Positions 1-64,000 of a stretch of DNA of 64,000 nucleotides are shown here, one piece after another. The position numbers were made by a program, and so were the translations under genes. Each line of letters opens with the position of its first letter. Position 1 is the stretch's first letter. Under the pieces are notes generated by a model. That model was not told the DNA's origin. It did no database searches and was given only the letters and a program-made list of their open reading frames with translations. Origin of the DNA: Allacma fusca (Eukaryota > Arthropoda > Collembola > Symphypleona > Sminthuridae); the NCBI GenBank assembly GCA_947179485.1, contig OX359246.1:55159632-55223631 (forward strand), written 5' to 3'.

Positions 1-7
1 AAACTAA

Positions 8-136
8 TTCCACCATATAGGAACACGTGACCAGTTACCCAGCATTAGCTGGAATGACCAGAGATTTTTAGCAGTTCCTGGAACTGGAGTACAGATAGAG
101 CGAGCCTTCTCCGATGGCCCAGTTTTTCTGACGTAA
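8..136 (+). pseudogene. Possible hAT transposase C-terminal (dimerisation) remnant
   Basis: One plus-strand frame encodes the stretch FLAVPGTGVQIERAFSDG (about 55-110). It resembles the C-terminal dimerisation motif of hAT-family transposases, which usually reads roughly LAIPATSxxSERxFS. The frame is bounded by stop codons, and the following sequence has further stops, so this is a decayed or truncated scrap cut by the window edge. The 89-residue open frame on the opposite strand is most likely its shadow. hAT-like short elements occur elsewhere in the window. The call rests on one short motif and could be chance. Confidence 0.4.
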
Positions 137-566
137 AAACGCTTATATACATAAGAGTGGAGATACGGTAGGAAATGTTTTTTTCTCAAACGCTTGGCTG
201 AAGTTAAAATCTGGGGAGTTTGAATCGAAAAAAATGTTTTCCATTGCGAAAGCCATTTCAGGTTGCAAAACAAATTCTTAATCGTTTAATTTCTTGGCAT
301 TATTGAACGTTTAGAAAATATTACACTGCGTTTGCATTGTTGCACTGAACTTCTTTATATCGTAGATTTTGCCATCTGTTACCTTTCCAACCTTTATGTA
401 ATCATTTATATCTACTGATAATTCCAGTACTTATATATTCATGCTTTGGAAGAATACAAAATATAAGTAAATCTAATATGATTAATTAATTAATTAAGTC
501 AAAATGTCTTGGTGGCAGATATTTTAATTTTTTATTTCGTGTAATATCTTTGGTAATCTTTTAAAT
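137..566. other. AT-rich spacer, nothing recognised
   Basis: There is no convincing coding frame. The stretch contains a short TTAA-rich tract near 480-497 and otherwise ordinary AT-rich sequence. Confidence 0.5.
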
Positions 567-830
567 TAGTGCAATCGAAAATACCCGGGTAGGTTCAGGT
601 ACTTTTAAAATATACCCGGGTACAGGTACTTTTTTGGGTACTTTTTGGGTACAGGTACTTTTCAGGTACAGGTACTCCTGATTTAGTTTGAGTACAGGTA
701 CAGGTTCAGGAAAATTGAACCCAGGAATTCAGGTACAGGTACGGGTATAGGTTCAAAAAATCCATGTACCCATGATTCAGGTACAGGTACAGGTTCAGGT
801 ACAACATTTTTGTACCCATGCGGAGCACTA
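567..830. mobile_element. Small GGTACA-rich low-complexity element, hAT-like ends
   Basis: The body is a degenerate array of GGTACAGGTACAGG units. The right end reads TACCCATGCGGAGCACTA, which closely matches the terminus of the 1.2-kb element at 24016-25230. The left end may be the TAGTGC at 567, which gives a 6-bp terminal inverted repeat. No clean target-site duplication is visible, so the left border is tentative. The adjoining sequence from 831 is shared with 30848-30950, where no such element is present. Confidence 0.45.
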
Positions 831-935
831 ATTTCACTTAATCAGGATCGGCATCATGTGAAGGTCATGTGGTCCCATTATGTTTGGAATAACATTATGT
901 ATCTTATCTTCTAGTTTCAAGAGTGCTTAAAATGA
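831..935 (+). repeat. Copy 1 of a 100-bp sequence shared with the UGT upstream region
   Basis: This stretch, beginning TTCACTTAATCAGGA, is about 90 percent identical by eye to 30848-30950. The second copy lies just upstream of the second UGT gene. The copies diverge abruptly on the right. On the left, copy 1 begins exactly where the GGTACA-rich element ends. Confidence 0.75.
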
Positions 936-2899
936 ATTAGACTGACTAATTAAATTTCCCGTCGGTAATCGTACAGATAATGCAAAAAATATACATTGGA
1001 AACGCTTTGAATCCAAATAAAAAAGTTCGTGTGGCCTCTTCCATTTTATAAAAAGTACAAGTTAATTTAAACGGTAAATCCAACCGTACATGCCGCAAAC
1101 TTTTCCTGCCAGTTTCTGTACATACATATGCGTTTTCATACCGCATGCACAGCCAGTACTCAGCGTGCACAATTGTGTATGTCTCTGGGCAAAATCGACC
1201 TGTTTACAATTGTTGCTAACAACATTTGAACTTTGCAAAAAAGAAATGTTAACTTCAACAATAAACTAACTCTCAGTGTTCAGTCTACACCTGCATGCAG
1301 TACTGCTTACCCGCTATTTCTCACCCAACGCTTAAATAACCCGAGACAGGATTAACCTGAGACAAACCAACGAACCTATGCACAAATTTTGCTCTAATTG
1401 CGCATAAAATTTTCCTGTAATTACTCATACATCACCTAAACTAATTTTCTGAACGGACCCAGTTTGAATTAGTTTGATTGGTTCGGCAGTTACCGTGCGG
1501 TTATACAAACAGCACAACTGTCAGCACAACTTTCACACTCATAGTAGTAACTTTTAGCTTAAAAAATCGGTACGTTTTTTATTGATGGAAAACTTTGTAA
1601 TTGTTCATATTTTATTACTTAATGTGCTTGTTGAATTAGCTGTCAAGCACTACCTATCAGCAAATATACTTCCTTATTCCAGTGTATGGTTGATGATTAT
1701 GTGTAGGTACATATGTATATATGTTCTGTTTAAATATAATTACTTGTTTTATATTGCATTTTGTTCTCAAACGTTGTTTCACGGGCGAAGTTGAGCAAAG
1801 TTCCCTATTGTTATGGTCTTGGTTGTCTGTTTGTCCGCACATGACTTCCAAACAAATTTAACTAGACAATTCAAAAAATTTACAATGAGACATTATCTAT
1901 GTAATTAGTCAGAACTTCATTAATTTTGGAGAAGATTGGGTCATCTGCTTGACCCCAGGAAATTAAAATAGTTCACATTTATGCACATGCTAATATGTAA
2001 TGTATTTATTATGTGCTTTTTAGAATTGTCTACAGCACATCAAAGTAGTGCGAACACTATGCGTAATGGATATTACAATTTTATAAGCAGTGAAAATTAC
2101 TCATTTCTACTCCATTTTGCTCATTTAGCATAACATAAAAGCTTGTAACAATTATTAGAAGGTAATAATTTTAGGTTTGAGATTCAGTTGCGTGTATTTA
2201 TACTGTCCATAGGTCCAGTAAATCCGCTTACCAGTGCGTGCACCGGGTACAGGGGGGCAGCGGAACATAAAGTGAGAAATATCATCATATTAATTTACAG
2301 TACATACTTAATAAAGGAAGGCAGGGTAAAACTTATATATCAGGCCACTGTATTTCACTCTTTCACATAATCGAGTCTGGTTCGATGAAAGACGGAGTTA
2401 CGATTATACTATAAAGCTTAGTCTTTGGTTATACCAACTTGAGACTAGATTCTAGAAAGAAATACTAAATTCTCAGAAAATCTGGGAAGGTTACATTATA
2501 ATTAAATGATTGGAAATAATTAATGATCGTGCTAAATCAAGAAAAATAAAACTATGAGTTATGATTACAATTAATCCGAAGTTCAATTTAATTTATTCAA
2601 AGGAAATCAAAACGGAACGGAAGCTTAAGATTTAATCAACTAAAAATAAAAGCTGTCTTACGGTTCAACTGCTCACACCTCAGCTCTGTGTAGGCATACC
2701 TCTGTCGATATTAGCTCATAAAAAAGACATTTAATTGCTCTACAAACTTTAGACATGCCAGCTTAAATTTTGAAATCCTACTCAAATTTTTTGTAGAGTA
2801 TTTCAATTCAAAAATGTTTCGACCAAAATTTTTTCGTTAAGAAAGATTCGTTTGAGACTTACTGTGTTTTGAATTGTTGAATACAATTTTAAAGAATCA
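936..2899. other. AT-rich DNA without recognisable gene
   Basis: Only short open frames of up to about 75 residues are present. None has a recognisable domain, and none has codon use that stands out from the surrounding AT-rich DNA. I see no RNA gene or repeat that I can support. Confidence 0.5.
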
Positions 2900-2929
2900 A
2901 AGGACACCGCACAATCCTTACGAGAATAT
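2900..2929. repeat. Outer tip of left terminal inverted repeat
   Basis: This 30-bp tip is the reverse complement of 20738-20767. Its last 13 bases, CTTACGAGAATAT (2917-2929), are duplicated at 7741-7753. They are the target-site duplication of the retrotransposon that interrupted this inverted repeat. Confidence 0.85.
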
Positions 2930-3075
2930 AATAATAATAATTTATTAAGTCGATTTGGCCTTAGCCCTTACAACGTTGCTTGTATTATACATACCGGAAT
3001 CATCTCATAATATGAGTTCCTTAAATTATATCCAATTCAGTCACGGTTATACTTATTGTTAGTAATTTCTTACAC

Positions 3076-3837
3076 CTAAAACTCTTTAAAAAATTCTCTC
3101 ATTTTCATTGCCGACTTCCAGAACCAGAAAAGTCTCATATACTCCTCAGTATTGCGGTGCTCCGTAAACATTTGGATTAGATAGTTGCTTCTATTGATGT
3201 CTTCGCTGCCTCTGAATGAGCTGATGAGGTGTCTATATTGCCTGTAGTGTACACATTCCCACATTATATGAAAGTGATCCTCTATAATTTGACTGTTACA
3301 GAGTTCACAGATTGTAGTTTTCTCCTTAGTCTTCCATACATTGTACATACCATTGAGTAAGTAGGCCTTGCCCACACAGACCTTTGGTATTCCGCTACGC
3401 AAGTTTTGTACTAACTGTACAGCTGCCCAGGGTAAATTTACTTTAAAGAAGTCACTAGCTAGTACATGTGTTTTAATTGTACGAAGCTGTATCAACATAG
3501 GATTATTTTGCAATCTCCCTACATCGTTATTCACTGACCACATGTAGTACTTAGCAATGATACTAGAGAGTTTCACTTTTGAGGGATCAGCTATGATTTC
3601 TTCAAAGTCTTCTTCCATCTGTGATTCTTTGAACATTTCCTGGACTTGTAATATCCAATTAAATTTTACATCAGATTGTGTGTTTACCATTTCTTTAAAG
3701 CAGTTATATGTTATAGCTTCTTCGCCTCTATTCAGTACAAACTTAAACAGGAATTTCAAAGTTGCTTTAAATATCGTACATCTTATATTGATGGCTCCTG
3801 TTTCCAGGCGTATTACATGGCGTGTTATTGGTGACAT
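3076..3837 (-). pseudogene. LINE ORF2, C-terminal portion with zinc-finger-like motif
   Basis: This is the C-terminal end of the LINE polymerase in a shifted frame. It contains a cysteine/histidine cluster, CELCNSQIIEDHFHIMWEC (near 3255-3315). This matches the CX2C...H...C C-terminal finger common in non-LTR ORF2 proteins and thought to aid nucleic-acid binding. The short overlap with the RT frame (3767-3837) shows a frameshift mutation, since both frames read plausible protein near LLNVTNNTP. It ends 146 bp before the (ATT)n tail. Confidence 0.75.
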
Positions 3838-4795
3838 TCAATAGCCTTCGGAGAAACTGCGTCTGGATCATGACAAGTTCCTTTAAGTATCTTAGTCCCC
3901 ATATTGGGGTGGCATATAATACTATAGACGAAACTAGGGAGTCAAACAGCGCAATGCATGTCTTCACATTGTTAATTTTAGCTTTCCAGCACAAGGCGAA
4001 GAGATTCGCTAGTGCAGGTTTGGATTTACAAATAAAGTGAGTTTTCGCCATGTTAAAAACTGATGTGGATTGAAAGGGTACTCCTAAATATGTGTACGAT
4101 TTAACAGTTTCAACCTCGTTTTGATTCCACACGAACTTATCCTTCTTACTGTGTCTCCCTCCTTTACTAAATATAACAATTTTTGTTTTCCCTAGATTTA
4201 CCTTAAGATTATTGTCGTCAAAGAATTTGCTTAATACATTAATTTGTCTTTGTAAATCATGACTCGTTTTCGCCGTAAGTACAATATCATCCGCATATAG
4301 GAGAATATTAATTACCTTGTTATGCATTTCAATTCCTTTCACGGAGGTATCATTCAGAATCTTTACAATCTTATCTATATATATACTAAACAATGTAGGA
4401 GATAGTGTCTCCCCCTGCAGCACACCTTTGAGAATATTGATGGACCCCGTAAGTCCATTGTTCCCTCTTATTTGTGTTCTTGCTTTGCTGTATATGTCCT
4501 TGATGCATTCAACAAGATGCTTACTTATTCCTTCCTCCAGCAGTCTGTTCCATAGGAGATTTTGCACTATCGAATCGAACGCTTGACTAAGATCCACAAA
4601 AAGAGTGTACAACTTGCCTTTTGGCTTCGAGGTCATTTTACATATCATACCATAAAGTGAAAATACATGCTCAGCACACCCTTTACCACCCCTATACGCT
4701 GCTTGGTTGTCCGAAATAGTCTTATGGGTTGTGCAATGATCTTGCACCCGCTTTGCAATAACAGCTGTGTATAATTTTACAATAGTATTGAGCAA
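3767..4795 (-). pseudogene. LINE ORF2, reverse transcriptase portion
   Basis: This RT segment carries FVDLSQAFDS (first catalytic Asp), LQGETLSPTLFSIYI and the active-site box YADD (near 4285). Sequence upstream of 4795 (4796-4912) continues the same RT in frame, with the NYRPISL motif, after an in-frame TGA near 4913. At the downstream end the frame shifts around 3830 and the protein continues in the next piece. The RT copies element RNA from a nicked chromosomal 3' end. This copy cannot produce an uninterrupted protein. Confidence 0.9.
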
Positions 4796-4958
4796 TGAAA
4801 TTGGTCGGTAGTTACTCGGGCAATTCTTATTTCCTTTTTTGAAAATTGGACAGGTGATTATATTTCCCCAACTATCAGGAATACTTCTCTCGCGCAGATT
4901 CTCTCAGATCTCTAGCGCATGATTTAAAAGCCCAGTGAGGTATGTCAGGTTCATTTCA

Positions 4959-6401
4959 TCAAAGCTTTTCCAGACTTGATTTCTTTAGAGCGTTTCGCAC
5001 TTCTGTAGTTGTGATCAACACCTCAGTTTGTAAGTTAACATTTGCTATTACGGCAGGTACAGAGTTATTTGCTTCCCAATCGTTTTCAAAAGGTTTCTTG
5101 AAATGACATTCCCATTGTTCATCTGTAATATCGTTTTCGGTCTGTGTAAACCTAGAGTTCCTGAATACCTTGATTGCTTGCCAAAATTCGGCTGAGGTTT
5201 TGCTGTAGGATATTTGTTGCTGAATATTTGAGTAAAAATCTTGCTTTTTCTTAAAGATGGTTTTTTGGTATAATTTCTTTGTACTAGCGTAGTCCTCCAG
5301 AGCTGATCCCATGTTTAACTGATTACATTTTCTCAATTTCTTCAATTTTTGAAGTACATGCTTCTTTTTCATTTTACATTCTATGTCGAACCATTTTGGT
5401 CCAAAGGATTTGTTTCTGATATGGAATCCTCGGCAAGTCATACCGTTGGCTGCAGCTGCTTCATTTACAGCTTCAATAAGTTGTTCTAAGCTGTGTTGGG
5501 CTTTCGGGCAATTGTGTATGTAACTCGTCTTTAAGTGTTCCTTAAACTCTTCCCTTCGTTCCGGATTCCAGTGTATTTTATTACACACTATTTTCGCATG
5601 GCTCATTTGTTCTGCTTTAAAATTGAGAAGTATAATGTTGTGGTCTGATTCAACTGTTTCAATTACTTCAAAGTCACGAATTTTGTCTAGCGTGCTCAGG
5701 GTACATATTCCCAAATCAATGGTGCTAGCACCCATGTGGTTTACAAATGTGAATTTCCCGTTTGGGTCTGACAAGCTTCTACCATTAAGTTTGATCATGT
5801 TTAAGTCAACTACAGTATTAATAATAGTTTTCCCTTTCCGATTGCATATTTTATCCATATTCTTTCTTTGTTTGCATATGGCTGTGATTACATTATTGTT
5901 TTGATTCTCACACTCCTTTCCTTCTCCCACCCTACCATTAAGGTCTCCTAGTAGAATAACATTTTTGCAGAACAGGTCATGCTTTTTAAAGATTGCTTCA
6001 ATTATATTCTCATTTTCTGTTGGAGGCAAGTACATAAAGACAAATGTTCCTATTTTGTCTAATGTTATGACAACATATCTCTCATTTATCTCAACATTTC
6101 TATACAATCCAGAGAAAGCTTTCATTATTCCAACTAAAATACCGCCACTCGGTCGTCCTCTGTTTTTAGTAATTGGATCAGAAAATATTAAGTCATAATT
6201 ATTTAAAAAGTGGCTGTCGCCCAGCGTGTTCCTATTTCTCATACATGTTTCCGTCAAACAAAATATACTTGGATTTAACTCACACAGCTTATTTAATTTC
6301 AAATGCGCATTCATTTTTATCCCGTGAACATTCCAGTATAATACATTACCAAGCTGGCTATAGCCATTGTCAGTGTGACGTTGTACGGGTTGGCCTAATT
6401 C
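4959..6401 (-). pseudogene. LINE ORF2, endonuclease portion
   Basis: This encodes an apurinic-type endonuclease (exonuclease-endonuclease-phosphatase fold), which nicks the target DNA for target-primed reverse transcription. Visible motifs in order are WNVHGIK, LTETCMRN (catalytic Glu), LLGDLNGRVG (Asp/Asn) and SDHNIILLNF (Asp-His). The first motif lies upstream of the first ATG (6314), in a frame directly continuous with ORF1 apart from the ORF1 stop TGA. After the endonuclease comes a linker of about 200 residues. The frame is lost near 4960, where the reading continues in another frame toward the RT. The catalytic residues are intact, but the gene as a whole is broken. Confidence 0.85.
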
Positions 6402-7184
6402 TCATTGTACATCTTCCATGCTTTCTCCAGGTTTCTTCTTTCGGAGTTCACGCTGGACTTTTGCCTTTACTGAGTCTTCTTTGCTTAGGTCTGGGTTGAT
6501 GTATATACGGATTCTCTTGTTTTTAAGTAGCTTCCGGTTCTTCAGCACAGTTTCACGTTCACTTATTCTAGCGAATGTGACTTTCATCGCTCTTGGGTAT
6601 TTGGAACCGGTTGCCCTCTTGATCCTGTACGCATCTTCAATGAAGACATCATCAATTTCCAAGTCGTTTCGTAAAATCCTCTGTATATTCTCATATAGCT
6701 GCTCTCTAGTTTCTCCTTCTGCTTCAGTAATGCCAAAGAACATTAAATTGTTTCTTCTGCAAAGCTTATCAAGTCTTCCCTCAACCGTGTTAACTTTCTT
6801 CTGCAGGTTTTCATTTTCTTTCTTGCAGTCCCCTATTTGTTGCTTTAGATACGAGTTTTCATCTTCCAGTTCATCTACGCGTGCCTCCAGAACTTCCAGT
6901 CTGCCCTGAAGATTTGCTTCCACCGATTCAAGTTTTCTTGTTATGTTTGCTGTAATTTTGTTCTCCATTTTCTTCATTCGGTCCAAAAGTATGCTCATAC
7001 TGTCCTTCTTCAAACGTGTTTCTTGGTTTTTAGCCTTTTTGGTTTCCCCATCATTTATTTCCTCTTCGTTTCTCCGCTTTCCAGCGACTGCTTCATCGTT
7101 TCTGGGTGAAGTATTTGGCCCTATCAGTATCCCGCCTTTTGGCTTTGTAGTAGTAGCTTTGGGTGAGTGCTTCATAAATGACAT
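6402..7184 (-). CDS. LINE ORF1 protein (coiled coil plus RRM-like domain)
   Basis: This 260-residue protein has a lysine-rich N-terminus (about 1-60). A long heptad-like coiled coil (about 60-130) has repeated leucines and charged residues. The C-terminal half begins RRNNLMFFGI and continues with a YRIKR stretch and conserved basic residues, as in the L1-like ORF1 RNA-binding domain. ORF1 proteins form trimers that coat the element RNA and act as nucleic-acid chaperones in the ribonucleoprotein. The start ATG at 7184 is followed by a polar, Ser/Lys/Pro-rich start typical of such proteins. It ends in TGA in the same frame as ORF2, with no ATG for another 29 codons. The ORF is intact here although ORF2 is not. 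Confidence 0.8.
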   Translation of the reverse strand: MSFMKHSPKATTTKPKGGILIGPNTSPRNDEAVAGKRRNEEEINDGETKKAKNQETRLKKDSMSILLDRMKKMENKITANITRKLESVEANLQGRLEVLEARVDELEDENSYLKQQIGDCKKENENLQKKVNTVEGRLDKLCRRNNLMFFGITEAEGETREQLYENIQRILRNDLEIDDVFIEDAYRIKRATGSKYPRAMKVTFARISERETVLKNRKLLKNKRIRIYINPDLSKEDSVKAKVQRELRKKKPGESMEDVQ

Positions 7185-7753
7185 CTTGTCCAGGTGCTGT
7201 TAATAATGTTATGTATTAGTGTGTATTCTCGGTACTCAGGTTTATTTTACTTCAGCCACTCTTATCACTTTCGGCTGTTTTCAATGCTAATATACATTCT
7301 GTGGATTGAATGTTACTAATAATTTACTTATCTTAGACTGGCTGCCTGGCCAGCTATATGTGATGCAGTGCAGTCATTCAGCTTTGCATAAAGGTTTAGC
7401 TGCCAGGCTGTTGGGTGTTTAAGGCAGTATGCACGTATGTTCTAATACACAGTTATGCACTAAAACTACTGGTCAACACCCTGATGTTTTTCCTTTAGAG
7501 CAGCACTTAAGTTCCAATTTCCAAAAAACAAACTTTTTCACACCCAATTTTCGGGTTTCTCCTCTTTGTTTCTCACAGTTTTTCTTTCTGTCTGATTTGC
7601 TGCAGTTTTAGCTCTGTTTTGACACTCTTTTGCGCTCGGTATCTCCAGGTTTTCTCGCCTAAATATTATTGTTTCCCGGAGCACTTGCAATGCACGTCCA
7701 CTCTTAGTCCAGCTTACTTCAGGTTTTTTTGACTAAAAATCTTACGAGAATAT

Positions 7754-8142
7754 GCCCCCTGTTTGATCTCGATAAGAAAATTACTGGAGGGTGCACCTTG
7801 AAGAGTAGATCATTTTTGATAATTGGCCCAAAGAAATCGTAATGCAGGATTCGGAGATATCCCGGGTTAAAGTTACCGAAAAATGAGGGGGGGGCTCAAG
7901 GGGTCCCAAAAATTTCAAACCGTGAAAATTAGCGATTAGAACATTTAGAACTTCAAAAATGGCAAGAATAAAAATTAAATAACGTGTAAAAAAAATTCAG
8001 CCAGATATGACCTCAACTTTCCAAGATACTGACCTCAAGACGTCAAAGAACGTCGATACCGGTTTCATATTCTAAACGCTGATTAAACTGGCCCAGATTA
8101 GAACTAGGGCTTTCATTAGACATATATTCAACGTGTGCCGAG
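7754..8142. repeat. Left terminal inverted repeat, inner part
   Basis: The sequence resumes with GCCCCCTGTTTGATCTCG and is the near-perfect reverse complement of the right arm. It includes a G-run, a GGGGTCCC segment and the CCGGTTTCATATTC segment. It leads straight into the inverted satellite copies. Confidence 0.85.
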
Positions 8143-9060
8143 TTTGGTTCCAGTTTGTGACACGATGACCAAGCTGTGACCTCCGAGGTCAATATCTTGT
8201 CCATACCGGATTTGGTGCCTTAAAATCTATCGAATTGCCCGCAAATAGACTAGAACTTTTAGTTTAAGCCCACATAAGCTGCTTGTGAAGTTTGGTTCCA
8301 TTTAGTGACACGATGACCAAGCTGTGACCTCCGAGGTCAATATCTTGTCCATACCGGATTTGGTGCCTTAAAATCATTCGAATTGCCCGCAAATAGACTA
8401 GAACGTTTAGTTTACGCCCACATAAGCTGCTTGTAAAGTTTGGTTCCATTTAGTGACACGATGACCAAGCTGTGACCTCCGAAGTCAATACCTTATCCGT
8501 ACCGGATTTAGTGTCTAAAAATCATTTGAATTGCCCGAAAATAGACTAGAACGTTTAGTTTAAGCCCAGATACGTTTCCTGGCAAGTTTGGTTCCATTTG
8601 GTGCCACGATGACCCAGATGTGACCTGCGAGGTCAATACCTTATCCATACCGGATTCGGTTCCAAAAAATTATTCGAGTTACCAGCAAATAGACTAGAAC
8701 GTTTAGTTCAAGTCCAGATAAGTTTCCTGTCAAGATTGGTTCCATTTGGTGACACGATGACCCAGATGTGACCTCCGAGGGCAATATCACACACATACCG
8801 GTGTTATTGCCTAAACATCATTCTAATTTCCAGCAAATATGCTAGAAGATTCGGTTTAAGCCCAGATGAGCTGCCTGTCACGTTTGGTTCCAGTTAGTGA
8901 CCTTGTGAAGCATCAGTGACATTGTATACAAACAGCGCATCTATACCGGTTTCCCGCCCCTAACCTTAATGAAATCGGCCCGAAATAGATCTTTCTCATG
9001 TTGTACCAGTAAGTCGCCTGCCAAGTTTGGTTCCAGTTGGTGACCTCTGGGCGTTGCAGA
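8143..9060 (-). repeat. Short subterminal satellite array, inverted relative to the main array
   Basis: GTTTGGTTCCA recurs at about 8143, 8291, 8439, 8587, 8735, 8883 and 9025, close to a 148-bp period. Each unit carries GTGACACGATGACC and the TGACCT..AGGTCA core. The copies decay away from the inverted repeat. The orientation is opposite to that of the array at 13146-20340, so the transposon is a large inverted structure. Confidence 0.9.
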
Positions 9061-10110
9061 GAACTGATGGGTTCATAAATATATTACTTATACTTAGATA
9101 AAACGTGTTCGAGTGGTCTCAAAATTACCTCAATCCTTTTGAATATGTACAATTTTTGCAGGTTCTGAGTTTGGTTCCTTTTTGAATTTGGTCAGTGACC
9201 ACGTGGGTAGCTTTAAAATATCGTTTTTTCTACATCGTAGTCGACGACTTCGAGATTATACTATACGTTTCTCATATGCTCCATTCACTATGATGGTATT
9301 TATGTTTACACTGTTGACGTAATATCCCGGCAATGACATCGTATGTCAGCATAATCTCATACCTGTTGTCGTAAGAACAAGTATAGCAATTGTTCCAAAA
9401 TTGCTTAAAACTTTGCCATTATGTTTATTTTAGTTTCCCGCAACGTTTTGTTGGACTTCATATACGTGCTTGTTGACTCAGTAATAGCTTTGCCCCAACG
9501 GTTATCTTCATGAACGGTCGGCGGCATTCTGGTTAATTAGTTTGACCGATCTGTTTTTATGCCTACAAATTATTGAAATTGCCGTGAATTAACCTATACG
9601 TTGGAAACAGATAGAACGCATCCAAACATAGGTTTCACTTGGGGACTAATAACTCATCAGTTAACGTGTTTCACATTCATACCCATTTGCTGACCAAAGT
9701 TTCGACCTGCATTCGTTCAAAAATTATTGTGGATGTACAACGCAACGAGGACTCATCGGTTTAGTCAATTGCTGAAATAGTCCCCATACTTGCTTTTTTA
9801 CACAAATGTTTTTGAAAAATAAATGCCAAATAAACGCAGTTATAGTTTTTCGTGAGGTCTAGTTTTGCAGAAACTACTAACGTTATGGACTTTCTTAACT
9901 CCACATACATATCAATTACGATTGATTCCCTTTCTATTTTCCGACAAAGTAAATAAACATTCCTTGTAACATGTGTGTGCTAATAAGCGACCACAGGTTC
10001 TTCATTTCCTTGTATCAAACTTGTATGATGATGATTGTATCCTGCCCAATTTCAATTATAACCGATAAAATTTACAAATGTAAAAGCATTTTTGAGGCTT
10101 GAACGACAAA
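9061..10110. other. Transposon interior without recognised content
   Basis: AT-rich sequence with no convincing ORF. One further degraded GTTTGGTTCC motif near 9170 suggests that the satellite once extended a little further. Confidence 0.5.
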
Positions 10111-10215
10111 GCGTCTCGCCCCGACTTCTCTTGATTCGCGGTGTCGGCACGGGGTTTCGGCTTGCGCCTAACGAGGGCGGCCTCCTTCCCGTGCCACAGC
10201 GAATCAGTCATTGAA
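10111..10215. repeat. Hairpin repeat, copy 1
   Basis: The core (10132-10206) folds as an imperfect stem-loop. The outer arms are TGATTCGC/GCGAATCA and the inner arms GGCACGGG/CCCGTGCC. A diverged direct copy lies at 11854-11958, and the two bracket the transposase remnant. Confidence 0.7.
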
Positions 10216-10228
10216 GGAATTGCTTTAG

Positions 10229-11651
10229 CTAAACATCTTCTATTATACTTGGCATGTTGCGACCTCCGGCGTCCTGAATGTGTTCAAGTAACGAATCAGC
10301 TGGAGTTGGAATCACAGACAGATGCCTAGCGTACCCAAGATACCACATGATGCTTGCAACGTGCGCGCAACAACCAAGTATTCTTGCTCCGGCTTTACAT
10401 GTACAGTACCATCCTTTAATTTTATCGTCGCCTTGATCTGGGTTATCTCGTTCAGCATACCAAACCCAAGTGTCATACTTTTTGGTTTTTGTGTGACGGG
10501 AATATATACGACCGCGCAGTATTCCTTCTGTATTTAACTGTACTTGAATATTGTACTCCGTTTCACGCTTCATTTTATCGTGAACATAGCTTTTTGCTAG
10601 CTTTATTTGGTAAACTCCGAATGTTAAGTCTCTTAATTCGTCAATGTCTAATTTCGAAAACCCCGGCAGAAATTCCTTTGCATTCAGTTCAAACCAAGGA
10701 TTTTCTTTATTTTTGTCACCAAGTTTCTCAGTATTTATTTTTTCGAGAAGTTAATTAGGCTCCGCTAGTTTCTGCAAAATTTTGTCCGCCTGTTCTGGTG
10801 TAGCTGATAGCATATTTATTGTTTCGTGATATGCATTTATTAGTGCACATGCTATGCGGAAATAATCCGATACATGAATGATCTGACTTGCAGGGACTAC
10901 ATCACGAAACAATTTAAAAATAGACTTTATATGACCGTTACGCGATTCTTCGACCCATCGAGATTTCGTTACTAGTCTAGATTTATTCGCTTCCTCAACG
11001 GTGTGCTGCTTTATGTTTTGCTTAAGTAATCTGGCATTTTGGTTTTTAAACCGATGCCGTGAATAATGCTAAGAAATTTTCCTTGTTGAGGCTCGTTAAT
11101 ACTTTGAAATCGTCATCATTAAATACAGAATCCTCATCAAATCTCGTCGTGGCATACTCCCGTATCAAAGTTGGAATTCTATCAAACCATTGTTGTAGTT
11201 CGATGCTATCCAAGAACACTTTTCGTTCAACTGAAATTATTGAATTATAAAAAGCAGGGAGAATAAACCCATCGTCTCGCAAATGGACGCTGCAAACACG
11301 TGCGCTTTTTATAATAAATTTTCCGCTATCTCCATAAACTTTCACCCTGGCATCGAAAGACATTATAACCGCACCTTTCCTATTTCCGCATATAAAACAA
11401 GCCCTTTGACCTCTAGTGCATACTACTTTAAATTTCAGCATTCTTTTGTCACTGTCAGCCTGAATCATAGACATTGCTTGGTGATGACAATTTGCACATA
11501 ATTTGTCTGCTTCAGTTATTCCAATATCTAACTCCCCCTGTCTCCCTTCCCGAATCGCTTCCGCTGCAGCTCGCAAATCTTCACGTTCTTGACCTTCAAC
11601 AGGTCGTAGTAATTGAGGCATGAACTTAGTCCCACAGACATAACAACTCAA
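10229..11651 (-). pseudogene. DDE transposase remnant: N-terminal zinc-binding part and C-terminal SWIM part, core deleted
   Basis: The 5' piece (11651-11046, 201 residues) has paired CxxC-type motifs (CYVC, CANC, CFIC). It ends with VLTSLNKENFLALF, which resembles the segment just before the DDE core in DDE_Tnp_4-type transposases. The next in-frame protein (about 11060 to 10575, in another frame) reads TVEEANKS, RWVEESRNGHIK and SDYFRIACALINAY. These match the end of the catalytic domain, including the last acidic residue, and that frame also holds an internal TAA. The 3' piece (10573-10229) has a SWIM zinc finger, WYCTCKAGARILGCCAH. The first two catalytic residues and the intervening 200 or so residues are missing at the junction near 11046. 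The remnant cannot be active, but it identifies the transposon type. The family assignment is inference. Confidence 0.75.
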
Positions 11652-11853
11652 TTTGATTTTCCGGCGTTCCCAGAGGTTGCCTGATCCAGACGTTGAGGCG
11701 GCTTTCGGGTTTTCTGTGGAGCCAGAGAGGGGGCACCGCTGACCCCCTCCCCTCTAGCTCAGCCTCCGCCGGCCGAGGCACCGACGGATTGCCCCAAGAA
11801 GGGTGGGCTAGACCCTCCAGAGGCAAAGACACATGAGACTTGTACGACCTCAT
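11652..11853 (-). other. GC-rich block of unknown nature
   Basis: This block is markedly more GC-rich than its surroundings. It contains runs such as GGGGGCACCGCTGACCCCC and an open minus-strand frame of 75 residues that reaches into the transposase start. No domain is recognised. It may be the transposase promoter/leader or a separate insertion. Confidence 0.35.
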
Positions 11854-11958
11854 GGCCTCGCCCCCACCTTCTCATGATTTACTGTTTGGGCATGGGGTTT
11901 CAGCTTACGCCTAACGAGGGTGGTCTCCTTCCCATGCCACAGTCAATCAATCATTGAA
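11854..11958. repeat. Hairpin repeat, copy 2
   Basis: This direct copy of 10111-10215 is about 80-85 percent identical by eye. The core (11875-11949) is also 75 nt. Its inner arms are GGCATGGG/CCCATGCC, so the base difference from copy 1 is matched by a compensating change on the other arm. Confidence 0.7.
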
Positions 11959-13145
11959 GAAACAGGTGGCATTTTTATGATTTCGACAAGCATGTTGTCA
12001 TACTATTGTACAGTTCTGGGGCCTCTTTTATTCTGAAAACAGAGGTAGTGGTAGAAATAGAGTATGGTCGTTAAACTTAACAAAAAATTAGTAGAGGTAT
12101 GCAAATATATTAGCATAATCGAGGTAGAGGAACATAGTATGTTCGCATAAAATTAAGTGAGAAGAGGAGCTTTGTTTAGGATCCCAATTTCGATACCTAT
12201 AGTACGAGTAGAGGTAGAACCAGTGCTCTAAATTTTATTCACTTCTTGATTTTTCATAAAGTGAGTAAGTGGGTATTGCACTCCCTTCCGCGAGTATGAT
12301 CTTTAAAAAAATCTTTATTTTAGATTCTGACGAAAGCTTTAAATTTCACTTTTGATTTTTGCGTATAGCCGTTATTTGTAACAGTTCTTTAATAACTGCT
12401 AAATGTATAATAATGTAATACTAAAAGATATGTATATAATTACTATTCATACGATTTCCAAAGAACCGGGCAGTCCGGAGCTTTAAATAACGATGTTATG
12501 CGTTTTAGGATGCTCGGAAATGTACACAGCCATTAGGGTTTCCAATAATAATAACTGCGAAGATATGTATTTATATATACACATATTGTTTCATTCCCTT
12601 TATATTCGGGTAATTTTTTAGCTGTACTGATGGGTTACCGATCTTATTGTATTCAATAATACCTCAAAAGCTCTTAACGTGAAATTAGCAGAAATGGAAT
12701 TATAATTCAGATTCTTAATGACCATTTATAGCCACCAGTGACGACTATTGGATCTAACTTCATTACTGTTTGTATTACATTCTACTACTTTATTCTAAAA
12801 CACCATGAATTTCTCTTTAAACATTGCTTTTTTGGGTAGAGGCAGTAGTAGCTAGCAGAGTTAACACAAATTTAGAGAGTAAAATAGAGTTAGTGTAGCG
12901 CCAATAACTTTAACTTATAATTGAATAAAATAATTGCTAGCAAGTCAGCAAATCATAATAGCAGTAGAGCTCGTCTATTCTATCCAAAACCGCTGGTGGA
13001 GTAGTGTGATAGTGGCGGCACCCGTGGAAAATATATAAATAAATATAAGTACAATAGAATAGAGCTTGCTAAAATGCCCATCACTGCTGTTGTGAGGAAA
13101 TAAATTGATTTCACAAATTTTGTATATATATTTATATGAATATTT
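11959..13145. other. Transposon interior, partly AGAGGTAG-rich
   Basis: No gene is seen. Degenerate AGAGGTAG/TAGAGGTA units occur at about 12040-12240 and again around 12835-12985, with plain AT-rich DNA between them. These may be the two ends of another low-complexity non-autonomous element, but I could not define its termini. Confidence 0.35.
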
Positions 13146-16100
13146 ACGGGCAAATAGAATGATTTTTATGCACCAAATCCGGTATGGATGTAATATTGAC
13201 CTCCGACGTCACAGCTGGGTCATCGTGTCACCAAATGGAACCAAACTTGACAGGAAACTTATCTGGGCTTCAACTAAAAGTTCTAGTCTATTTGCGGGCA
13301 ATTCGAATGATTTTTAGGCACCAAATTCGGTATGAATAAGGTATTGACTTCGGATGCACAGCTAGGTCATCGTGTCACTAAATGGGACCAAACTTGACAG
13401 GCAACTTATGTGGGCTTAAACGAAAAGTTCTAGTCTATTTGCGGGCAATTCGAATGATTTTAGGGCACCAAATCCGCTATGGATAAGGTATTGACCTCGC
13501 AGGTCACATCTGGGTCATCGTGTCACTAAATGGAACCAAACTTGACAGGCAGCTTATTTGGGCTTAAACTAAAAGTTCTAGTCTATTTGCGGGCAATTCG
13601 AATGATTTTAAGGCACCAAATCCGGTATGGACAAGATATTGACCTCGGAGGTCACAGCTTGGTCATCGTGTCACTAAATGGAACCAAACTTGACAATCAG
13701 CTTATGTGGGCTTCAACTAAAAGTTCTAGTCTATTTGCGGGCAATTCGAATGATTTTAAGGCACCAAATCCGGTATGGACAAGATATTGACCTCGGAGGT
13801 CACAGCTTGGTCATTGTGTCACTAAATGGGACCAAACTTGACAGGCAACTTATGTGGGCTTAAACGAAAAGTTCTAGTCTATTTGCGGGCAATTCGAATG
13901 ATTTTAGGGCACCAAATCCGGTATGGACAAGATATTGACCTCGCAGGTCACATCTGGGTCATCGTGTCACTAAATGGAACCAAACTTGACAGGCAGCTTA
14001 TTTGGGCTTAAACTAAAAGTTCTAGTCTATTTGCGGGCAATTCGAATGATTTTAAGGCACCAAATCCGGTATGGACAAGATATTGACCTCGGAGGTCACA
14101 GCTTGGTCATCGTGTCACTAAATGGAACCAAACTTGACAATCAGCTTATGTGGGCTTCAACTAAAAGTTCTAGTCTATTTGCGGGCAATTCGAATGATTT
14201 TAAGGCACCAAATCCGGTATGGACAAGATATTGACCTCGGAGGTCACAGCTTGGTCATTGTGTCACTAAATGGAACCAAACTTGACAAGCAGCTTATGTG
14301 GGCTTAAACTAAAAGCTCTAGTCTATTTGCGGGCAATTCAAATGATTTGTAGACACCAAATTCGGTATGGATAAGGTATTGACCTCGGAGGTCACAGCTA
14401 GGTCATCGTGTCACTAAATGGGACCAAACTTGACAGGCAACTTATGTGGGCTTAAACGAAAAGTTCTAGTCTATTTGCGGGCAATTCGAATGATTTTAGG
14501 GCACCAGATCCGGTATGGACAAGATATTGACCTCGGAGGTCACAGCTTGGTCATCGTGTCACTAAATGGAACCAAACTTGACAATCAGCTTATGTGGGCT
14601 TCAACTAAAAGTTCTAGTCTATTTGCGGGCAATTCGAATGATTTTAAGGCACCAAATCCGGTATGGACAAGATATTGACCTCGGAGGTCACAGCTTGGTC
14701 ATTGTGTCACTAAATGGGACCAAACTTGACAGGCAACTTATGTGGGCTTAAACGAAAAGTTCTAGTCTATTTGCGGGCAATTCGAATGATTTTAGGGCAC
14801 CAAATCCGGTATGGACAAGATATTGACCTCGCAGGTCACATCTGGGTCATCGTGTCACTAAATGGAACCAAACTTGACAGGCAGCTTATTTGGGCTTAAA
14901 CTAAAAGTTCTAGTCTATTTGCGGGCAATTCGAATGATTTTAAGGCACCAAATCCGGTATGGACAAGATATTGACCTCGGAGGTCACAGCTTGGTCATCG
15001 TGTCACTAAATGGAACCAAACTTGACAATCAGCTTATGTGGGCTTCAACTAAAAGTTCTAGTCTATTTGCGGGCAATTCGAATGATTTTAAGGCACCAAA
15101 TCCGGTATGGACAAGATATTGACCTCGGAGGTCACAGCTTGGTCATTGTGTCACTAAATGGAACCAAACTTGACAAGCAGCTTATGTGGGCTTAAACTAA
15201 AAGTTCTAGTCTATTTGCGGGCAATTCAAATGATTTGTAGACACCAAATTCGGTATGGATAAGGTATTGACCTCGGAGGTCACAGCTAGGTCATCGTGTC
15301 ACTAAATGGGACCAAACTTGACAGGCAACTTATGTGGGCTTAAACGAAAAGTTCTAGTCTATTTGCGGGCAATTCGAATGATTTTAGGGCACCAGATCCG
15401 GTATGGACAAGATATTGACCTCGGAGGTCACAGCTTGGTCATCGTGTCACTAAATGGAACCAAACTTGACAATCAGCTTATGTGGGCTTAAACGAAAAGT
15501 TCTAGTCTATTTGCGGGCAATTCGAATGATTTTAAGGCACCAAATCCGGTATGGACAAGATATTGACCTCGGAGGTCACAGCTTGGTCATTGTGTCACTA
15601 AATGGGACCAAACTTGACAGGCAACTTATGTGGGCTTAAACGAAAAGTTCTAGTCTATTTGCGGGCAATTCGAATGATTTTAGGGCACCAAATCCGGTAT
15701 GGACAAGATATTGACCTCGGAGGTCACAGCTTGGTCATTGTGTCACTAAATGGGACCAAACTTGACAGGCAACTTATGTGGGCTTAAACGAAAAGTTCTA
15801 GTCTATTTGCGGGCAATTCGAATGATTTTAGGGCACCAAATCCGGTATGGACAAGATATTGACCTCGCAGGTCACATCTGGGTCATCTTGTCACTAAATG
15901 GAACCAAACTTGACAGGCAGCTTATTTGGGCTTAAACTAAAAGTTCTAGTCTATTTGCGGGCAATTTGAATGATTTTAAGGCACCAAATCCGGTATGGAC
16001 AAGATATTGACCTCGGAGGTCACAGCTTGGTCATCGTGTCACTAAATGGAACCAAACTTGACAATCAGCTTATGTGGGCTTCAACTAAAAGTTCTAGTCT

Positions 16101-19100
16101 ATTTGCGGGCAATTCGAATGATTTTAAGGCACCAAATCCGGTATGGACAAGATATTGACCTCGGAGGTCACAGCTTGGTCATTGTGTCACTAAATGGAAC
16201 CAAACTTGACAAGCAGCTTATGTGGGCTTAAACTAAAAGTTCTAGTCTATTTGCGGGCAATTCAAATGATTTGTAGACACCAAATTCGGTATGGATAAGG
16301 TATTGACCTCGGAGGTCACAGCTAGGTCATCGTGTCACTAAATGGGACCAAACTTGACAGGCAACTTATGTGGGCTTAAACGAAAAGTTCTAGTCTATTT
16401 GCGGGCAATTCGAATGATTTTAGGGCACCAGATCCGGTATGGACAAGATATTGACCTCGGAGGTCACAGCTTGGTCATCGTGTCACTAAATGGAACCAAA
16501 CTTGACAATCAGCTTATGTGGGCTTCAACTAAAAGTTCTAGTCTATTTGCGGGCAATTCGAATGATTTTAAGGCACCAAATCCGGTATGGACAAGATATT
16601 GACCTCGGAGGTCACAGCTTGGTCATTGTGTCACTAAATGGGACCAAACTTGACAGGCAACTTATGTGGGCTTAAACGAAAAGTTCTAGTCTATTTGCGG
16701 GCAATTCGAATGATTTTAGGGCACCAAATCCGGTATGGACAAGATATTGACCTCGCAGGTCACATCTGGGTCATCGTGTCACTAAATGGAACCAAACTTG
16801 ACAGGCAGCTTATTTGGGCTTAAACTAAAAGTTCTAGTCTATTTGCGGGCAATTCGAATGATTTTAAGGCACCAAATCCGGTATGGACAAGATATTGACC
16901 TCGGAGGTCACAGCTTGGTCATCGTGTCACTAAATGGAACCAAACTTGACAATCAGCTTATGTGGGCTTCAACTAAAAGTTCTAGTCTATTTGCGGGCAA
17001 TTCGAATGATTTTAAGGCACCAAATCCGGTATGGACAAGATATTGACCTCGGAGGTCACAGCTTGGTCATTGTGTCACTAAATGGAACCAAACTTGACAA
17101 GCAGCTTATGTGGGCTTAAACTAAAAGTTCTAGTCTATTTGCGGGCAATTCAAATGATTTGTAGACACCAAATTCGGTATGGATAAGGTATTGACCTCGG
17201 AGGTCACAGCTAGGTCATCGTGTCACTAAATGGGACCAAACTTGACAGGCAACTTATGTGGGCTTAAACGAAAAGTTCTAGTCTATTTGCGGGCAATTCG
17301 AATGATTTTAGGGCACCAGATCCGGTATGGACAAGATATTGACCTCGGAGGTCACAGCTTGGTCATCGTGTCACTAAATGGAACCAAAGTTGACAATCAG
17401 CTTATGTGGGCTTAAACGAAAAGTTCTAGTCTATTTGCGGGCAATTCGAATGATTTTAAGGCACCAAATCCGGTATGGACAAGATATTGACCTCGGAGGT
17501 CACAGCTTGGTCATTGTGTCACTAAATGGGACCAAACTTGACAGGCAACTTATGTGGGCTTAAACGAAAAGTTCTAGTCTATTTGCGGGCAATTCGAATG
17601 ATTTTAGGGCACCAAATCCGGTATGGACAAGATATTGACCTCGGAGGTCACAGCTTGGTCATTGTGTCACTAAATGGGACCAAACTTGACAGGCAACTTA
17701 TGTGGGCTTAAACGAAAAGTTCTAGTCTATTTGCGGGCAATTCGAATGATTTTAGGGCACCAAATCCGGTATGGACAAGATATTGACCTCGCAGGTCACA
17801 TCTGGGTCATCTTGTCACTAAATGGAACCAAACTTGACAGGCAGCTTATTTGGGCTTAAACTAAAAGTTCTAGTCTATTTGCGGGCAATTTGAATGATTT
17901 TAAGGCACCAAATCCGGTATGGACAAGATATTGACCTCGGAGGTCACAGCTTGGTCATCGAGTCACTAAATGGAACCAAACTTGACAATCAGCTTATGTG
18001 GGCTTCAACTAAAAGTTCTAGTCTATTTGCGGGCAATTCGAATGATTTGTAGACACCAAATCCGGTATGGACAAGATATTGACCTCGGAGGTCACAGCTT
18101 GGTCATTGTGTCACTAAATGGAACCAAACTTGACAAGCAGCTTATGTGGGCTTAAACTAAAAGTTCTAGTCTATTTGCGGGCAATTCAAATGATTTGTAG
18201 ACACCAAATTCGGTATGGATAAGGTATTGACCTCGGAGGTCACAGCTAGGTCATCGTGTCACTAAATGGGACCAAACTTGACAGGCAACTTATGTGGGCT
18301 TAAACGAAAAGTTCTAGTCTATTTGCGGGCAATTCGAATGATTTTAGGGCACCAGATCCGGTATGGACAAGATATTGACCTCGGAGGTCACAGCTTGGTC
18401 ATCGTGTCACTAAATGGAACCAAACTTGACAATCAGCTTATGTGGGCTTCAACTAAAAGTTCTAGTCTATTTGCGGGCAATTCGAATGATTTTAAGGCAC
18501 CAAATCCGGTATGGACAAGATATTGACCTCGGAGGTCACAGCTTGGTCATTGTGTCACTAAATGGGACCAAACTTGACAGGCAACTTATGTGGGCTTAAA
18601 CGAAAAGTTCTAGTCTATTTGCGGGCAATTCGAATGATTTTAGGGCACCAAATCCGGTATGGACAAGATATTGACCTCGCAGGTCACATCTGGGTCATCG
18701 TGTCACTAAATGGAACCAAACTTGACAGGCAGCTTATTTGGGCTTAAACTAAAAGTTCTAGTCTATTTGCGGGCAATTCGAATGATTTTAAGGCACCAAA
18801 TCCGGTATGGACAAGATATTGACCTCGGAGGTCACAGCTTGGTCATCGTGTCACTAAATGGAACCAAACTTGACAATCAGCTTATGTGGGCTTCAACTAA
18901 AAGTTCTAGTCTATTTGCGGGCAATTCGAATGATTTTAAGGCACCAAATCCGGTATGGACAAGATATTGACCTCGGAGGTCACAGCTTGGTCATTGTGTC
19001 ACTAAATGGAACCAAACTTGACAAGCAGCTTATGTGGGCTTAAACTAAAAGTTCTAGTCTATTTGCGGGCAATTCAAATGATTTGTAGACACCAAATTCG

Positions 19101-20340
19101 GTATGGATAAGGTATTGACCTCGGAGGTCACAGCTAGGTCATCGTGTCACTAAATGGGACCAAACTTGACAGGCAACTTATGTGGGCTTAAACGAAAAGT
19201 TCTAGTCTATTTGCGGGCAATTCGAATGATTTTAGGGCACCAGATCCGGTATGGACAAGATATTGACCTCGGAGGTCACAGCTTGGTCATCGTGTCACTA
19301 AATGGAACCAAACTTGACGATCAGCTTATGTGGGCTTAAACGAAAAGTTCTAGTCTATTTGCGGGCAATTCGAATGATTTTAAGGCACCAAATCCGGTAT
19401 GGACAAGATATTGACCTCGGAGGTCACAGCTTGGTCATTGTGTCACTAAATGGGACCAAACTTGACAGGCAACTTATGTGGGCTTAAACGAAAAGTTCTA
19501 GTCTATTTGCGGGCAATTCGAATGATTTTAGGGCACCAAATCCGGTATGGACAAGATATTGACCTCGCAGGTCACATCTGGGTCATCGTGTCACTAAATG
19601 GAACCAAACTTGACAGGCAGCTTATTTGGGCTTAAACTAAAAGTTCTAGTCTATTTGCGGGCAATTCGAATGATTTTAAGGCACCAAATCCGGTATGGAC
19701 AAGATATTGACCTCGGAGGTCACAGCTTGGTCATCGTGTCACTAAATGGAACCAAACTTGACAATCAGCTTATGTGGGCTTCAACTAAAAGTTCTAGTCT
19801 ATTTGCGGGCAATTCGAATGATTTTAAGGCACCAAATCCGGTATGGACAAGATATTGACCTCGGAGGTCACAGCTTGGTCATTGTGTCACTAAATGGAAC
19901 CAAACTTGACAAGCAGCTTATGTGGGCTTAAACTAAAAGTTCTAGTCTATTTGCGGGCAATTCAAATGATTTGTAGACACCAAATTCGGTATGGATAAGG
20001 TATTGACCTCGGAGGTCACAGCTAGGTCATCGTGTCACTAAATGGGACCAAACTTGACAGGCAACTTATGTGGGCTTAAACGAAAAGTTCTAGTCTATTT
20101 GCGGGCAATTCGAATGATTTTAGGGCACCAGATCCGGTATGGACAAGATATTGACCTCGGAGGTCACAGATTGGTCATCGTGTCACTAAATGGAACCAAA
20201 CTTGACAGGCAGCTTATTTGGGCTTAAACGAAAAGTTCTAGTCTATTTGCGGGCAATTCGAATGATTTTAAGGCACCAAATCCGGTATGGACAAGATATT
20301 GACCTCGGAGGTCACAGCTTGGTCATCGTGTCACAAACTG
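13146..20340 (+). repeat. 148-bp satellite array, about 48 monomers, with 13-mer higher-order repeats
   Basis: Tandem monomers share TTTGCGGGCAATTCGAATGAT, CACCAAATCCGGTATGG, TGACCTCGGAGGTCACAG and AATGGAACCAAACTTGACA-type blocks every 148 bp. Distinct monomer variants recur at fixed spacing. The variant with CTCGCAGGTCACATCTGG and the MGPNLTG-type translation starts at 13826, 14714, 15750, 16638, 17674, 18562 and 19450. The intervals are 888, 1036, 888, 1036, 888 and 888 bp, which are 6 or 7 monomers. 14714-16637 and 16638-18561 are therefore two near-identical 1924-bp units. Because 148 is not divisible by 3, the many overlapping 61- and 86-codon frames in the array are by-products, not genes. 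Confidence 0.97.
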
Positions 20341-20767
20341 GAACCAAACTCGGCACACGTTGAATATATGTCTAATGAAAGCCCTAGTTCTAATCTGGGC
20401 CAGTTTCATCAGCGTTTAGAATATGAAACCGGTATCGACGTTCTTTGACGTTTTGAGGTCAGTATCTTGGAAAGTTGAGATCATATCTGGCTGAAATTTT
20501 TTTTACACGTTATTTAATTTTTATTCTTGCCATTTTTGAAGTTCTAAATGTTCTAATCGCTAATTTTCACGGTTTGAAATTTTTGGGACCCCTTGAGCCC
20601 CCCCTCATTTTTCGGTAACTTTAACCCGGGATATCTCCGAATCCTGCATTACGATTTCTTTGGGCCAATTATCAAAAATGATCTACTCTTCAAGGTGCAC
20701 CCTCCAGTAATTTTCTTATCGAGATCAAACAGGGGGCATATTCTCGTAAGGATTGTGCGGTGTCCTT
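20341..20767. repeat. Right terminal inverted repeat
   Basis: Reverse complement of 7754-8142 plus 2900-2929, ending GTGCGGTGTCCTT. The uninterrupted state here (GGGGGCATATTCTCGTAAGG) shows what the left arm looked like before the LINE inserted. Confidence 0.9.
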
Positions 20768-21516
20768 CATTATTTTTGGTATTTAAAATGTCTACATGAA
20801 ATTTCATTTTGGGCGTGATTGTGGAATTCTAGAAACTACAATACATTTTGACTTCCATGTTGCATATCGAATCTCAGTCAATATTATATCATTCAAGGAG
20901 GCTTAATTGCTTTAAACCCCAAATTTCTAAACCCCAGACGACATTTGGTAGGGGCATTTGAATGAACATGTTGTTTTAAAAATATGTCACCTTTCTTTGT
21001 CGAGAAGAAATCATCCGAGACTTGGTCTCCCTCAGGCTTTCTTTTTTTGTGTACAAAAATTTCATTCATAATTTCTGAGGGATATTTATTAAAAAAATGA
21101 GGTTTTAAAAATACCAAAACGAAGATGCTTTTACGGCTCTAAAAAGTGAAAAACTAGCATTTGATACGGGAGAAATTAGAGCAATAATGAACAAAACAAA
21201 TTAATTTACATACTTGCAGATTCATCAAAATATTACCAACCGTACAAAATTTAGCTGAATCCTATTCTCCACTTCTATTTTGTTACTATTCCTCGTTTGT
21301 GTTTATTTATTTATACTTCCTAAACCCTGTTTCCCTAAAAGTATATATTTTAGCTACAGTCTAAAATACATTTACTGTGTGTCTTAAGGTTAAAAGAGTA
21401 TTAACACTAAGCTATACGTTTTCAGAAACACTAAAAATAAGGACAGAAGTTTCCAACGTACGGGCATGATGGTATGTAAAACTCATCTACATATCTCAAT
21501 TCTCAACGTATCCAAA
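20768..21516. other. AT-rich spacer
   Basis: No gene is supported. A 74-residue open frame on the minus strand (20893-21117), rich in Lys and Phe, matches nothing I recognise and is probably chance. Confidence 0.4.
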
Positions 21517-21595
21517 TCGTCGTTGAAGAGGCAAAATGATCTACATGCTGTACAAAATACATAGCATGTAGATCATTTTGCCTCTTCAACGACGA
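21517..21595. repeat. Perfect 33-bp inverted repeat with 13-nt loop
   Basis: Arm 21517-21549 (TCGTCGTTGAAGAGG...) is the exact reverse complement of 21563-21595, separated by GTACAAAATACAT. It lies directly beside the GGGTAC-rich tract. It could be a fold-back/MITE end, a hairpin precursor RNA or an assembly artefact. Confidence 0.85.
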
Positions 21596-21596
21596 A

Positions 21597-21848
21597 ATAC
21601 TCGGGTACAATGGTCGTGGGTACGAGTAAATGACCCCATTATACCCGTACCCGGTGGGTATATACCCATTTTGAAATCCTTGTACCCGTACTCATACCCG
21701 TATCCGTACCCGAAATTTTGAGCCGACCAAAGTGTACCCGGGTAGTATACGAAATTGATCGAGTACACAAAATCGGTACCCGGGTAGTACCCATACCCGT
21801 AGCCGTACCCGTTTACCCGAGTATTACCCATACCCGTGCCGAGCACTG
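21597..21848. mobile_element. GGGTACCC-rich low-complexity element
   Basis: The stretch is dense in TACCCGTACCC units. Its right end, GTGCCGAGCACTG, is similar to the GGAGCACTA end at 830 and fits a CAGTG-type hAT terminus in reverse. The left border is not resolved. The open minus-strand frame here, Gly/Tyr-repeat in character, is a product of the simple repeat. Confidence 0.45.
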
Positions 21849-21909
21849 ATGTAAATATAGTAGAATATGTTAACAAAGGTTTCGCATCGGATTGAATTGT
21901 TACTATAAA

Positions 21910-22128
21910 GCCGGGTTTTCATCGGGTTTTAAAACCGGGGTTCGGGTTGTAAAAAATTTTGGACACCGGGTTTTTAACAGGTTCGGGCTTCAAAAAATTT
22001 AAGGTGCATAAAACCGGCCGGGTTGAATGTCAAATATTTAGCCCGTTGGCGGGGCGGGTCGGGCTAATAGAGTATTTGTTCGGGTTTCTTCCGGGTTCGG
22101 GCCTGAAGTCAAGCCCGAATCCCACCTC
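21910..22128. mobile_element. GGTTCGGG-rich 219-bp element with 9-bp flanking duplication
   Basis: The body is made of CCGGGTT/GGTTCGGG units and ends AAGCCCGAATCCCACCTC. It is flanked by the direct repeat TACTATAAA (21901-21909 and 22129-22137), which fits a target-site duplication. Terminal inverted repeats are not clear. Confidence 0.5.
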
Positions 22129-22137
22129 TACTATAAA

Positions 22138-22660
22138 CTATATACACACACATCGTAGCGTTGCTTTTCGTCGTTTCAATCGTTTTCATCATTTTCGGTA
22201 ACTGAATATTGATTCCTTTGACAAACCCAACCAAAAAACTTGTTTTTAACTTTTGAGGGCGCAAAAGCAACTTCTGCTTTAGCTTTTTTTAGCTATTAAT
22301 TTATTTCCAACTTTATTATGCAAAAGCACAGATTACAATGGTATCCGATGCTAAGGGGAAAAAATGATATTCACGTCCAGTAACGTTAACAACACAGGAA
22401 AATATTATTTTTTTCAACCATCAATAAACTAAAATATCCCCTAATCTCTGGACATCTTTCATATCCTGTTGGTTAGCTATATTAGTTGTTCAAAATCAGT
22501 TGTATATCCCGACCGGCACTTTCAGTTTGAGGGAACTATTGTGGCTTTCTTAGATTGCAGCATCTACTTAGCTGGATAGTATTAAGTTAAAGATTTTAAT
22601 AATTTAATAGACAAATATACATTATCATTTTTTTATCATTTTTTTTACATTTCGGATTCC
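22138..22660. other. AT-rich spacer
   Basis: I see nothing that can be supported. Confidence 0.4.
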
Positions 22661-22664
22661 CAAC

Positions 22665-22845
22665 CATAGATGGGCGTTTTTCTCCCCCTCTGCCTCTTTG
22701 TGCGAGGGATGGAATATAGCCTGCTCGCACTCTCCCTCGTCATCAATCGAGTGACACGTTACGGGTTGTCCTCGTCCTCGCCGTCGTGAGAGGCTACTTT
22801 TAAAATACACCCCTCTCCCTCGCACTCATGAGGGCCCTCGTTATT
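22665..22845. repeat. GAGGG/CCCTC-rich low-complexity element A
   Basis: Degenerate CTCCCTCG units lie between ATAGATGGGCG on the left and ACTCATGAGGGCCCTCG on the right. The second GAGGG-rich stretch (23733-23915) has matching ends in the opposite orientation, which suggests a family of short non-autonomous elements. Borders are approximate. Confidence 0.4.
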
Positions 22846-23732
22846 TTATATTACACGTAAATAACCCCCCTACAATTTCCTACAATACCTGTGCCTTCAA
22901 ACAACATTTTCGCGGAAACTTGGTAAAAATATGACAACTTCAATATGTGTCGACATTCCCCCCAGTTCTGAAAGTACGGAACTTTTGGATAGCTTAGAAA
23001 GTTTCTACAATTTCCTACAACCTAGCGTTCAAAACAAATTTTTAAAAAATTGTTGTTGAAATTAACTAGTGTATTCAAAATGGTGCAGGTTTTACCCAGG
23101 TATCTATGTACAGGTACATATTAGGTTTCGTGGTTGACATAATTGTAAAAAGTATAAAAAACGTGAAAAATTTACAATGTTTTTTCGATTTTGTCCTGAA
23201 AATAACGTAAAAAACAAGTTCAAAATTCTAATTCATGTGTAAAAAGTGCCTATCTTCCTTATATTTTAATTGTCGGCAAAATGGAAAACATTCAGTAGTT
23301 AAGAACTATAATATTATGTTATAAAAGACATCTACGTTGGTCTTTGACAATAATTATTCATCATTATAATCGAATCAGTAGCTCAGAAAATGACTATTAT
23401 TGATCAAAGCTGTTTTCTAGTCACAAATAGGTTCCATAACAACAGACCAGTAATATTCAATAGTAGGGTTTAAAAACAGCATTAATCAAATATAAGCCCA
23501 GGTGCCCTTGTTTACAAATGACCATGTCTCCCCGACATCCTAAAATGAAATTTTTTTCTGGAGTTTGATATGAGAAATTTTAACCTAAACAAGAGGACCT
23601 TTTACTTTTAAAAATTAAAACTGGGATTTTTGCGCCGTGCCATAAACCATGTACCTAAGACGTTATGAAGTTGGTCTTGCTACAAAACAATATATGTATG
23701 ATTTTCGCATAACGAATAAGGTAAGAGAAGGT
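22846..23732. other. AT-rich spacer
   Basis: No gene or repeat is supported. CTACAATTTCCTACAA occurs twice in similar form (near 22870 and 23000). Confidence 0.4.
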
Positions 23733-23915
23733 CATGAGGGCTTACATGTGTACTCTGCCTCCCCCTCTTTCGTTCACATCATATTCACAGGTCCTCTCCC
23801 TCATGTTCATGAGGGCGCCTAAAATCAACGTGTTCTCGCCATCACCCTCGCAGTTTGTGAGAGCGAAGACGAGGGAGAGGGCGAGGCATCCCTCAATCCC
23901 TCGTAAGGGTGCCCA
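23733..23915. repeat. GAGGG/CCCTC-rich low-complexity element B
   Basis: CCCTC- and GAGGG-rich tract between CATGAGGGC on the left and GGGTGCCCATGTATG on the right. It looks like an inverted relative of 22665-22845. Confidence 0.4.
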
Positions 23916-24015
23916 TGTATGTTCCCAACTAATGATTCCTGATTTTTGTAACTACATTTGCTACAAACTGAGGGAATCAAATATTTTATAACCCACTCCC
24001 TTACATGGGGTGGAC

Positions 24016-25230
24016 TAGTGCCCCTCATGGGTACAGGTAGTACCCGGGTATATGGGTACAGGTCCAGGTCCAGGTACAAAATGGGTACATAAAGTTTGTA
24101 CCCAAACATTTTGGGTACTTTCTGGGTACACACAATTTGTACCCGTAAATTTGGGTACAGGAACAGGTATGGGAACAGGTACGGAAGAATACCTATTTGA
24201 GTCGATTCCATCAGGAACAGGTACGAATGCCTGAAATACCTGAACCTAATCTCCAAGTACCTTAAACATTCGGGTACTTTTATGAAAACCTAAAATCAAG
24301 AAAGCAGCCTACTCTACAACATGTGCTGTGTTGAGCACAACACAAATTTATTATTTCATAACTCAATTTGAATTTTTGCCATGCGCGCAGCCTCCTTTGA
24401 TTTCACATTGCCCCATGGATCGTAGATTTTTCATTCTCGTAGATATGTTTATGCTTTTGTTTTACAGGAATTTAAATAAATTTACTTAACAAGGTATTCC
24501 ACAACTTTAATGAAATTGGATGTAAAGGGAATATTGAGTAGATCACTAGTGCAAAGTAACTTTGTTTAGGAGGAAGTAGTATCGGAAATATGAAAATGTC
24601 AAAAATCACCAGTGTAATGTACAAATAGTATTGCAAAAATTATATTAAAAAAACTAGATCAGAATTTTCTACAAAACTATGGTGACTTTTGGTATCCCGT
24701 ATTTAAAAAACTACTTTTGTTTCATAAATATTTTTTCAGACTCTCGATCCTTTTCGAATCATTTTTGAACAATTATTCATTGAAATAAAAACAGCAGTTA
24801 AATTAAAGTACCCAGTAATTAAACAGGGTCGCAACTATTTTTGTCGCATAATTTAATATCGGTTTTCGGATTTACTGTTTCAGTGAAATATCATGTAAGT
24901 CGTGAAGTTTGATTGCAACGAATAATTTTCTTACAGTGTGGAATGCTAGTTACAACAATATCTGAGCATTTTAAAAGAAGGACCTGGGTACAGGTCCAGG
25001 TACAGCCAGATACCTGTACCCATGTGTCATGTATTTGGGTCGTTTCTGGGTACAGGTACATTTCAGGTACAGGTATAAGGATTTAAATTGAGATCAGGTA
25101 CGGGTACAAAACATTTGAACCTGTTAATATGGGTACAGGTACGGGTAAAGGTACACAATTTTAAAGTACCCGTTATTCGGGTCCAGGAACAGGTACAGGT
25201 ACAGGATTTTTGTACCCATGAGGGGCACTA
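24016..25230. mobile_element. Non-autonomous hAT-like element with GGTACA subterminal repeats
   Basis: A perfect 20-bp terminal inverted repeat, TAGTGCCCCTCATGGGTACA, lies at 24016-24035 and, reversed, at 25211-25230. A perfect 8-bp target duplication, GGGTGGAC, flanks it (24008-24015 and 25231-25238). The TAGTG start and 8-bp duplication fit the hAT superfamily. Both ends carry arrays of GGTACAGG/GGGTAC units, and the middle is AT-rich without a transposase ORF. The elements at 567-830 and 21597-21848 look like shorter relatives. Confidence 0.85.
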
Positions 25231-25238
25231 GGGTGGAC

Positions 25239-26147
25239 AAATGATTATGGTCACTCATCTGTACACAAATATTTTCCTTCGACTCAAGAATGATAGGGAG
25301 CGATAACTCAATTACAACGCAACCAAGGGATGCATTTATGCCCTTATTAGCATTAAATTCAATAATAAATGCATTATTTATAACTTATACAGTAAAACCT
25401 GCATATTATGGCCGTTCATATAATGATTTCCTGTTAATAGTGGTCACATTTGGTTTCCCGGTTCCACCTCCTATTCTTTAACATAGGAAACTCCGTATGC
25501 GTAATGCTTGGTATAATGAGCATACCCCATTCAGTTAAAAACACAGCTTGAAGTACCTGTATATAGTGATAAACCAGCCAGAACGAAGGGATACAACTCG
25601 CACAAACCCGAAACCATGACACAGATGCTTGATTTTAGTTCAATTAAAGGCATTTGGACCATGTTTTTATTTGAAGCGGTTTCATATGTTATGTTTGTAC
25701 ATGTACTAAATAAAATGCTAATTCATTGGCTCCCTTGTATTTAAGTTCTGTGCTTCTTATTAGTGATTGAAATATGTTTACTTAAATTATAAGTTGTTCT
25801 TAATAATCTTAAAATAATTATTAGTTGCTCTATAAGATCTCAAATAATTTAGTGATCCTGAGGTAATTCGATATCAAATTCTGTCGAATCAAGAGGTCGA
25901 AAAATAATTAGACCAAATTTTCCAACAGAAGTCTTAAGACACGGAGTGTTCTGAAGGTCACTGCAGTTCATCAATTACAAGATTTCCTTGCAATGATGAG
26001 AATTCGAAGTCTGAAGCAGAAAAATTTAAGGATTATTTAAAAAAAGTAAATTATTGATTTTCATTAACGAATTTATACGGTTGAAACTTAAAACTGCTCA
26101 TAAAATATACAGCAACTAATAAATTCATAAAACTAATAATTTCAAGA
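25239..26147. other. Spacer with a possible pogo/Tigger-type terminus
   Basis: At 25388-25403 the sequence TACAGTAAAACCTGC resembles the end of pogo/Tigger-type elements after a TA target. I could not find the matching right terminus, so this is only a hint. The rest is AT-rich without a gene. Confidence 0.3.
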
Positions 26148-26153
26148 TTTATT
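26148..26153 (-). terminator. Polyadenylation signal of the first UGT gene
   Basis: AATAAA on the minus strand, about 87 bp after the stop codon. The second UGT gene has the same arrangement. Confidence 0.6.
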
Positions 26154-26239
26154 TACATAGTATATTTAGAAACTATTAACAGATGAATGCACGTTCCAAA
26201 TATTTCACGATAATAATATTTACTGGAATACAATCCCAT

Positions 26240-28103
26240 TCACAACAACTTTGCTTTTGGGTCGGATTTTTTTATCAGGAATCGCCAGCAAGTAGTGAGT
26301 AGAAACATGGCTGGGAGAATGGTCAGGACGGAGCCAAATAAAAATATAATAAACCATAAATCAAGGGACCTCCTCTGCCACCACGTTTGTCTGATGGACT
26401 CGGATCGCAAATGGGAAGTGTCATGGCGCAAGGCGTATTCCGTCCACCATACTGCAGTATCCACTGCAGATAACGGTCTATCTCTGAATCGTAAAGAAGC
26501 TTCTTTTATAGTCTTTGAATATCTGCAAATCAGAAACCACAGGATAATTCCATATTCAATATTGCTCTGACATTTTAATGTGACATGCTTAAATGGGACT
26601 AACTTTTTGTTTTCCAAAATTTGGCTAATAGCCCCAGAAAATGTCTCTAAAGTAATATCAGACAGCTCCAGATGAATTCCAATACCATGGTGAACAGCTG
26701 ATTTGGCAACGAAAGGTTGATCACCGAATCCCGGAACAACAACAAGTGGAACTCCATGGAAAACAGACTGCTGAAAGCTCATTGCGCCACCTTGTGTTAC
26801 GAATCCTTTACACTTAGGATTGGCTAAAAATGTAATTCAATAATGCTAATTAACTATAATGTTCCATTTGTAAGACATAACGTAAGCTATAACTATTTAA
26901 TGGTATCATAAGTAATGAAATAATTACATATAACATCAAATTCCCCACACCTAGAACATCCTGTTGAGGAAACCAATTTTTTGCAAGGGTATTCTTGGGG
27001 AGATTGTCAGGTATTTTTCCTTCCCACTTCCACAGAAAGCGTGTGTCAGGAATTGAAGCAACTGCATTGAACAAAATTTGCTGCGTTTCCTTCGGCAGTT
27101 TAGACACTTTGAACATACTTCCAAAACTGATATAGACAAATTTATCAGCGCCAGAGATGAAGTCTTCCAGTTCCTGTTTACGTTTAAAATCCACGATTAA
27201 AAATTGAAACGTTTTCTTTGAATTTGGTCAAAATTGAAAGATATGATTACTAACCTTTGGTAAAGTACCGTTGGACTCTTTAACGTGCATCCCACCAACT
27301 GGTATCACAAACGGAGGATAGGACCTTGCGTACCCAACAGAAACATGTTCATTTAATAATACCAGATCAGTTTCTTTCACCAGCGTCTCTACAGGTGGGA
27401 AATCAAAACTGAATGCTTCCCTAACCAGAGCCTCAAGCCTAGGGAGGTAGTAGTTTGAATAGGAAAGGTGCCAAGAAATCGGACTGATGGTGTTTACGAA
27501 ACGGTCAGGTAAGTATGAGTCCTTATATCCCAACCAGTCTTGAAACCAAGTCTCTGGTGGGATACCCCAATTATCAAAGTCACTCGGCAACGGTGTGGCA
27601 GCTGACATGAATGTAATAATCTTGGCGTTCATTTTATGTGCAATCGGGAAGAGGAACTCCTTTCCCCCGAAATCATAAATGATGAGATCAAAGTGGGAAC
27701 CGTCAACCCATTGAATAAATTCAGGATCTTTTATGATTACTTCAATTGACCCCAATATCATTGTCCAGAGGTCATTTCCTTCAAAGAATGGGTCAAAATT
27801 CCGGTCCCGGAGCCTTCCCAATGCAGCTGCAGTGGTTTTTTCGTCGTCCATTCTTGCATTGAGTTCCATTAGAGATTTTGTGCAATATTCTTTGATTTTA
27901 GGATTCGGAACTTCTGGTTTAAACGGGGAGAAAATGGTGACTTCATGATTTCTTTCTGTCAATTTGTCCATTAAAGGTTGAATTGCCACTCGGTGACTCG
28001 GGCTCGACAAACTTATGAAGACAAGAATTTTTGCTCCATTTATATGTTGAATGGTAGAAGTAATTGCAACAAGAAATAATAATTTTTTCACCGTAAGCAC
28101 CAT
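26240..28103 (-). CDS. UDP-glycosyltransferase, gene 1 (four exons)
   Basis: UGTs transfer a sugar from a UDP-sugar to small lipophilic molecules in the endoplasmic reticulum, mainly for detoxification. Exons on the minus strand are 28103-27255, 27173-26951, 26823-26604 and 26522-26240, which give 524 residues, normal for the family. Introns are 81, 127 and 81 bp, with GT/AG ends in phases 0, 1 and 2. The ATG at 28103 is preferred over an earlier in-frame ATG because it starts a good signal peptide and makes exon 1 exactly as long as in gene 2. Visible features are SPSHRV (probable catalytic His), NWFPQQDVL, and the donor-binding signature with TQGG...GDQ. A C-terminal membrane helix (LWFIIFLFG...) is followed by a short basic tail. 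HGG is replaced by QGG. The gene looks intact; its sugar and acceptor are unknown. Confidence 0.93.
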
Positions 28104-28758
28104 CGTGGTGGGGAAGTTATGGAAAGAAAACAGTGGGTCAAACATCCAATGCCAGTTTCTCACAATGAATAAAAAGATATGGTTTAGGGGTGTACAACGA
28201 TATCTCTCCAGCTTGTACAATCCGATATATGTACATCAGCTTCAGTTAATTAATTCAGTTATGTAGGTTTGACATAATGCACGAAATTCCAAGTGACAAA
28301 CTATACGCGAGATTAGGATAGTTAGCATTTATAATCGGAACATTAGTAATTGTAGATGCCCCTGACAGAAAGTGTTTAGTAGCTGTTTTCTAAAAATATC
28401 TATAGATAAGAAAACTATCCCATGCAATTTCTTACTTATATTTTATGTGTTGGCCATGTGATCAGAGTGTGGGATAAACTTTGATGTATCATTGTTTCAA
28501 GAGTATTTCAATAGATGAGAGTGTTTAATTAAAAGTGACATATCATATGGATACACCAACTGATAAAAAACTTGATAATTTAACCATATTTCATTCCTGA
28601 ATTTGTTTTTAGATTACTGTCTCAATTACTTTCACATTTTCACTATAATGATATATGTAATTATTTCATAAGTGTATATATTATAGTATATATGTATCTA
28701 TATATAATATAATATAATACAATATAAGTAATATACATATTTATATTACGACTCAAAA
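28104..28758. other. Intergenic region between the two UGT genes
   Basis: AT-rich DNA holding the gene 1 upstream region and the gene 2 3' flank, including a TATATA-rich tract at about 28675-28740. No other gene is seen. Confidence 0.6.
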
Positions 28759-28764
28759 TTTATT
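28759..28764 (-). terminator. Polyadenylation signal of the second UGT gene
   Basis: AATAAA on the minus strand, about 83 bp after the stop codon. Confidence 0.6.
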
Positions 28765-28846
28765 CGCACAAAAACTATTCAACACGTTCATGATTATACC
28801 AGATAAAAATTAAAAGCATATTACTGGAGCACGTGCAGCTTCAAGA

Positions 28847-30726
28847 TCAAGACATCTTTGCTTTTCCGTCCGGTTTTTCTCTCAGGAATCGCAAGCAAGT
28901 CCATACATACATCACTGGAAGAATGGTAAGGGCGGAGCCAAATAAAAATATAATAAACCATAAATCAAGGGATCTCCGCTGCCACCAGGTTTGATTTATT
29001 GATTCAGATCGTAAATGGGAAGTGTCGTGGCGCAAGACGTATTCCGTCCACCATACTGCAGTATCCACAGCAGATAACGGTCTATCTTTGAATCTTGCTG
29101 ATGCTTCTTTCATAGCCTTTGAATATCTGAGAGACAAAAATCACAAGATAATTATGTATTCACGTGTATTGCCGATTTTGTATTGGGGCGTAAATTAATG
29201 ACGCTACTTTTTATTTTCCGAAATTTGACGCATTGCCGCCGAAAACGTCTCCGAAGTGATGTCAGGCAGATCTAGATGAATTCCAATTCCGTGATGAACA
29301 ACTGATTTCGCCACGAAAGTTTGATCACCGAATCCTGGAACAACAACTACTGGAACTCCATGGAAAACTGACTGTTGGAAGCTCATTGCGCCACCTTGCG
29401 TTACAAATCCTTTGCATTTGGGGTTCGCTACAAACAATAGGTACATACCGCCAATTAATATACTTATAATTGAAAAACTATTGAATAAAACTATTGGCTG
29501 GAAATATTTAAATGAAATATTCATTGTGTGTAATTTGGAGTTTCGGGCACCTAAGACATCTTGTTGAGGAAACCAATTTTTAGCAAAGGCATTCTTGGGT
29601 AGATTTTCAGGTATTTTTCCTTCCCACTTCCACAAAAAGCGTGTATCAGGAATTGATGCAACTGCATCGAATAAAATTTGTTGCGTTTCATTCGGAAGTT
29701 TAGACACTTTGAATGCACTTCCAAAACTGATATAGATAAACTTATCAGCACCCGAGATGAAATCAGCCATTTCCTGTTTCAATTTAGAATCCAATATCAG
29801 AAATGGAGCAAGACATTACTTTCTATTAGACAGCCCTCATGGTTAGCAAAATGTAGACTGTATTTTTTATTACTCACCTTTGGTAATGTGCCATTGGACA
29901 TTTTAACGTGCATCCCACCCACGGGTATCACAAATGGAGGGTAGGCCCTTGCGTACCCAACAGATACGTGCTCGTTTAATAATACTAGGTCAATGTCTTT
30001 CACCAACGTCTCTAAAGGTGGGAAATCAAAAGTGAAAGCGTCTCTCACCAGAGCCTCTGCCTTTTGGAGGTAGTAATTTTGGTAGGACAGGTGCCAAGAA
30101 ATCGGGTTGATAGTGTTGAAGAAACGATCAGGCAGATAAGAGTACTTGTTTCCTAACATGTCTTGAAACCAAGTCTCTGCTGGGAAACCCCAATTGTCGA
30201 AATCGCTGGGCATCTGAGTTGCTGGCGTCATTAATGCAATAATCTTGGCCTTCATTTTATGGGCAATTGGGAAGAGGAACTCTTTTCCCCCAAAATCATA
30301 AATGATGAGATCAAAGTTGGAATTGTCGATCCATTCGATAAATTCAGAATCTTTTAAGATTGCTCTAAAAGTGTCTAAATTCATATCCCAGAAATTGTTT
30401 CCTTCAAAGAATGGATCAAAATACCGATCCTTGGCCCTTTTCAATGCTGCTTCAGTAATTGGCCCATCGTGTATCTGGAGAAAGAGGTCCATCATTGTCT
30501 TTGTGCAGAATTCCTTGATTTTTGGATTCGGTACTTCCGGTGGTACAGGGGAAAAAGTTGTAACTTCGTGATTACGCTCTGCCAATTTGTCCATGAGGGG
30601 CTGCATAGCTACTCTATGACTGTGACTGGCTAAACTAATGAAGAAAAGGATCTTAGCTCCATTGATATGCTCAGCAGTGGAAATCAACGTAGCAATTACT
30701 AAAACAAATTTTGGGGAAAGCAACAT
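28847..30726 (-). CDS. UDP-glycosyltransferase, gene 2 (four exons)
   Basis: Tandem paralogue of gene 1. Exons are 30726-29878, 29773-29551, 29427-29208 and 29126-28847, which give 523 residues. Introns of 104, 123 and 81 bp sit at the same places and phases (0, 1, 2) as in gene 1, and the first three exons have identical lengths (849, 223, 220). The N-terminus is a signal peptide ending near GAKILFF, followed by SHSHRV with the probable catalytic His. The C-terminal half has WFPQQDVL and FVTQGGAMSFQQSVFHGVP...GDQ. A single membrane helix near the C-terminus precedes RFLREKPDGKAKM. An acceptor further upstream for intron 1 would bring in a TAA, so the acceptor at 29774 is the only one that works. 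It gives the family-typical join of LPK to a DFISGADKF segment. The gene looks intact and was probably duplicated from the same ancestor as gene 1. Confidence 0.93.
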
Positions 30727-30847
30727 GATGATATTTGTAATGTTGTGGCAGTTCGACTGACCTGCCCACTGCTATAACTCCAACTAAATGTGCTAAAGTA
30801 AAATTGAAGGTTTGAAATTAATTGAAACCTTGGTTAAATTGCTTCAA

Positions 30848-30950
30848 TTCACTTAATCAGGAACGGCATGATGTGAAGGTCATGTGGCCCCATTATGTTT
30901 GGAATATCATGATGTACCTTATCTTTAGTTTCAAGTATGCTTAAAATAAA
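30848..30950 (+). repeat. Copy 2 of the 100-bp sequence shared with 831-935
   Basis: About 120 bp upstream of the UGT gene 2 start codon, so it may overlap its promoter. Near 90 percent identity by eye to the copy at the left edge of the window. It is either a dispersed repeat or a fragment copied with a UGT upstream region. Confidence 0.75.
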
Positions 30951-32073
30951 AATCATTTGCGATCAGAACTACATTCAAAATCACTAAGGTGTGAAGCACT
31001 ACTGGACACCTGAACAGGCCACCATACTGACCTTTTATTTAAATTATTGCCTTGGGAGCATTTTGACTCCCAGCCTCAGCTATGTCATTTCTTGTTCTAA
31101 GCTTAGCAACTCGAGTAATTATTCATATCTACTCGTTTGAATAATGCTTTAATCCCATTCTTTTCCAGCTAAACGGAAACATTGTAGCCTCTTGACTGAA
31201 ATCAATGTTTCATTAATTTTAATATTGCTTATATAAATGTATGTACTACGCCAACTATGAAAAGTTGCTTTTGTTATCTATTTCTAGGTTTTTACAGTGT
31301 ATGCATTCTGCCCTAGCTACCCAAAACGCTAGATTAGGTTATTACGTTCAAAAACATAGACAGCTGAGCTACTCAACATAGGCAAAATAAATGCTTACAT
31401 CCACAAACAAAACCACACACGAAACACCTGTTAACTCACACGTTAAACTCGGGAATCCTAATATGGACACATTCCTACATAGAGAATTTCTTTGCCCATA
31501 AGCGTATTTAGGCTTTTTAGAAAGTGAAACTTTCTTATGCACGAGTGTATTCCGTCCGTCCGTCCGTCACTTTACAAAATCTTGTGGTAGCCATATCTTC
31601 ACAACGAATTGACATATGGATATGTGACCTTTACCAAAATATCGGCCATAAAATCTAGTTGTGCCTTCTGATAACTTTGGCGACATGGTATCAACCGTTT
31701 GACCTCAGAAAATTATTTTGTGAATAAAAAATCTTGCATTTGCTATATCTTTCCAATGGATTGACGTACGGACATGCTACCTTTAACGAAAAAATCCAAA
31801 TCTATTTCCCTACCTTATTATAAATATTTTAATACAAGTTTCACTTTCCTGCACATGCAAACAAAGTTTGCCCAAATCAGTGCAGTGCACGGATTTTTGT
31901 TATAAAAATTGAGCTTTGTCCAGACTGACAGGTATTTACAGATATTTTCCATGTAGCAGAGGGATTCAAACAAAATGTTTTAGTACTCCCCTAGTAAGTT
32001 TCAGTACTCAAGTAACTCAAGTGAATTTTGCGTTGTACCCCCAGTAGGCACCGAGAAAGTTTTGAAATCCTTC
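30951..32073. other. Spacer with a possible small inverted-repeat element
   Basis: GAAAGTGAAACTT at 31520-31532 faces AAGTTTCACTTTC at 31836-31848. They bracket a stretch with a CCGT microsatellite (31546-31564) and two similar segments (ATATCTTCACAACGAATTGAC and ATATCTTTCCAATGGATTGAC). This looks like a short DNA element, but no target duplication was found. The giant retrotransposon starts at 32074. CCTTC (32069-32073) is the candidate 5-bp target duplication; its partner is outside the window. Confidence 0.35.
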
Positions 32074-33206
32074 TGTTGCATACTTGTTGTACGCGCCCAG
32101 TCCGGATTACGCGGAGTCTAACCTAAACTAATATTATTAGAACCTAAAATAAATGGATGAATTATAGTGCAAATAAATGCTCTGGAAAGGATAATAAACA
32201 TGATTATTTTGCCCAACTTGCTTTATTTACTTGTAATTGTAGGTTGAAAAATATTATTATTAAATGTCCTTAATACTCGGTCTATATTAAGTTCTTTAAC
32301 CTATAATTGTATTTTCTTAGCTAATTTGTGTTCTGTGTGTAGTACACACTATCAACCTGACAATGTGACCCTTCTGTAAATAAGTATGACGACTTATAAA
32401 CAGGAATTAAATGTATCCTAATCTTAAATTATCTAGCTTAATTCGATTCTTAAAACTATAAAAGCCTATAGGCAAACCAGCATTATGCATGGCTGCACAA
32501 TAGGGATCTTAACCTAAGCTTTCGATACCCAAACCGGCATAGTAACCAGGTGGGATCTAAGTAAAAACTAAGATGCTTTTTACAGAGCGTCAACCATATT
32601 TATACTAAATTCTGCAATAAGTATTTGCATTACATTATATGCTCCGTAGAGACTTTCGCAATATTAGACAATGGAATGTGCTCCGTGGAGTCTTTAGCAT
32701 ACAAAAGAATATTTTAGAATATTCTTTTTGTCCTTGAATTATTCTACATCATATCATTCATACAATATATACATATCGGGCCTTGTGACTGCGACTCAGT
32801 GTTCATGCACGAGGCTTAACCTATTTTTCACAAGAGTTGAAAAGAATCAAAAAAGGTCTATATTTAACACATTATATACATGCTTCACCCCTGCACTTCA
32901 TTCACTCTCCTCATCCGGTCTCCGGGTGTGCTTAGCAAAGTCACACACACAAGAGAGAGCGAGGATGGAAGCTCATAGCAGAGGGGAACAAGCGTCCTTT
33001 TCCTCTCTTTACATGATCTTACGGGAGCTGCTGGGATAAAGAAAATGAGACATTCCAAGGTCTATTTCTTATCCAGTTAAAGGCCATGCACCGTATAAAT
33101 AACCTACAGTACACAATGTACACAAGTACTTACGTACTTACATTTCATTCATAATGTTACAGTTACTTATAGTTAACTTATTTTTAATTATGATACATAC
33201 GTAACA
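32074..33206 (-). repeat. 3' LTR, complete (1133 bp)
   Basis: It begins TGTTGCATACTTG and ends CATACGTAACA in plus-strand reading, so the inverted TG/CA ends are present. The left border is the exact point where similarity to the right LTR starts. The right border is set by the adjoining polypurine tract and the TGTTGC/GTAACA inverted tips. A plus-strand TATAAAAG near 32457 would face antisense to the element. Confidence 0.88.
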
Positions 33207-33221
33207 TTCCTCTTCTCCCTT
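33207..33221 (-). other. Polypurine tract
   Basis: The minus strand reads AAGGGAGAAGAGGAA directly beside the 3' LTR. This is the expected position for priming plus-strand DNA synthesis. Confidence 0.75.
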
Positions 33222-33596
33222 GTTATGTCCTCATAACATTTCCTTGGTAATGAATGAATGTGTCTAGGTATTTCTTTACAATCGTTTACACTTGTCGTAG
33301 CACTGGGTACAATAAAAGCGCTGTTGGGGTATTGTCAAATGGAATGGTAGGGTTGATTTGACAATTGTACTGTTGTGGTACGTGCACTAGGTCGTTTCTT
33401 CCGTAAGATCTCTTAGAGTTAACATATGTTCTTAAAACTATTAATTTCCTTATAATTATACAAGTAATAATATACATATAGGTATTAGGTATATGCCGTA
33501 CGTATGTTCTTGTAATATATAATATGTTTTAAACAATGACAAATCTTATTACTTTTAAGTTTATATGGCTGCTCTTTCACAATTATTCTCTTTTAC

Positions 33597-34043
33597 TCAC
33601 TTTGGTTGGTCTGTGTGAGCTTCTATCATAATGACTGTCTCATCCTTCCCTTTCCTATTTATCTCTTTTATCTCAGCACGTTGTTCTCTACAAAATCTGG
33701 TAATCTTGCAACAAACAAAATCACAACAGATAATATTCCTTGCTCTATTGGCGGAACAGAAATTATTAATAATACGTCTTAAAATGATTATGGTGACAAT
33801 AGTCACAACCGTCACCTTAAGCAGCCATAGGATTTGTATCACTCGTTCTTTCCCCTCTCTCCTCCTAAGACGCTCGATTTCTAATTCTTCTTGCGTCCAG
33901 CCAGAGAAGTAATTACGAAAACCTCCGGTGTATTTATCCCACCATTCTTCTAAATTGACTTTTGTCTCCGCATTAAAAATGCATTGGTTGGGTACCATGA
34001 GATTCGTAAAGACAATAATTATGATTAAAGGAAAATTTTTCAT
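33597..34043 (-). CDS. Small membrane protein of the retroelement (signal peptide, one TM, Cys-rich tail)
   Basis: This 148-residue protein was not recognised. The N-terminus MKNFPLIIIIVFTNLMVPNQC is a strong signal peptide. A luminal part of about 50 residues follows, rich in Trp, Gly and Glu, with a TGGFRNYFSGW-type aromatic stretch. The membrane helix (about residues 72-92) is rich in Val, Ile and Leu. Right after it is a cysteine cluster, IICCDFVCCKITRFC, preceded and followed by basic residues. Such juxtamembrane cysteines are often acylated, by inference. It is the last ORF before the polypurine tract. The length and open frame inside a young element argue that it is maintained. It could act at membranes, for example in budding or cell-to-cell transfer, but there is no direct evidence. 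Confidence 0.7.
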   Translation of the reverse strand: MKNFPLIIIIVFTNLMVPNQCIFNAETKVNLEEWWDKYTGGFRNYFSGWTQEELEIERLRRREGKERVIQILWLLKVTVVTIVTIIILRRIINNFCSANRARNIICCDFVCCKITRFCREQRAEIKEINRKGKDETVIMIEAHTDQPK

Positions 34044-34335
34044 TTTAGCGCTGTTAATTTGGAACAGAGTGAAATCGGGTACCTATGTACGCGTATACCT
34101 GCTGCCGCCTAATGGGCTGAGTGACAAGGTCTTATTTTTGCCTTGGGCTAATGTCACGCTAAATTTGCTTATTTCTTTAATGAAAAGAAAAATAGTTTTG
34201 TCAAGAACTAAGAACTGAGTTTCAAAGAGATTTCTAGTAGGAGAAAGATGTTTATCAGAAGTGCTTACAATCTTCGCAACTTCCTGATGTTACAACTTTT
34301 TACAATTCTCTTATGAGACAATTCTACTTGAGCCT

Positions 34336-34848
34336 TTATACATGTGTGTTAGCAACTCTAGGTTGATTATCTAACCTCTTGATGACTTTTATCCCTGTTA
34401 ACTGATTCACTTGTGATTGTAAAGCAGACTTTACGTCCGTATTTGTATGGACGGGCTTGGGGGAATCACGGAGATCGATGAGGGGTTCAGTGTCATTATG
34501 GGTCATTGATGGTGTTTGCCTTTTCTTCATAAAATAATAAGCAAGTCCCATTCCTAACACTGTGACTCCACTTCCTCCAGCGGCCATTTTTGCAATATCC
34601 TGTTGTTCCAAGGGTTTTCCACTTATGATTTTATCTATCGTAGCCCAAGTGGAGGCCAAAAAGACTGTAGGTACGAACTTTCCTACCAGGAAGGTTCCGA
34701 ATCGACTGAAAATACCCGGTTTCTTGTAGACGGTTCCTCCTACAACGTACGAGACCTTGGATCCGGTTTTCCAAAATTTCCAGCTGCCTTCAGTTCCACT
34801 TGCGAAGAGAAATATGACCAAAATAACTGCTACTTTAGACATGATCAC
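34336..34848 (-). CDS. Small membrane protein of the retroelement (signal peptide, TM, polar tail)
   Basis: This 170-residue protein was not recognised. It starts with MIMSKVAVILVIFLFASG, a signal peptide with two possible ATGs (the first and third codons). Next comes a lumen-side segment of about 65 residues with Trp, Phe and Gly (WKFWKTGSK, FSRFGTFLVGKFVP). A glycine-rich hydrophobic helix (AAGGSGVTVLGMGLAYYFM, about residues 88-106) ends at the basic stop KKRQ. The C-terminal 60 residues are polar. The general layout is that of the neighbour at 33597-34043, 292 bp downstream, but no sequence similarity is obvious. Both lie in the 3' part of the element where envelope-type genes often sit. 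Confidence 0.7.
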   Translation of the reverse strand: MIMSKVAVILVIFLFASGTEGSWKFWKTGSKVSYVVGGTVYKKPGIFSRFGTFLVGKFVPTVFLASTWATIDKIISGKPLEQQDIAKMAAGGSGVTVLGMGLAYYFMKKRQTPSMTHNDTEPLIDLRDSPKPVHTNTDVKSALQSQVNQLTGIKVIKRLDNQPRVANTHV

Positions 34849-37800
34849 TTGGGAATTGCTTAAGTTTGCGAGAGTATCACTTACTAGGAATAAAGTTAAA
34901 GTTAGACTAACACTAGTTTTGGCTCGGTTGACTACTTTTATACTATTTTATTAACTATGTTATTTAATTATACTAAATGTGTTCGATGGTTTCCCTTCCG
35001 GGAGGAGAACACGTGTGGGCGGTTACCCCACTGTGTACAAAAGATTACCTATTAAATGAATAATTCATTTATTATTTAGTAATCCTAACCTATATTTTCC
35101 CCTTGGGTTAATAACCATTCCCTTAACCCTGGTTCGTTTATCCTGCGGATGTTGATCATAGAAACTACATAGTTATGACCAACCTCAGCATTTTGTTTCG
35201 TATTTCATATAAATATGCGTAATACTATATGCCTAGTTACCCTACCTTGTAGACCGAGGTCATACATAATGTAGGTGGAGAAGTATCTTTAGAGGGAAGG
35301 ATATTCTTGCCATGCTATTTTCCTTAGAGACCTTGACCTGTTTTAATTTGGGCCATGCGGTCAGTGGTTCTCCTCAATATACATGAACACTATTCATCCT
35401 CCGTCCAAGATAAGTGACAATTTTGCCGAGATATCAGCTTTTGGGTAAAAGGGTAAGCTAATAATTATGGGGTTTGAATCAATATTTACCACAAAATGAT
35501 GATCATCTATTATAAGGGGAAGACCATTTTGCAGGATTTTTCGATAATATTGATTCGAGGGATTCTATCTTTTGCCAGAATCAATTTCTCTGGGCTCGAA
35601 TTTTATTAATTTCTGGGGTTTTCTTATTAATTTTAGGGTTTCATTTAGCATTTGTGACTGAAACTTAGGTAATTACATACCTATATTCACACATCTACAC
35701 AGAAAGGATCTTAAGCTCCTGGATCACTTGAGCGATATGTACACGGACGATCGTATCGTAACATACCCCTTCTATCTCCAGCTGTGCCTGTGCGATCGAT
35801 TTTTTGGACACATATATCTGAACAGAAGTTTTATCTCAAGACTTTTTATTTACCATTGGGATATTATGCCATTCCCGGGAGGTACATTTAAATGGTCTAA
35901 AACTACTGGCACATCTCGAGATACGTCTAAAGATATGACAATAACTTTCCGTCGTTTCTTTTACCTCAATTTTACCATTTCCTCTGGCATTTTCTATCCC
36001 AAGTGAAATTAATTCACATACTTTTCACAAATGTAAAAACTACCCGTGTAGTTGAAATATTTGATTTTCTTTTATCCATAGAATGAGCTAAAATGCCACG
36101 GGGATTCTAGCTCTCTTACAGCTTCCTGTACTAACTTATGATTGGGACAAATACAATGTATCTTGTTTTACTTGTGAAATAATTGCAGACTTGTACCTTT
36201 GTGTAACCATATTGATTACTTGGGGTAATATTTCCTGTAAATCGCTGAGTTTGGCAATGATACTTTTACGAGTAAAAATCCTGTTTTCAAAGAATTTAGG
36301 TGTTTGTACAAAGTAAGAAAACTCAATATTTTACTATAATCAAAGAACATTTTGATATAGGTTGGAAAGCAATTTCATGGTGAACAAAATTTGAAATACA
36401 TATCACATGGCTGTTTTTACATAATTTCCAGAATATGGAAAAAAATATATTTTTCCCCAATTCATGAGATATCCATACTGGTTACTTCCTCCTCTTGATT
36501 TATACTTTTCGTGGGTACGAAACTATAGTCTGAATTATCTATCCCCAATGCAACTGTATAGAGGACAATCCAGTTTTCCTTCTCGGTTTTAACTAGATGA
36601 CTGTACTTGACTTTCTCCTTACCGCAGATAGGGAACCTATATGGTGAGCATAACTGATAATTCTGCTCCCTGTTCTAAATATAACTGTAATATACACTGA
36701 ATTTTTATATCCCTCATATCCTCGGGAAATACTAATTACTGTGTTTCTGCTTACAGTGTTCCTATCCAGCTTACAGGTGCAATCTTGCTGGTAGTTGGGA
36801 TTTCCTAATTTTGTGTAACCGAACGCAGACTATTCTTATAATGAGAACAGTTTGCAGTCTTTTGACACTTTCCCAGATGGTTATTAGTCGGCGAAATCAA
36901 TTTTCTCGCAAGATAGAATATAGATAATATTCCGTACAACCACGAAAAGTCATATCTAAGCATTGGAGCAAAATTTACATTCTATAACTCCTTACTGGAA
37001 GTCCTGTTTAAAAATGGATTGGAATTTTGTGACTCGATTTCTCATTCTCACAGGAAATTCCATCTGAAAATGAAAATCTCATTACTTTCGTATCGCTGAG
37101 ACTATCGTAAAACATTGGTCAGTATTAAGTTTTGCTAATAACTGAGGTATCCTTCAAAAAAATAATCATCAGCGCTCTGATATAATTGAATGTTATATAA
37201 TTATTGGTTCTGTTCCCTCATATCCTCGGGAAAATTCCCAATTAATTTCGTGATCTGGAAAGAATGTATTTTCTCTGGGTCAAGAGCAATTACTGACTGA
37301 TTATTTCTCTCCGGACTGATGCCTGCATTTTAAACTGAGTTTTCCACTTCTCAACTTCATAAGTAGCACGAAAACCTATAAAGACTGTTGAGAGTGGCAA
37401 TCTAGCTTGTAATGTACCTATTGTAAATTATTCATTACCTCGCCCTGGCGTTCTTGTTGGGATCACCGACGTTTCCCATACGTATTGCTTATGGAGGTGC
37501 AATATGCACTGTTTCTCTCCTGTGGCTCTATACCAAAACAAAAACAAAACCATTTTTGTCTTGGTATTACCCTTTTGAGTGTACTAGCTAATTATTGTAT
37601 TAGTATGAGGCGCGTAAACGGTGAAAACGTTTCATCCTGTCACATGAGGGTTCCTTACTCATACTCACAGGGTTGAATTTTACTTCACTACCGATCTCAT
37701 TATATCGTCCTGATTGGGCTTGTTGATAATACGTTTAACCTTTACGTTATACCTGGTGCTGAATGTAGCTCTTGACCTTAGTTGACTATCGAGTCACAAC

Positions 37801-38908
37801 AAGGACAAACTCAAGTGTTTACACTTGCACCATTCGAGCCTGGGGGATACATATCCGTCCAAAACTATTCGTCACGTCCCGGCTGGTGAAAGTCATTAAC
37901 ACCAACGAGTCCCTGTTTTGTGACACGAGGTCCTAATGTACTTTTAGGAAGCCAAGTGTTATTATAGATTGATGTTATATATGTTTATGTTTTCCCCTCA
38001 TATCCTCAGGGAAATTTTGATAACAGCTTTCCACAAAGTTATTTTGGCTACATTCAACAAAAACTTAGTAATGGTTTAATAGTAATTACCCGCATCATGA
38101 ATACCGAGGGCTGAATTCGGGCCATAACTTGTCACGAAAATAAGTCTGAAATATTCGATTTCACTTAAGAAGAGTTAAAAGAAACTATTCCCAAATAGTG
38201 ATGGGAATCAATTCCTTACCACCTCAAATCAATGTAACATTGCACCATATGTAACCGTGCAAAATTACTTTGACTGGATTAATTTCTCTGAATCAGTGGG
38301 ATTCTCGGAATTTTTTATTATTTCAGTATGACATTTTCGACTTGGATGTCTTAGCCAAAAGCGTCACAAATAGAAATAATAATTTCCCTTGAGCTGACAA
38401 TGTACATATGTTTGTATGGGTGGTGATTATGAGGTTATGTCTTAGGTTACGAATCAAATTTTTTCAAAGCTTATTTTGGATCATTCTCACTACCTCAATT
38501 ACCTATCAGTTGCTGATAGCTGAGTTTACAAATCGTTACTGGCTCACATGAACATAGTAACGGTTTTGTAAGATAGTATTTTCGTCTTTGTTTGTTGTAA
38601 AGTTTACGAGTTATATCGAACGCTAATAGGGATACGATTGTAATTTGGTATGATTACTAGTGTAGTGAGTAATGATATAATTATTATATTTCCAATCAAA
38701 TATTTAGGTATTATAGTGTAAATCCGATGTACTAAACTAATCTTTTTATTGTTTTGTATTTTGTTTTACTTTTTGTGGATTTTATGGAACTGTTATAGTG
38801 AGCCTTCCCTCGTCCTATTCCGTAGAATAGTTGTCATAAGGGGGATCTGTTCTCATCTTGTCCCTCCTACAATTAGACGAGATAAGACTAAAATGCAATA
38901 TTTTAGAT
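34849..38908 (-). other. Four kilobases of retroelement without ORFs
   Basis: No frame above about 95 codons, and no domain recognised. The stretch CCCTCATATCCTCGGGAAA occurs at 36711-36729 and 37216-37234, with a close variant at 37995-38014. The region may be untranslated RNA, intron sequence for spliced messages of the small 3' ORFs, or decayed coding DNA. The density of stops in all frames argues against recent coding. Confidence 0.6.
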
Positions 38909-39568
38909 CTATTGATGCCCAAACATGGCATTCTCTGTCGCCTCTTCCCTGTGTAGGATCGGGAAGGCAATATCTTTCTTAAAAGATATTATAATTCGTC
39001 GGGCTTCGCTGATTCGATCTTCAGTTAAAGCTTTCTTCCATTTTTTTCTGACTTCTGCCAACATTCTCCGTGTAGGCTCGTCATTTCTCAATATCAGTAA
39101 GGAAGCTATTGTCCCATCCTCATATACTGGGTCTAATTCGTAATGAGGATCCAATAGATTCTCCTCCAGGTCTCTCATCACTATCTGTATTCCAGAAATA
39201 TGTGTGAGACTATGAAGTAATTTTATGAAATCATAACTGTTGTCACCGAAATCAATGACAAATGACTGCCAGAGATCGGTGGCTAACTGATTTATGAGCC
39301 GAGTCACATGGCATAATCGCGTGACTCCTGGGTTCCCTGTATCAGGTTTAAATCCCTGTGGAATGAAATTCCTATCTTTATAAACGGATCTTAGTCGCTC
39401 ATATATTCGTACAAATTGCATGCGGTCAAGATCCTTGGCAATGCTCAATTCGTTAGTGGCAGCATCGGATCGTGTCATAGGTGGCATGATATATTCTCGT
39501 ACTCCACTGTCATAACGAATATACAACCTTTCAGGTTCGTATCCTGAGCAAGCTTTTGATAAGGCCAT
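38909..39568 (-). CDS. Retroelement protein of unknown function, 219 residues
   Basis: Not recognised. The ATG at 39568 lies inside the end of the 1707-residue ORF, overlapping it by 38 nt in the +1 frame. Translation could therefore be coupled, or come from a spliced message. The protein is soluble in appearance, with no signal peptide or membrane helix. It contains FVIDFGDNSYDF, a charged acidic patch (DLEENLLDPHYELDPVYEDG) and a basic helix-rich C-terminus (RKKWKKALTEDRISEARR). It is followed by the 4-kb stretch without ORFs. Conservation in related copies would show whether it is an independent protein. Confidence 0.65.
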   Translation of the reverse strand: MALSKACSGYEPERLYIRYDSGVREYIMPPMTRSDAATNELSIAKDLDRMQFVRIYERLRSVYKDRNFIPQGFKPDTGNPGVTRLCHVTRLINQLATDLWQSFVIDFGDNSYDFIKLLHSLTHISGIQIVMRDLEENLLDPHYELDPVYEDGTIASLLILRNDEPTRRMLAEVRKKWKKALTEDRISEARRIIISFKKDIAFPILHREEATENAMFGHQ

Positions 39569-42500
39569 AATTTTCTGCTCGATATATTGTAGCCTTTTTT
39601 ACTGTGTTAGTATCAGCAACATCATTCCTTTCTTCCATGAGCCATGAGGGCCCTGGATGTCCTATTTTCTGCGCTAATTTGTGCCTTTGAATCTCCTGTA
39701 AGGCTTTATTTAGGCTAGTCCATTCTTTTGCTAGCTCTTGAAATTCTTTAAAAGGCAATAAATAAGTCGGAATGGCTGCTAGAGTAGCTAAGCATAGTTC
39801 GTTGATGGTCCTACGACGGTGTGCATTAGCTAGGTAGTAATCTCTTATCCACTTCTCTTGAGCTTCATAGGTTGGTTCATAGCCTATGGCTATCCACATT
39901 TGTATAGCTATTCGTCTGATTTCTCTACCTGTTAAACCATACAACATACCTGTGTGGCTTCTACAAGAGGTATCCTCAGGGATATCTCTCCACCTATGAT
40001 GGCGTTGTGTATTTTGTATTATGGCTAAAGTTTCCTCCCCTAGATTTCCTATTGGGAGATTCAGATTAGATGCTAACTCTTCTAGCTGCCTATCTAGCAA
40101 CGGAACTCGAATTCTTTCCATTGCATGGATAGTGGCTATGTCCCTTTCCTTATTATCTATTAGGGACAGAAGGTGTGGCTCATTGGTGTAATTGTGGATA
40201 AGGAATCTACGGTACCTGATTTGTTCTTCGTTATCCTTTCTAACCTCAGGTGTTTTTATTCTAATATAGGCATGTTTTTGAGCGTCATGATTATTCCTAG
40301 AGGGTTGCATCAACAGATTTCTCATTCCTCTTTCTATTTCTGCTAAGGTTTCTCTCCTGATTTTCCTAATGGGAGATTTCTTTCTAGAAGAGGATGGTTT
40401 GGTGGAGTTTAACTTCTCCTCCAACTGTTTGTACATGTGATATAAAATCATGTATTGTTCCTCTTCTTCAGACAATTCATTGTTCCCTGATGGTTCGAAT
40501 ATCGTATGGGGATATTGTCTGAATCTGAAATAATCACTACTTAAGTTTGCCCTACATTCTTGACATTTATAACTTGACCTGGGATTTCTTAATGATAGCT
40601 CACTTGTTCTTCCGTGAGTATCCCTGTATCTAGACCAACTAATGGTTTCCTCCATTTCTGGAGTTCCTCCTCTTAGGTCTAAGTTCATGCTGAATGCGTT
40701 AGCTGGATTCTCTGGGTTGATATAAATCATGGCCTCGAAGACAAGAGCGTCTTCTAAGGTTTCTAAGGGATCTATATCAGGTAGATTGTATTCCGCATTT
40801 ATCATTAGAATTTTAGCGGTTGAAGGGAATCCATTTCTTATGAATGAAAATCCATTCCTAACTTCTGGAATGTTATGCATAGGATGATGTTTTGGTCCGT
40901 CCCCCATGTCCCAGTTCCAGTTAGAAACTGTTACTTTCTTTTTAGGAAAATCTTTTGATGTGCCGGGGGTATTATTCCGGAACTCGTTAGTATTTTTTAT
41001 CACATCATCCGGTTTATTTAAATATTTAAATATTTCCTTGGTTATGGTGGGCAAGCTAGGTGGTAAACCTGCACCCCAAATGTTTGTGTGACTGGTTGTA
41101 GGCATTTCTTTTGCGATTGTAAGTAAAAGATCTGGTCTAACTGTATTTGCTATAGGGAGATCTGAGCTGCCTGTGTTTACCATAGGCGTTTCAGGTTCCT
41201 TCACCTCCTCAGCCAACTCTATTTCTTCCTCTTGTAGTACATTTTCCACTACTTCCTCATTTGCCACAACCTCCGTTGTGTGTGAGTGAGGGTTACTCTC
41301 CACGGGTGTATCTCCCGTGTATACTATTCCTAAGTGTCTCAGGATATTTAGGATATGCCATAGAAGAAGTTGTAAAAATCCTCTGTGAGTTGATCCCGTA
41401 CTTGTATATAAGCCGGTAGTATCTAGTTCATATATGAACATTTTACTCTTTTTGCACAAGGATGTATCCTCTATCGGTTTTTTCCAAATACCTTCTGGAC
41501 CCAGGAAGGCCTCCAATTCTCTCTCTAAGTTCTTCCTCTTCTTCAGAGGGTCATTGTCCTCAATGACAACATCATCGTTAAATTGGTGGCCTTCCTCACA
41601 GTGGCCTGTGAGTCTGGTGTGCCAGTCTTGGACGGCTACGTCCTCAGCTACACATCCAGTAAACACGCGTGGGATAGAAATTACCACTGTGAGATTTACT
41701 GTAGGAAAGTGTATAGCGTTGGTGAGGAAGACTAAGTCTCCCCTCTGGAATTGAGAGTCTCTAGGAATTATGAAGTCATTTTCACCTTCGGTCAAAACCT
41801 CAGGTTCAGAGATAGTAAAATAATGCATAGCCGTGAGTTCTTCACGGAAAAGCATTATTCGTCTCTGTCTGACTTCAGCGTCATGGTTCCCCACGACTTT
41901 TCTGTTAATATCATAAATCAAATGCTCCATTCCTTCATACATCCAGTATCTTAATGGACGTCGGGATTTAGCAATGTTAACCGCAAAGTGATTTATGTAA
42001 GTTTGTAGAGTTTTATGCTCTGATGAATTTAGGACGTGCTCGGAAATCATGATAATAACGTGAGGGAGTATTTCCCATTCTTCATGTAGAACTAAATAGT
42101 TCCACTGTTTCGCTATTACATTGATTTCCGTATTATTGATTTCTTTCTGCCCGATGGTAAATAGTTGGCGGGTATTCGCCTGGGCAGTTTGGCTGAAGGT
42201 ATGACTATACCACACAGGGTGGTTGTCATGTCCTTGTGCTATTTCAAATTTCCTAGTTGAAGTTGGTTGTGAGTGACCAGCTGAGGTCGTCCAAAGGCAT
42301 GTCCAAGCGTTTATTAATAACGTGGTAAAAATATTGGACATACTGCACCATCGCTGGCGCATAATAGACCAACTAAGTTCGTATATGTTTGAGCATATGG
42401 CTGCTTCGGATTTATATCCGAACCATGGAGGATGGATAATGACATCCCGAAATTCATACACTCCTCCAGCTATCGCGAGACCTGTGATCATTTTCCCGTT

Positions 42501-44654
42501 GTGGGATGCCTTTTGGCCTGGCTTCTCCGTAAAAGCCGTATTATCAAAGGTCTTCCTTTCCTCCACATATTTCTCATCAATTCTCTCCCAAAAAGGTCGT
42601 TGTTTTGGTTGAGAGTTTGAGAAAATGTGGGGTTGAGGATTCGCATGAGCATTTCCCATAGCCATGAACCCTACTAATAATAAAACTCCCAAAATAGGAA
42701 CAATGTTTCGATTGGTTCCTCCACCTCCATTTCGGATTGGTGGGGTCCCAGGAGGGGAGTTTGCAATATTTGCAAGTTCCACCTCTGGGATTTGCATAGC
42801 CTCACAGGCCGTTTTCGTAGAAGTTTCTACAAAACTATTTGATTTGGGAATGAGATCATGGCCTGGGGTTGGTGGAGGTCCTGTGGACTCCAATCCAATG
42901 TTCATGATTTCATCAAGAAAGGCGTGATCGTAATTTGCGTGTCTGAGAGGCGGAGTGGTCAATGCCTTATATAGTTCAGAGTTTTCTACTGAACAAGGAT
43001 GAGCAAAATTCTCCTCCACTGGAGCAGTTATGACCAATGGCTGCACATTGGTGGGAGTAACTACTTCCAGATGACCTGGAATACCCGGGGCAAGTGCCTC
43101 TTCTGGAATTGTAGCCTGTGGAGTAGTCATTTTCTCCTCTGGCATATCATCTATGGCAATATGCAGAGGACCTGGTATTTCCGGGAGACCAGGTGGAAGG
43201 ACTATTTCCAAGATTGGTAAACTGGGCACTGGACGAGAGGTTGGATCAATGTGTAAAGCTGCACAGGCTCTGATAAAATCCACCTCTGCTCGCCAGTTGA
43301 GCCACTTTTCCCTATAATCATGCAACACGCTAAGTTTATCTCTCCGTGTTGTCATGACATCCTGAGTAGGAATGTTCCTCTCGGTCATGCCTGATAGGGA
43401 ATTTGCAAGTAGTTCTACTGCAGAGCATTGCTCAATGAATTTGAGTCGTCTGATCCTATCTTTATCAAGGATGCCAATATATCTAGTTAGCTCCTTGGAA
43501 ATTTTCTGCTGCTCTTCCTCTGCATTGAGGCGGATCATCATATGTCCTTCGCACTCGCCATCCTTAGGTTGGAAGCCTACTAAGGAGACACCCTTGTACT
43601 GGGGTTGATTACAACCCTCTATTGTACAAGTGTTCTGATTTTTTGTGGTCACTAACATTGGAGAACCCATTGAACTGGATCCTGATGGGTTATTAATGAC
43701 CATCTGAATAGTCTCAATGTCTGAATCAGATTCAGAGTCCGTGATTGGACCATTACCATAAACAGGCTGAGAGGCTGATTTAGATGGTCCTTGTATCGGT
43801 TCCATATTTTTACTTTCGGACTCTTTTCCCTCAATCTTTTTTGGAGCTTTCACCCGGTGTTTAATTTTTGTTCTTTCGATAGACTCGGGGGAAAGCGGGC
43901 ATCTCCTCCTCTTCCTATCTGGTGACGAATCTGGTTCTGGGCTTGGTTTTTTAACCTTCCTATATGGCAAGCTGCGCGTGGCTTTCCCAGCGGTTGTATT
44001 GCCCAAAATCATACTACTGTCCTCCCAGACCCGAAATCTTTGGGCCGTTCGGAACATTCGCGTTCGAGATTCGTAAGTTGTGGAAGCTCGAAGCCTCCTT
44101 AACTTCTCATCTGCATAAAAAGGAACGACTCGGTCTCTTGCTGGATAACCTTGAGTGGCTTCTCGTGTTTCCAACCGAAATCGTCCCATAAGCCATGGAT
44201 CATTGGCTTGGCGATTTCGGTTATCTGCACTGGGAATTGTCTTCCCTATTGGAATGGGCTGCCATGCCTCATCCCTGAACAGAAATAACAATTCATCTGG
44301 TGCTCGGAGCCCCTGTTCGATCTGAGACTTATGTTCAGGAAAATGCATGGAGCCTGAAAAAAATGGCTCTTCCTTTAACTCTTCAACAGACAGAGTTTCT
44401 AAGCGTTTGGTTTTTTCGCCAAACGCGCCAATTCGGATGGAGTACATGATAGAGTTGTTATTGGTACCTGCCTTGACAAGTATCCTATTTGGAATCCTAC
44501 CATCTACTCGATGAACAGCTTCTAGGCTGCCATCTTTGTTCATCAATATCTTGGCCTGGGGTGGCTCGATATCCGTGTGGCGGACGTATTGTCGCCACAT
44601 TTCTTTATCGTCACCCGAGGTAGTTGTTTTCGCAACTTCCTTTCCCTTACTCAT
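39531..44654 (-). CDS. Large retroelement ORF after integrase, envelope-like position, 1707 residues
   Basis: Not recognised as a known family. From the ATG at 44654 the first 640 residues are polar and proline-rich, with basic patches (DRKRRRCPL) and a Cys pair region (CTIEGCNQPQ). A hydrophobic helix (IVPILGVLLLVGFMAMG, about residues 650-668) is followed by about 430 residues with at least six cysteines and three N-glycosylation sequons (NNTE, NSSE, NLTV). A second hydrophobic stretch then follows (FLQLLLWHILNILRHLGIVY, about 1090-1110). The last 600 residues are soluble, with a CQEC pair. This layout could be a membrane glycoprotein with a long cytoplasmic leader and tail, or a polyprotein. 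The start overlaps the stop of the 82-residue ORF (ATGAGTAA). No homology to a known envelope is claimed. Confidence 0.75.
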   Translation of the reverse strand: MSKGKEVAKTTTSGDDKEMWRQYVRHTDIEPPQAKILMNKDGSLEAVHRVDGRIPNRILVKAGTNNNSIMYSIRIGAFGEKTKRLETLSVEELKEEPFFSGSMHFPEHKSQIEQGLRAPDELLFLFRDEAWQPIPIGKTIPSADNRNRQANDPWLMGRFRLETREATQGYPARDRVVPFYADEKLRRLRASTTYESRTRMFRTAQRFRVWEDSSMILGNTTAGKATRSLPYRKVKKPSPEPDSSPDRKRRRCPLSPESIERTKIKHRVKAPKKIEGKESESKNMEPIQGPSKSASQPVYGNGPITDSESDSDIETIQMVINNPSGSSSMGSPMLVTTKNQNTCTIEGCNQPQYKGVSLVGFQPKDGECEGHMMIRLNAEEEQQKISKELTRYIGILDKDRIRRLKFIEQCSAVELLANSLSGMTERNIPTQDVMTTRRDKLSVLHDYREKWLNWRAEVDFIRACAALHIDPTSRPVPSLPILEIVLPPGLPEIPGPLHIAIDDMPEEKMTTPQATIPEEALAPGIPGHLEVVTPTNVQPLVITAPVEENFAHPCSVENSELYKALTTPPLRHANYDHAFLDEIMNIGLESTGPPPTPGHDLIPKSNSFVETSTKTACEAMQIPEVELANIANSPPGTPPIRNGGGGTNRNIVPILGVLLLVGFMAMGNAHANPQPHIFSNSQPKQRPFWERIDEKYVEERKTFDNTAFTEKPGQKASHNGKMITGLAIAGGVYEFRDVIIHPPWFGYKSEAAICSNIYELSWSIMRQRWCSMSNIFTTLLINAWTCLWTTSAGHSQPTSTRKFEIAQGHDNHPVWYSHTFSQTAQANTRQLFTIGQKEINNTEINVIAKQWNYLVLHEEWEILPHVIIMISEHVLNSSEHKTLQTYINHFAVNIAKSRRPLRYWMYEGMEHLIYDINRKVVGNHDAEVRQRRIMLFREELTAMHYFTISEPEVLTEGENDFIIPRDSQFQRGDLVFLTNAIHFPTVNLTVVISIPRVFTGCVAEDVAVQDWHTRLTGHCEEGHQFNDDVVIEDNDPLKKRKNLERELEAFLGPEGIWKKPIEDTSLCKKSKMFIYELDTTGLYTSTGSTHRGFLQLLLWHILNILRHLGIVYTGDTPVESNPHSHTTEVVANEEVVENVLQEEEIELAEEVKEPETPMVNTGSSDLPIANTVRPDLLLTIAKEMPTTSHTNIWGAGLPPSLPTITKEIFKYLNKPDDVIKNTNEFRNNTPGTSKDFPKKKVTVSNWNWDMGDGPKHHPMHNIPEVRNGFSFIRNGFPSTAKILMINAEYNLPDIDPLETLEDALVFEAMIYINPENPANAFSMNLDLRGGTPEMEETISWSRYRDTHGRTSELSLRNPRSSYKCQECRANLSSDYFRFRQYPHTIFEPSGNNELSEEEEQYMILYHMYKQLEEKLNSTKPSSSRKKSPIRKIRRETLAEIERGMRNLLMQPSRNNHDAQKHAYIRIKTPEVRKDNEEQIRYRRFLIHNYTNEPHLLSLIDNKERDIATIHAMERIRVPLLDRQLEELASNLNLPIGNLGEETLAIIQNTQRHHRWRDIPEDTSCRSHTGMLYGLTGREIRRIAIQMWIAIGYEPTYEAQEKWIRDYYLANAHRRRTINELCLATLAAIPTYLLPFKEFQELAKEWTSLNKALQEIQRHKLAQKIGHPGPSWLMEERNDVADTNTVKKATIYRAENYGLIKSLLRIRT

Positions 44655-44895
44655 TGCCTCGACCAACAAAGGCAATGATATTCAATATTCGGAGTCTCTT
44701 AGGTTTTAGAATTTGTCTAAGGACTATTGTAGTCGGGGAAATGATTTTAATAATGCAGTATTTACCGTCAAAGGTTACCCTATTCTGTCTTAGTTGATAT
44801 TTACCTCGTCTATAAATGTTCAGAAATTCTCCTACTTGTATTTTATCATGCTGTGAACAATGAAGAATGCATGGAGCTATCCTTATTTTATACAT
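44647..44895 (-). CDS. 82-residue ORF with SH3/GPY-like appearance
   Basis: A small ORF between integrase and the 1707-residue ORF. Its middle part (VGEFLNIYRRGKY...FDGKYCIIKIISPTTIVL, about residues 21-60) resembles the SH3-like GPY/F module at the C-terminus of gypsy-type integrases. There the pattern is a GD-x-V strand, then a (G)PYKI-type strand, then ISPT-x-x strands. Its TAA stop overlaps the ATG of the next ORF (ATGAGTAA), which suggests coupled translation. A true integrase GPY-like segment already exists in the integrase ORF, so this would be a second, separate module. It is small, and the similarity is by eye only. Confidence 0.5.
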   Translation of the reverse strand: MYKIRIAPCILHCSQHDKIQVGEFLNIYRRGKYQLRQNRVTFDGKYCIIKIISPTTIVLRQILKPKRLRILNIIAFVGRGNE

Positions 44896-45010
44896 GAACC
44901 TGTCTCTTTTCTAACTCATAAGAAATTTTCCGTAATTTGTTACTTAGCTTTGATGGTGTGTAGCTGTGTGGGAATTCCCAGTGGGAATTCTTCCTCTTCT
45001 CTGAATGTTA

Positions 45011-47413
45011 TTATAGGTCGAGACGGTTTACTTTCTTCCGTACCCGAGTCGGGTATCTTCGGGTATGTAAATTGTGATCGTTGTGTTCACTTAATCCGGT
45101 TTCCTCTGAGGTAATTGGTGTTTCCTTGTCTGGAAGAGTCAGTGACTCGTTAGAGGGTTGGTAATCCTCAGGCACTGCACTATTATTGTCTTCTGTTGGG
45201 GGAATCTGTGATTCCTGAAAACTTGAGTCTGGAGTTTTATTAGGAATCAGTGATTCCTTAGGTATTTGATCGTCACTATTGGTCTTCTGTTTCTTCCCAA
45301 CTTCCAGTGGAAGTGTTGGAGATAGATCCGAATATCCCTGTGGGATTTGTCGCACAATAACTTCTGTGGCAAAAGTAACTTTCTTTCCTTTTCTCCTGAC
45401 TACTGGTCTCTTCAGAATAGATTTTAAGTTCTTCTCTCCCTGACTATCTTTGGAATAATGATTATTCCAATCTAGATCCGTGGCTAATTCTACTGCATCG
45501 GTATCTAGATCATACCTAAAAGTATCTTCCAAATCCACCCTGCGCTCCGCCTTTTTGAGCCTCTGTACGTGGACAATTTGCACCCGATCCGGGGAGAGAC
45601 AATCTTGAATTTTATAATTATCTCTCTCCAGAACCTCTATAATCTTATAAGGTCCCTTATAAGAGTGCAAAAATCTCTGTAATTTCCCTGTAGTTCGGAT
45701 GGGTGTGAATACTCGGACGGTGTCACCCAACCGAAATTTAACATCACGCCTCTTTGCATCATACCATTTTTTGCTATAGTCCTGTTTCTGTCTAATTTTT
45801 AGGATGGCATTTTTTACTCTCTGTCTCGCCTGTTCGTCCGTAACGGGAAAAGTAATAATTCCATCACTTTGTAAGGCAAAGTCAAAATCATTTATTGCCT
45901 CTCTGTGGAACATCATAAAAAATGGTGTCTCTTTCGTAACGTCGTGTTTACTGGTATTATAGGCGTATATGAGATAAGGCAGACACCTGCACCAGTACTT
46001 CTCATCTTTCTCTTGGGCATAATGGCTAAGCATGGTGCTAAGTGTCTGTACGGTCCGCTCTATCTGTCCCATACTATTATGGTGGAAGGCGGTGCTTATT
46101 TTTTGATTTATTTGGAGAGCTGACAGTAATTGCTTCGTTACCTCGGCTCGAAATTCAGATCCAGCGTCTGAAAGAATATTTTTAAACAAACCATACTTAG
46201 TGAAAACACGGTTGATTAGGAAGTTCACTACTTTGTCTGCTGCTTTGTCACGTATAGCTTCTGCAATAACAAACTTTGAGACATAATCTTGCGCAATGAC
46301 TATGTATTTCATGCCTGAAATGCTCCGATTCATGGGGCCTATGAGGTCTATACATAGGGCATCTCCAATTTCATTCACACGAATGGGATGCAAGAAGCCA
46401 GCTGGCTTGTTACACACCCTCTTAGCTGCTTGGCAACTTTCGCATGATAATACATACTTAGCTACGGAAATGTTAATATTTTTCCAATGATAACGACGGT
46501 TTATTCTAGCGAGAGTTTTATGGTAGCCCAAGTGTCCTCCACATAGTAATCCATCATGAGCTCTTCCTAACAGAAAGTTTCGAATTACTCGAGGAACTGA
46601 TAATTTTTCCTCTCCTCGGACCTTAATCCACAGGAGCCCCTGGGAGTCGTAAAAGTAATGAGAATATTTGTTTCTTTCTTCTGTGGGAAGTGTCGAGAAT
46701 TTATCCAACTTCTCTCTCACGATTTTAAGGACTGGGTCCTCCTCCTGCATTTGTTTTAGGTCGTGTTCTGGGAGCAATTCGATTTGAGGCTCATTATATA
46801 AAGAAAAGAGGACAACGTGAGGAGAATCACTTTCCTCCGGACAACCTTGCAGAGCTGTCTCTCCAATTACTTCCAGTAATTCCTCTCCTCCAGATCGCTT
46901 GTGCTTTTTAACAAAGCTCAGTGGTCGCCTGGATTTATTTGTATTCCGGGTGATCACTGGAGCTTCCTTAATCAGCTCAAAACCTCTTCCGTCTTTGAAC
47001 CGGATTACTCCTTCTTGGATTTGGAATCTCAACGTCTCAAGATTTTTAGCAGTCAGCTCTAGCTCATTTTTTTCGAGTGGAGATGAGAACTGCTCTCGCT
47101 TACAGTGGTTGTTTTTATTTATCCACGTAGACGACGCAGTTTTCTCCTTAACTTGCTTAATCCACTTTTCTACCTGAAGATTGGCTTGGCGGAATTGTTT
47201 TATTTCTTCCTCTTCTTCAGGAGAAGTCTGGGGTTCCATAGGTTTTTCTGGAGTCCCTGTAAAATTGACAATTCGGCGACCAGAGCGAATTCTACGTGAT
47301 TGAGAATCGTAGATTTTCTCCGGCAGCTGAACTATCGTTTTTATATTATCTTCGGGGAGCAGCAAGTCTTCAAGAGCTTCAGGAGGGATAGAGAACTCCT
47401 CTGACTTTTGTTC
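45011..47413 (-). CDS. Integrase ORF of the giant retroelement
   Basis: The integrase inserts the cDNA into the chromosome. This frame is the same as that of the preceding PR-RT-RH ORF and follows its TGA directly. There is no ATG until 47239. In order it has an uncharacterised N-terminal region (about 200 residues) and an HHCC zinc domain (HDGLLCGGH, then CESC). The catalytic core has Asp in CIDLIGPM, Asp in LSDAGSEF and Glu in GQIERT, with exactly 35 residues between the last two (D,D35E). A GPY-like C-terminal module follows (YKGPYKIIEVLERDNY), then a polar Ser/Pro/Glu-rich tail of about 170 residues. All catalytic residues are present. It could be made by readthrough of the UGA or by starting at the ATG at 47239, which keeps the whole integrase. 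Confidence 0.9.
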   Translation of the reverse strand, partial: EQKSEEFSIPPEALEDLLLPEDNIKTIVQLPEKIYDSQSRRIRSGRRIVNFTGTPEKPMEPQTSPEEEEEIKQFRQANLQVEKWIKQVKEKTASSTWINKNNHCKREQFSSPLEKNELELTAKNLETLRFQIQEGVIRFKDGRGFELIKEAPVITRNTNKSRRPLSFVKKHKRSGGEELLEVIGETALQGCPEESDSPHVVLFSLYNEPQIELLPEHDLKQMQEEDPVLKIVREKLDKFSTLPTEERNKYSHYFYDSQGLLWIKVRGEEKLSVPRVIRNFLLGRAHDGLLCGGHLGYHKTLARINRRYHWKNINISVAKYVLSCESCQAAKRVCNKPAGFLHPIRVNEIGDALCIDLIGPMNRSISGMKYIVIAQDYVSKFVIAEAIRDKAADKVVNFLINRVFTKYGLFKNILSDAGSEFRAEVTKQLLSALQINQKISTAFHHNSMGQIERTVQTLSTMLSHYAQEKDEKYWCRCLPYLIYAYNTSKHDVTKETPFFMMFHREAINDFDFALQSDGIITFPVTDEQARQRVKNAILKIRQKQDYSKKWYDAKRRDVKFRLGDTVRVFTPIRTTGKLQRFLHSYKGPYKIIEVLERDNYKIQDCLSPDRVQIVHVQRLKKAERRVDLEDTFRYDLDTDAVELATDLDWNNHYSKDSQGEKNLKSILKRPVVRRKGKKVTFATEVIVRQIPQGYSDLSPTLPLEVGKKQKTNSDDQIPKESLIPNKTPDSSFQESQIPPTEDNNSAVPEDYQPSNESLTLPDKETPITSEETGLSEHNDHNLHTRRYPTRVRKKVNRLDL

Positions 47414-50400
47414 TCAATCCGGGGAGTGAGGATCATAGTTTTTGTCAGATTCTGGCTCCCTCGGTTCCGAATTTTTGTTCAGGTATTTCTTTCCGAGTTC
47501 TCCGGATTTTATTTTTTCTATAGAGGACTTTTGGACCTCTGAGGGGAGATCTGGTTTAATTGATCTCGCGTCTCTGGTCTGAAAATCCTCAGTTGGGAAT
47601 TTCGATAATTCTTCTCCAGTTTTCTCTCCTTGTGAGCCGTTTACTTTGTCATTGATATCATGTGAGAGTTCGGCCAGTGGTGGCAGTGACTTTGTTTTAT
47701 TTAAGTCATCGTGACCTTTGGCCGAGTTCTCCTGTGGTAGTGTCAACTTCTCATTCACCAAGTATAATTTATTTTTTTGTTCTATATCCAAAATCATTAT
47801 CATGTTTTGTTCGTAGATACTTTCATTTGTAGCGACCCAAGTGTCATTATTTCTGTCTATATTCTCAAAAATACCAAATTTGTGAATAGTTACTAGAGTA
47901 TCAACTGATAGAGTCCAATTTTGTATAGGTTTGACTACTTCATAGTATGTGTTGTTATAAGAATCCATTTCCACATGTGGATCTTCCTCGTCCAGTGCTG
48001 GAAATATGACTAGGATTTCCACACAGTTTCCAACTTTCTTAAATCGTTCAGTACCATTGCACTGAGCTATCCTACTTTGGACGTTCTTATCTAAGTAGAG
48101 TAGCCCCGGTGCAATAATACTGTCCTGAATAACTGCAGCGGTTGGAACTAAAGGTGGAATTATTCCGTTCTTAATAAGGGATTTTGGGAAATTTCTTCCT
48201 GTCTTGGGAGAATTTTTATGAGGTAATTCCTCTTTGATGATTTCAGGTTTGATATTTTTATGAATTAAGGAATCAGCGGGGTCTAATTCTAAAACCCGGT
48301 CGTCCTCCGTATCTGCTAAATCCTCCTCCTTGTAGGGGAGGGCGGCGCGAGACAAAAAGTCTGCGTCCAGATGCGTATTACCTGCTTTATATGTGACTAT
48401 GAAGTCAAACTCCTGAAGTTTAAACACAAATTTGTTAATGCGATGATTTGGGCTTTTTTGTAATTTTAAATAACAGAGCGCAAGATGATCGCTTCTAATA
48501 CTAAATTTCCGCAAATAGAGGTATTGCCTGAACTTCCTTACTGCATATATTACTGCTGTAAGTTCTAATTCAGTGACAGAGTAATTTTTTTCGGATGCTA
48601 TGAGTGTTCGTGAGGCATAGGCTATAGGATGCTCCCCCTCTTCGTCTTGAAGGACGCAACAGCCTAGTCCAGACAAACTTGCATCTGTATGTAGTATACA
48701 GGGCGAGGTAGGGTTAAAATGTTTAAGTACTGGGCTAGTAATGAGAATTTCTTTTAGCTTTTCAAATGCCTTTGTAGCTTCCTCGCTCCATTCAAATGCG
48801 TATACTCTCTTCTTCAGCTTAGACTTACCACTGCTTCCCTTCCATGCATTGGATATGGGATGAGCTATGGCTGCAAAATTGAGTATGTATCTACGATAAA
48901 AACTGCATATACCAAAAAATCTTCTGGCCTCAGTTTCTGATTTGGGTACAGGTATGCTTCTAATAGCTTCTACCTTTTCAGGATCTGGACTGGTTCCGTG
49001 TCGTGAAACCTTAAATCCAAGTACTATAACTTCAAAATAGCCAAACTTACATTTTGATGGTTTAAATCTGAAGTTTTTGTTGCTTGCTCTCAATAATAGC
49101 TCTTCTAGTGATGCTAACTTATCCTCCATGTTAACGCCATAGGAGATAACATCATCTAAATAAACCATAGCTCCTCTAAATTTTAGAGATGCTAACATTT
49201 GATCCGCTGCTTTCTGAAAAGCTGATGGAGCAATTTTTATTCCCATTGGTAAGCGTTTGAAACAATATAGACCATCTTGTGTGATGAAAGAAGTTTTAAC
49301 TTGATCATCCTTATGAATGAGGAGCTGAAAAAATCCACTCTCCATGTCTAGGGTGTCAAAAATAGCTGACTTGTTGAACTGCATAAGAATATCATCTATA
49401 CGTGCGATAGGATAGACTTGGTCTGTTATAGTTTTATTTAGACTCCTATAGTCTACAACTGGTCGAAAAGTCTTGTCCTTTTTCCTTACGAGGAATAAAG
49501 GGCTGCTATATGGACCATTTACTTCACGTATAATGTCAGCATCCAACATCTTTTGAACTTCTTCCCTTACCTTTTCTCTCTCTACGGGAGAGCATGGAAA
49601 AGGTTTACACTGTACGGGGGGATTATCTCCCGTATGTATTCGTACAGGTTCTATCCAAGCTGGATCCTTCAAGTCTTCTTTACTAAAAGCAAAACATTCC
49701 GGATACCTAGCCAATAATTCTCTATATTGTGCCTGCGCTTTTGGTGGCAATAAAGGGTTTATGTCAAAACAGTCTAATTGTTGTTGAGTAAGTCTTTTTG
49801 ACACATCCCTAATTTTCTGTCTTTTTAGTTTTATTATTTCGAACTCCTTTTCAGCGTGTCCGACTGTAGTTTTCCAGTACATAGTTTTAGCTCGAGGAGT
49901 GGGATTGAAAATAAAGGCATATGGGTCTTCAGTTGGGACCACTCCCGCAGCTACTAATAATCGAGTCTGATTGTATAATTTTTCTGAGGGTATAATTAAA
50001 AAATCTTCTTTGATATCTTTGGGAAGATAAACTGGAACTTTCATGTGACAATATGGTGGTATTACCACGTTCTTTGCAATTTGCAGTGCATATTTATAAT
50101 CTGGTGGTGGATTATTGAATGCAAAAACTGACTTTACATATGCAGTATCATCTTTCTTCGTGCCCATATATAAGTGAGTGTCTTGGTCCATGGAAATGGT
50201 ACCGAAATATCTACTGGAGATGGTCTTTTTGTCATAGTCCAAAATTACACCAAAAGGTTCCAGTAGATCTTCTCCGATAATTAGTAAAGGCTCTAATTTT
50301 TCCATTACTAATCCTGTCCATATAAGTTCATGACCTTCAATTTTTATTGGGAACCTTGCGACTGCAATGGGCTTATGAAGTTCTCCCGAAGCTACCGACA

Positions 50401-50755
50401 CTTGTAAAGTGCTGGGAGCCTCCTTAAGTTGAGCACATTTGGGCACTAAGGTTCTTTGCACAAAGGATCTGTTTGCTCCTGAATCAAGCAGTGATGGTAT
50501 TACTGCGCTACAGATATGTACCTGTATAGTAGCTTTGCTACTTGAAGCTAACCTGCATGGTGATAAATCAATAATACTACAATGAGTTCTGTCCAGATTG
50601 ACTTCCTTTGCTTTTGCTGCAAAGATATCCAATCGGGCTTGTATGTCACAATCAATTCCGTTCCTGTTCTCAAAATTATCTTGGGAAGTTTTTATGGAAG
50701 GGTTATTTTGAGTCGCTAATTCAATGTTTACTATTGGGGGTGCTTCCCCCTCCAT
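47414..50755 (-). CDS. Pol ORF: aspartic protease, reverse transcriptase, RNase H
   Basis: This 1113-residue ORF begins at the ATG at 50755 inside the end of the Gag ORF, in the -1 frame with a 25-nt overlap. The protease has the active site LLDSGANRSF (about residue 86). The RT has VVDYRSLNK, FDTLDMESGF and the catalytic YLDD (about 530). RNase H has HTDAS, TELELTAV and RSDHLALCYL, so the acidic residues are present. The connection and RNase H sequence are typical of Ty3/gypsy elements. About 240 residues of unassigned sequence follow before a TGA. Together these parts mature the Gag-Pol polyprotein and make the cDNA inside virus-like particles. No frameshift or stop breaks the domains. Confidence 0.93.
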   Translation of the reverse strand: MEGEAPPIVNIELATQNNPSIKTSQDNFENRNGIDCDIQARLDIFAAKAKEVNLDRTHCSIIDLSPCRLASSSKATIQVHICSAVIPSLLDSGANRSFVQRTLVPKCAQLKEAPSTLQVSVASGELHKPIAVARFPIKIEGHELIWTGLVMEKLEPLLIIGEDLLEPFGVILDYDKKTISSRYFGTISMDQDTHLYMGTKKDDTAYVKSVFAFNNPPPDYKYALQIAKNVVIPPYCHMKVPVYLPKDIKEDFLIIPSEKLYNQTRLLVAAGVVPTEDPYAFIFNPTPRAKTMYWKTTVGHAEKEFEIIKLKRQKIRDVSKRLTQQQLDCFDINPLLPPKAQAQYRELLARYPECFAFSKEDLKDPAWIEPVRIHTGDNPPVQCKPFPCSPVEREKVREEVQKMLDADIIREVNGPYSSPLFLVRKKDKTFRPVVDYRSLNKTITDQVYPIARIDDILMQFNKSAIFDTLDMESGFFQLLIHKDDQVKTSFITQDGLYCFKRLPMGIKIAPSAFQKAADQMLASLKFRGAMVYLDDVISYGVNMEDKLASLEELLLRASNKNFRFKPSKCKFGYFEVIVLGFKVSRHGTSPDPEKVEAIRSIPVPKSETEARRFFGICSFYRRYILNFAAIAHPISNAWKGSSGKSKLKKRVYAFEWSEEATKAFEKLKEILITSPVLKHFNPTSPCILHTDASLSGLGCCVLQDEEGEHPIAYASRTLIASEKNYSVTELELTAVIYAVRKFRQYLYLRKFSIRSDHLALCYLKLQKSPNHRINKFVFKLQEFDFIVTYKAGNTHLDADFLSRAALPYKEEDLADTEDDRVLELDPADSLIHKNIKPEIIKEELPHKNSPKTGRNFPKSLIKNGIIPPLVPTAAVIQDSIIAPGLLYLDKNVQSRIAQCNGTERFKKVGNCVEILVIFPALDEEDPHVEMDSYNNTYYEVVKPIQNWTLSVDTLVTIHKFGIFENIDRNNDTWVATNESIYEQNMIMILDIEQKNKLYLVNEKLTLPQENSAKGHDDLNKTKSLPPLAELSHDINDKVNGSQGEKTGEELSKFPTEDFQTRDARSIKPDLPSEVQKSSIEKIKSGELGKKYLNKNSEPREPESDKNYDPHSPD

Positions 50756-53700
50756 CCGTTTCCCGATTGTGATTTACTGGGATGGGGACTATCGTCTCTC
50801 CTACTTTCGGGACACTGGTTTTTCCTATGCCCGAAATTTTTACAGTGATAGCATACTGGAACTAGAGCATCCTCCGGTTGCTCGACTAAAGGAGCCTGTT
50901 CAGTTCGACCTCTAGGAGGAACAAACCTTGGTTTCCAGCCTGGAGTAAAAGGGGCTGGTGATTGAGAAGAATTTCGTCCATCGCTTCCCTGGCGAGAATC
51001 TCTCTTCCCTTCCCACGAGCTATTTCTATTTCCCTTGTACTCCTCTCCTCGAGATGACATTCCTTCTGAGCTATATTTGCCATCTCTATCATCAGAACTA
51101 TTCCCGGAATACTGATTCCCGGAATTATTCTTCCGAAAATTGTTTCCTCCTTTATCCGATGATCCGGATTCGTTGCCTTTTCTCCAGTTATCCTGGCTAT
51201 TTCGTCTTTCCTTCCAATTATTACCTTGTCCTCGATAATCTTTTCCCTGCTCAGGTCTCGCGTAATATTCTTTGTCACGCTCCTGATTATCCCTCTCTCT
51301 ACGGCGACCTTCTCTTTCCTCCCAACGGCTTTCTCTTTGATATTTCCGTCGGTCAAAATAAGGAGATGGAGACCGATTGCTATTAGAGTCTCTACTTCTC
51401 TGCGAGGGTTCCCAGTCAGAAGAGCTATTGCGACTCTGACTACCTGAAGTTTTGTTGGGATTTCGTGAAAAATCTCTCGATTTATGCTCCACTGGTTTAC
51501 TAGTCTTTGGCACTACTGATAGGTTTTGTTCTAACAGGTTGTTTAAGGCAGCTACCTGAACTTGTGTAGTTTCCTTTGACTGCCCTAACTCCTGTAGAGT
51601 TTTGTTTATATTTTTCAGGGTATCGCTGACATTTGGTTCCCCTACGTTATTAGGGTTGCCATATGTCATCCTATCGTCCCACCATCGTTGTACCACAGCT
51701 ATAAGGTGGTCCAAGTTTCTGAACCGCCTTCCAGCTATAGCTGCTAGTACTTCAGGTGCGAGTCCTAATTTTATCAATCTGATTTTTTCAGGGTCCAACA
51801 TTTGTGGATTCACCTTATTCATCAGTACGATCTTTGCATCCAGATAAGTCATGGGATTTTCGTTAGGGGTCATTTTCTTTTGCTCCATAACAGTCCTTAG
51901 TCTTTCTGGATTTATTTGATATCTTGCAATAAATGCAGCTCTGAACATATCCCACGTTATATCATGGTCGAACCCTTCAATTAGTCCAATTTGGTTTATC
52001 CAAGTGGATATCCAAGACTTGAAAGGTTCTTTTAGTACATGCATGGTATAACGTATTTTTTCCAATAAAGATCTATTTTGGAATCTTAAAAGCTGAATTT
52101 CGACCTTTTCCAAAATATCTGTTGGGTCATCAATTCCAATTTGGAATGGAATTGTTCCATACATTAACGCAGCTCCATTCATCATGTCTAGATCGGGATT
52201 GAGATCAAACTCGTCTTCGTCCCAGAAATCAAATTGGTTATCCTCGTAAGGAGGTGGCTGATCGTCCTCACTTTGTGAATCCGAATTTTGATTATGATTG
52301 GCCGGAATGCGGGGCGGATTACGCCTTCTCCAATTATTTCTTCTGTTAAAGGGCGGGTTAAATGGTGGATTGTACCCGTCTGAACTATTATTTTCGTCCG
52401 AACTTGATGATGGTGCGTCAGGATCTTCAGGAGGTGCGCCGGCTCGAACTCTAGGTAGTTGGCGAGGCGGTGACCTTCTGCGTTGATTGTTGTTGGGATT
52501 TCTGAGCCTTAGGACTGGTCCTTCGAGAAGTATCTCGTTCAAGAGATTTTCAACTTCTGGAGCTCTTCTTCCTTGATGTTGGTTTATATTAGGAAAAAGT
52601 CTGTCATAAGGTGGTGGGTTTATAGAATCATATACCCAATGTTGGGGTGGTCTGGGGATATTATTGTTCAGAGATACGCCTCTATTTTCATTACTAATCG
52701 GTCGAATTGGTCTGGGGATATTATTATTTATACGTATCCCTCCATCATCATGGCAATTATTGCAATGTGCATGGAGATTCCTAGCATTATTTCTTTCCAC
52801 TAGGCTCTCCCTGCTTCTTCCCAGAAAGTTTCTAAAAAATCTAGAAGCTCGGTCATTTAGATTATCTTGGGGGGAGTGTGGAATGTTATTATTTCGCTGG
52901 CTTGGGTTTCGAGGGTTATTTTGCCCGTTAGAATCGGCACCTCTTCTGTTGACAGGGATCCTTGGGGATCGTTGGGCTGGACCGGGTGGAATCCTAGCCT
53001 CATCACTGTCCACTGAATCATCATCCGAATCTTGGGGTTTATTTGTTACAATGTCGGCCTCTCTTGGTCCCACGTAATCTCGAGTCAAAAACTCAATTTC
53101 TGCGGGATTAAAATCTCCTAGTTCTAATTGTGTGAGAGGATATCGTACTCCTCTTTCGTCCCATAGGTAATCAATGCCTAATATTGGACGGTTATTTCTC
53201 TGCCGATTTTCACGTGCTTGATCAGCAGCATAATATGAAAATCTTACCATTACTCCCGAAGGGTATTGGTTTATGTAGCCTTGCTCATTGACAAATGCAT
53301 AAAAATATGTATGCTGTCTGTCTAAATATCTATCATCTATCGCTAATCTGAATCTTTCCAATCTATTCTCAGAATCTTCTCCGTCTGAATCGCCGGGTTG
53401 AGCTTCACCGTGTCTAATACGGGTGATGAGTGCTTCACCATTATCTCCACGGCTCAGATATCTTTGTAACTGGGCTCTGGTTATAGTGAGAGTAATGAAG
53501 CATGGTACATCTGGTGCTCGAGTCGTAACTTGTCTTGTGGCTAAGTTAAGATATAGAGGTACATTCTCATTTTCCCTCCGGACCCTTCGTGTCCCTCCTG
53601 GCCGATGAGTATATGTCCTACGTGCCATTCGACCAGCTGGGCGATTTTCTTGTTCACTATCTGAACTATCTGAAGTGTATCTACGTGTTATAATTCTACC

Positions 53701-56700
53701 TTCTTCCTCGGAATCTTCCTCAGATGTATGCAAATTCCAAATTCTAATCTGGGCTTGTCTTGTTAAAGCTCCTAAGGTCCTAGAGTCTACATACCTTCTA
53801 ACTAATTTATTTCGACCTGATGGTCTATAATTAATGATTTCATCAGTCCTAGGGTGCATAAAGATTATAAATCTTCCATCCCTGCGTCTTCTAAAATAGT
53901 TAGAACTCATCCTTAATTCCTGCATCCTTTGACGTCGCTCATTTAGCCTTACTTGCAGATGTTCTTGTTGTCGTTGTGCAAGTACATCCTCATTAATTAA
54001 TCTCTCATTGGTGATGCGTAATTCTTCCCGTTGTTGCGGGGTTACCATTATTCTATCATACTGCCTTCCATCGGTGGGGCGAGTAGAATATGAGTGTCCT
54101 TCCGCATCATACCATACGGGTATCATTTCAGGTTGCCGTGATGGTCCTGCTACTGGTTCTATGTTTGCAGAGTTGTTCTGGCTTCTTAAGGCACGGAATG
54201 TTGGTGTTGGTGGGATTTGAGCCGATAAGTTTCGTCGTGGAGTTGGAATAGGTTGAGTTAGTTGATTATGAATATCTGGTGAATCTGCATTTTCAACTGT
54301 ACCAGCAATTTGGGTGGGTCTTGAAAAAGAAGTTTCGTCCCTACTTTCCCTAATTGATGGAGTATTTGGTTGAATAAAAATATTAGAGGCCGGTGGAATT
54401 GGCATATGATTATATCTTTCTCGTACTTGTAATGGAATATCATTATTCCAAATAATGGGTAAGGTACCCGCGACTTGGCCTTGTCCGTCATATTGGAATG
54501 GTCTCCTACCTATTTGTACCGATCCTTCGGGAACACGTACCAAAGGATTATGTTCTCCTCCAGGTACGTCTATGATGCCTGTTAGTGGAGTATTATATAA
54601 TACAGAATATCTTGGTCTAACTGGTATCATATGAACTACATTGTTGATGCTTACTAAAGGTAGCGGAGTTCTATCTTCTCGAGCTATTCTTCGTAATACA
54701 TCCCTTGCCATAATTCGGACAAGCCTACCGCCTGGAATCCTAGTGTACCAATCTGGACTAGAAAACCCAGGATGGATAGTACCATCCCGCATTTGGTATA
54801 CCATAATTTCATGATTCCCCAAATTTTGATAATGCCTACCATGATTAGGTGACAATATGGTAGGTATGGGACAAGTGGATTCATATGCTTGATGAGCATC
54901 CGTCTCTCTTTCCCGGAATGCCTCCCATTCTTCTTGTGGAATTCGTCTTTCAGGGCCTACAAAGGCATGTACCGGACGACGTCCATACAGTCTACCGCCT
55001 GGTGACTGATAAGCAGTTACTATTCCCCTTGATGGGTTAGATATGGATTCATTAGGCGTGGGATGATTTTGTTCCACATTTTCCCCACTAACGTTAGAGA
55101 TATCTTCTTCTTCTGGACTCGCATTTTGACTTGCTGAAGATTGTTCGGCTTCGGCTGAGTCAGAATGAGAGGTAGCACTTTGATTATTGTCAGTGCTATC
55201 TCCATTACCTCTATATTGTTCTCTAGGGATACGGAATCGACCTTCATTCCCAATACGATGGTGTGCTGGAGTTTCACCCCATACAAGTCTATACTTGAAT
55301 GTGCCTTCTTCGGGTGTTTTATCTTTCTTTTGGTTAGACAAGCCTCCTTGTACATAAAATTCTTCTCCGTTAGATCTTTCATATACCATTAAATATGCTG
55401 GTCTTGGTGACAGAGGTCCTAGGGCTGGACGTAGCACAACTTCAGGTGGTGGAGTTGGAACACGGGAGACATCTCCTTCAGCTGTTCGTCGTAGGAATTC
55501 CGCAACAGTTACATTTACTAAACGTACATCAATTCGTTGTTCAGGTGGTATGTAATGAACTAATTCTCCATCTTCTCGTTGATATACGGTTATAATCTGA
55601 TGTCTTAATTGGTAGTGTCTACCTGCCCTCGGAGAACGAATCGTTTCTATATGGGTAGTAGGATGGTAACCTCTACCTATCCTATCTCCAAAATCATGTT
55701 CTTGTCCGAATTGGTCTACTCTATTTCGTATAACTTCTCCTTCTGGATGGTGAACAGGTCTATGCCCATATATCTTTCCTCCTGGAGATGGATATCCCCT
55801 AATAATTTGACTAGGTGATAAAGGTGGGAAATCAGTTCCATCTGGAATAATTATTCCAATGGGAGTTGTAACTGGGGTGGATTGTTCTCTAGGTCTATTA
55901 GTCGAACAAGAGGCTACGGGAGTATTATTTCCCTGATTGATATTTGTTCCATCATTTCCTGGTCTCATACCATTTCTTGGAGGAGTCACCTGAGTGCTTA
56001 AAGTTCTTCGTACAAGCCTAGCACTGTTAGTAATATTTGCCATGGTTTCAGCCACATCTTCTTGAGTAAATTGACTACCCATTGTACGCATGGTAGGTAT
56101 TATAGGAGATGTGCCTATGGTATAGGTATTATGCATAGGAGATGAGCCTACATTAGCCCTGTCCCTTGTAATAGGTGATGTACCAAAATGAGAAAAGGTT
56201 GGAGGTCTGTTAAGTGGAGAAGTTGAAACATTTTCCCTAGTATGAGTAGCAGTCTGAGCATTACGCATAGCCTGTGGTCTAAATGCATTTCCTATAGGTG
56301 AAGTGTGTATGTCCCTATATCGGTATTGCTCAGCGCTTACATGAGGTGATGTACCTATATCATGTACTTGACGAATTTCCCCCTGCGTAATCTGAGAAGC
56401 TCGAAAATCCTGTGTTTGGGACAAGTTTTGAGCTCGGGTGGTTGAGGGTGAGCTTTCAGACACTTGTCTTGGAGTTGTATTAGTTCCCATTTCTACAGTG
56501 GTAGAGGTTATAGGACTTGTGCCTATATGCACGGTATTGCTTCTTCCCACAGGTTGTTCATAACTTTCTTGTTCCTCTGCAAAGAGTCTTCTCCCTCTTG
56601 GTGTAGCACCAACAGGCCGTACAAGTACATAGTCCTCATTGAGTTCTACATGAACGGTAATCCGCTGTCTTGGAGGTATAGGATTGTTATCCCTTCGACG

Positions 56701-58056
56701 TGCATCTATAGCTACGGCTGCAGGGATTCTTAGGATTTGTATGTTATCAAGGAATGGCGAATGATCTCTGATGAACGATTGCCTGCCTAATTCCTCCGTA
56801 GTGCGTTGTATCGTGAGTACACGTCTCTCCAATAGAGTTGTAAGCGTGTATATTTGTATGGGGTGCTCTTGGAGTTGAGCTGCTAAGTTAGTAGCTATTT
56901 CCCATAATGTTTGACTCACAGTCTCGGAATATTCTGTGCTTTGCTGTCGCATATTTATGCGGTCTAGTATTCTAAAAAAGAATACATCCCAGCTAATATA
57001 TACACGTATCTGTGCCGTTGCGCGTAAATGGCGTAGGGTAAATATGTTCCCTGTTTCTCGGATAAGTTCGATGAAACCTCTACTCTGATTTACTCCAATC
57101 TGTTCAGCCAATGTCATTCCTACCTGATTTCTATTTAAATCTCCAAAGTCTATTCCCATGCGAATAAGCATATGGATAGTTGAATGAATAAGTTTTCCAT
57201 TTGAGAGATTCAAATACGACATGGGTGTTCTTGGAATCCTATATTCCATATCTGTGGCTGGCGTAGATGGGGTCAGAGCATTATGCCGGGTCGTAGATAG
57301 ATTTATCCGCGATACCTCATTCAGATCTATATTAGCCCTTGCGGAGGGTGATGCTGAAGGTGTAGAAGTATGAGTAGGCTGAGTTGGTAATATTGCCTTA
57401 GATTCATCTCCTGTGGTAAACACATGTTTCTTAGTTACAGTGCCTTCCTTTACCTCCTTCTGCACTTCCTTGCTAGTGCTTGGTCTATTTAGGTTACTAT
57501 TTTCTGGATCGTGATTTGTCTCAGATTCCTTGGTAGATTCATTAACAATAGTTTTTGATTGTTCCTGCTGATCACTAATTTCTTTTGCAAGAGTGATAGT
57601 TTGTTGCACTAGGTTTATGACCTCGGGGTCTACTTCTGGTCCGAAAACCACAATATCCCCGGCAACATTTTCAATCGCAATTTCATCTCTAACCGAGGCT
57701 GCACTTTCGTAAGCAGTGGAGTCAAGGTCATTGGAAATAGAGGTAGTATCTACCGTATGAAAAGAACTCTCGCCCTCAGCCTCCCCTTCCGTCAGTGAAG
57801 GCAGAGTCTCTTCGACTTCCTGTAATCCTTGAGTAGCTGTGCTCGGGTTATCTACCGGGCTAACTCTTTCCTCTGGTGATGATATATCTGTGGATGGGTT
57901 GCTAGGAATAATTGAGAAGCTAGATGAAGACCCAGATTGCTCCCGTAATCGAAGTCTATTAGCCCTCTCTATCTCTCTTACATCTAAGTGTGCAGGTGGT
58001 GGACCACTAGAGCGAAGATGCCTAGGCTCAGGTGGTGGTGGTGGTTTCTTCGGCAT
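50731..58056 (-). CDS. Giant Gag ORF, 2441 residues
   Basis: The C-terminal third is a recognisable Gag. A capsid-like retrotransposon gag domain (about residues 1970-2120) holds WISTWINQIG, FRAAFIARYQ and MTYLDAKIVL. An Arg/Ser/Asp/Gly-rich linker (about 2160-2380) leads to one CCHC zinc knuckle, CYHCKNFGHRKNQC (about 2400). The first 1900 residues are unusual for Gag. They have a polar Ser/Thr/Glu-rich start, about seven GTSP-type repeats (about 505-690), and repeated modules that begin SPGGxxYGxRPVH (about 748 and 1012). A looser version follows near 1320 and possibly one near 1490. An Asn/Pro/Arg-rich stretch precedes the capsid domain. Typical Ty3/gypsy Gag is 300-600 residues. The ATG at 58056 is the first after the leader. 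The protein would build the particle; the role of the extension is unknown. Confidence 0.9.
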   Translation of the reverse strand: MPKKPPPPPEPRHLRSSGPPPAHLDVREIERANRLRLREQSGSSSSFSIIPSNPSTDISSPEERVSPVDNPSTATQGLQEVEETLPSLTEGEAEGESSFHTVDTTSISNDLDSTAYESAASVRDEIAIENVAGDIVVFGPEVDPEVINLVQQTITLAKEISDQQEQSKTIVNESTKESETNHDPENSNLNRPSTSKEVQKEVKEGTVTKKHVFTTGDESKAILPTQPTHTSTPSASPSARANIDLNEVSRINLSTTRHNALTPSTPATDMEYRIPRTPMSYLNLSNGKLIHSTIHMLIRMGIDFGDLNRNQVGMTLAEQIGVNQSRGFIELIRETGNIFTLRHLRATAQIRVYISWDVFFFRILDRINMRQQSTEYSETVSQTLWEIATNLAAQLQEHPIQIYTLTTLLERRVLTIQRTTEELGRQSFIRDHSPFLDNIQILRIPAAVAIDARRRDNNPIPPRQRITVHVELNEDYVLVRPVGATPRGRRLFAEEQESYEQPVGRSNTVHIGTSPITSTTVEMGTNTTPRQVSESSPSTTRAQNLSQTQDFRASQITQGEIRQVHDIGTSPHVSAEQYRYRDIHTSPIGNAFRPQAMRNAQTATHTRENVSTSPLNRPPTFSHFGTSPITRDRANVGSSPMHNTYTIGTSPIIPTMRTMGSQFTQEDVAETMANITNSARLVRRTLSTQVTPPRNGMRPGNDGTNINQGNNTPVASCSTNRPREQSTPVTTPIGIIIPDGTDFPPLSPSQIIRGYPSPGGKIYGHRPVHHPEGEVIRNRVDQFGQEHDFGDRIGRGYHPTTHIETIRSPRAGRHYQLRHQIITVYQREDGELVHYIPPEQRIDVRLVNVTVAEFLRRTAEGDVSRVPTPPPEVVLRPALGPLSPRPAYLMVYERSNGEEFYVQGGLSNQKKDKTPEEGTFKYRLVWGETPAHHRIGNEGRFRIPREQYRGNGDSTDNNQSATSHSDSAEAEQSSASQNASPEEEDISNVSGENVEQNHPTPNESISNPSRGIVTAYQSPGGRLYGRRPVHAFVGPERRIPQEEWEAFRERETDAHQAYESTCPIPTILSPNHGRHYQNLGNHEIMVYQMRDGTIHPGFSSPDWYTRIPGGRLVRIMARDVLRRIAREDRTPLPLVSINNVVHMIPVRPRYSVLYNTPLTGIIDVPGGEHNPLVRVPEGSVQIGRRPFQYDGQGQVAGTLPIIWNNDIPLQVRERYNHMPIPPASNIFIQPNTPSIRESRDETSFSRPTQIAGTVENADSPDIHNQLTQPIPTPRRNLSAQIPPTPTFRALRSQNNSANIEPVAGPSRQPEMIPVWYDAEGHSYSTRPTDGRQYDRIMVTPQQREELRITNERLINEDVLAQRQQEHLQVRLNERRQRMQELRMSSNYFRRRRDGRFIIFMHPRTDEIINYRPSGRNKLVRRYVDSRTLGALTRQAQIRIWNLHTSEEDSEEEGRIITRRYTSDSSDSEQENRPAGRMARRTYTHRPGGTRRVRRENENVPLYLNLATRQVTTRAPDVPCFITLTITRAQLQRYLSRGDNGEALITRIRHGEAQPGDSDGEDSENRLERFRLAIDDRYLDRQHTYFYAFVNEQGYINQYPSGVMVRFSYYAADQARENRQRNNRPILGIDYLWDERGVRYPLTQLELGDFNPAEIEFLTRDYVGPREADIVTNKPQDSDDDSVDSDEARIPPGPAQRSPRIPVNRRGADSNGQNNPRNPSQRNNNIPHSPQDNLNDRASRFFRNFLGRSRESLVERNNARNLHAHCNNCHDDGGIRINNNIPRPIRPISNENRGVSLNNNIPRPPQHWVYDSINPPPYDRLFPNINQHQGRRAPEVENLLNEILLEGPVLRLRNPNNNQRRRSPPRQLPRVRAGAPPEDPDAPSSSSDENNSSDGYNPPFNPPFNRRNNWRRRNPPRIPANHNQNSDSQSEDDQPPPYEDNQFDFWDEDEFDLNPDLDMMNGAALMYGTIPFQIGIDDPTDILEKVEIQLLRFQNRSLLEKIRYTMHVLKEPFKSWISTWINQIGLIEGFDHDITWDMFRAAFIARYQINPERLRTVMEQKKMTPNENPMTYLDAKIVLMNKVNPQMLDPEKIRLIKLGLAPEVLAAIAGRRFRNLDHLIAVVQRWWDDRMTYGNPNNVGEPNVSDTLKNINKTLQELGQSKETTQVQVAALNNLLEQNLSVVPKTSKPVEHKSRDFSRNPNKTSGSQSRNSSSDWEPSQRSRDSNSNRSPSPYFDRRKYQRESRWEEREGRRRERDNQERDKEYYARPEQGKDYRGQGNNWKERRNSQDNWRKGNESGSSDKGGNNFRKNNSGNQYSGNSSDDRDGKYSSEGMSSRGEEYKGNRNSSWEGKRDSRQGSDGRNSSQSPAPFTPGWKPRFVPPRGRTEQAPLVEQPEDALVPVCYHCKNFGHRKNQCPESRRDDSPHPSKSQSGNGWRGKHPQ

Positions 58057-61000
58057 GATGATATGTATGAGCTATAAGCTTATAAGCAAATACAATATTC
58101 ACACAAATTCGTATTAGATGTTAACAAGAGAAGAACAATTTTCAAACTGAGCACCGGTTAGTCTCTGATCAGTCCTTATATTAATACAATTGGGTTAGAA
58201 CAATTTGCTATTCGACGTCTGCCTCCTCACTCCTTACTGTAAACAGACATTCGTAGGGTATGCGACAGAGAGTAGATGTGTTTAAAGTTGCGTTACCGGA
58301 GGTCGGGTATCGGTCACAATGACTTTCCCTCTATATTCACCGGCTCTCTGGGTTAAATAAACCACACGCATACGTCTGCAACAGAGGTTTCAAGAGTGGG
58401 TGGTACCCTTAGCAATTGTCAGTTAGAATCATACTAACTTTCAGAGTGACCATTAACAAGTTGGATTTCATAAATAAATTTGAAGACATGTAACGAATTT
58501 GGATGTTATTATTTACATTTAGCACAGCATAAGCATAAATTTAAAAATAAAAATGATTGCATATGCAGGTTGCGGCTAAATGTTGATTGTATGCAATGGT
58601 ATCCCATTGGGAAGTCCATCTGTGTCGAAGTCTCTTATCTAGTAAGGTACCCGGATCTCCTGTGACCTGTACCTCTGAGAAAATTCTTCATTCTTCTCAG
58701 TGGGATTCACTCCAAATACGCGACTATCCGACTAGAACTGTTGATATTCTGTACCTCTTGGAAGTATAGACCCACATCCGGCTATCATTGCTTCAGAGAT
58801 GAGCCTCTACGTCCAAAAGGGAAACATCCTTCCTCTGACTTCGTCACCTAATTCTGTGTTTATCTCTGCACAAGACTACAGTCTGTACTTCCCCAGAGTT
58901 ATACTCATTCTTGGAGAAGGAACTACAGCCGCTGTACATTGACTAGCAATGCCGTATATCTAAAGCGAAAAACCCTATGACTAACCGTAATTGTTACACA
59001 AGAGCTCCTATCACAAGTCAGTGAGTTAGAGTCCACAATCCACACTAACCCTCTTCCCTGCAATAAGAATTCTTGAGAAGTTAAATCATATACTTAATTT
59101 ATGAAGACTTAATAGCTACTTCCCTTAACTCACATACTCTGCTTTGCCAAGAGAAGGTTCCTAACTACTTAGCATCCTATATGCATACATTGACATAAAT
59201 TTAGAATTCACACGCCAATTGTCCCTTATAATTAGACTACCTGTCAATGCATACATACCTTCCCTGAAGGTCACTGTTTTTGCCTGCTTAAAATCCGTTC
59301 CTGAATTATAAGCTTCGTTAGGTGGTCTCTGTACGTCCATGGATAGACACCAAAAATGGCTCTGTATAATATCCAAGTCTACACTCAATTAGACATTAGA
59401 AGCTTGACTAGTGGTGCTGTATATCCATAGACAGAAGTCCTTCTAAACTCTGTATACCCTGAGTAGAAGAAGTCCATGTCCTGTATACTTTACAAGTAGA
59501 AGCAACCTCTGCTCTGTATACCCGTAAGTAGAGACAGGCCTCTCTGTATACTCACAGTAGAAGTTTAGTATATATAACGCCAATTAATGACATTCTGGTA
59601 GTAACAGCAATGCCAATTCCTATAATCACGTCCTAAATGAAGAAGGCTCCGTGATCCTAAATTAACCGCCAATTAGTAACACCCCCTGCTCTGGCACTTG
59701 TACTCCAAGTCCGTAGGCAAGCAGGCGTACCTCGGAATCCCATTCCGGAAATAAATTTTGAATCCTTCCAGGATGCCTCCTGAAATTCTGAAGATGAAAA
59801 ATGAATAATTCAGAGCTTCCTTCAACCAAAGACAGTTGAGTTCACCTCCCTTATATTTATCCTAAAATAAAATATTTTTATTTTATTTCAGGCCTATATA
59901 CTTTACGACAAGCTATAGGATTTGCTAGCCTTTGGGTTTCGGGTTCCCCTTAGGACTAAGTAATTTGCGTATCCAAACTCCCGTATGTTTGCTCACGCAA
60001 ACTGCTGTCGGTAACTCCTTTCTGGGGAGTACCCTGTATAATTATAGCTGCTCATCCATACTTACTACTAGTATGAACTCCTAACTGTTGTGAAGTCTTG
60101 CCCTGTATCACTACTCTGTACGTAGGAATCCCATGATCTGTACTACGGAAACAGTGAGAGGCAATAACCTTCACCGATATATTTATACTACGTCATTTTG
60201 CCTACTGGCACAGCTGCTTCTTGACTTTCCTAGTACAAGCGCTACGCCAGTGGAATCCAATTGGGTGATGCTTAGCCGTAACTGTGATATACTATGCCTG
60301 TGTATGAAGGGATTACTCCGTCCTCCTATGCACTCACGCTCCCACAGCACGATGTCTAAGATCTAATTTGGCCTTGCTTCCAGCTATTCCTGAGGAAGTC
60401 CTCCTTCCCTGAACGCTAGTAAGCCGGATTTTCCAATTCATCCAAGCTGAATCAGTATGATATGCTATACCTCATGGGAGTCCTGCGTCCACTTATACGC
60501 TCCCATATCTGACCATATGGACGTACCTATGGGTTCCCATAGACAGGTAACCGAAACAGATTAAAGAATTAGTATAGTATGCTAAAGGAACATACTAAAA
60601 GATTTAAAGTTTGTTTGCAAAGAACTAGAGTTCCCTGTATTATATGAAGTCTGTATAAGGAGAAGTACCTCCTACTCTGTTTCCTTAGAACCTCATATAA
60701 GATGAACTGACCTGTTTTTATCTTAACCTGTACAACCCTAGTTGGAGTTAAGCATAAAGAGTCCCTGGTGCCCTATATCCAGAATTTAATCTGTACCTAG
60801 GGAAAAGATACTCTCTTTCTGTTCCTAGGGAATTTAGTTCTGAAGATGCATGCTTTCTGTATTAATGTCAGCCTATATGGACGCCGCCAGATCTGCCATT
60901 AAGAAAAGCAAACACTCTGTGCTTCAGAAGAATCTCAATTCTCTATATGAAGGAAGTGATCTCAGGCTAGTCTGTATTTGCATGAAGGGTTGAGGAAGAA

Positions 61001-63241
61001 ATATTATGAGGGACCCTGTATTCCCATAACTGCCATCAAGGAGGCTTCCCTACGCCCTGTACTTGGTTGCAGCTAAAGGAAGATGTCATCCTGTATTCCA
61101 ATCCCTGTGCAGAAGATGTGCCTTGCACCCTGTATTCTGGAGCATTGGAAGAGACTTTCCTCAAAATATTCTGTTTTCCTTCCTTCCTAACCTAAGTGCT
61201 AGCCCATAGACAGGCTTGCACCTAAAAATGAAATAATTAGGCTTATAGATACTAGTCACCCTGTATGTGGATGGACTACATACTATTGTGAGGTGATTAA
61301 ATTTTGAAAAATTATCTAAGTAATAATTACCCTAACGGCATGTAATTATTTTAAAATTTGGAGAAGAGTAATTTTGACTCCCCTGTATATAGATACCGGG
61401 TACCATGGGTCATTAGGTCTTTTACTAGTAGTCCTAGTTGTCGGGTCAGGTCATACCTAGATCCTACTATAATATCGTAAGCATAATCTATGGTGCAGAT
61501 GTAAATGTTGGGTAGAACCCTATATGCACCTATCAAGTGTGTGTATGCCACTAACCCATTGACTCACATAAGTAGTCTTTGAGGATGACAGGTATTAACC
61601 CCTACCTGCCATATATCTAATTGCCATGTCTAGATATTGTGGCTTATACCATCTAACCTTGTAGTTGACTATGCAGTTAGAAGCATAGGTTGTCGGGACA
61701 TGATGAACCTCCTGTAGCTATAGCATACGTGTATATGTACACCCCAGTGGGTATGTGTAAGCATTCACGGCTTAGCTATGTTTACTTTACCACAGGCAGT
61801 GCCTATACGGTGGTTAAGTAGTCCCTATGGGACGTAATAATGGGTGGTTCCCACATTAATAAGTAATAAAGTGCATATGTGCAACCTAGTAGGTATGCAC
61901 ATAATGTAACGCAGAGCTCTCGATGTGTTCCACATATACTAGACCATATCTTTTAGGTATATGTGAATTCCCAGTGGGACGTCGTTATGGGATGAGCCTC
62001 GGTTAAGAGGAAGCTCGAGGTACATACGCCTCCGTAGAAGTTGTTCGTATGACCTTGGCCCTATAGTTGCTTTGCACCTCCAAAAAACTTTTTGATGGTC
62101 CCTGTGGGACATCTCTATGGGATGGTCCCGTTCCAATTTGCTCCTTAACGACGAAAATGTAAAAGCATAGTGCCCATGTATGTGAAATTTTAAATAAGAT
62201 TTCATAAAATTTCTAATTTGTATGAGTGGGTATACGTATGCATCCTACTCTGGCCCATAGACAGGCATAAAGACTTATATTTGTAAGTAAGTAATTGAAA
62301 AGTGAGTCTCACCATTGGTGTTCTTTCAGTATTCGTCACAAAGGACTAAATAATAAGTTTTAATGGTTCGAATGCACCAGACCTGGTTGGCTGGCCATTA
62401 AAATTTATAGACGGATCGTCTCTTGATGAGAAAATAGATGAAATTTTATATTTTTAAAATATAGTTTAATTTCCAAGTGTGTGTAGGATTGAGCAGCCAA
62501 TGGCCGTAATCTCATATCCCTTCACTTGTACTTTTTTTCCTTTCTGACTCTGCGGTCTACAGCGTCCGAGTCAATGGCACTTTAAAAGTTTTATTTATTT
62601 CACTATTTTTATTTGCTCTTTAATTTTAACCCTTTAAATCCTATTATTTTACTGATATACTTGATATCGTAGTATTACAGTAGGCCTAGCTCCCAAAAAT
62701 TTACTCAAAATATTTATAATGTATATATACGTTGCCCTAGAGTGAAAAGATCTATTAAAAATGGTTCAAAATTTCATTTACTTACCTTGTATATAGACTC
62801 TTCCTTCTCTGGGATGAAAAATTTTGATTTGGAAAATTTAAATTTTTATTCCTGCCCTCAGGAACAACTGAAATTTTGAAATCCGAGTCCCAATGGGACT
62901 GGCTAATGATTACATTCAGTGTATGAATGCAACCTCCTATGAGAGTAACTGATTGTGAGCAAAAAATAAGTTTTTCTCATGGAAAAATATTATTTCCCCG
63001 CAGTGCGGGCCTCTCCAGGCGAACTTTTGCCCATAATCCGTACCATTTCTCAGTGAGAAAATGTGCGACTTGAAATATTTTTCTTAAATATTTGCCCAGT
63101 GGGCTAAGTCTGAACATCTGGAGTGAAAAGAACTTTCTTGAGAGTTGTCCAGTGGACTTTTCTGATCTTGAAGAGAAAATTCTCAGGTTCTGAATTATTT
63201 TGAAAAAAATAATTCCTGGCCTAACACACCAGACCAGTGGT
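58057..63241 (-). other. 5.2-kb leader of the giant retroelement
   Basis: The leader lies between the primer-binding site and the Gag ATG and has no long ORF. It is rich in YCTGTAY motifs (plus-strand reading), with over 25 copies between about 59330 and 61390, often next to AGTAGAAG or GAAGTCC. A second motif group, CCCAGTGGG/TCCCAGTGGGAC and variants, appears at about 61820-63150, and CCATAGACAGG recurs at about 59428, 60530, 61205 and 62252. These could be RNA structure, packaging or regulatory repeats. Confidence 0.7.
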
Positions 63242-63259
63242 TACTGGCAGAAACATCCA
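63242..63259 (-). other. Primer-binding site
   Basis: The minus strand reads TGGATGTTTCTGCCAGTA directly after the 5' LTR. The TGG start is expected for pairing with the CCA end of a tRNA. I cannot assign the tRNA. Confidence 0.65.
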
Positions 63260-64000
63260 TGTTGCATACTTGTTGTACGCGCCCAGTCCGGATTACGCGG
63301 AGTCTAACCTAAACTAATATTATTAGAACCTGAAATAAATGGATGAATTATAGTGCAAATAAATGCTCTGGAAAGGATAATAAACATGATTATTTTGCCC
63401 AACTTGCTTTATTTACTTGTAATTGTAGGTTGAAAAATATTATTATTAAATGTCCTTAATACTCGGTCTATATTAAGTTCTTTAACCTATAATTGTATTT
63501 TCTTAGCTAATTTGTGTTCTGTGTGTAGTACACACTATCAACCTGACAATGTGACCCTTCTGTAAATAAGTATGACGACTTATAAACAGGAATTAAATGT
63601 ATCCTAATCTTAAATTATCTAGCTTAATTCGATTCTTAAAACTATAAAAGCCTATAGGCAAACCAGCATTATGCATGGCTGCACAATAGGGATCTTAACC
63701 TAAGCTTTCGATACCCAAACCGGCATAGTAACCAGGTGGGATCTAAGTAAAAACTAAGATGCTTTTTACAGAGCGTCAACCATATTTATACTAAATTCTG
63801 CAATAAGTATTTGCATTACATTATATGCTCCGTAGAGACTTTCGCAATATTAGACAATGGAATGTGCTCCGTGGAGTCTTTAGCATACAAAAGAATATTT
63901 TAGAATATTCTTTTTGTCCTTGAATTATTCTACATCATATCATTCATACAATATATACATATCGGGCCTTGTGACTGCGACTCAGTGTTCATGCACGAGG
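63260..64000 (-). repeat. 5' LTR, cut by the window end
   Basis: Matches 32074-32814 with a single substitution (A to G near 63332). About 390 bp remain outside the window if it is as long as the 3' LTR. Confidence 0.92.

Follow-up and report, generated by a model that had tools for sequence, protein, structure and literature searches.

The window, a 64,000-nucleotide stretch of Allacma fusca DNA, holds a Ty3/gypsy-type element of 32,319 bp on its minus strand (32074-64392), the 5' LTR of which is cut by the window end (Table 1). All open reading frames (ORFs) of at least 200 aa lie on the minus strand, and the LTR at 32074-33206 is therefore the 3' LTR. Both LTRs are of the TG..CA type, with one mismatch in the 741 visible bp of the 5' LTR. 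The full pair was recovered from the host genome (C8:55191705-55192837 and C8:55222891-55224023). There the LTRs lie 31,186 bp apart, start to start, in agreement with the 31.2 kb of the original prediction, and their single mismatch in 1133 bp bears out the recent insertion that it proposed. Target duplications in Metaviridae measure 4-6 bp, and the one found here 4 bp. The element in the window is a genuine, young insertion. The polypurine tract and a putative primer site were also placed at the proper ends, whereas the non-ORF DNA, put at about 9 kb, amounts to ~10.3 kb by the coordinates.

Table 1. Features of the element in the window, in order of window position
Feature	Position	Strand	Remarks
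Target-site duplication	32070..32073	.	CTTC, 4 bp; partner just past the 5' LTR, outside the window
3' LTR	32074..33206	-	1133 bp, TGTTAC...GCAACA; TATAAATA at LTR base 603, AATAAA at LTR base 980
Polypurine tract	33207..33221	-	directly before 3' LTR
ORF7	33597..34043	-	148 aa; N-terminal signal-like and TM-like segments, cysteine cluster (sequence reading)
ORF6	34336..34842	-	168 aa; N-terminal signal-like and TM-like segments, then Lys/Arg (sequence reading)
20-nt motif around GAGGATATGAGGG, three copies	36710-36729, 37214-37233, 37994-38013	-	3' non-coding region (36710..38013)
ORF5	38909..39568	-	219 aa; in relatives, the C-terminal portion of the ORF4 gene
ORF4	39531..44675	-	1714 aa, predicted membrane polyprotein; internal signal-like segment ~658-676, hydrophobic segment ~1100-1118; sequons 847/883/994; furin-like R-Q-R-R at 936-939
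Pol part 2	45011..47365	-	784 aa; integrase, HHCC, D-D-35-E, GPY/F; same frame as part 1
Pol part 1	47414..50755	-	1113 aa; PR, RT, RNase H; frame -1 to Gag, short overlap (from coordinates)
Gag	50731..58056	-	2441 aa; N-terminal extension ~1950 aa with repeated S/T-S-P motifs (~aa 513-653) and duplicated domain (740-923, 1001-1179); capsid region ~aa 2034-2184; CCHC knuckle 2402-2415
Non-coding leader	58057..63259	-	5.2 kb; 90 ATGs
Primer-binding site	63242..63259	-	TGG directly inside 5' LTR
5' LTR	63260..64000	-	741 bp visible; 392 bp more beyond window end

At C1:66.388 Mb, a whole tRNA-Val cDNA is joined to a related LTR. The window's primer site bears an imperfect likeness to the tRNA-Val complement at that locus, so that the tRNA match is an inferred one; the joined cDNA suggests a tRNA-Val-type primer for the element. 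Self-priming of the Tf1 kind was rejected: when the 60 nt after the LTR were compared with the LTR, the longest match was only 9 nt. No Rfam family reached the gathering threshold in the window, and two miRNA-like matches in the element fell far below threshold. Codon-usage scoring separated coding from non-coding DNA poorly.

The Gag capsid region was recognised by a phmmer match to the Gag of database proteins, and the CCHC motif is present with a Pfam score below cut-off. No third or fourth copy of the duplicated Gag domain was found. Protein searches with Gag (6268 candidates) and ORF4 (6256 candidates) gave no match at E 0.001; candidates were those of 0.55-1.75 times the query length with shared short words, a rule by which relatives that are split or distant would escape. 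As predicted, Pol comprises a single PR-RT-RH-IN set, with its catalytic motifs (D-35-E included) and in the order seen in Metaviridae (Ty3/gypsy). Its protease and integrase-core matches lie just below the Pfam cut-offs, and the best PDB sequence match of both Pol parts is Ty3 Gag-Pol. A stop codon separates the two parts in the window copy. It is absent from the two relatives compared, and the idea of a natural readthrough from RNase H into IN was rejected on that ground. The RT forms a long isolated branch in a tree built of database matches alone (112 of the 120 listed out of 393 found; 8 were dropped for short coverage). The best named matches among these 120 of 393 come from a pseudoscorpion and a spider. 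Viral contigs searched with ORF4, Gag and Pol part 1, and prokaryote contigs searched with Pol part 1, yielded nothing.

A search of the host genome with the LTR gave 57 matches. We studied all three pairs of full-length LTR matches (at least 87% identity), while three of six pairs of short LTR fragments 29-37 kb apart were fetched and the other three were placed by protein matches only. The window element and two further LTR pairs, 35.2 and 39.0 kb apart, make up family 1. The two further copies (copies 2 and 3) carry the same seven ORFs in the same order, and their extra length is due to nested insertions of ~4.0 kb, and of ~1.0 + 6.8 kb. Three fetched copies of ~30.4, 32.7 and 32.6 kb represent a second family, whose ORFs have ~50-79% identity. 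One, on C8, lacks the end of ORF4 and ORF5, while in the C10 copy Gag (2517 aa), Pol (1901 aa) and ORF4+5 (1847 aa) each occupy one uninterrupted frame. The outcome that the original prediction foresaw, several copies of one layout with LTRs about 32 kb apart, was thus obtained. TG..CA LTR ends and 4-bp target duplications occur at 6/6 elements examined. With nested insertions discounted as found in family 1, their interiors measure ~28.5-30.8 kb, the 28.5 kb belonging to one with a deletion; two fetched copies have identical LTRs. In a third family, a 2331-aa ORF has collinear similarity to ORF4/5 (profile E 5.8e-86) and behind it comes a 235-aa ORF showing both signal-like and TM-like segments. 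Between families, the RT core is 96% identical in amino acids and the membrane proteins ~55-66%, with synonymous sites close to saturation (pS 0.65-0.92). Across the genome, gag gave 36 matches at 13 loci, ORF4 37 at 16 loci (19 with three distant ones) and ORF6 14 at 11 loci; all three occur together at 10 loci, the grouping into loci being by hand. These counts come from the best candidates scored, namely 19 of 864 for gag and 27 of 575 for ORF4 (both lower bounds) and 14/14 for ORF6. Copies without the extra regions, which would have spoken against the prediction, appeared only as apparent shorter derivatives at C1:2.70-3.00 Mb, known from search matches.

The extra reading frames had been counted as six; there are four (ORF4-ORF7), and as relatives have ORF4 and ORF5 in a single frame, these amount to three genes. 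From the sequence, ORF4+5 is predicted to be one gene for a membrane polyprotein of roughly 1,850 aa, which a break in the frame at about ORF4 aa 1693 splits in the window copy. The predicted layout of the element stands, whereas the damage to this copy, in Pol and in ORF4/5, had been missed. The ORF described as 1707 residues long is real; it corresponds to the 1714-aa frame that opens with TTG, measured from the first ATG within it. Between the two hydrophobic segments of ORF4, 3/3 sequons are conserved, compared with 0/6 elsewhere, as are 4/6 cysteines. Errantivirus-like Ty3/gypsy elements have an env fusion-protein gene after pol; here the predicted membrane polyprotein, with its sequons and furin-like site, stands after pol and gave no Env family match. 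No relative of ORF4 or ORF5 was found in Pfam or PDB sequence searches, and no Pfam family at cut-off for ORF6 or ORF7. Two structure predictions (mean pLDDT 34.4 and 35.8) were useless and were counted against the explanation preferred below. In 2000 shuffles of the 3' region, 168 aa was reached as the longest ORF in 1 and 148 aa as the second in 0. Compared with copy 3, dN/dS was 0.28 for Gag, 0.16 for PR-RT-RH and 0.21 for IN, and 0.13, 0.05, 0.13 and 0.14 for ORF4, ORF5, ORF6 and ORF7, respectively. In this comparison every extra ORF is under purifying selection; for ORF7 against copy 2, dN/dS was 0.65.

The leader is 92-93% identical to that of copy 3, against a difference of 20-37% at synonymous sites. 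Between families it is 67% identical, with a conserved stretch of ~3.3 kb, yet the LTRs of the same families have only short patches in common. Spliced exons or a hidden gene could account for such conservation, and a simple pattern search found seven donor-like sites in the leader. However, codon periodicity between families was seen in 0/15 leader windows, compared with 9/11 in pol, only 12/94 gaps are multiples of three, and no leader ORF exceeds chance (the longest, 88 aa, was reached in 321/2000 shuffles). We consider this explanation improbable. The RNA structure signal of the leader (mean z -3.28) is only moderately above its controls, with the antisense strand of the leader at -2.70 and pol at -2.13, and double-compensated pairs (16%) are close to the Gag control (14%). 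The leader may carry signals for translation entry, splicing or packaging, since a ribosome is unlikely to reach Gag by plain scanning past so many ATGs.

Could the element be an ordinary Ty3/gypsy element of 5-10 kb, swollen by nested elements or by an assembly join? Copies 2 and 3 do hold nested insertions. Nevertheless, the gene order recurs in five other fetched elements, each with its own 4-bp duplication, the C8 member of family 2 among them without part of ORF4/5. In addition, the extra ORFs are under purifying selection, no repeat links interior and flanks at E 1e-5 (satellite arrays left out), and no second RT or transposase domain was detected in the interior ORFs scanned. The other copies refute a nest or join, and we give it practically no weight. 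An origin of the extra ORFs as passive cargo, captured from host genes, is also very improbable. Giant retroelements can carry host-derived domains, according to a 2019 review (PMC6431247), but here the same gene order is kept in two families with near-saturated synonymous sites, ORF4/5 has a relative in the third, selection is purifying, and no extra ORF has a Pfam family at cut-off. Moreover, 11/11 ORF6 loci also have ORF4 matches, part of the ORF4 loci having been checked for being elements.

A more serious alternative, which we nonetheless regard as unlikely, is a giant endogenous retrovirus proper, now or recently infectious, in which ORF4 would be a genuine Env fusion protein and the ORF6 and ORF7 products would be accessory proteins. 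The internal signal-like segment, conserved sequons, basic cleavage-like site and second hydrophobic segment of ORF4 favor it, as does the third-family ORF, in which there are three hydrophobic segments and a number of R-x-[KR]-R sites. On the other hand, ORF4 has no Env match in Pfam or PDB, no hydrophobic fusion peptide was seen by eye after its furin-like site, and 657 residues precede the signal-like segment while ~600 follow the second hydrophobic segment.

Our preferred explanation, which is probably correct, is a giant Ty3/gypsy-type (Metaviridae) lineage of ~30-33 kb with env-like genes, of which the window copy is a young insertion. Pol II would transcribe an RNA of roughly 31 kb from the LTR, and Gag, with its huge N-terminal extension, would build the particle, with Pol behind it in the -1 frame. 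Reverse transcription would start from a tRNA-Val-type primer, and the integrase would make the 4-bp duplications. The ORF4+5 polyprotein may include a surface domain that is glycosylated and perhaps cut by furin, and the products of ORF6 and ORF7 would be small membrane proteins. The most likely joint function of these proteins is to carry particles from cell to cell, for example from soma to germ line, a role likened to that of Env or FAST-like proteins in other elements. If the damage to Pol and ORF4/5 is not later than the insertion, the window copy moved with help from other copies. More tentatively, and with somewhat less than even confidence, we propose a previously undescribed lineage of gene-rich giants, either retroviruses or retrovirus-like elements, with at least three families in one genome and the longest LTR-to-LTR interior that we found reported. 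It would combine oversized-Gag particles, a 5.2-kb structured RNA leader for translation or packaging, and, for travel between cells, a new surface polyprotein plus a pair of small membrane proteins with no kinship to known Env.

Ogre, from plants, has an additional ORF ahead of gag; unlike Ogre, the present element has no leader ORF above chance. Both are giant Ty3/gypsy elements with extra coding sequence. As outlined in the 2019 review, Ogre has LTRs of 1.9-6.5 kb, an interior of 11-13 kb and 1-2 extra ORFs, and owes much of its size to its LTRs, whereas here the LTRs are ~1 kb and the interior ~30 kb (PMC6431247). The planarian Ty3/gypsy element Burro is similar in being LTR-bounded, Ty3/gypsy-like and over 30 kb, with an env-like region and accessory coding sequence. 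In its description there, Burro has an interior of up to 25 kb (compared with ~28.5-30.8 kb here), MATH, BIR, ankyrin and BCL2 motifs, and an ORF1 polyprotein of 4.9-5.1 k-aa with Gag N-terminal and env between Gag and PR (PMC6431247). Unlike that description, the elements studied here have the capsid close to the C-terminal end of Gag (2.4-2.5 k-aa), a separate Pol frame, a membrane polyprotein after IN, and two small signal-like/TM proteins; none of the four Burro domains was among their Pfam matches. The purine tract before the 3' LTR, and the capsid and CCHC in Gag, are shared with Metaviridae (Ty3/gypsy) in general. Small TM proteins likewise occur in Metaviridae of the MDG1 group, as FAST-like sORF2, and ORF6 resembles these in a TM-like segment followed by aromatic and basic residues (PMC11952523, preprint). 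As presented in that preprint, sORF2 is located upstream of gag, often carries an N-myristoylation motif, and has an ectodomain of ~30 residues (PMC11952523), whereas ORF6 and ORF7 are found downstream, with a hydrophobic segment at the N-terminus. The motif MGxxxS/T is absent from their starts (MSK in ORF6, MKN or MYI in ORF7). LTR elements of bdelloid rotifers also have extra ORFs after pol, with a variable ORF3 that in some is env-like or has TM domains, but the gene set and size here differ from those given in that account (PMC5408684). Since ORF4-ORF7 have no Pfam family at cut-off, they are none of the ORF3 enzyme types it describes (PMC5408684).

In the review's discussion, transcription, RT processivity and packaging are commonly taken to restrict how large a retroelement can be, traditionally to ~10 kb (PMC6431247). 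Here, two families in one genome have kept an interior of ~30 kb, and two fetched copies have identical LTRs; thus both stability and activity are possible for a retroelement genome of 30 kb. A slow RT core beside faster membrane proteins is the pattern expected of conflict over cell entry. This pattern, together with a conserved non-coding leader kilobases long, is directly testable.

The window element lies on the minus strand, with the features listed below. After the 5' LTR was completed from the host genome (392.7 Mb in 91 contigs, where the window occupies C8:55159632-55223631), both LTRs measured 1133 bp, with one mismatch between them. The distance from LTR start to LTR start is 31,186 bp, the whole element spans 32,319 bp, and a 4-bp duplication, CTTC, stands on both sides.

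Features of the window, with positions in window numbering unless stated otherwise
Feature	Position	Strand	Remarks
LINE-like element	3076-7184	minus	coiled-coil ORF, endonuclease ORF, RT ORF, and one more ORF that overlaps the end of the RT ORF
Short satellite array	8141-8901		148-bp unit, orientation opposite to the 13141-20350 array
Satellite array	13141-20350		148-bp unit, 48.7 copies
Direct duplication	26245-30669		1.8 kb, 78% identical; ORFs resembling UDP-glycosyltransferases, of which one passes the Pfam cut-off and one falls short of it
3' LTR	32074-33206	minus
Purine tract			15 nt, immediately upstream of 3' LTR
20-nt motif, three occurrences	36710-36729, 37214-37233, 37994-38013		3' non-coding region
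TGG			immediately after 5' LTR
5' LTR	starts 63260, extends past window end	minus
LTR signal TATAAATA	LTR base 603
LTR signal AATAAA	LTR base 980

In order of transcription, the element comprises a leader of 5,203 nt, Gag (2441 aa), PR-RT-RNase H (1113 aa), integrase (784 aa), ORF4 (1714 aa), ORF5 (219 aa), ORF6 (168 aa), and ORF7 (148 aa). RT, RNase H, and the integrase zinc-binding domain each gave one Pfam match above the cut-off, the protease and integrase core each gave one slightly below it, and the catalytic motifs of Pol were found. The capsid region of Gag (aa 2034-2184) matches the Gag of other Ty3/gypsy proteins and is followed by a CCHC knuckle at aa 2402. It is preceded by about 1950 residues, an extension that holds a duplicated domain whose copies are 34% identical. 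Eight of the ten S/T-S-P motifs in this Gag fall within aa 513-653; Gag of family 2, a group of relatives described below, has ten such motifs within its first 1051 residues. No minus-strand ATG frame in the 3' region is longer than ORF6 and ORF7; in 2000 shuffles the length of ORF6 was reached once and that of ORF7, as second-longest frame, never.

Family 1 includes, besides the window copy, two further elements (copies 2 and 3). Their LTRs are spaced 35.2 and 39.0 kb apart and are 99.73% and 98.85% identical within pairs, and the elements are bordered by the duplications ATTT and TTAC. Both carry the seven ORFs in unchanged order. The surplus length is accounted for by a ~4.0-kb insertion within the leader in one copy, and in the other by two insertions, ~1.0 kb long in the leader and ~6.8 kb long inside ORF4; by arithmetic, both come to ~30.1 kb without these insertions. 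Frame breaks occur in both of these copies too. Their Pol frame runs from RNase H towards integrase without the stop of the window copy, and the final stretch of their ORF4, to about residue 1694, shares the frame of ORF5. By this comparison, both Pol and the ORF4/5 gene are damaged in the window copy, though its LTRs are near-identical.

Short LTR-fragment matches in the host genome formed six pairs 29–37 kb apart, which led to relatives of the element. Three of the six pairs were fetched and represent family 2. These copies measure ~30.4, 32.7, and 32.6 kb, with interiors of 28.5, 30.8, and 30.7 kb, LTRs of ~950 bp (100, 100, and 99.3% identical within pairs), and the duplications CTAC, ATTG, and GGTA. 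Gag, Pol, ORF4, ORF6, and ORF7 are present in all three at ~50–79% amino-acid identity. The end of ORF4 and ORF5 are missing from the copy on C8, while the C10 copy has a Gag of 2517 aa, a Pol of 1901 aa, and ORF4 and ORF5 as one frame of 1847 aa. A more distant family 3 is represented by an ORF of 2331 aa that is collinear with ORF4/5 (profile E 5.8e-86). Its upstream neighbour is the RNase H-integrase part of Pol (~49% identical), and downstream lies an ORF of 235 aa that has a signal-like and a TM-like segment and matches the ORF6 profile weakly (E 0.64). When matches were grouped manually and the best candidates scored, at least 13 loci had Gag, at least 16 had ORF4 (19 including three distant ones), 11 had ORF6, and 10 had all three.

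Other loci hold partial arrangements. At C1:2.70-3.00 Mb there are related LTRs of 71–75% identity, including four within 2.697-2.727 Mb at a spacing of ~10.04 kb, and part of Gag (aa 1-816) occurs at 2.884 and 2.987 Mb. The giant element thus seems to have shorter derivatives here, several of them arranged in tandem. At C9:26.41-26.45 Mb, pieces of Gag and ORF4 on both strands are flanked by two LTR fragments, an arrangement that may represent a mosaic or an inverted double element.

In a tree of 112 RT matches taken from the best 120 of 393, built without named reference clades, the window RT and family 2 form a long isolated branch. Among those best 120, the top-scoring named proteins are from a pseudoscorpion and a spider. 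According to a review of giant transposons (PMC6431247), the interior of Burro reaches up to 25 kb and its overall length exceeds 30 kb. Neither a larger interior nor an element with this gene set appeared in the accessible portions of the literature, including PMC6431247, PMC11539532, PMC11952523, and PMC5408684, in which subscription journals are thinly represented.

The primer is suggested by a related LTR at C1:66.388 Mb, which is followed directly by the complement of CCA and of a complete tRNA-Val(GAC) (2648-2722 of the sequence L005 from this locus), and then by ORF4 from about residue 516. Since eukaryotic tRNA genes are not known to encode CCA, this sequence was likely copied in an aberrant reverse transcription from the mature tRNA used as primer, and would thus reveal the primer. 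Because the primer site of the window copy is similar to this complement but not identical, we only infer its primer, from the resemblance.

We next consider divergence. Relative to copy 3, dN/dS was 0.28 for Gag, 0.16 for PR-RT-RH, 0.21 for IN, 0.13 for ORF4, 0.05 for ORF5, 0.13 for ORF6, and 0.14 for ORF7; relative to copy 2, it was 0.05–0.35, apart from ORF7 (0.65). Between families 1 and 2, synonymous sites are close to saturation (pS 0.65–0.92), and dN/dS is therefore unreliable or undefined. The RT-RH core is 96% identical across these families, and ORF4, ORF6, and ORF7 ~55–66%.

ORF4 had no sequence match in PDB and no Pfam family. A strongly hydrophobic segment lies at about 658-676, with further ones at 729, 981, 1624, and about 1100-1118. 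Within residues 676-1100, all three sequons are conserved in family 2, versus none of the six outside, as are four of the six cysteines. Residues 936-939 read R-Q-R-R, and the family 2 counterpart is R-Q-R-R or K-Q-R-R. The family 3 relative has hydrophobic segments at 789, 908, and 1278, and ten R-x-[KR]-R sites, one of which, at 1122, lies within the aligning part. We read ORF4+5 as a putative surface-glycoprotein polyprotein, for which Env is a candidate identity only.

The leader contains 90 ATGs in the window copy and 87 in the family 2 C10 copy; none of its ORFs is longer than expected by chance in a shuffle comparison, and codon periodicity was found in none of 15 windows (pol control, 9/11). 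Relative to copy 3 it is 92–93% identical; identity is 88% in the LTRs and mostly 75–82% in the 3' non-coding parts, and synonymous sites differ by 20–37%. Across families 1 and 2, the leader nearly keeps its length (5203 vs 5270 nt) and has 67% identity. The LTRs of the two families share only short patches (68–77%), with no blastn match at E 1e-20, and matches in the 3' region are confined to ORF6, ORF7, and the short repeated motif. This 20-nt motif of the 3' non-coding region, which has weak hairpin potential, also occurs in copies 2 and 3, and two family 2 copies have it once each. Consensus folding of the leader (mean z -3.28; antisense, -2.70) exceeds that of the controls, though not sharply (pol, -2.13; pol antisense, -0.68; Gag, -1.19), and double-compensated pairs numbered 105/659 in the leader, 41/503 in pol, and 41/292 in Gag. 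There is good support for the leader being a region under constraint that carries some RNA or DNA signal.
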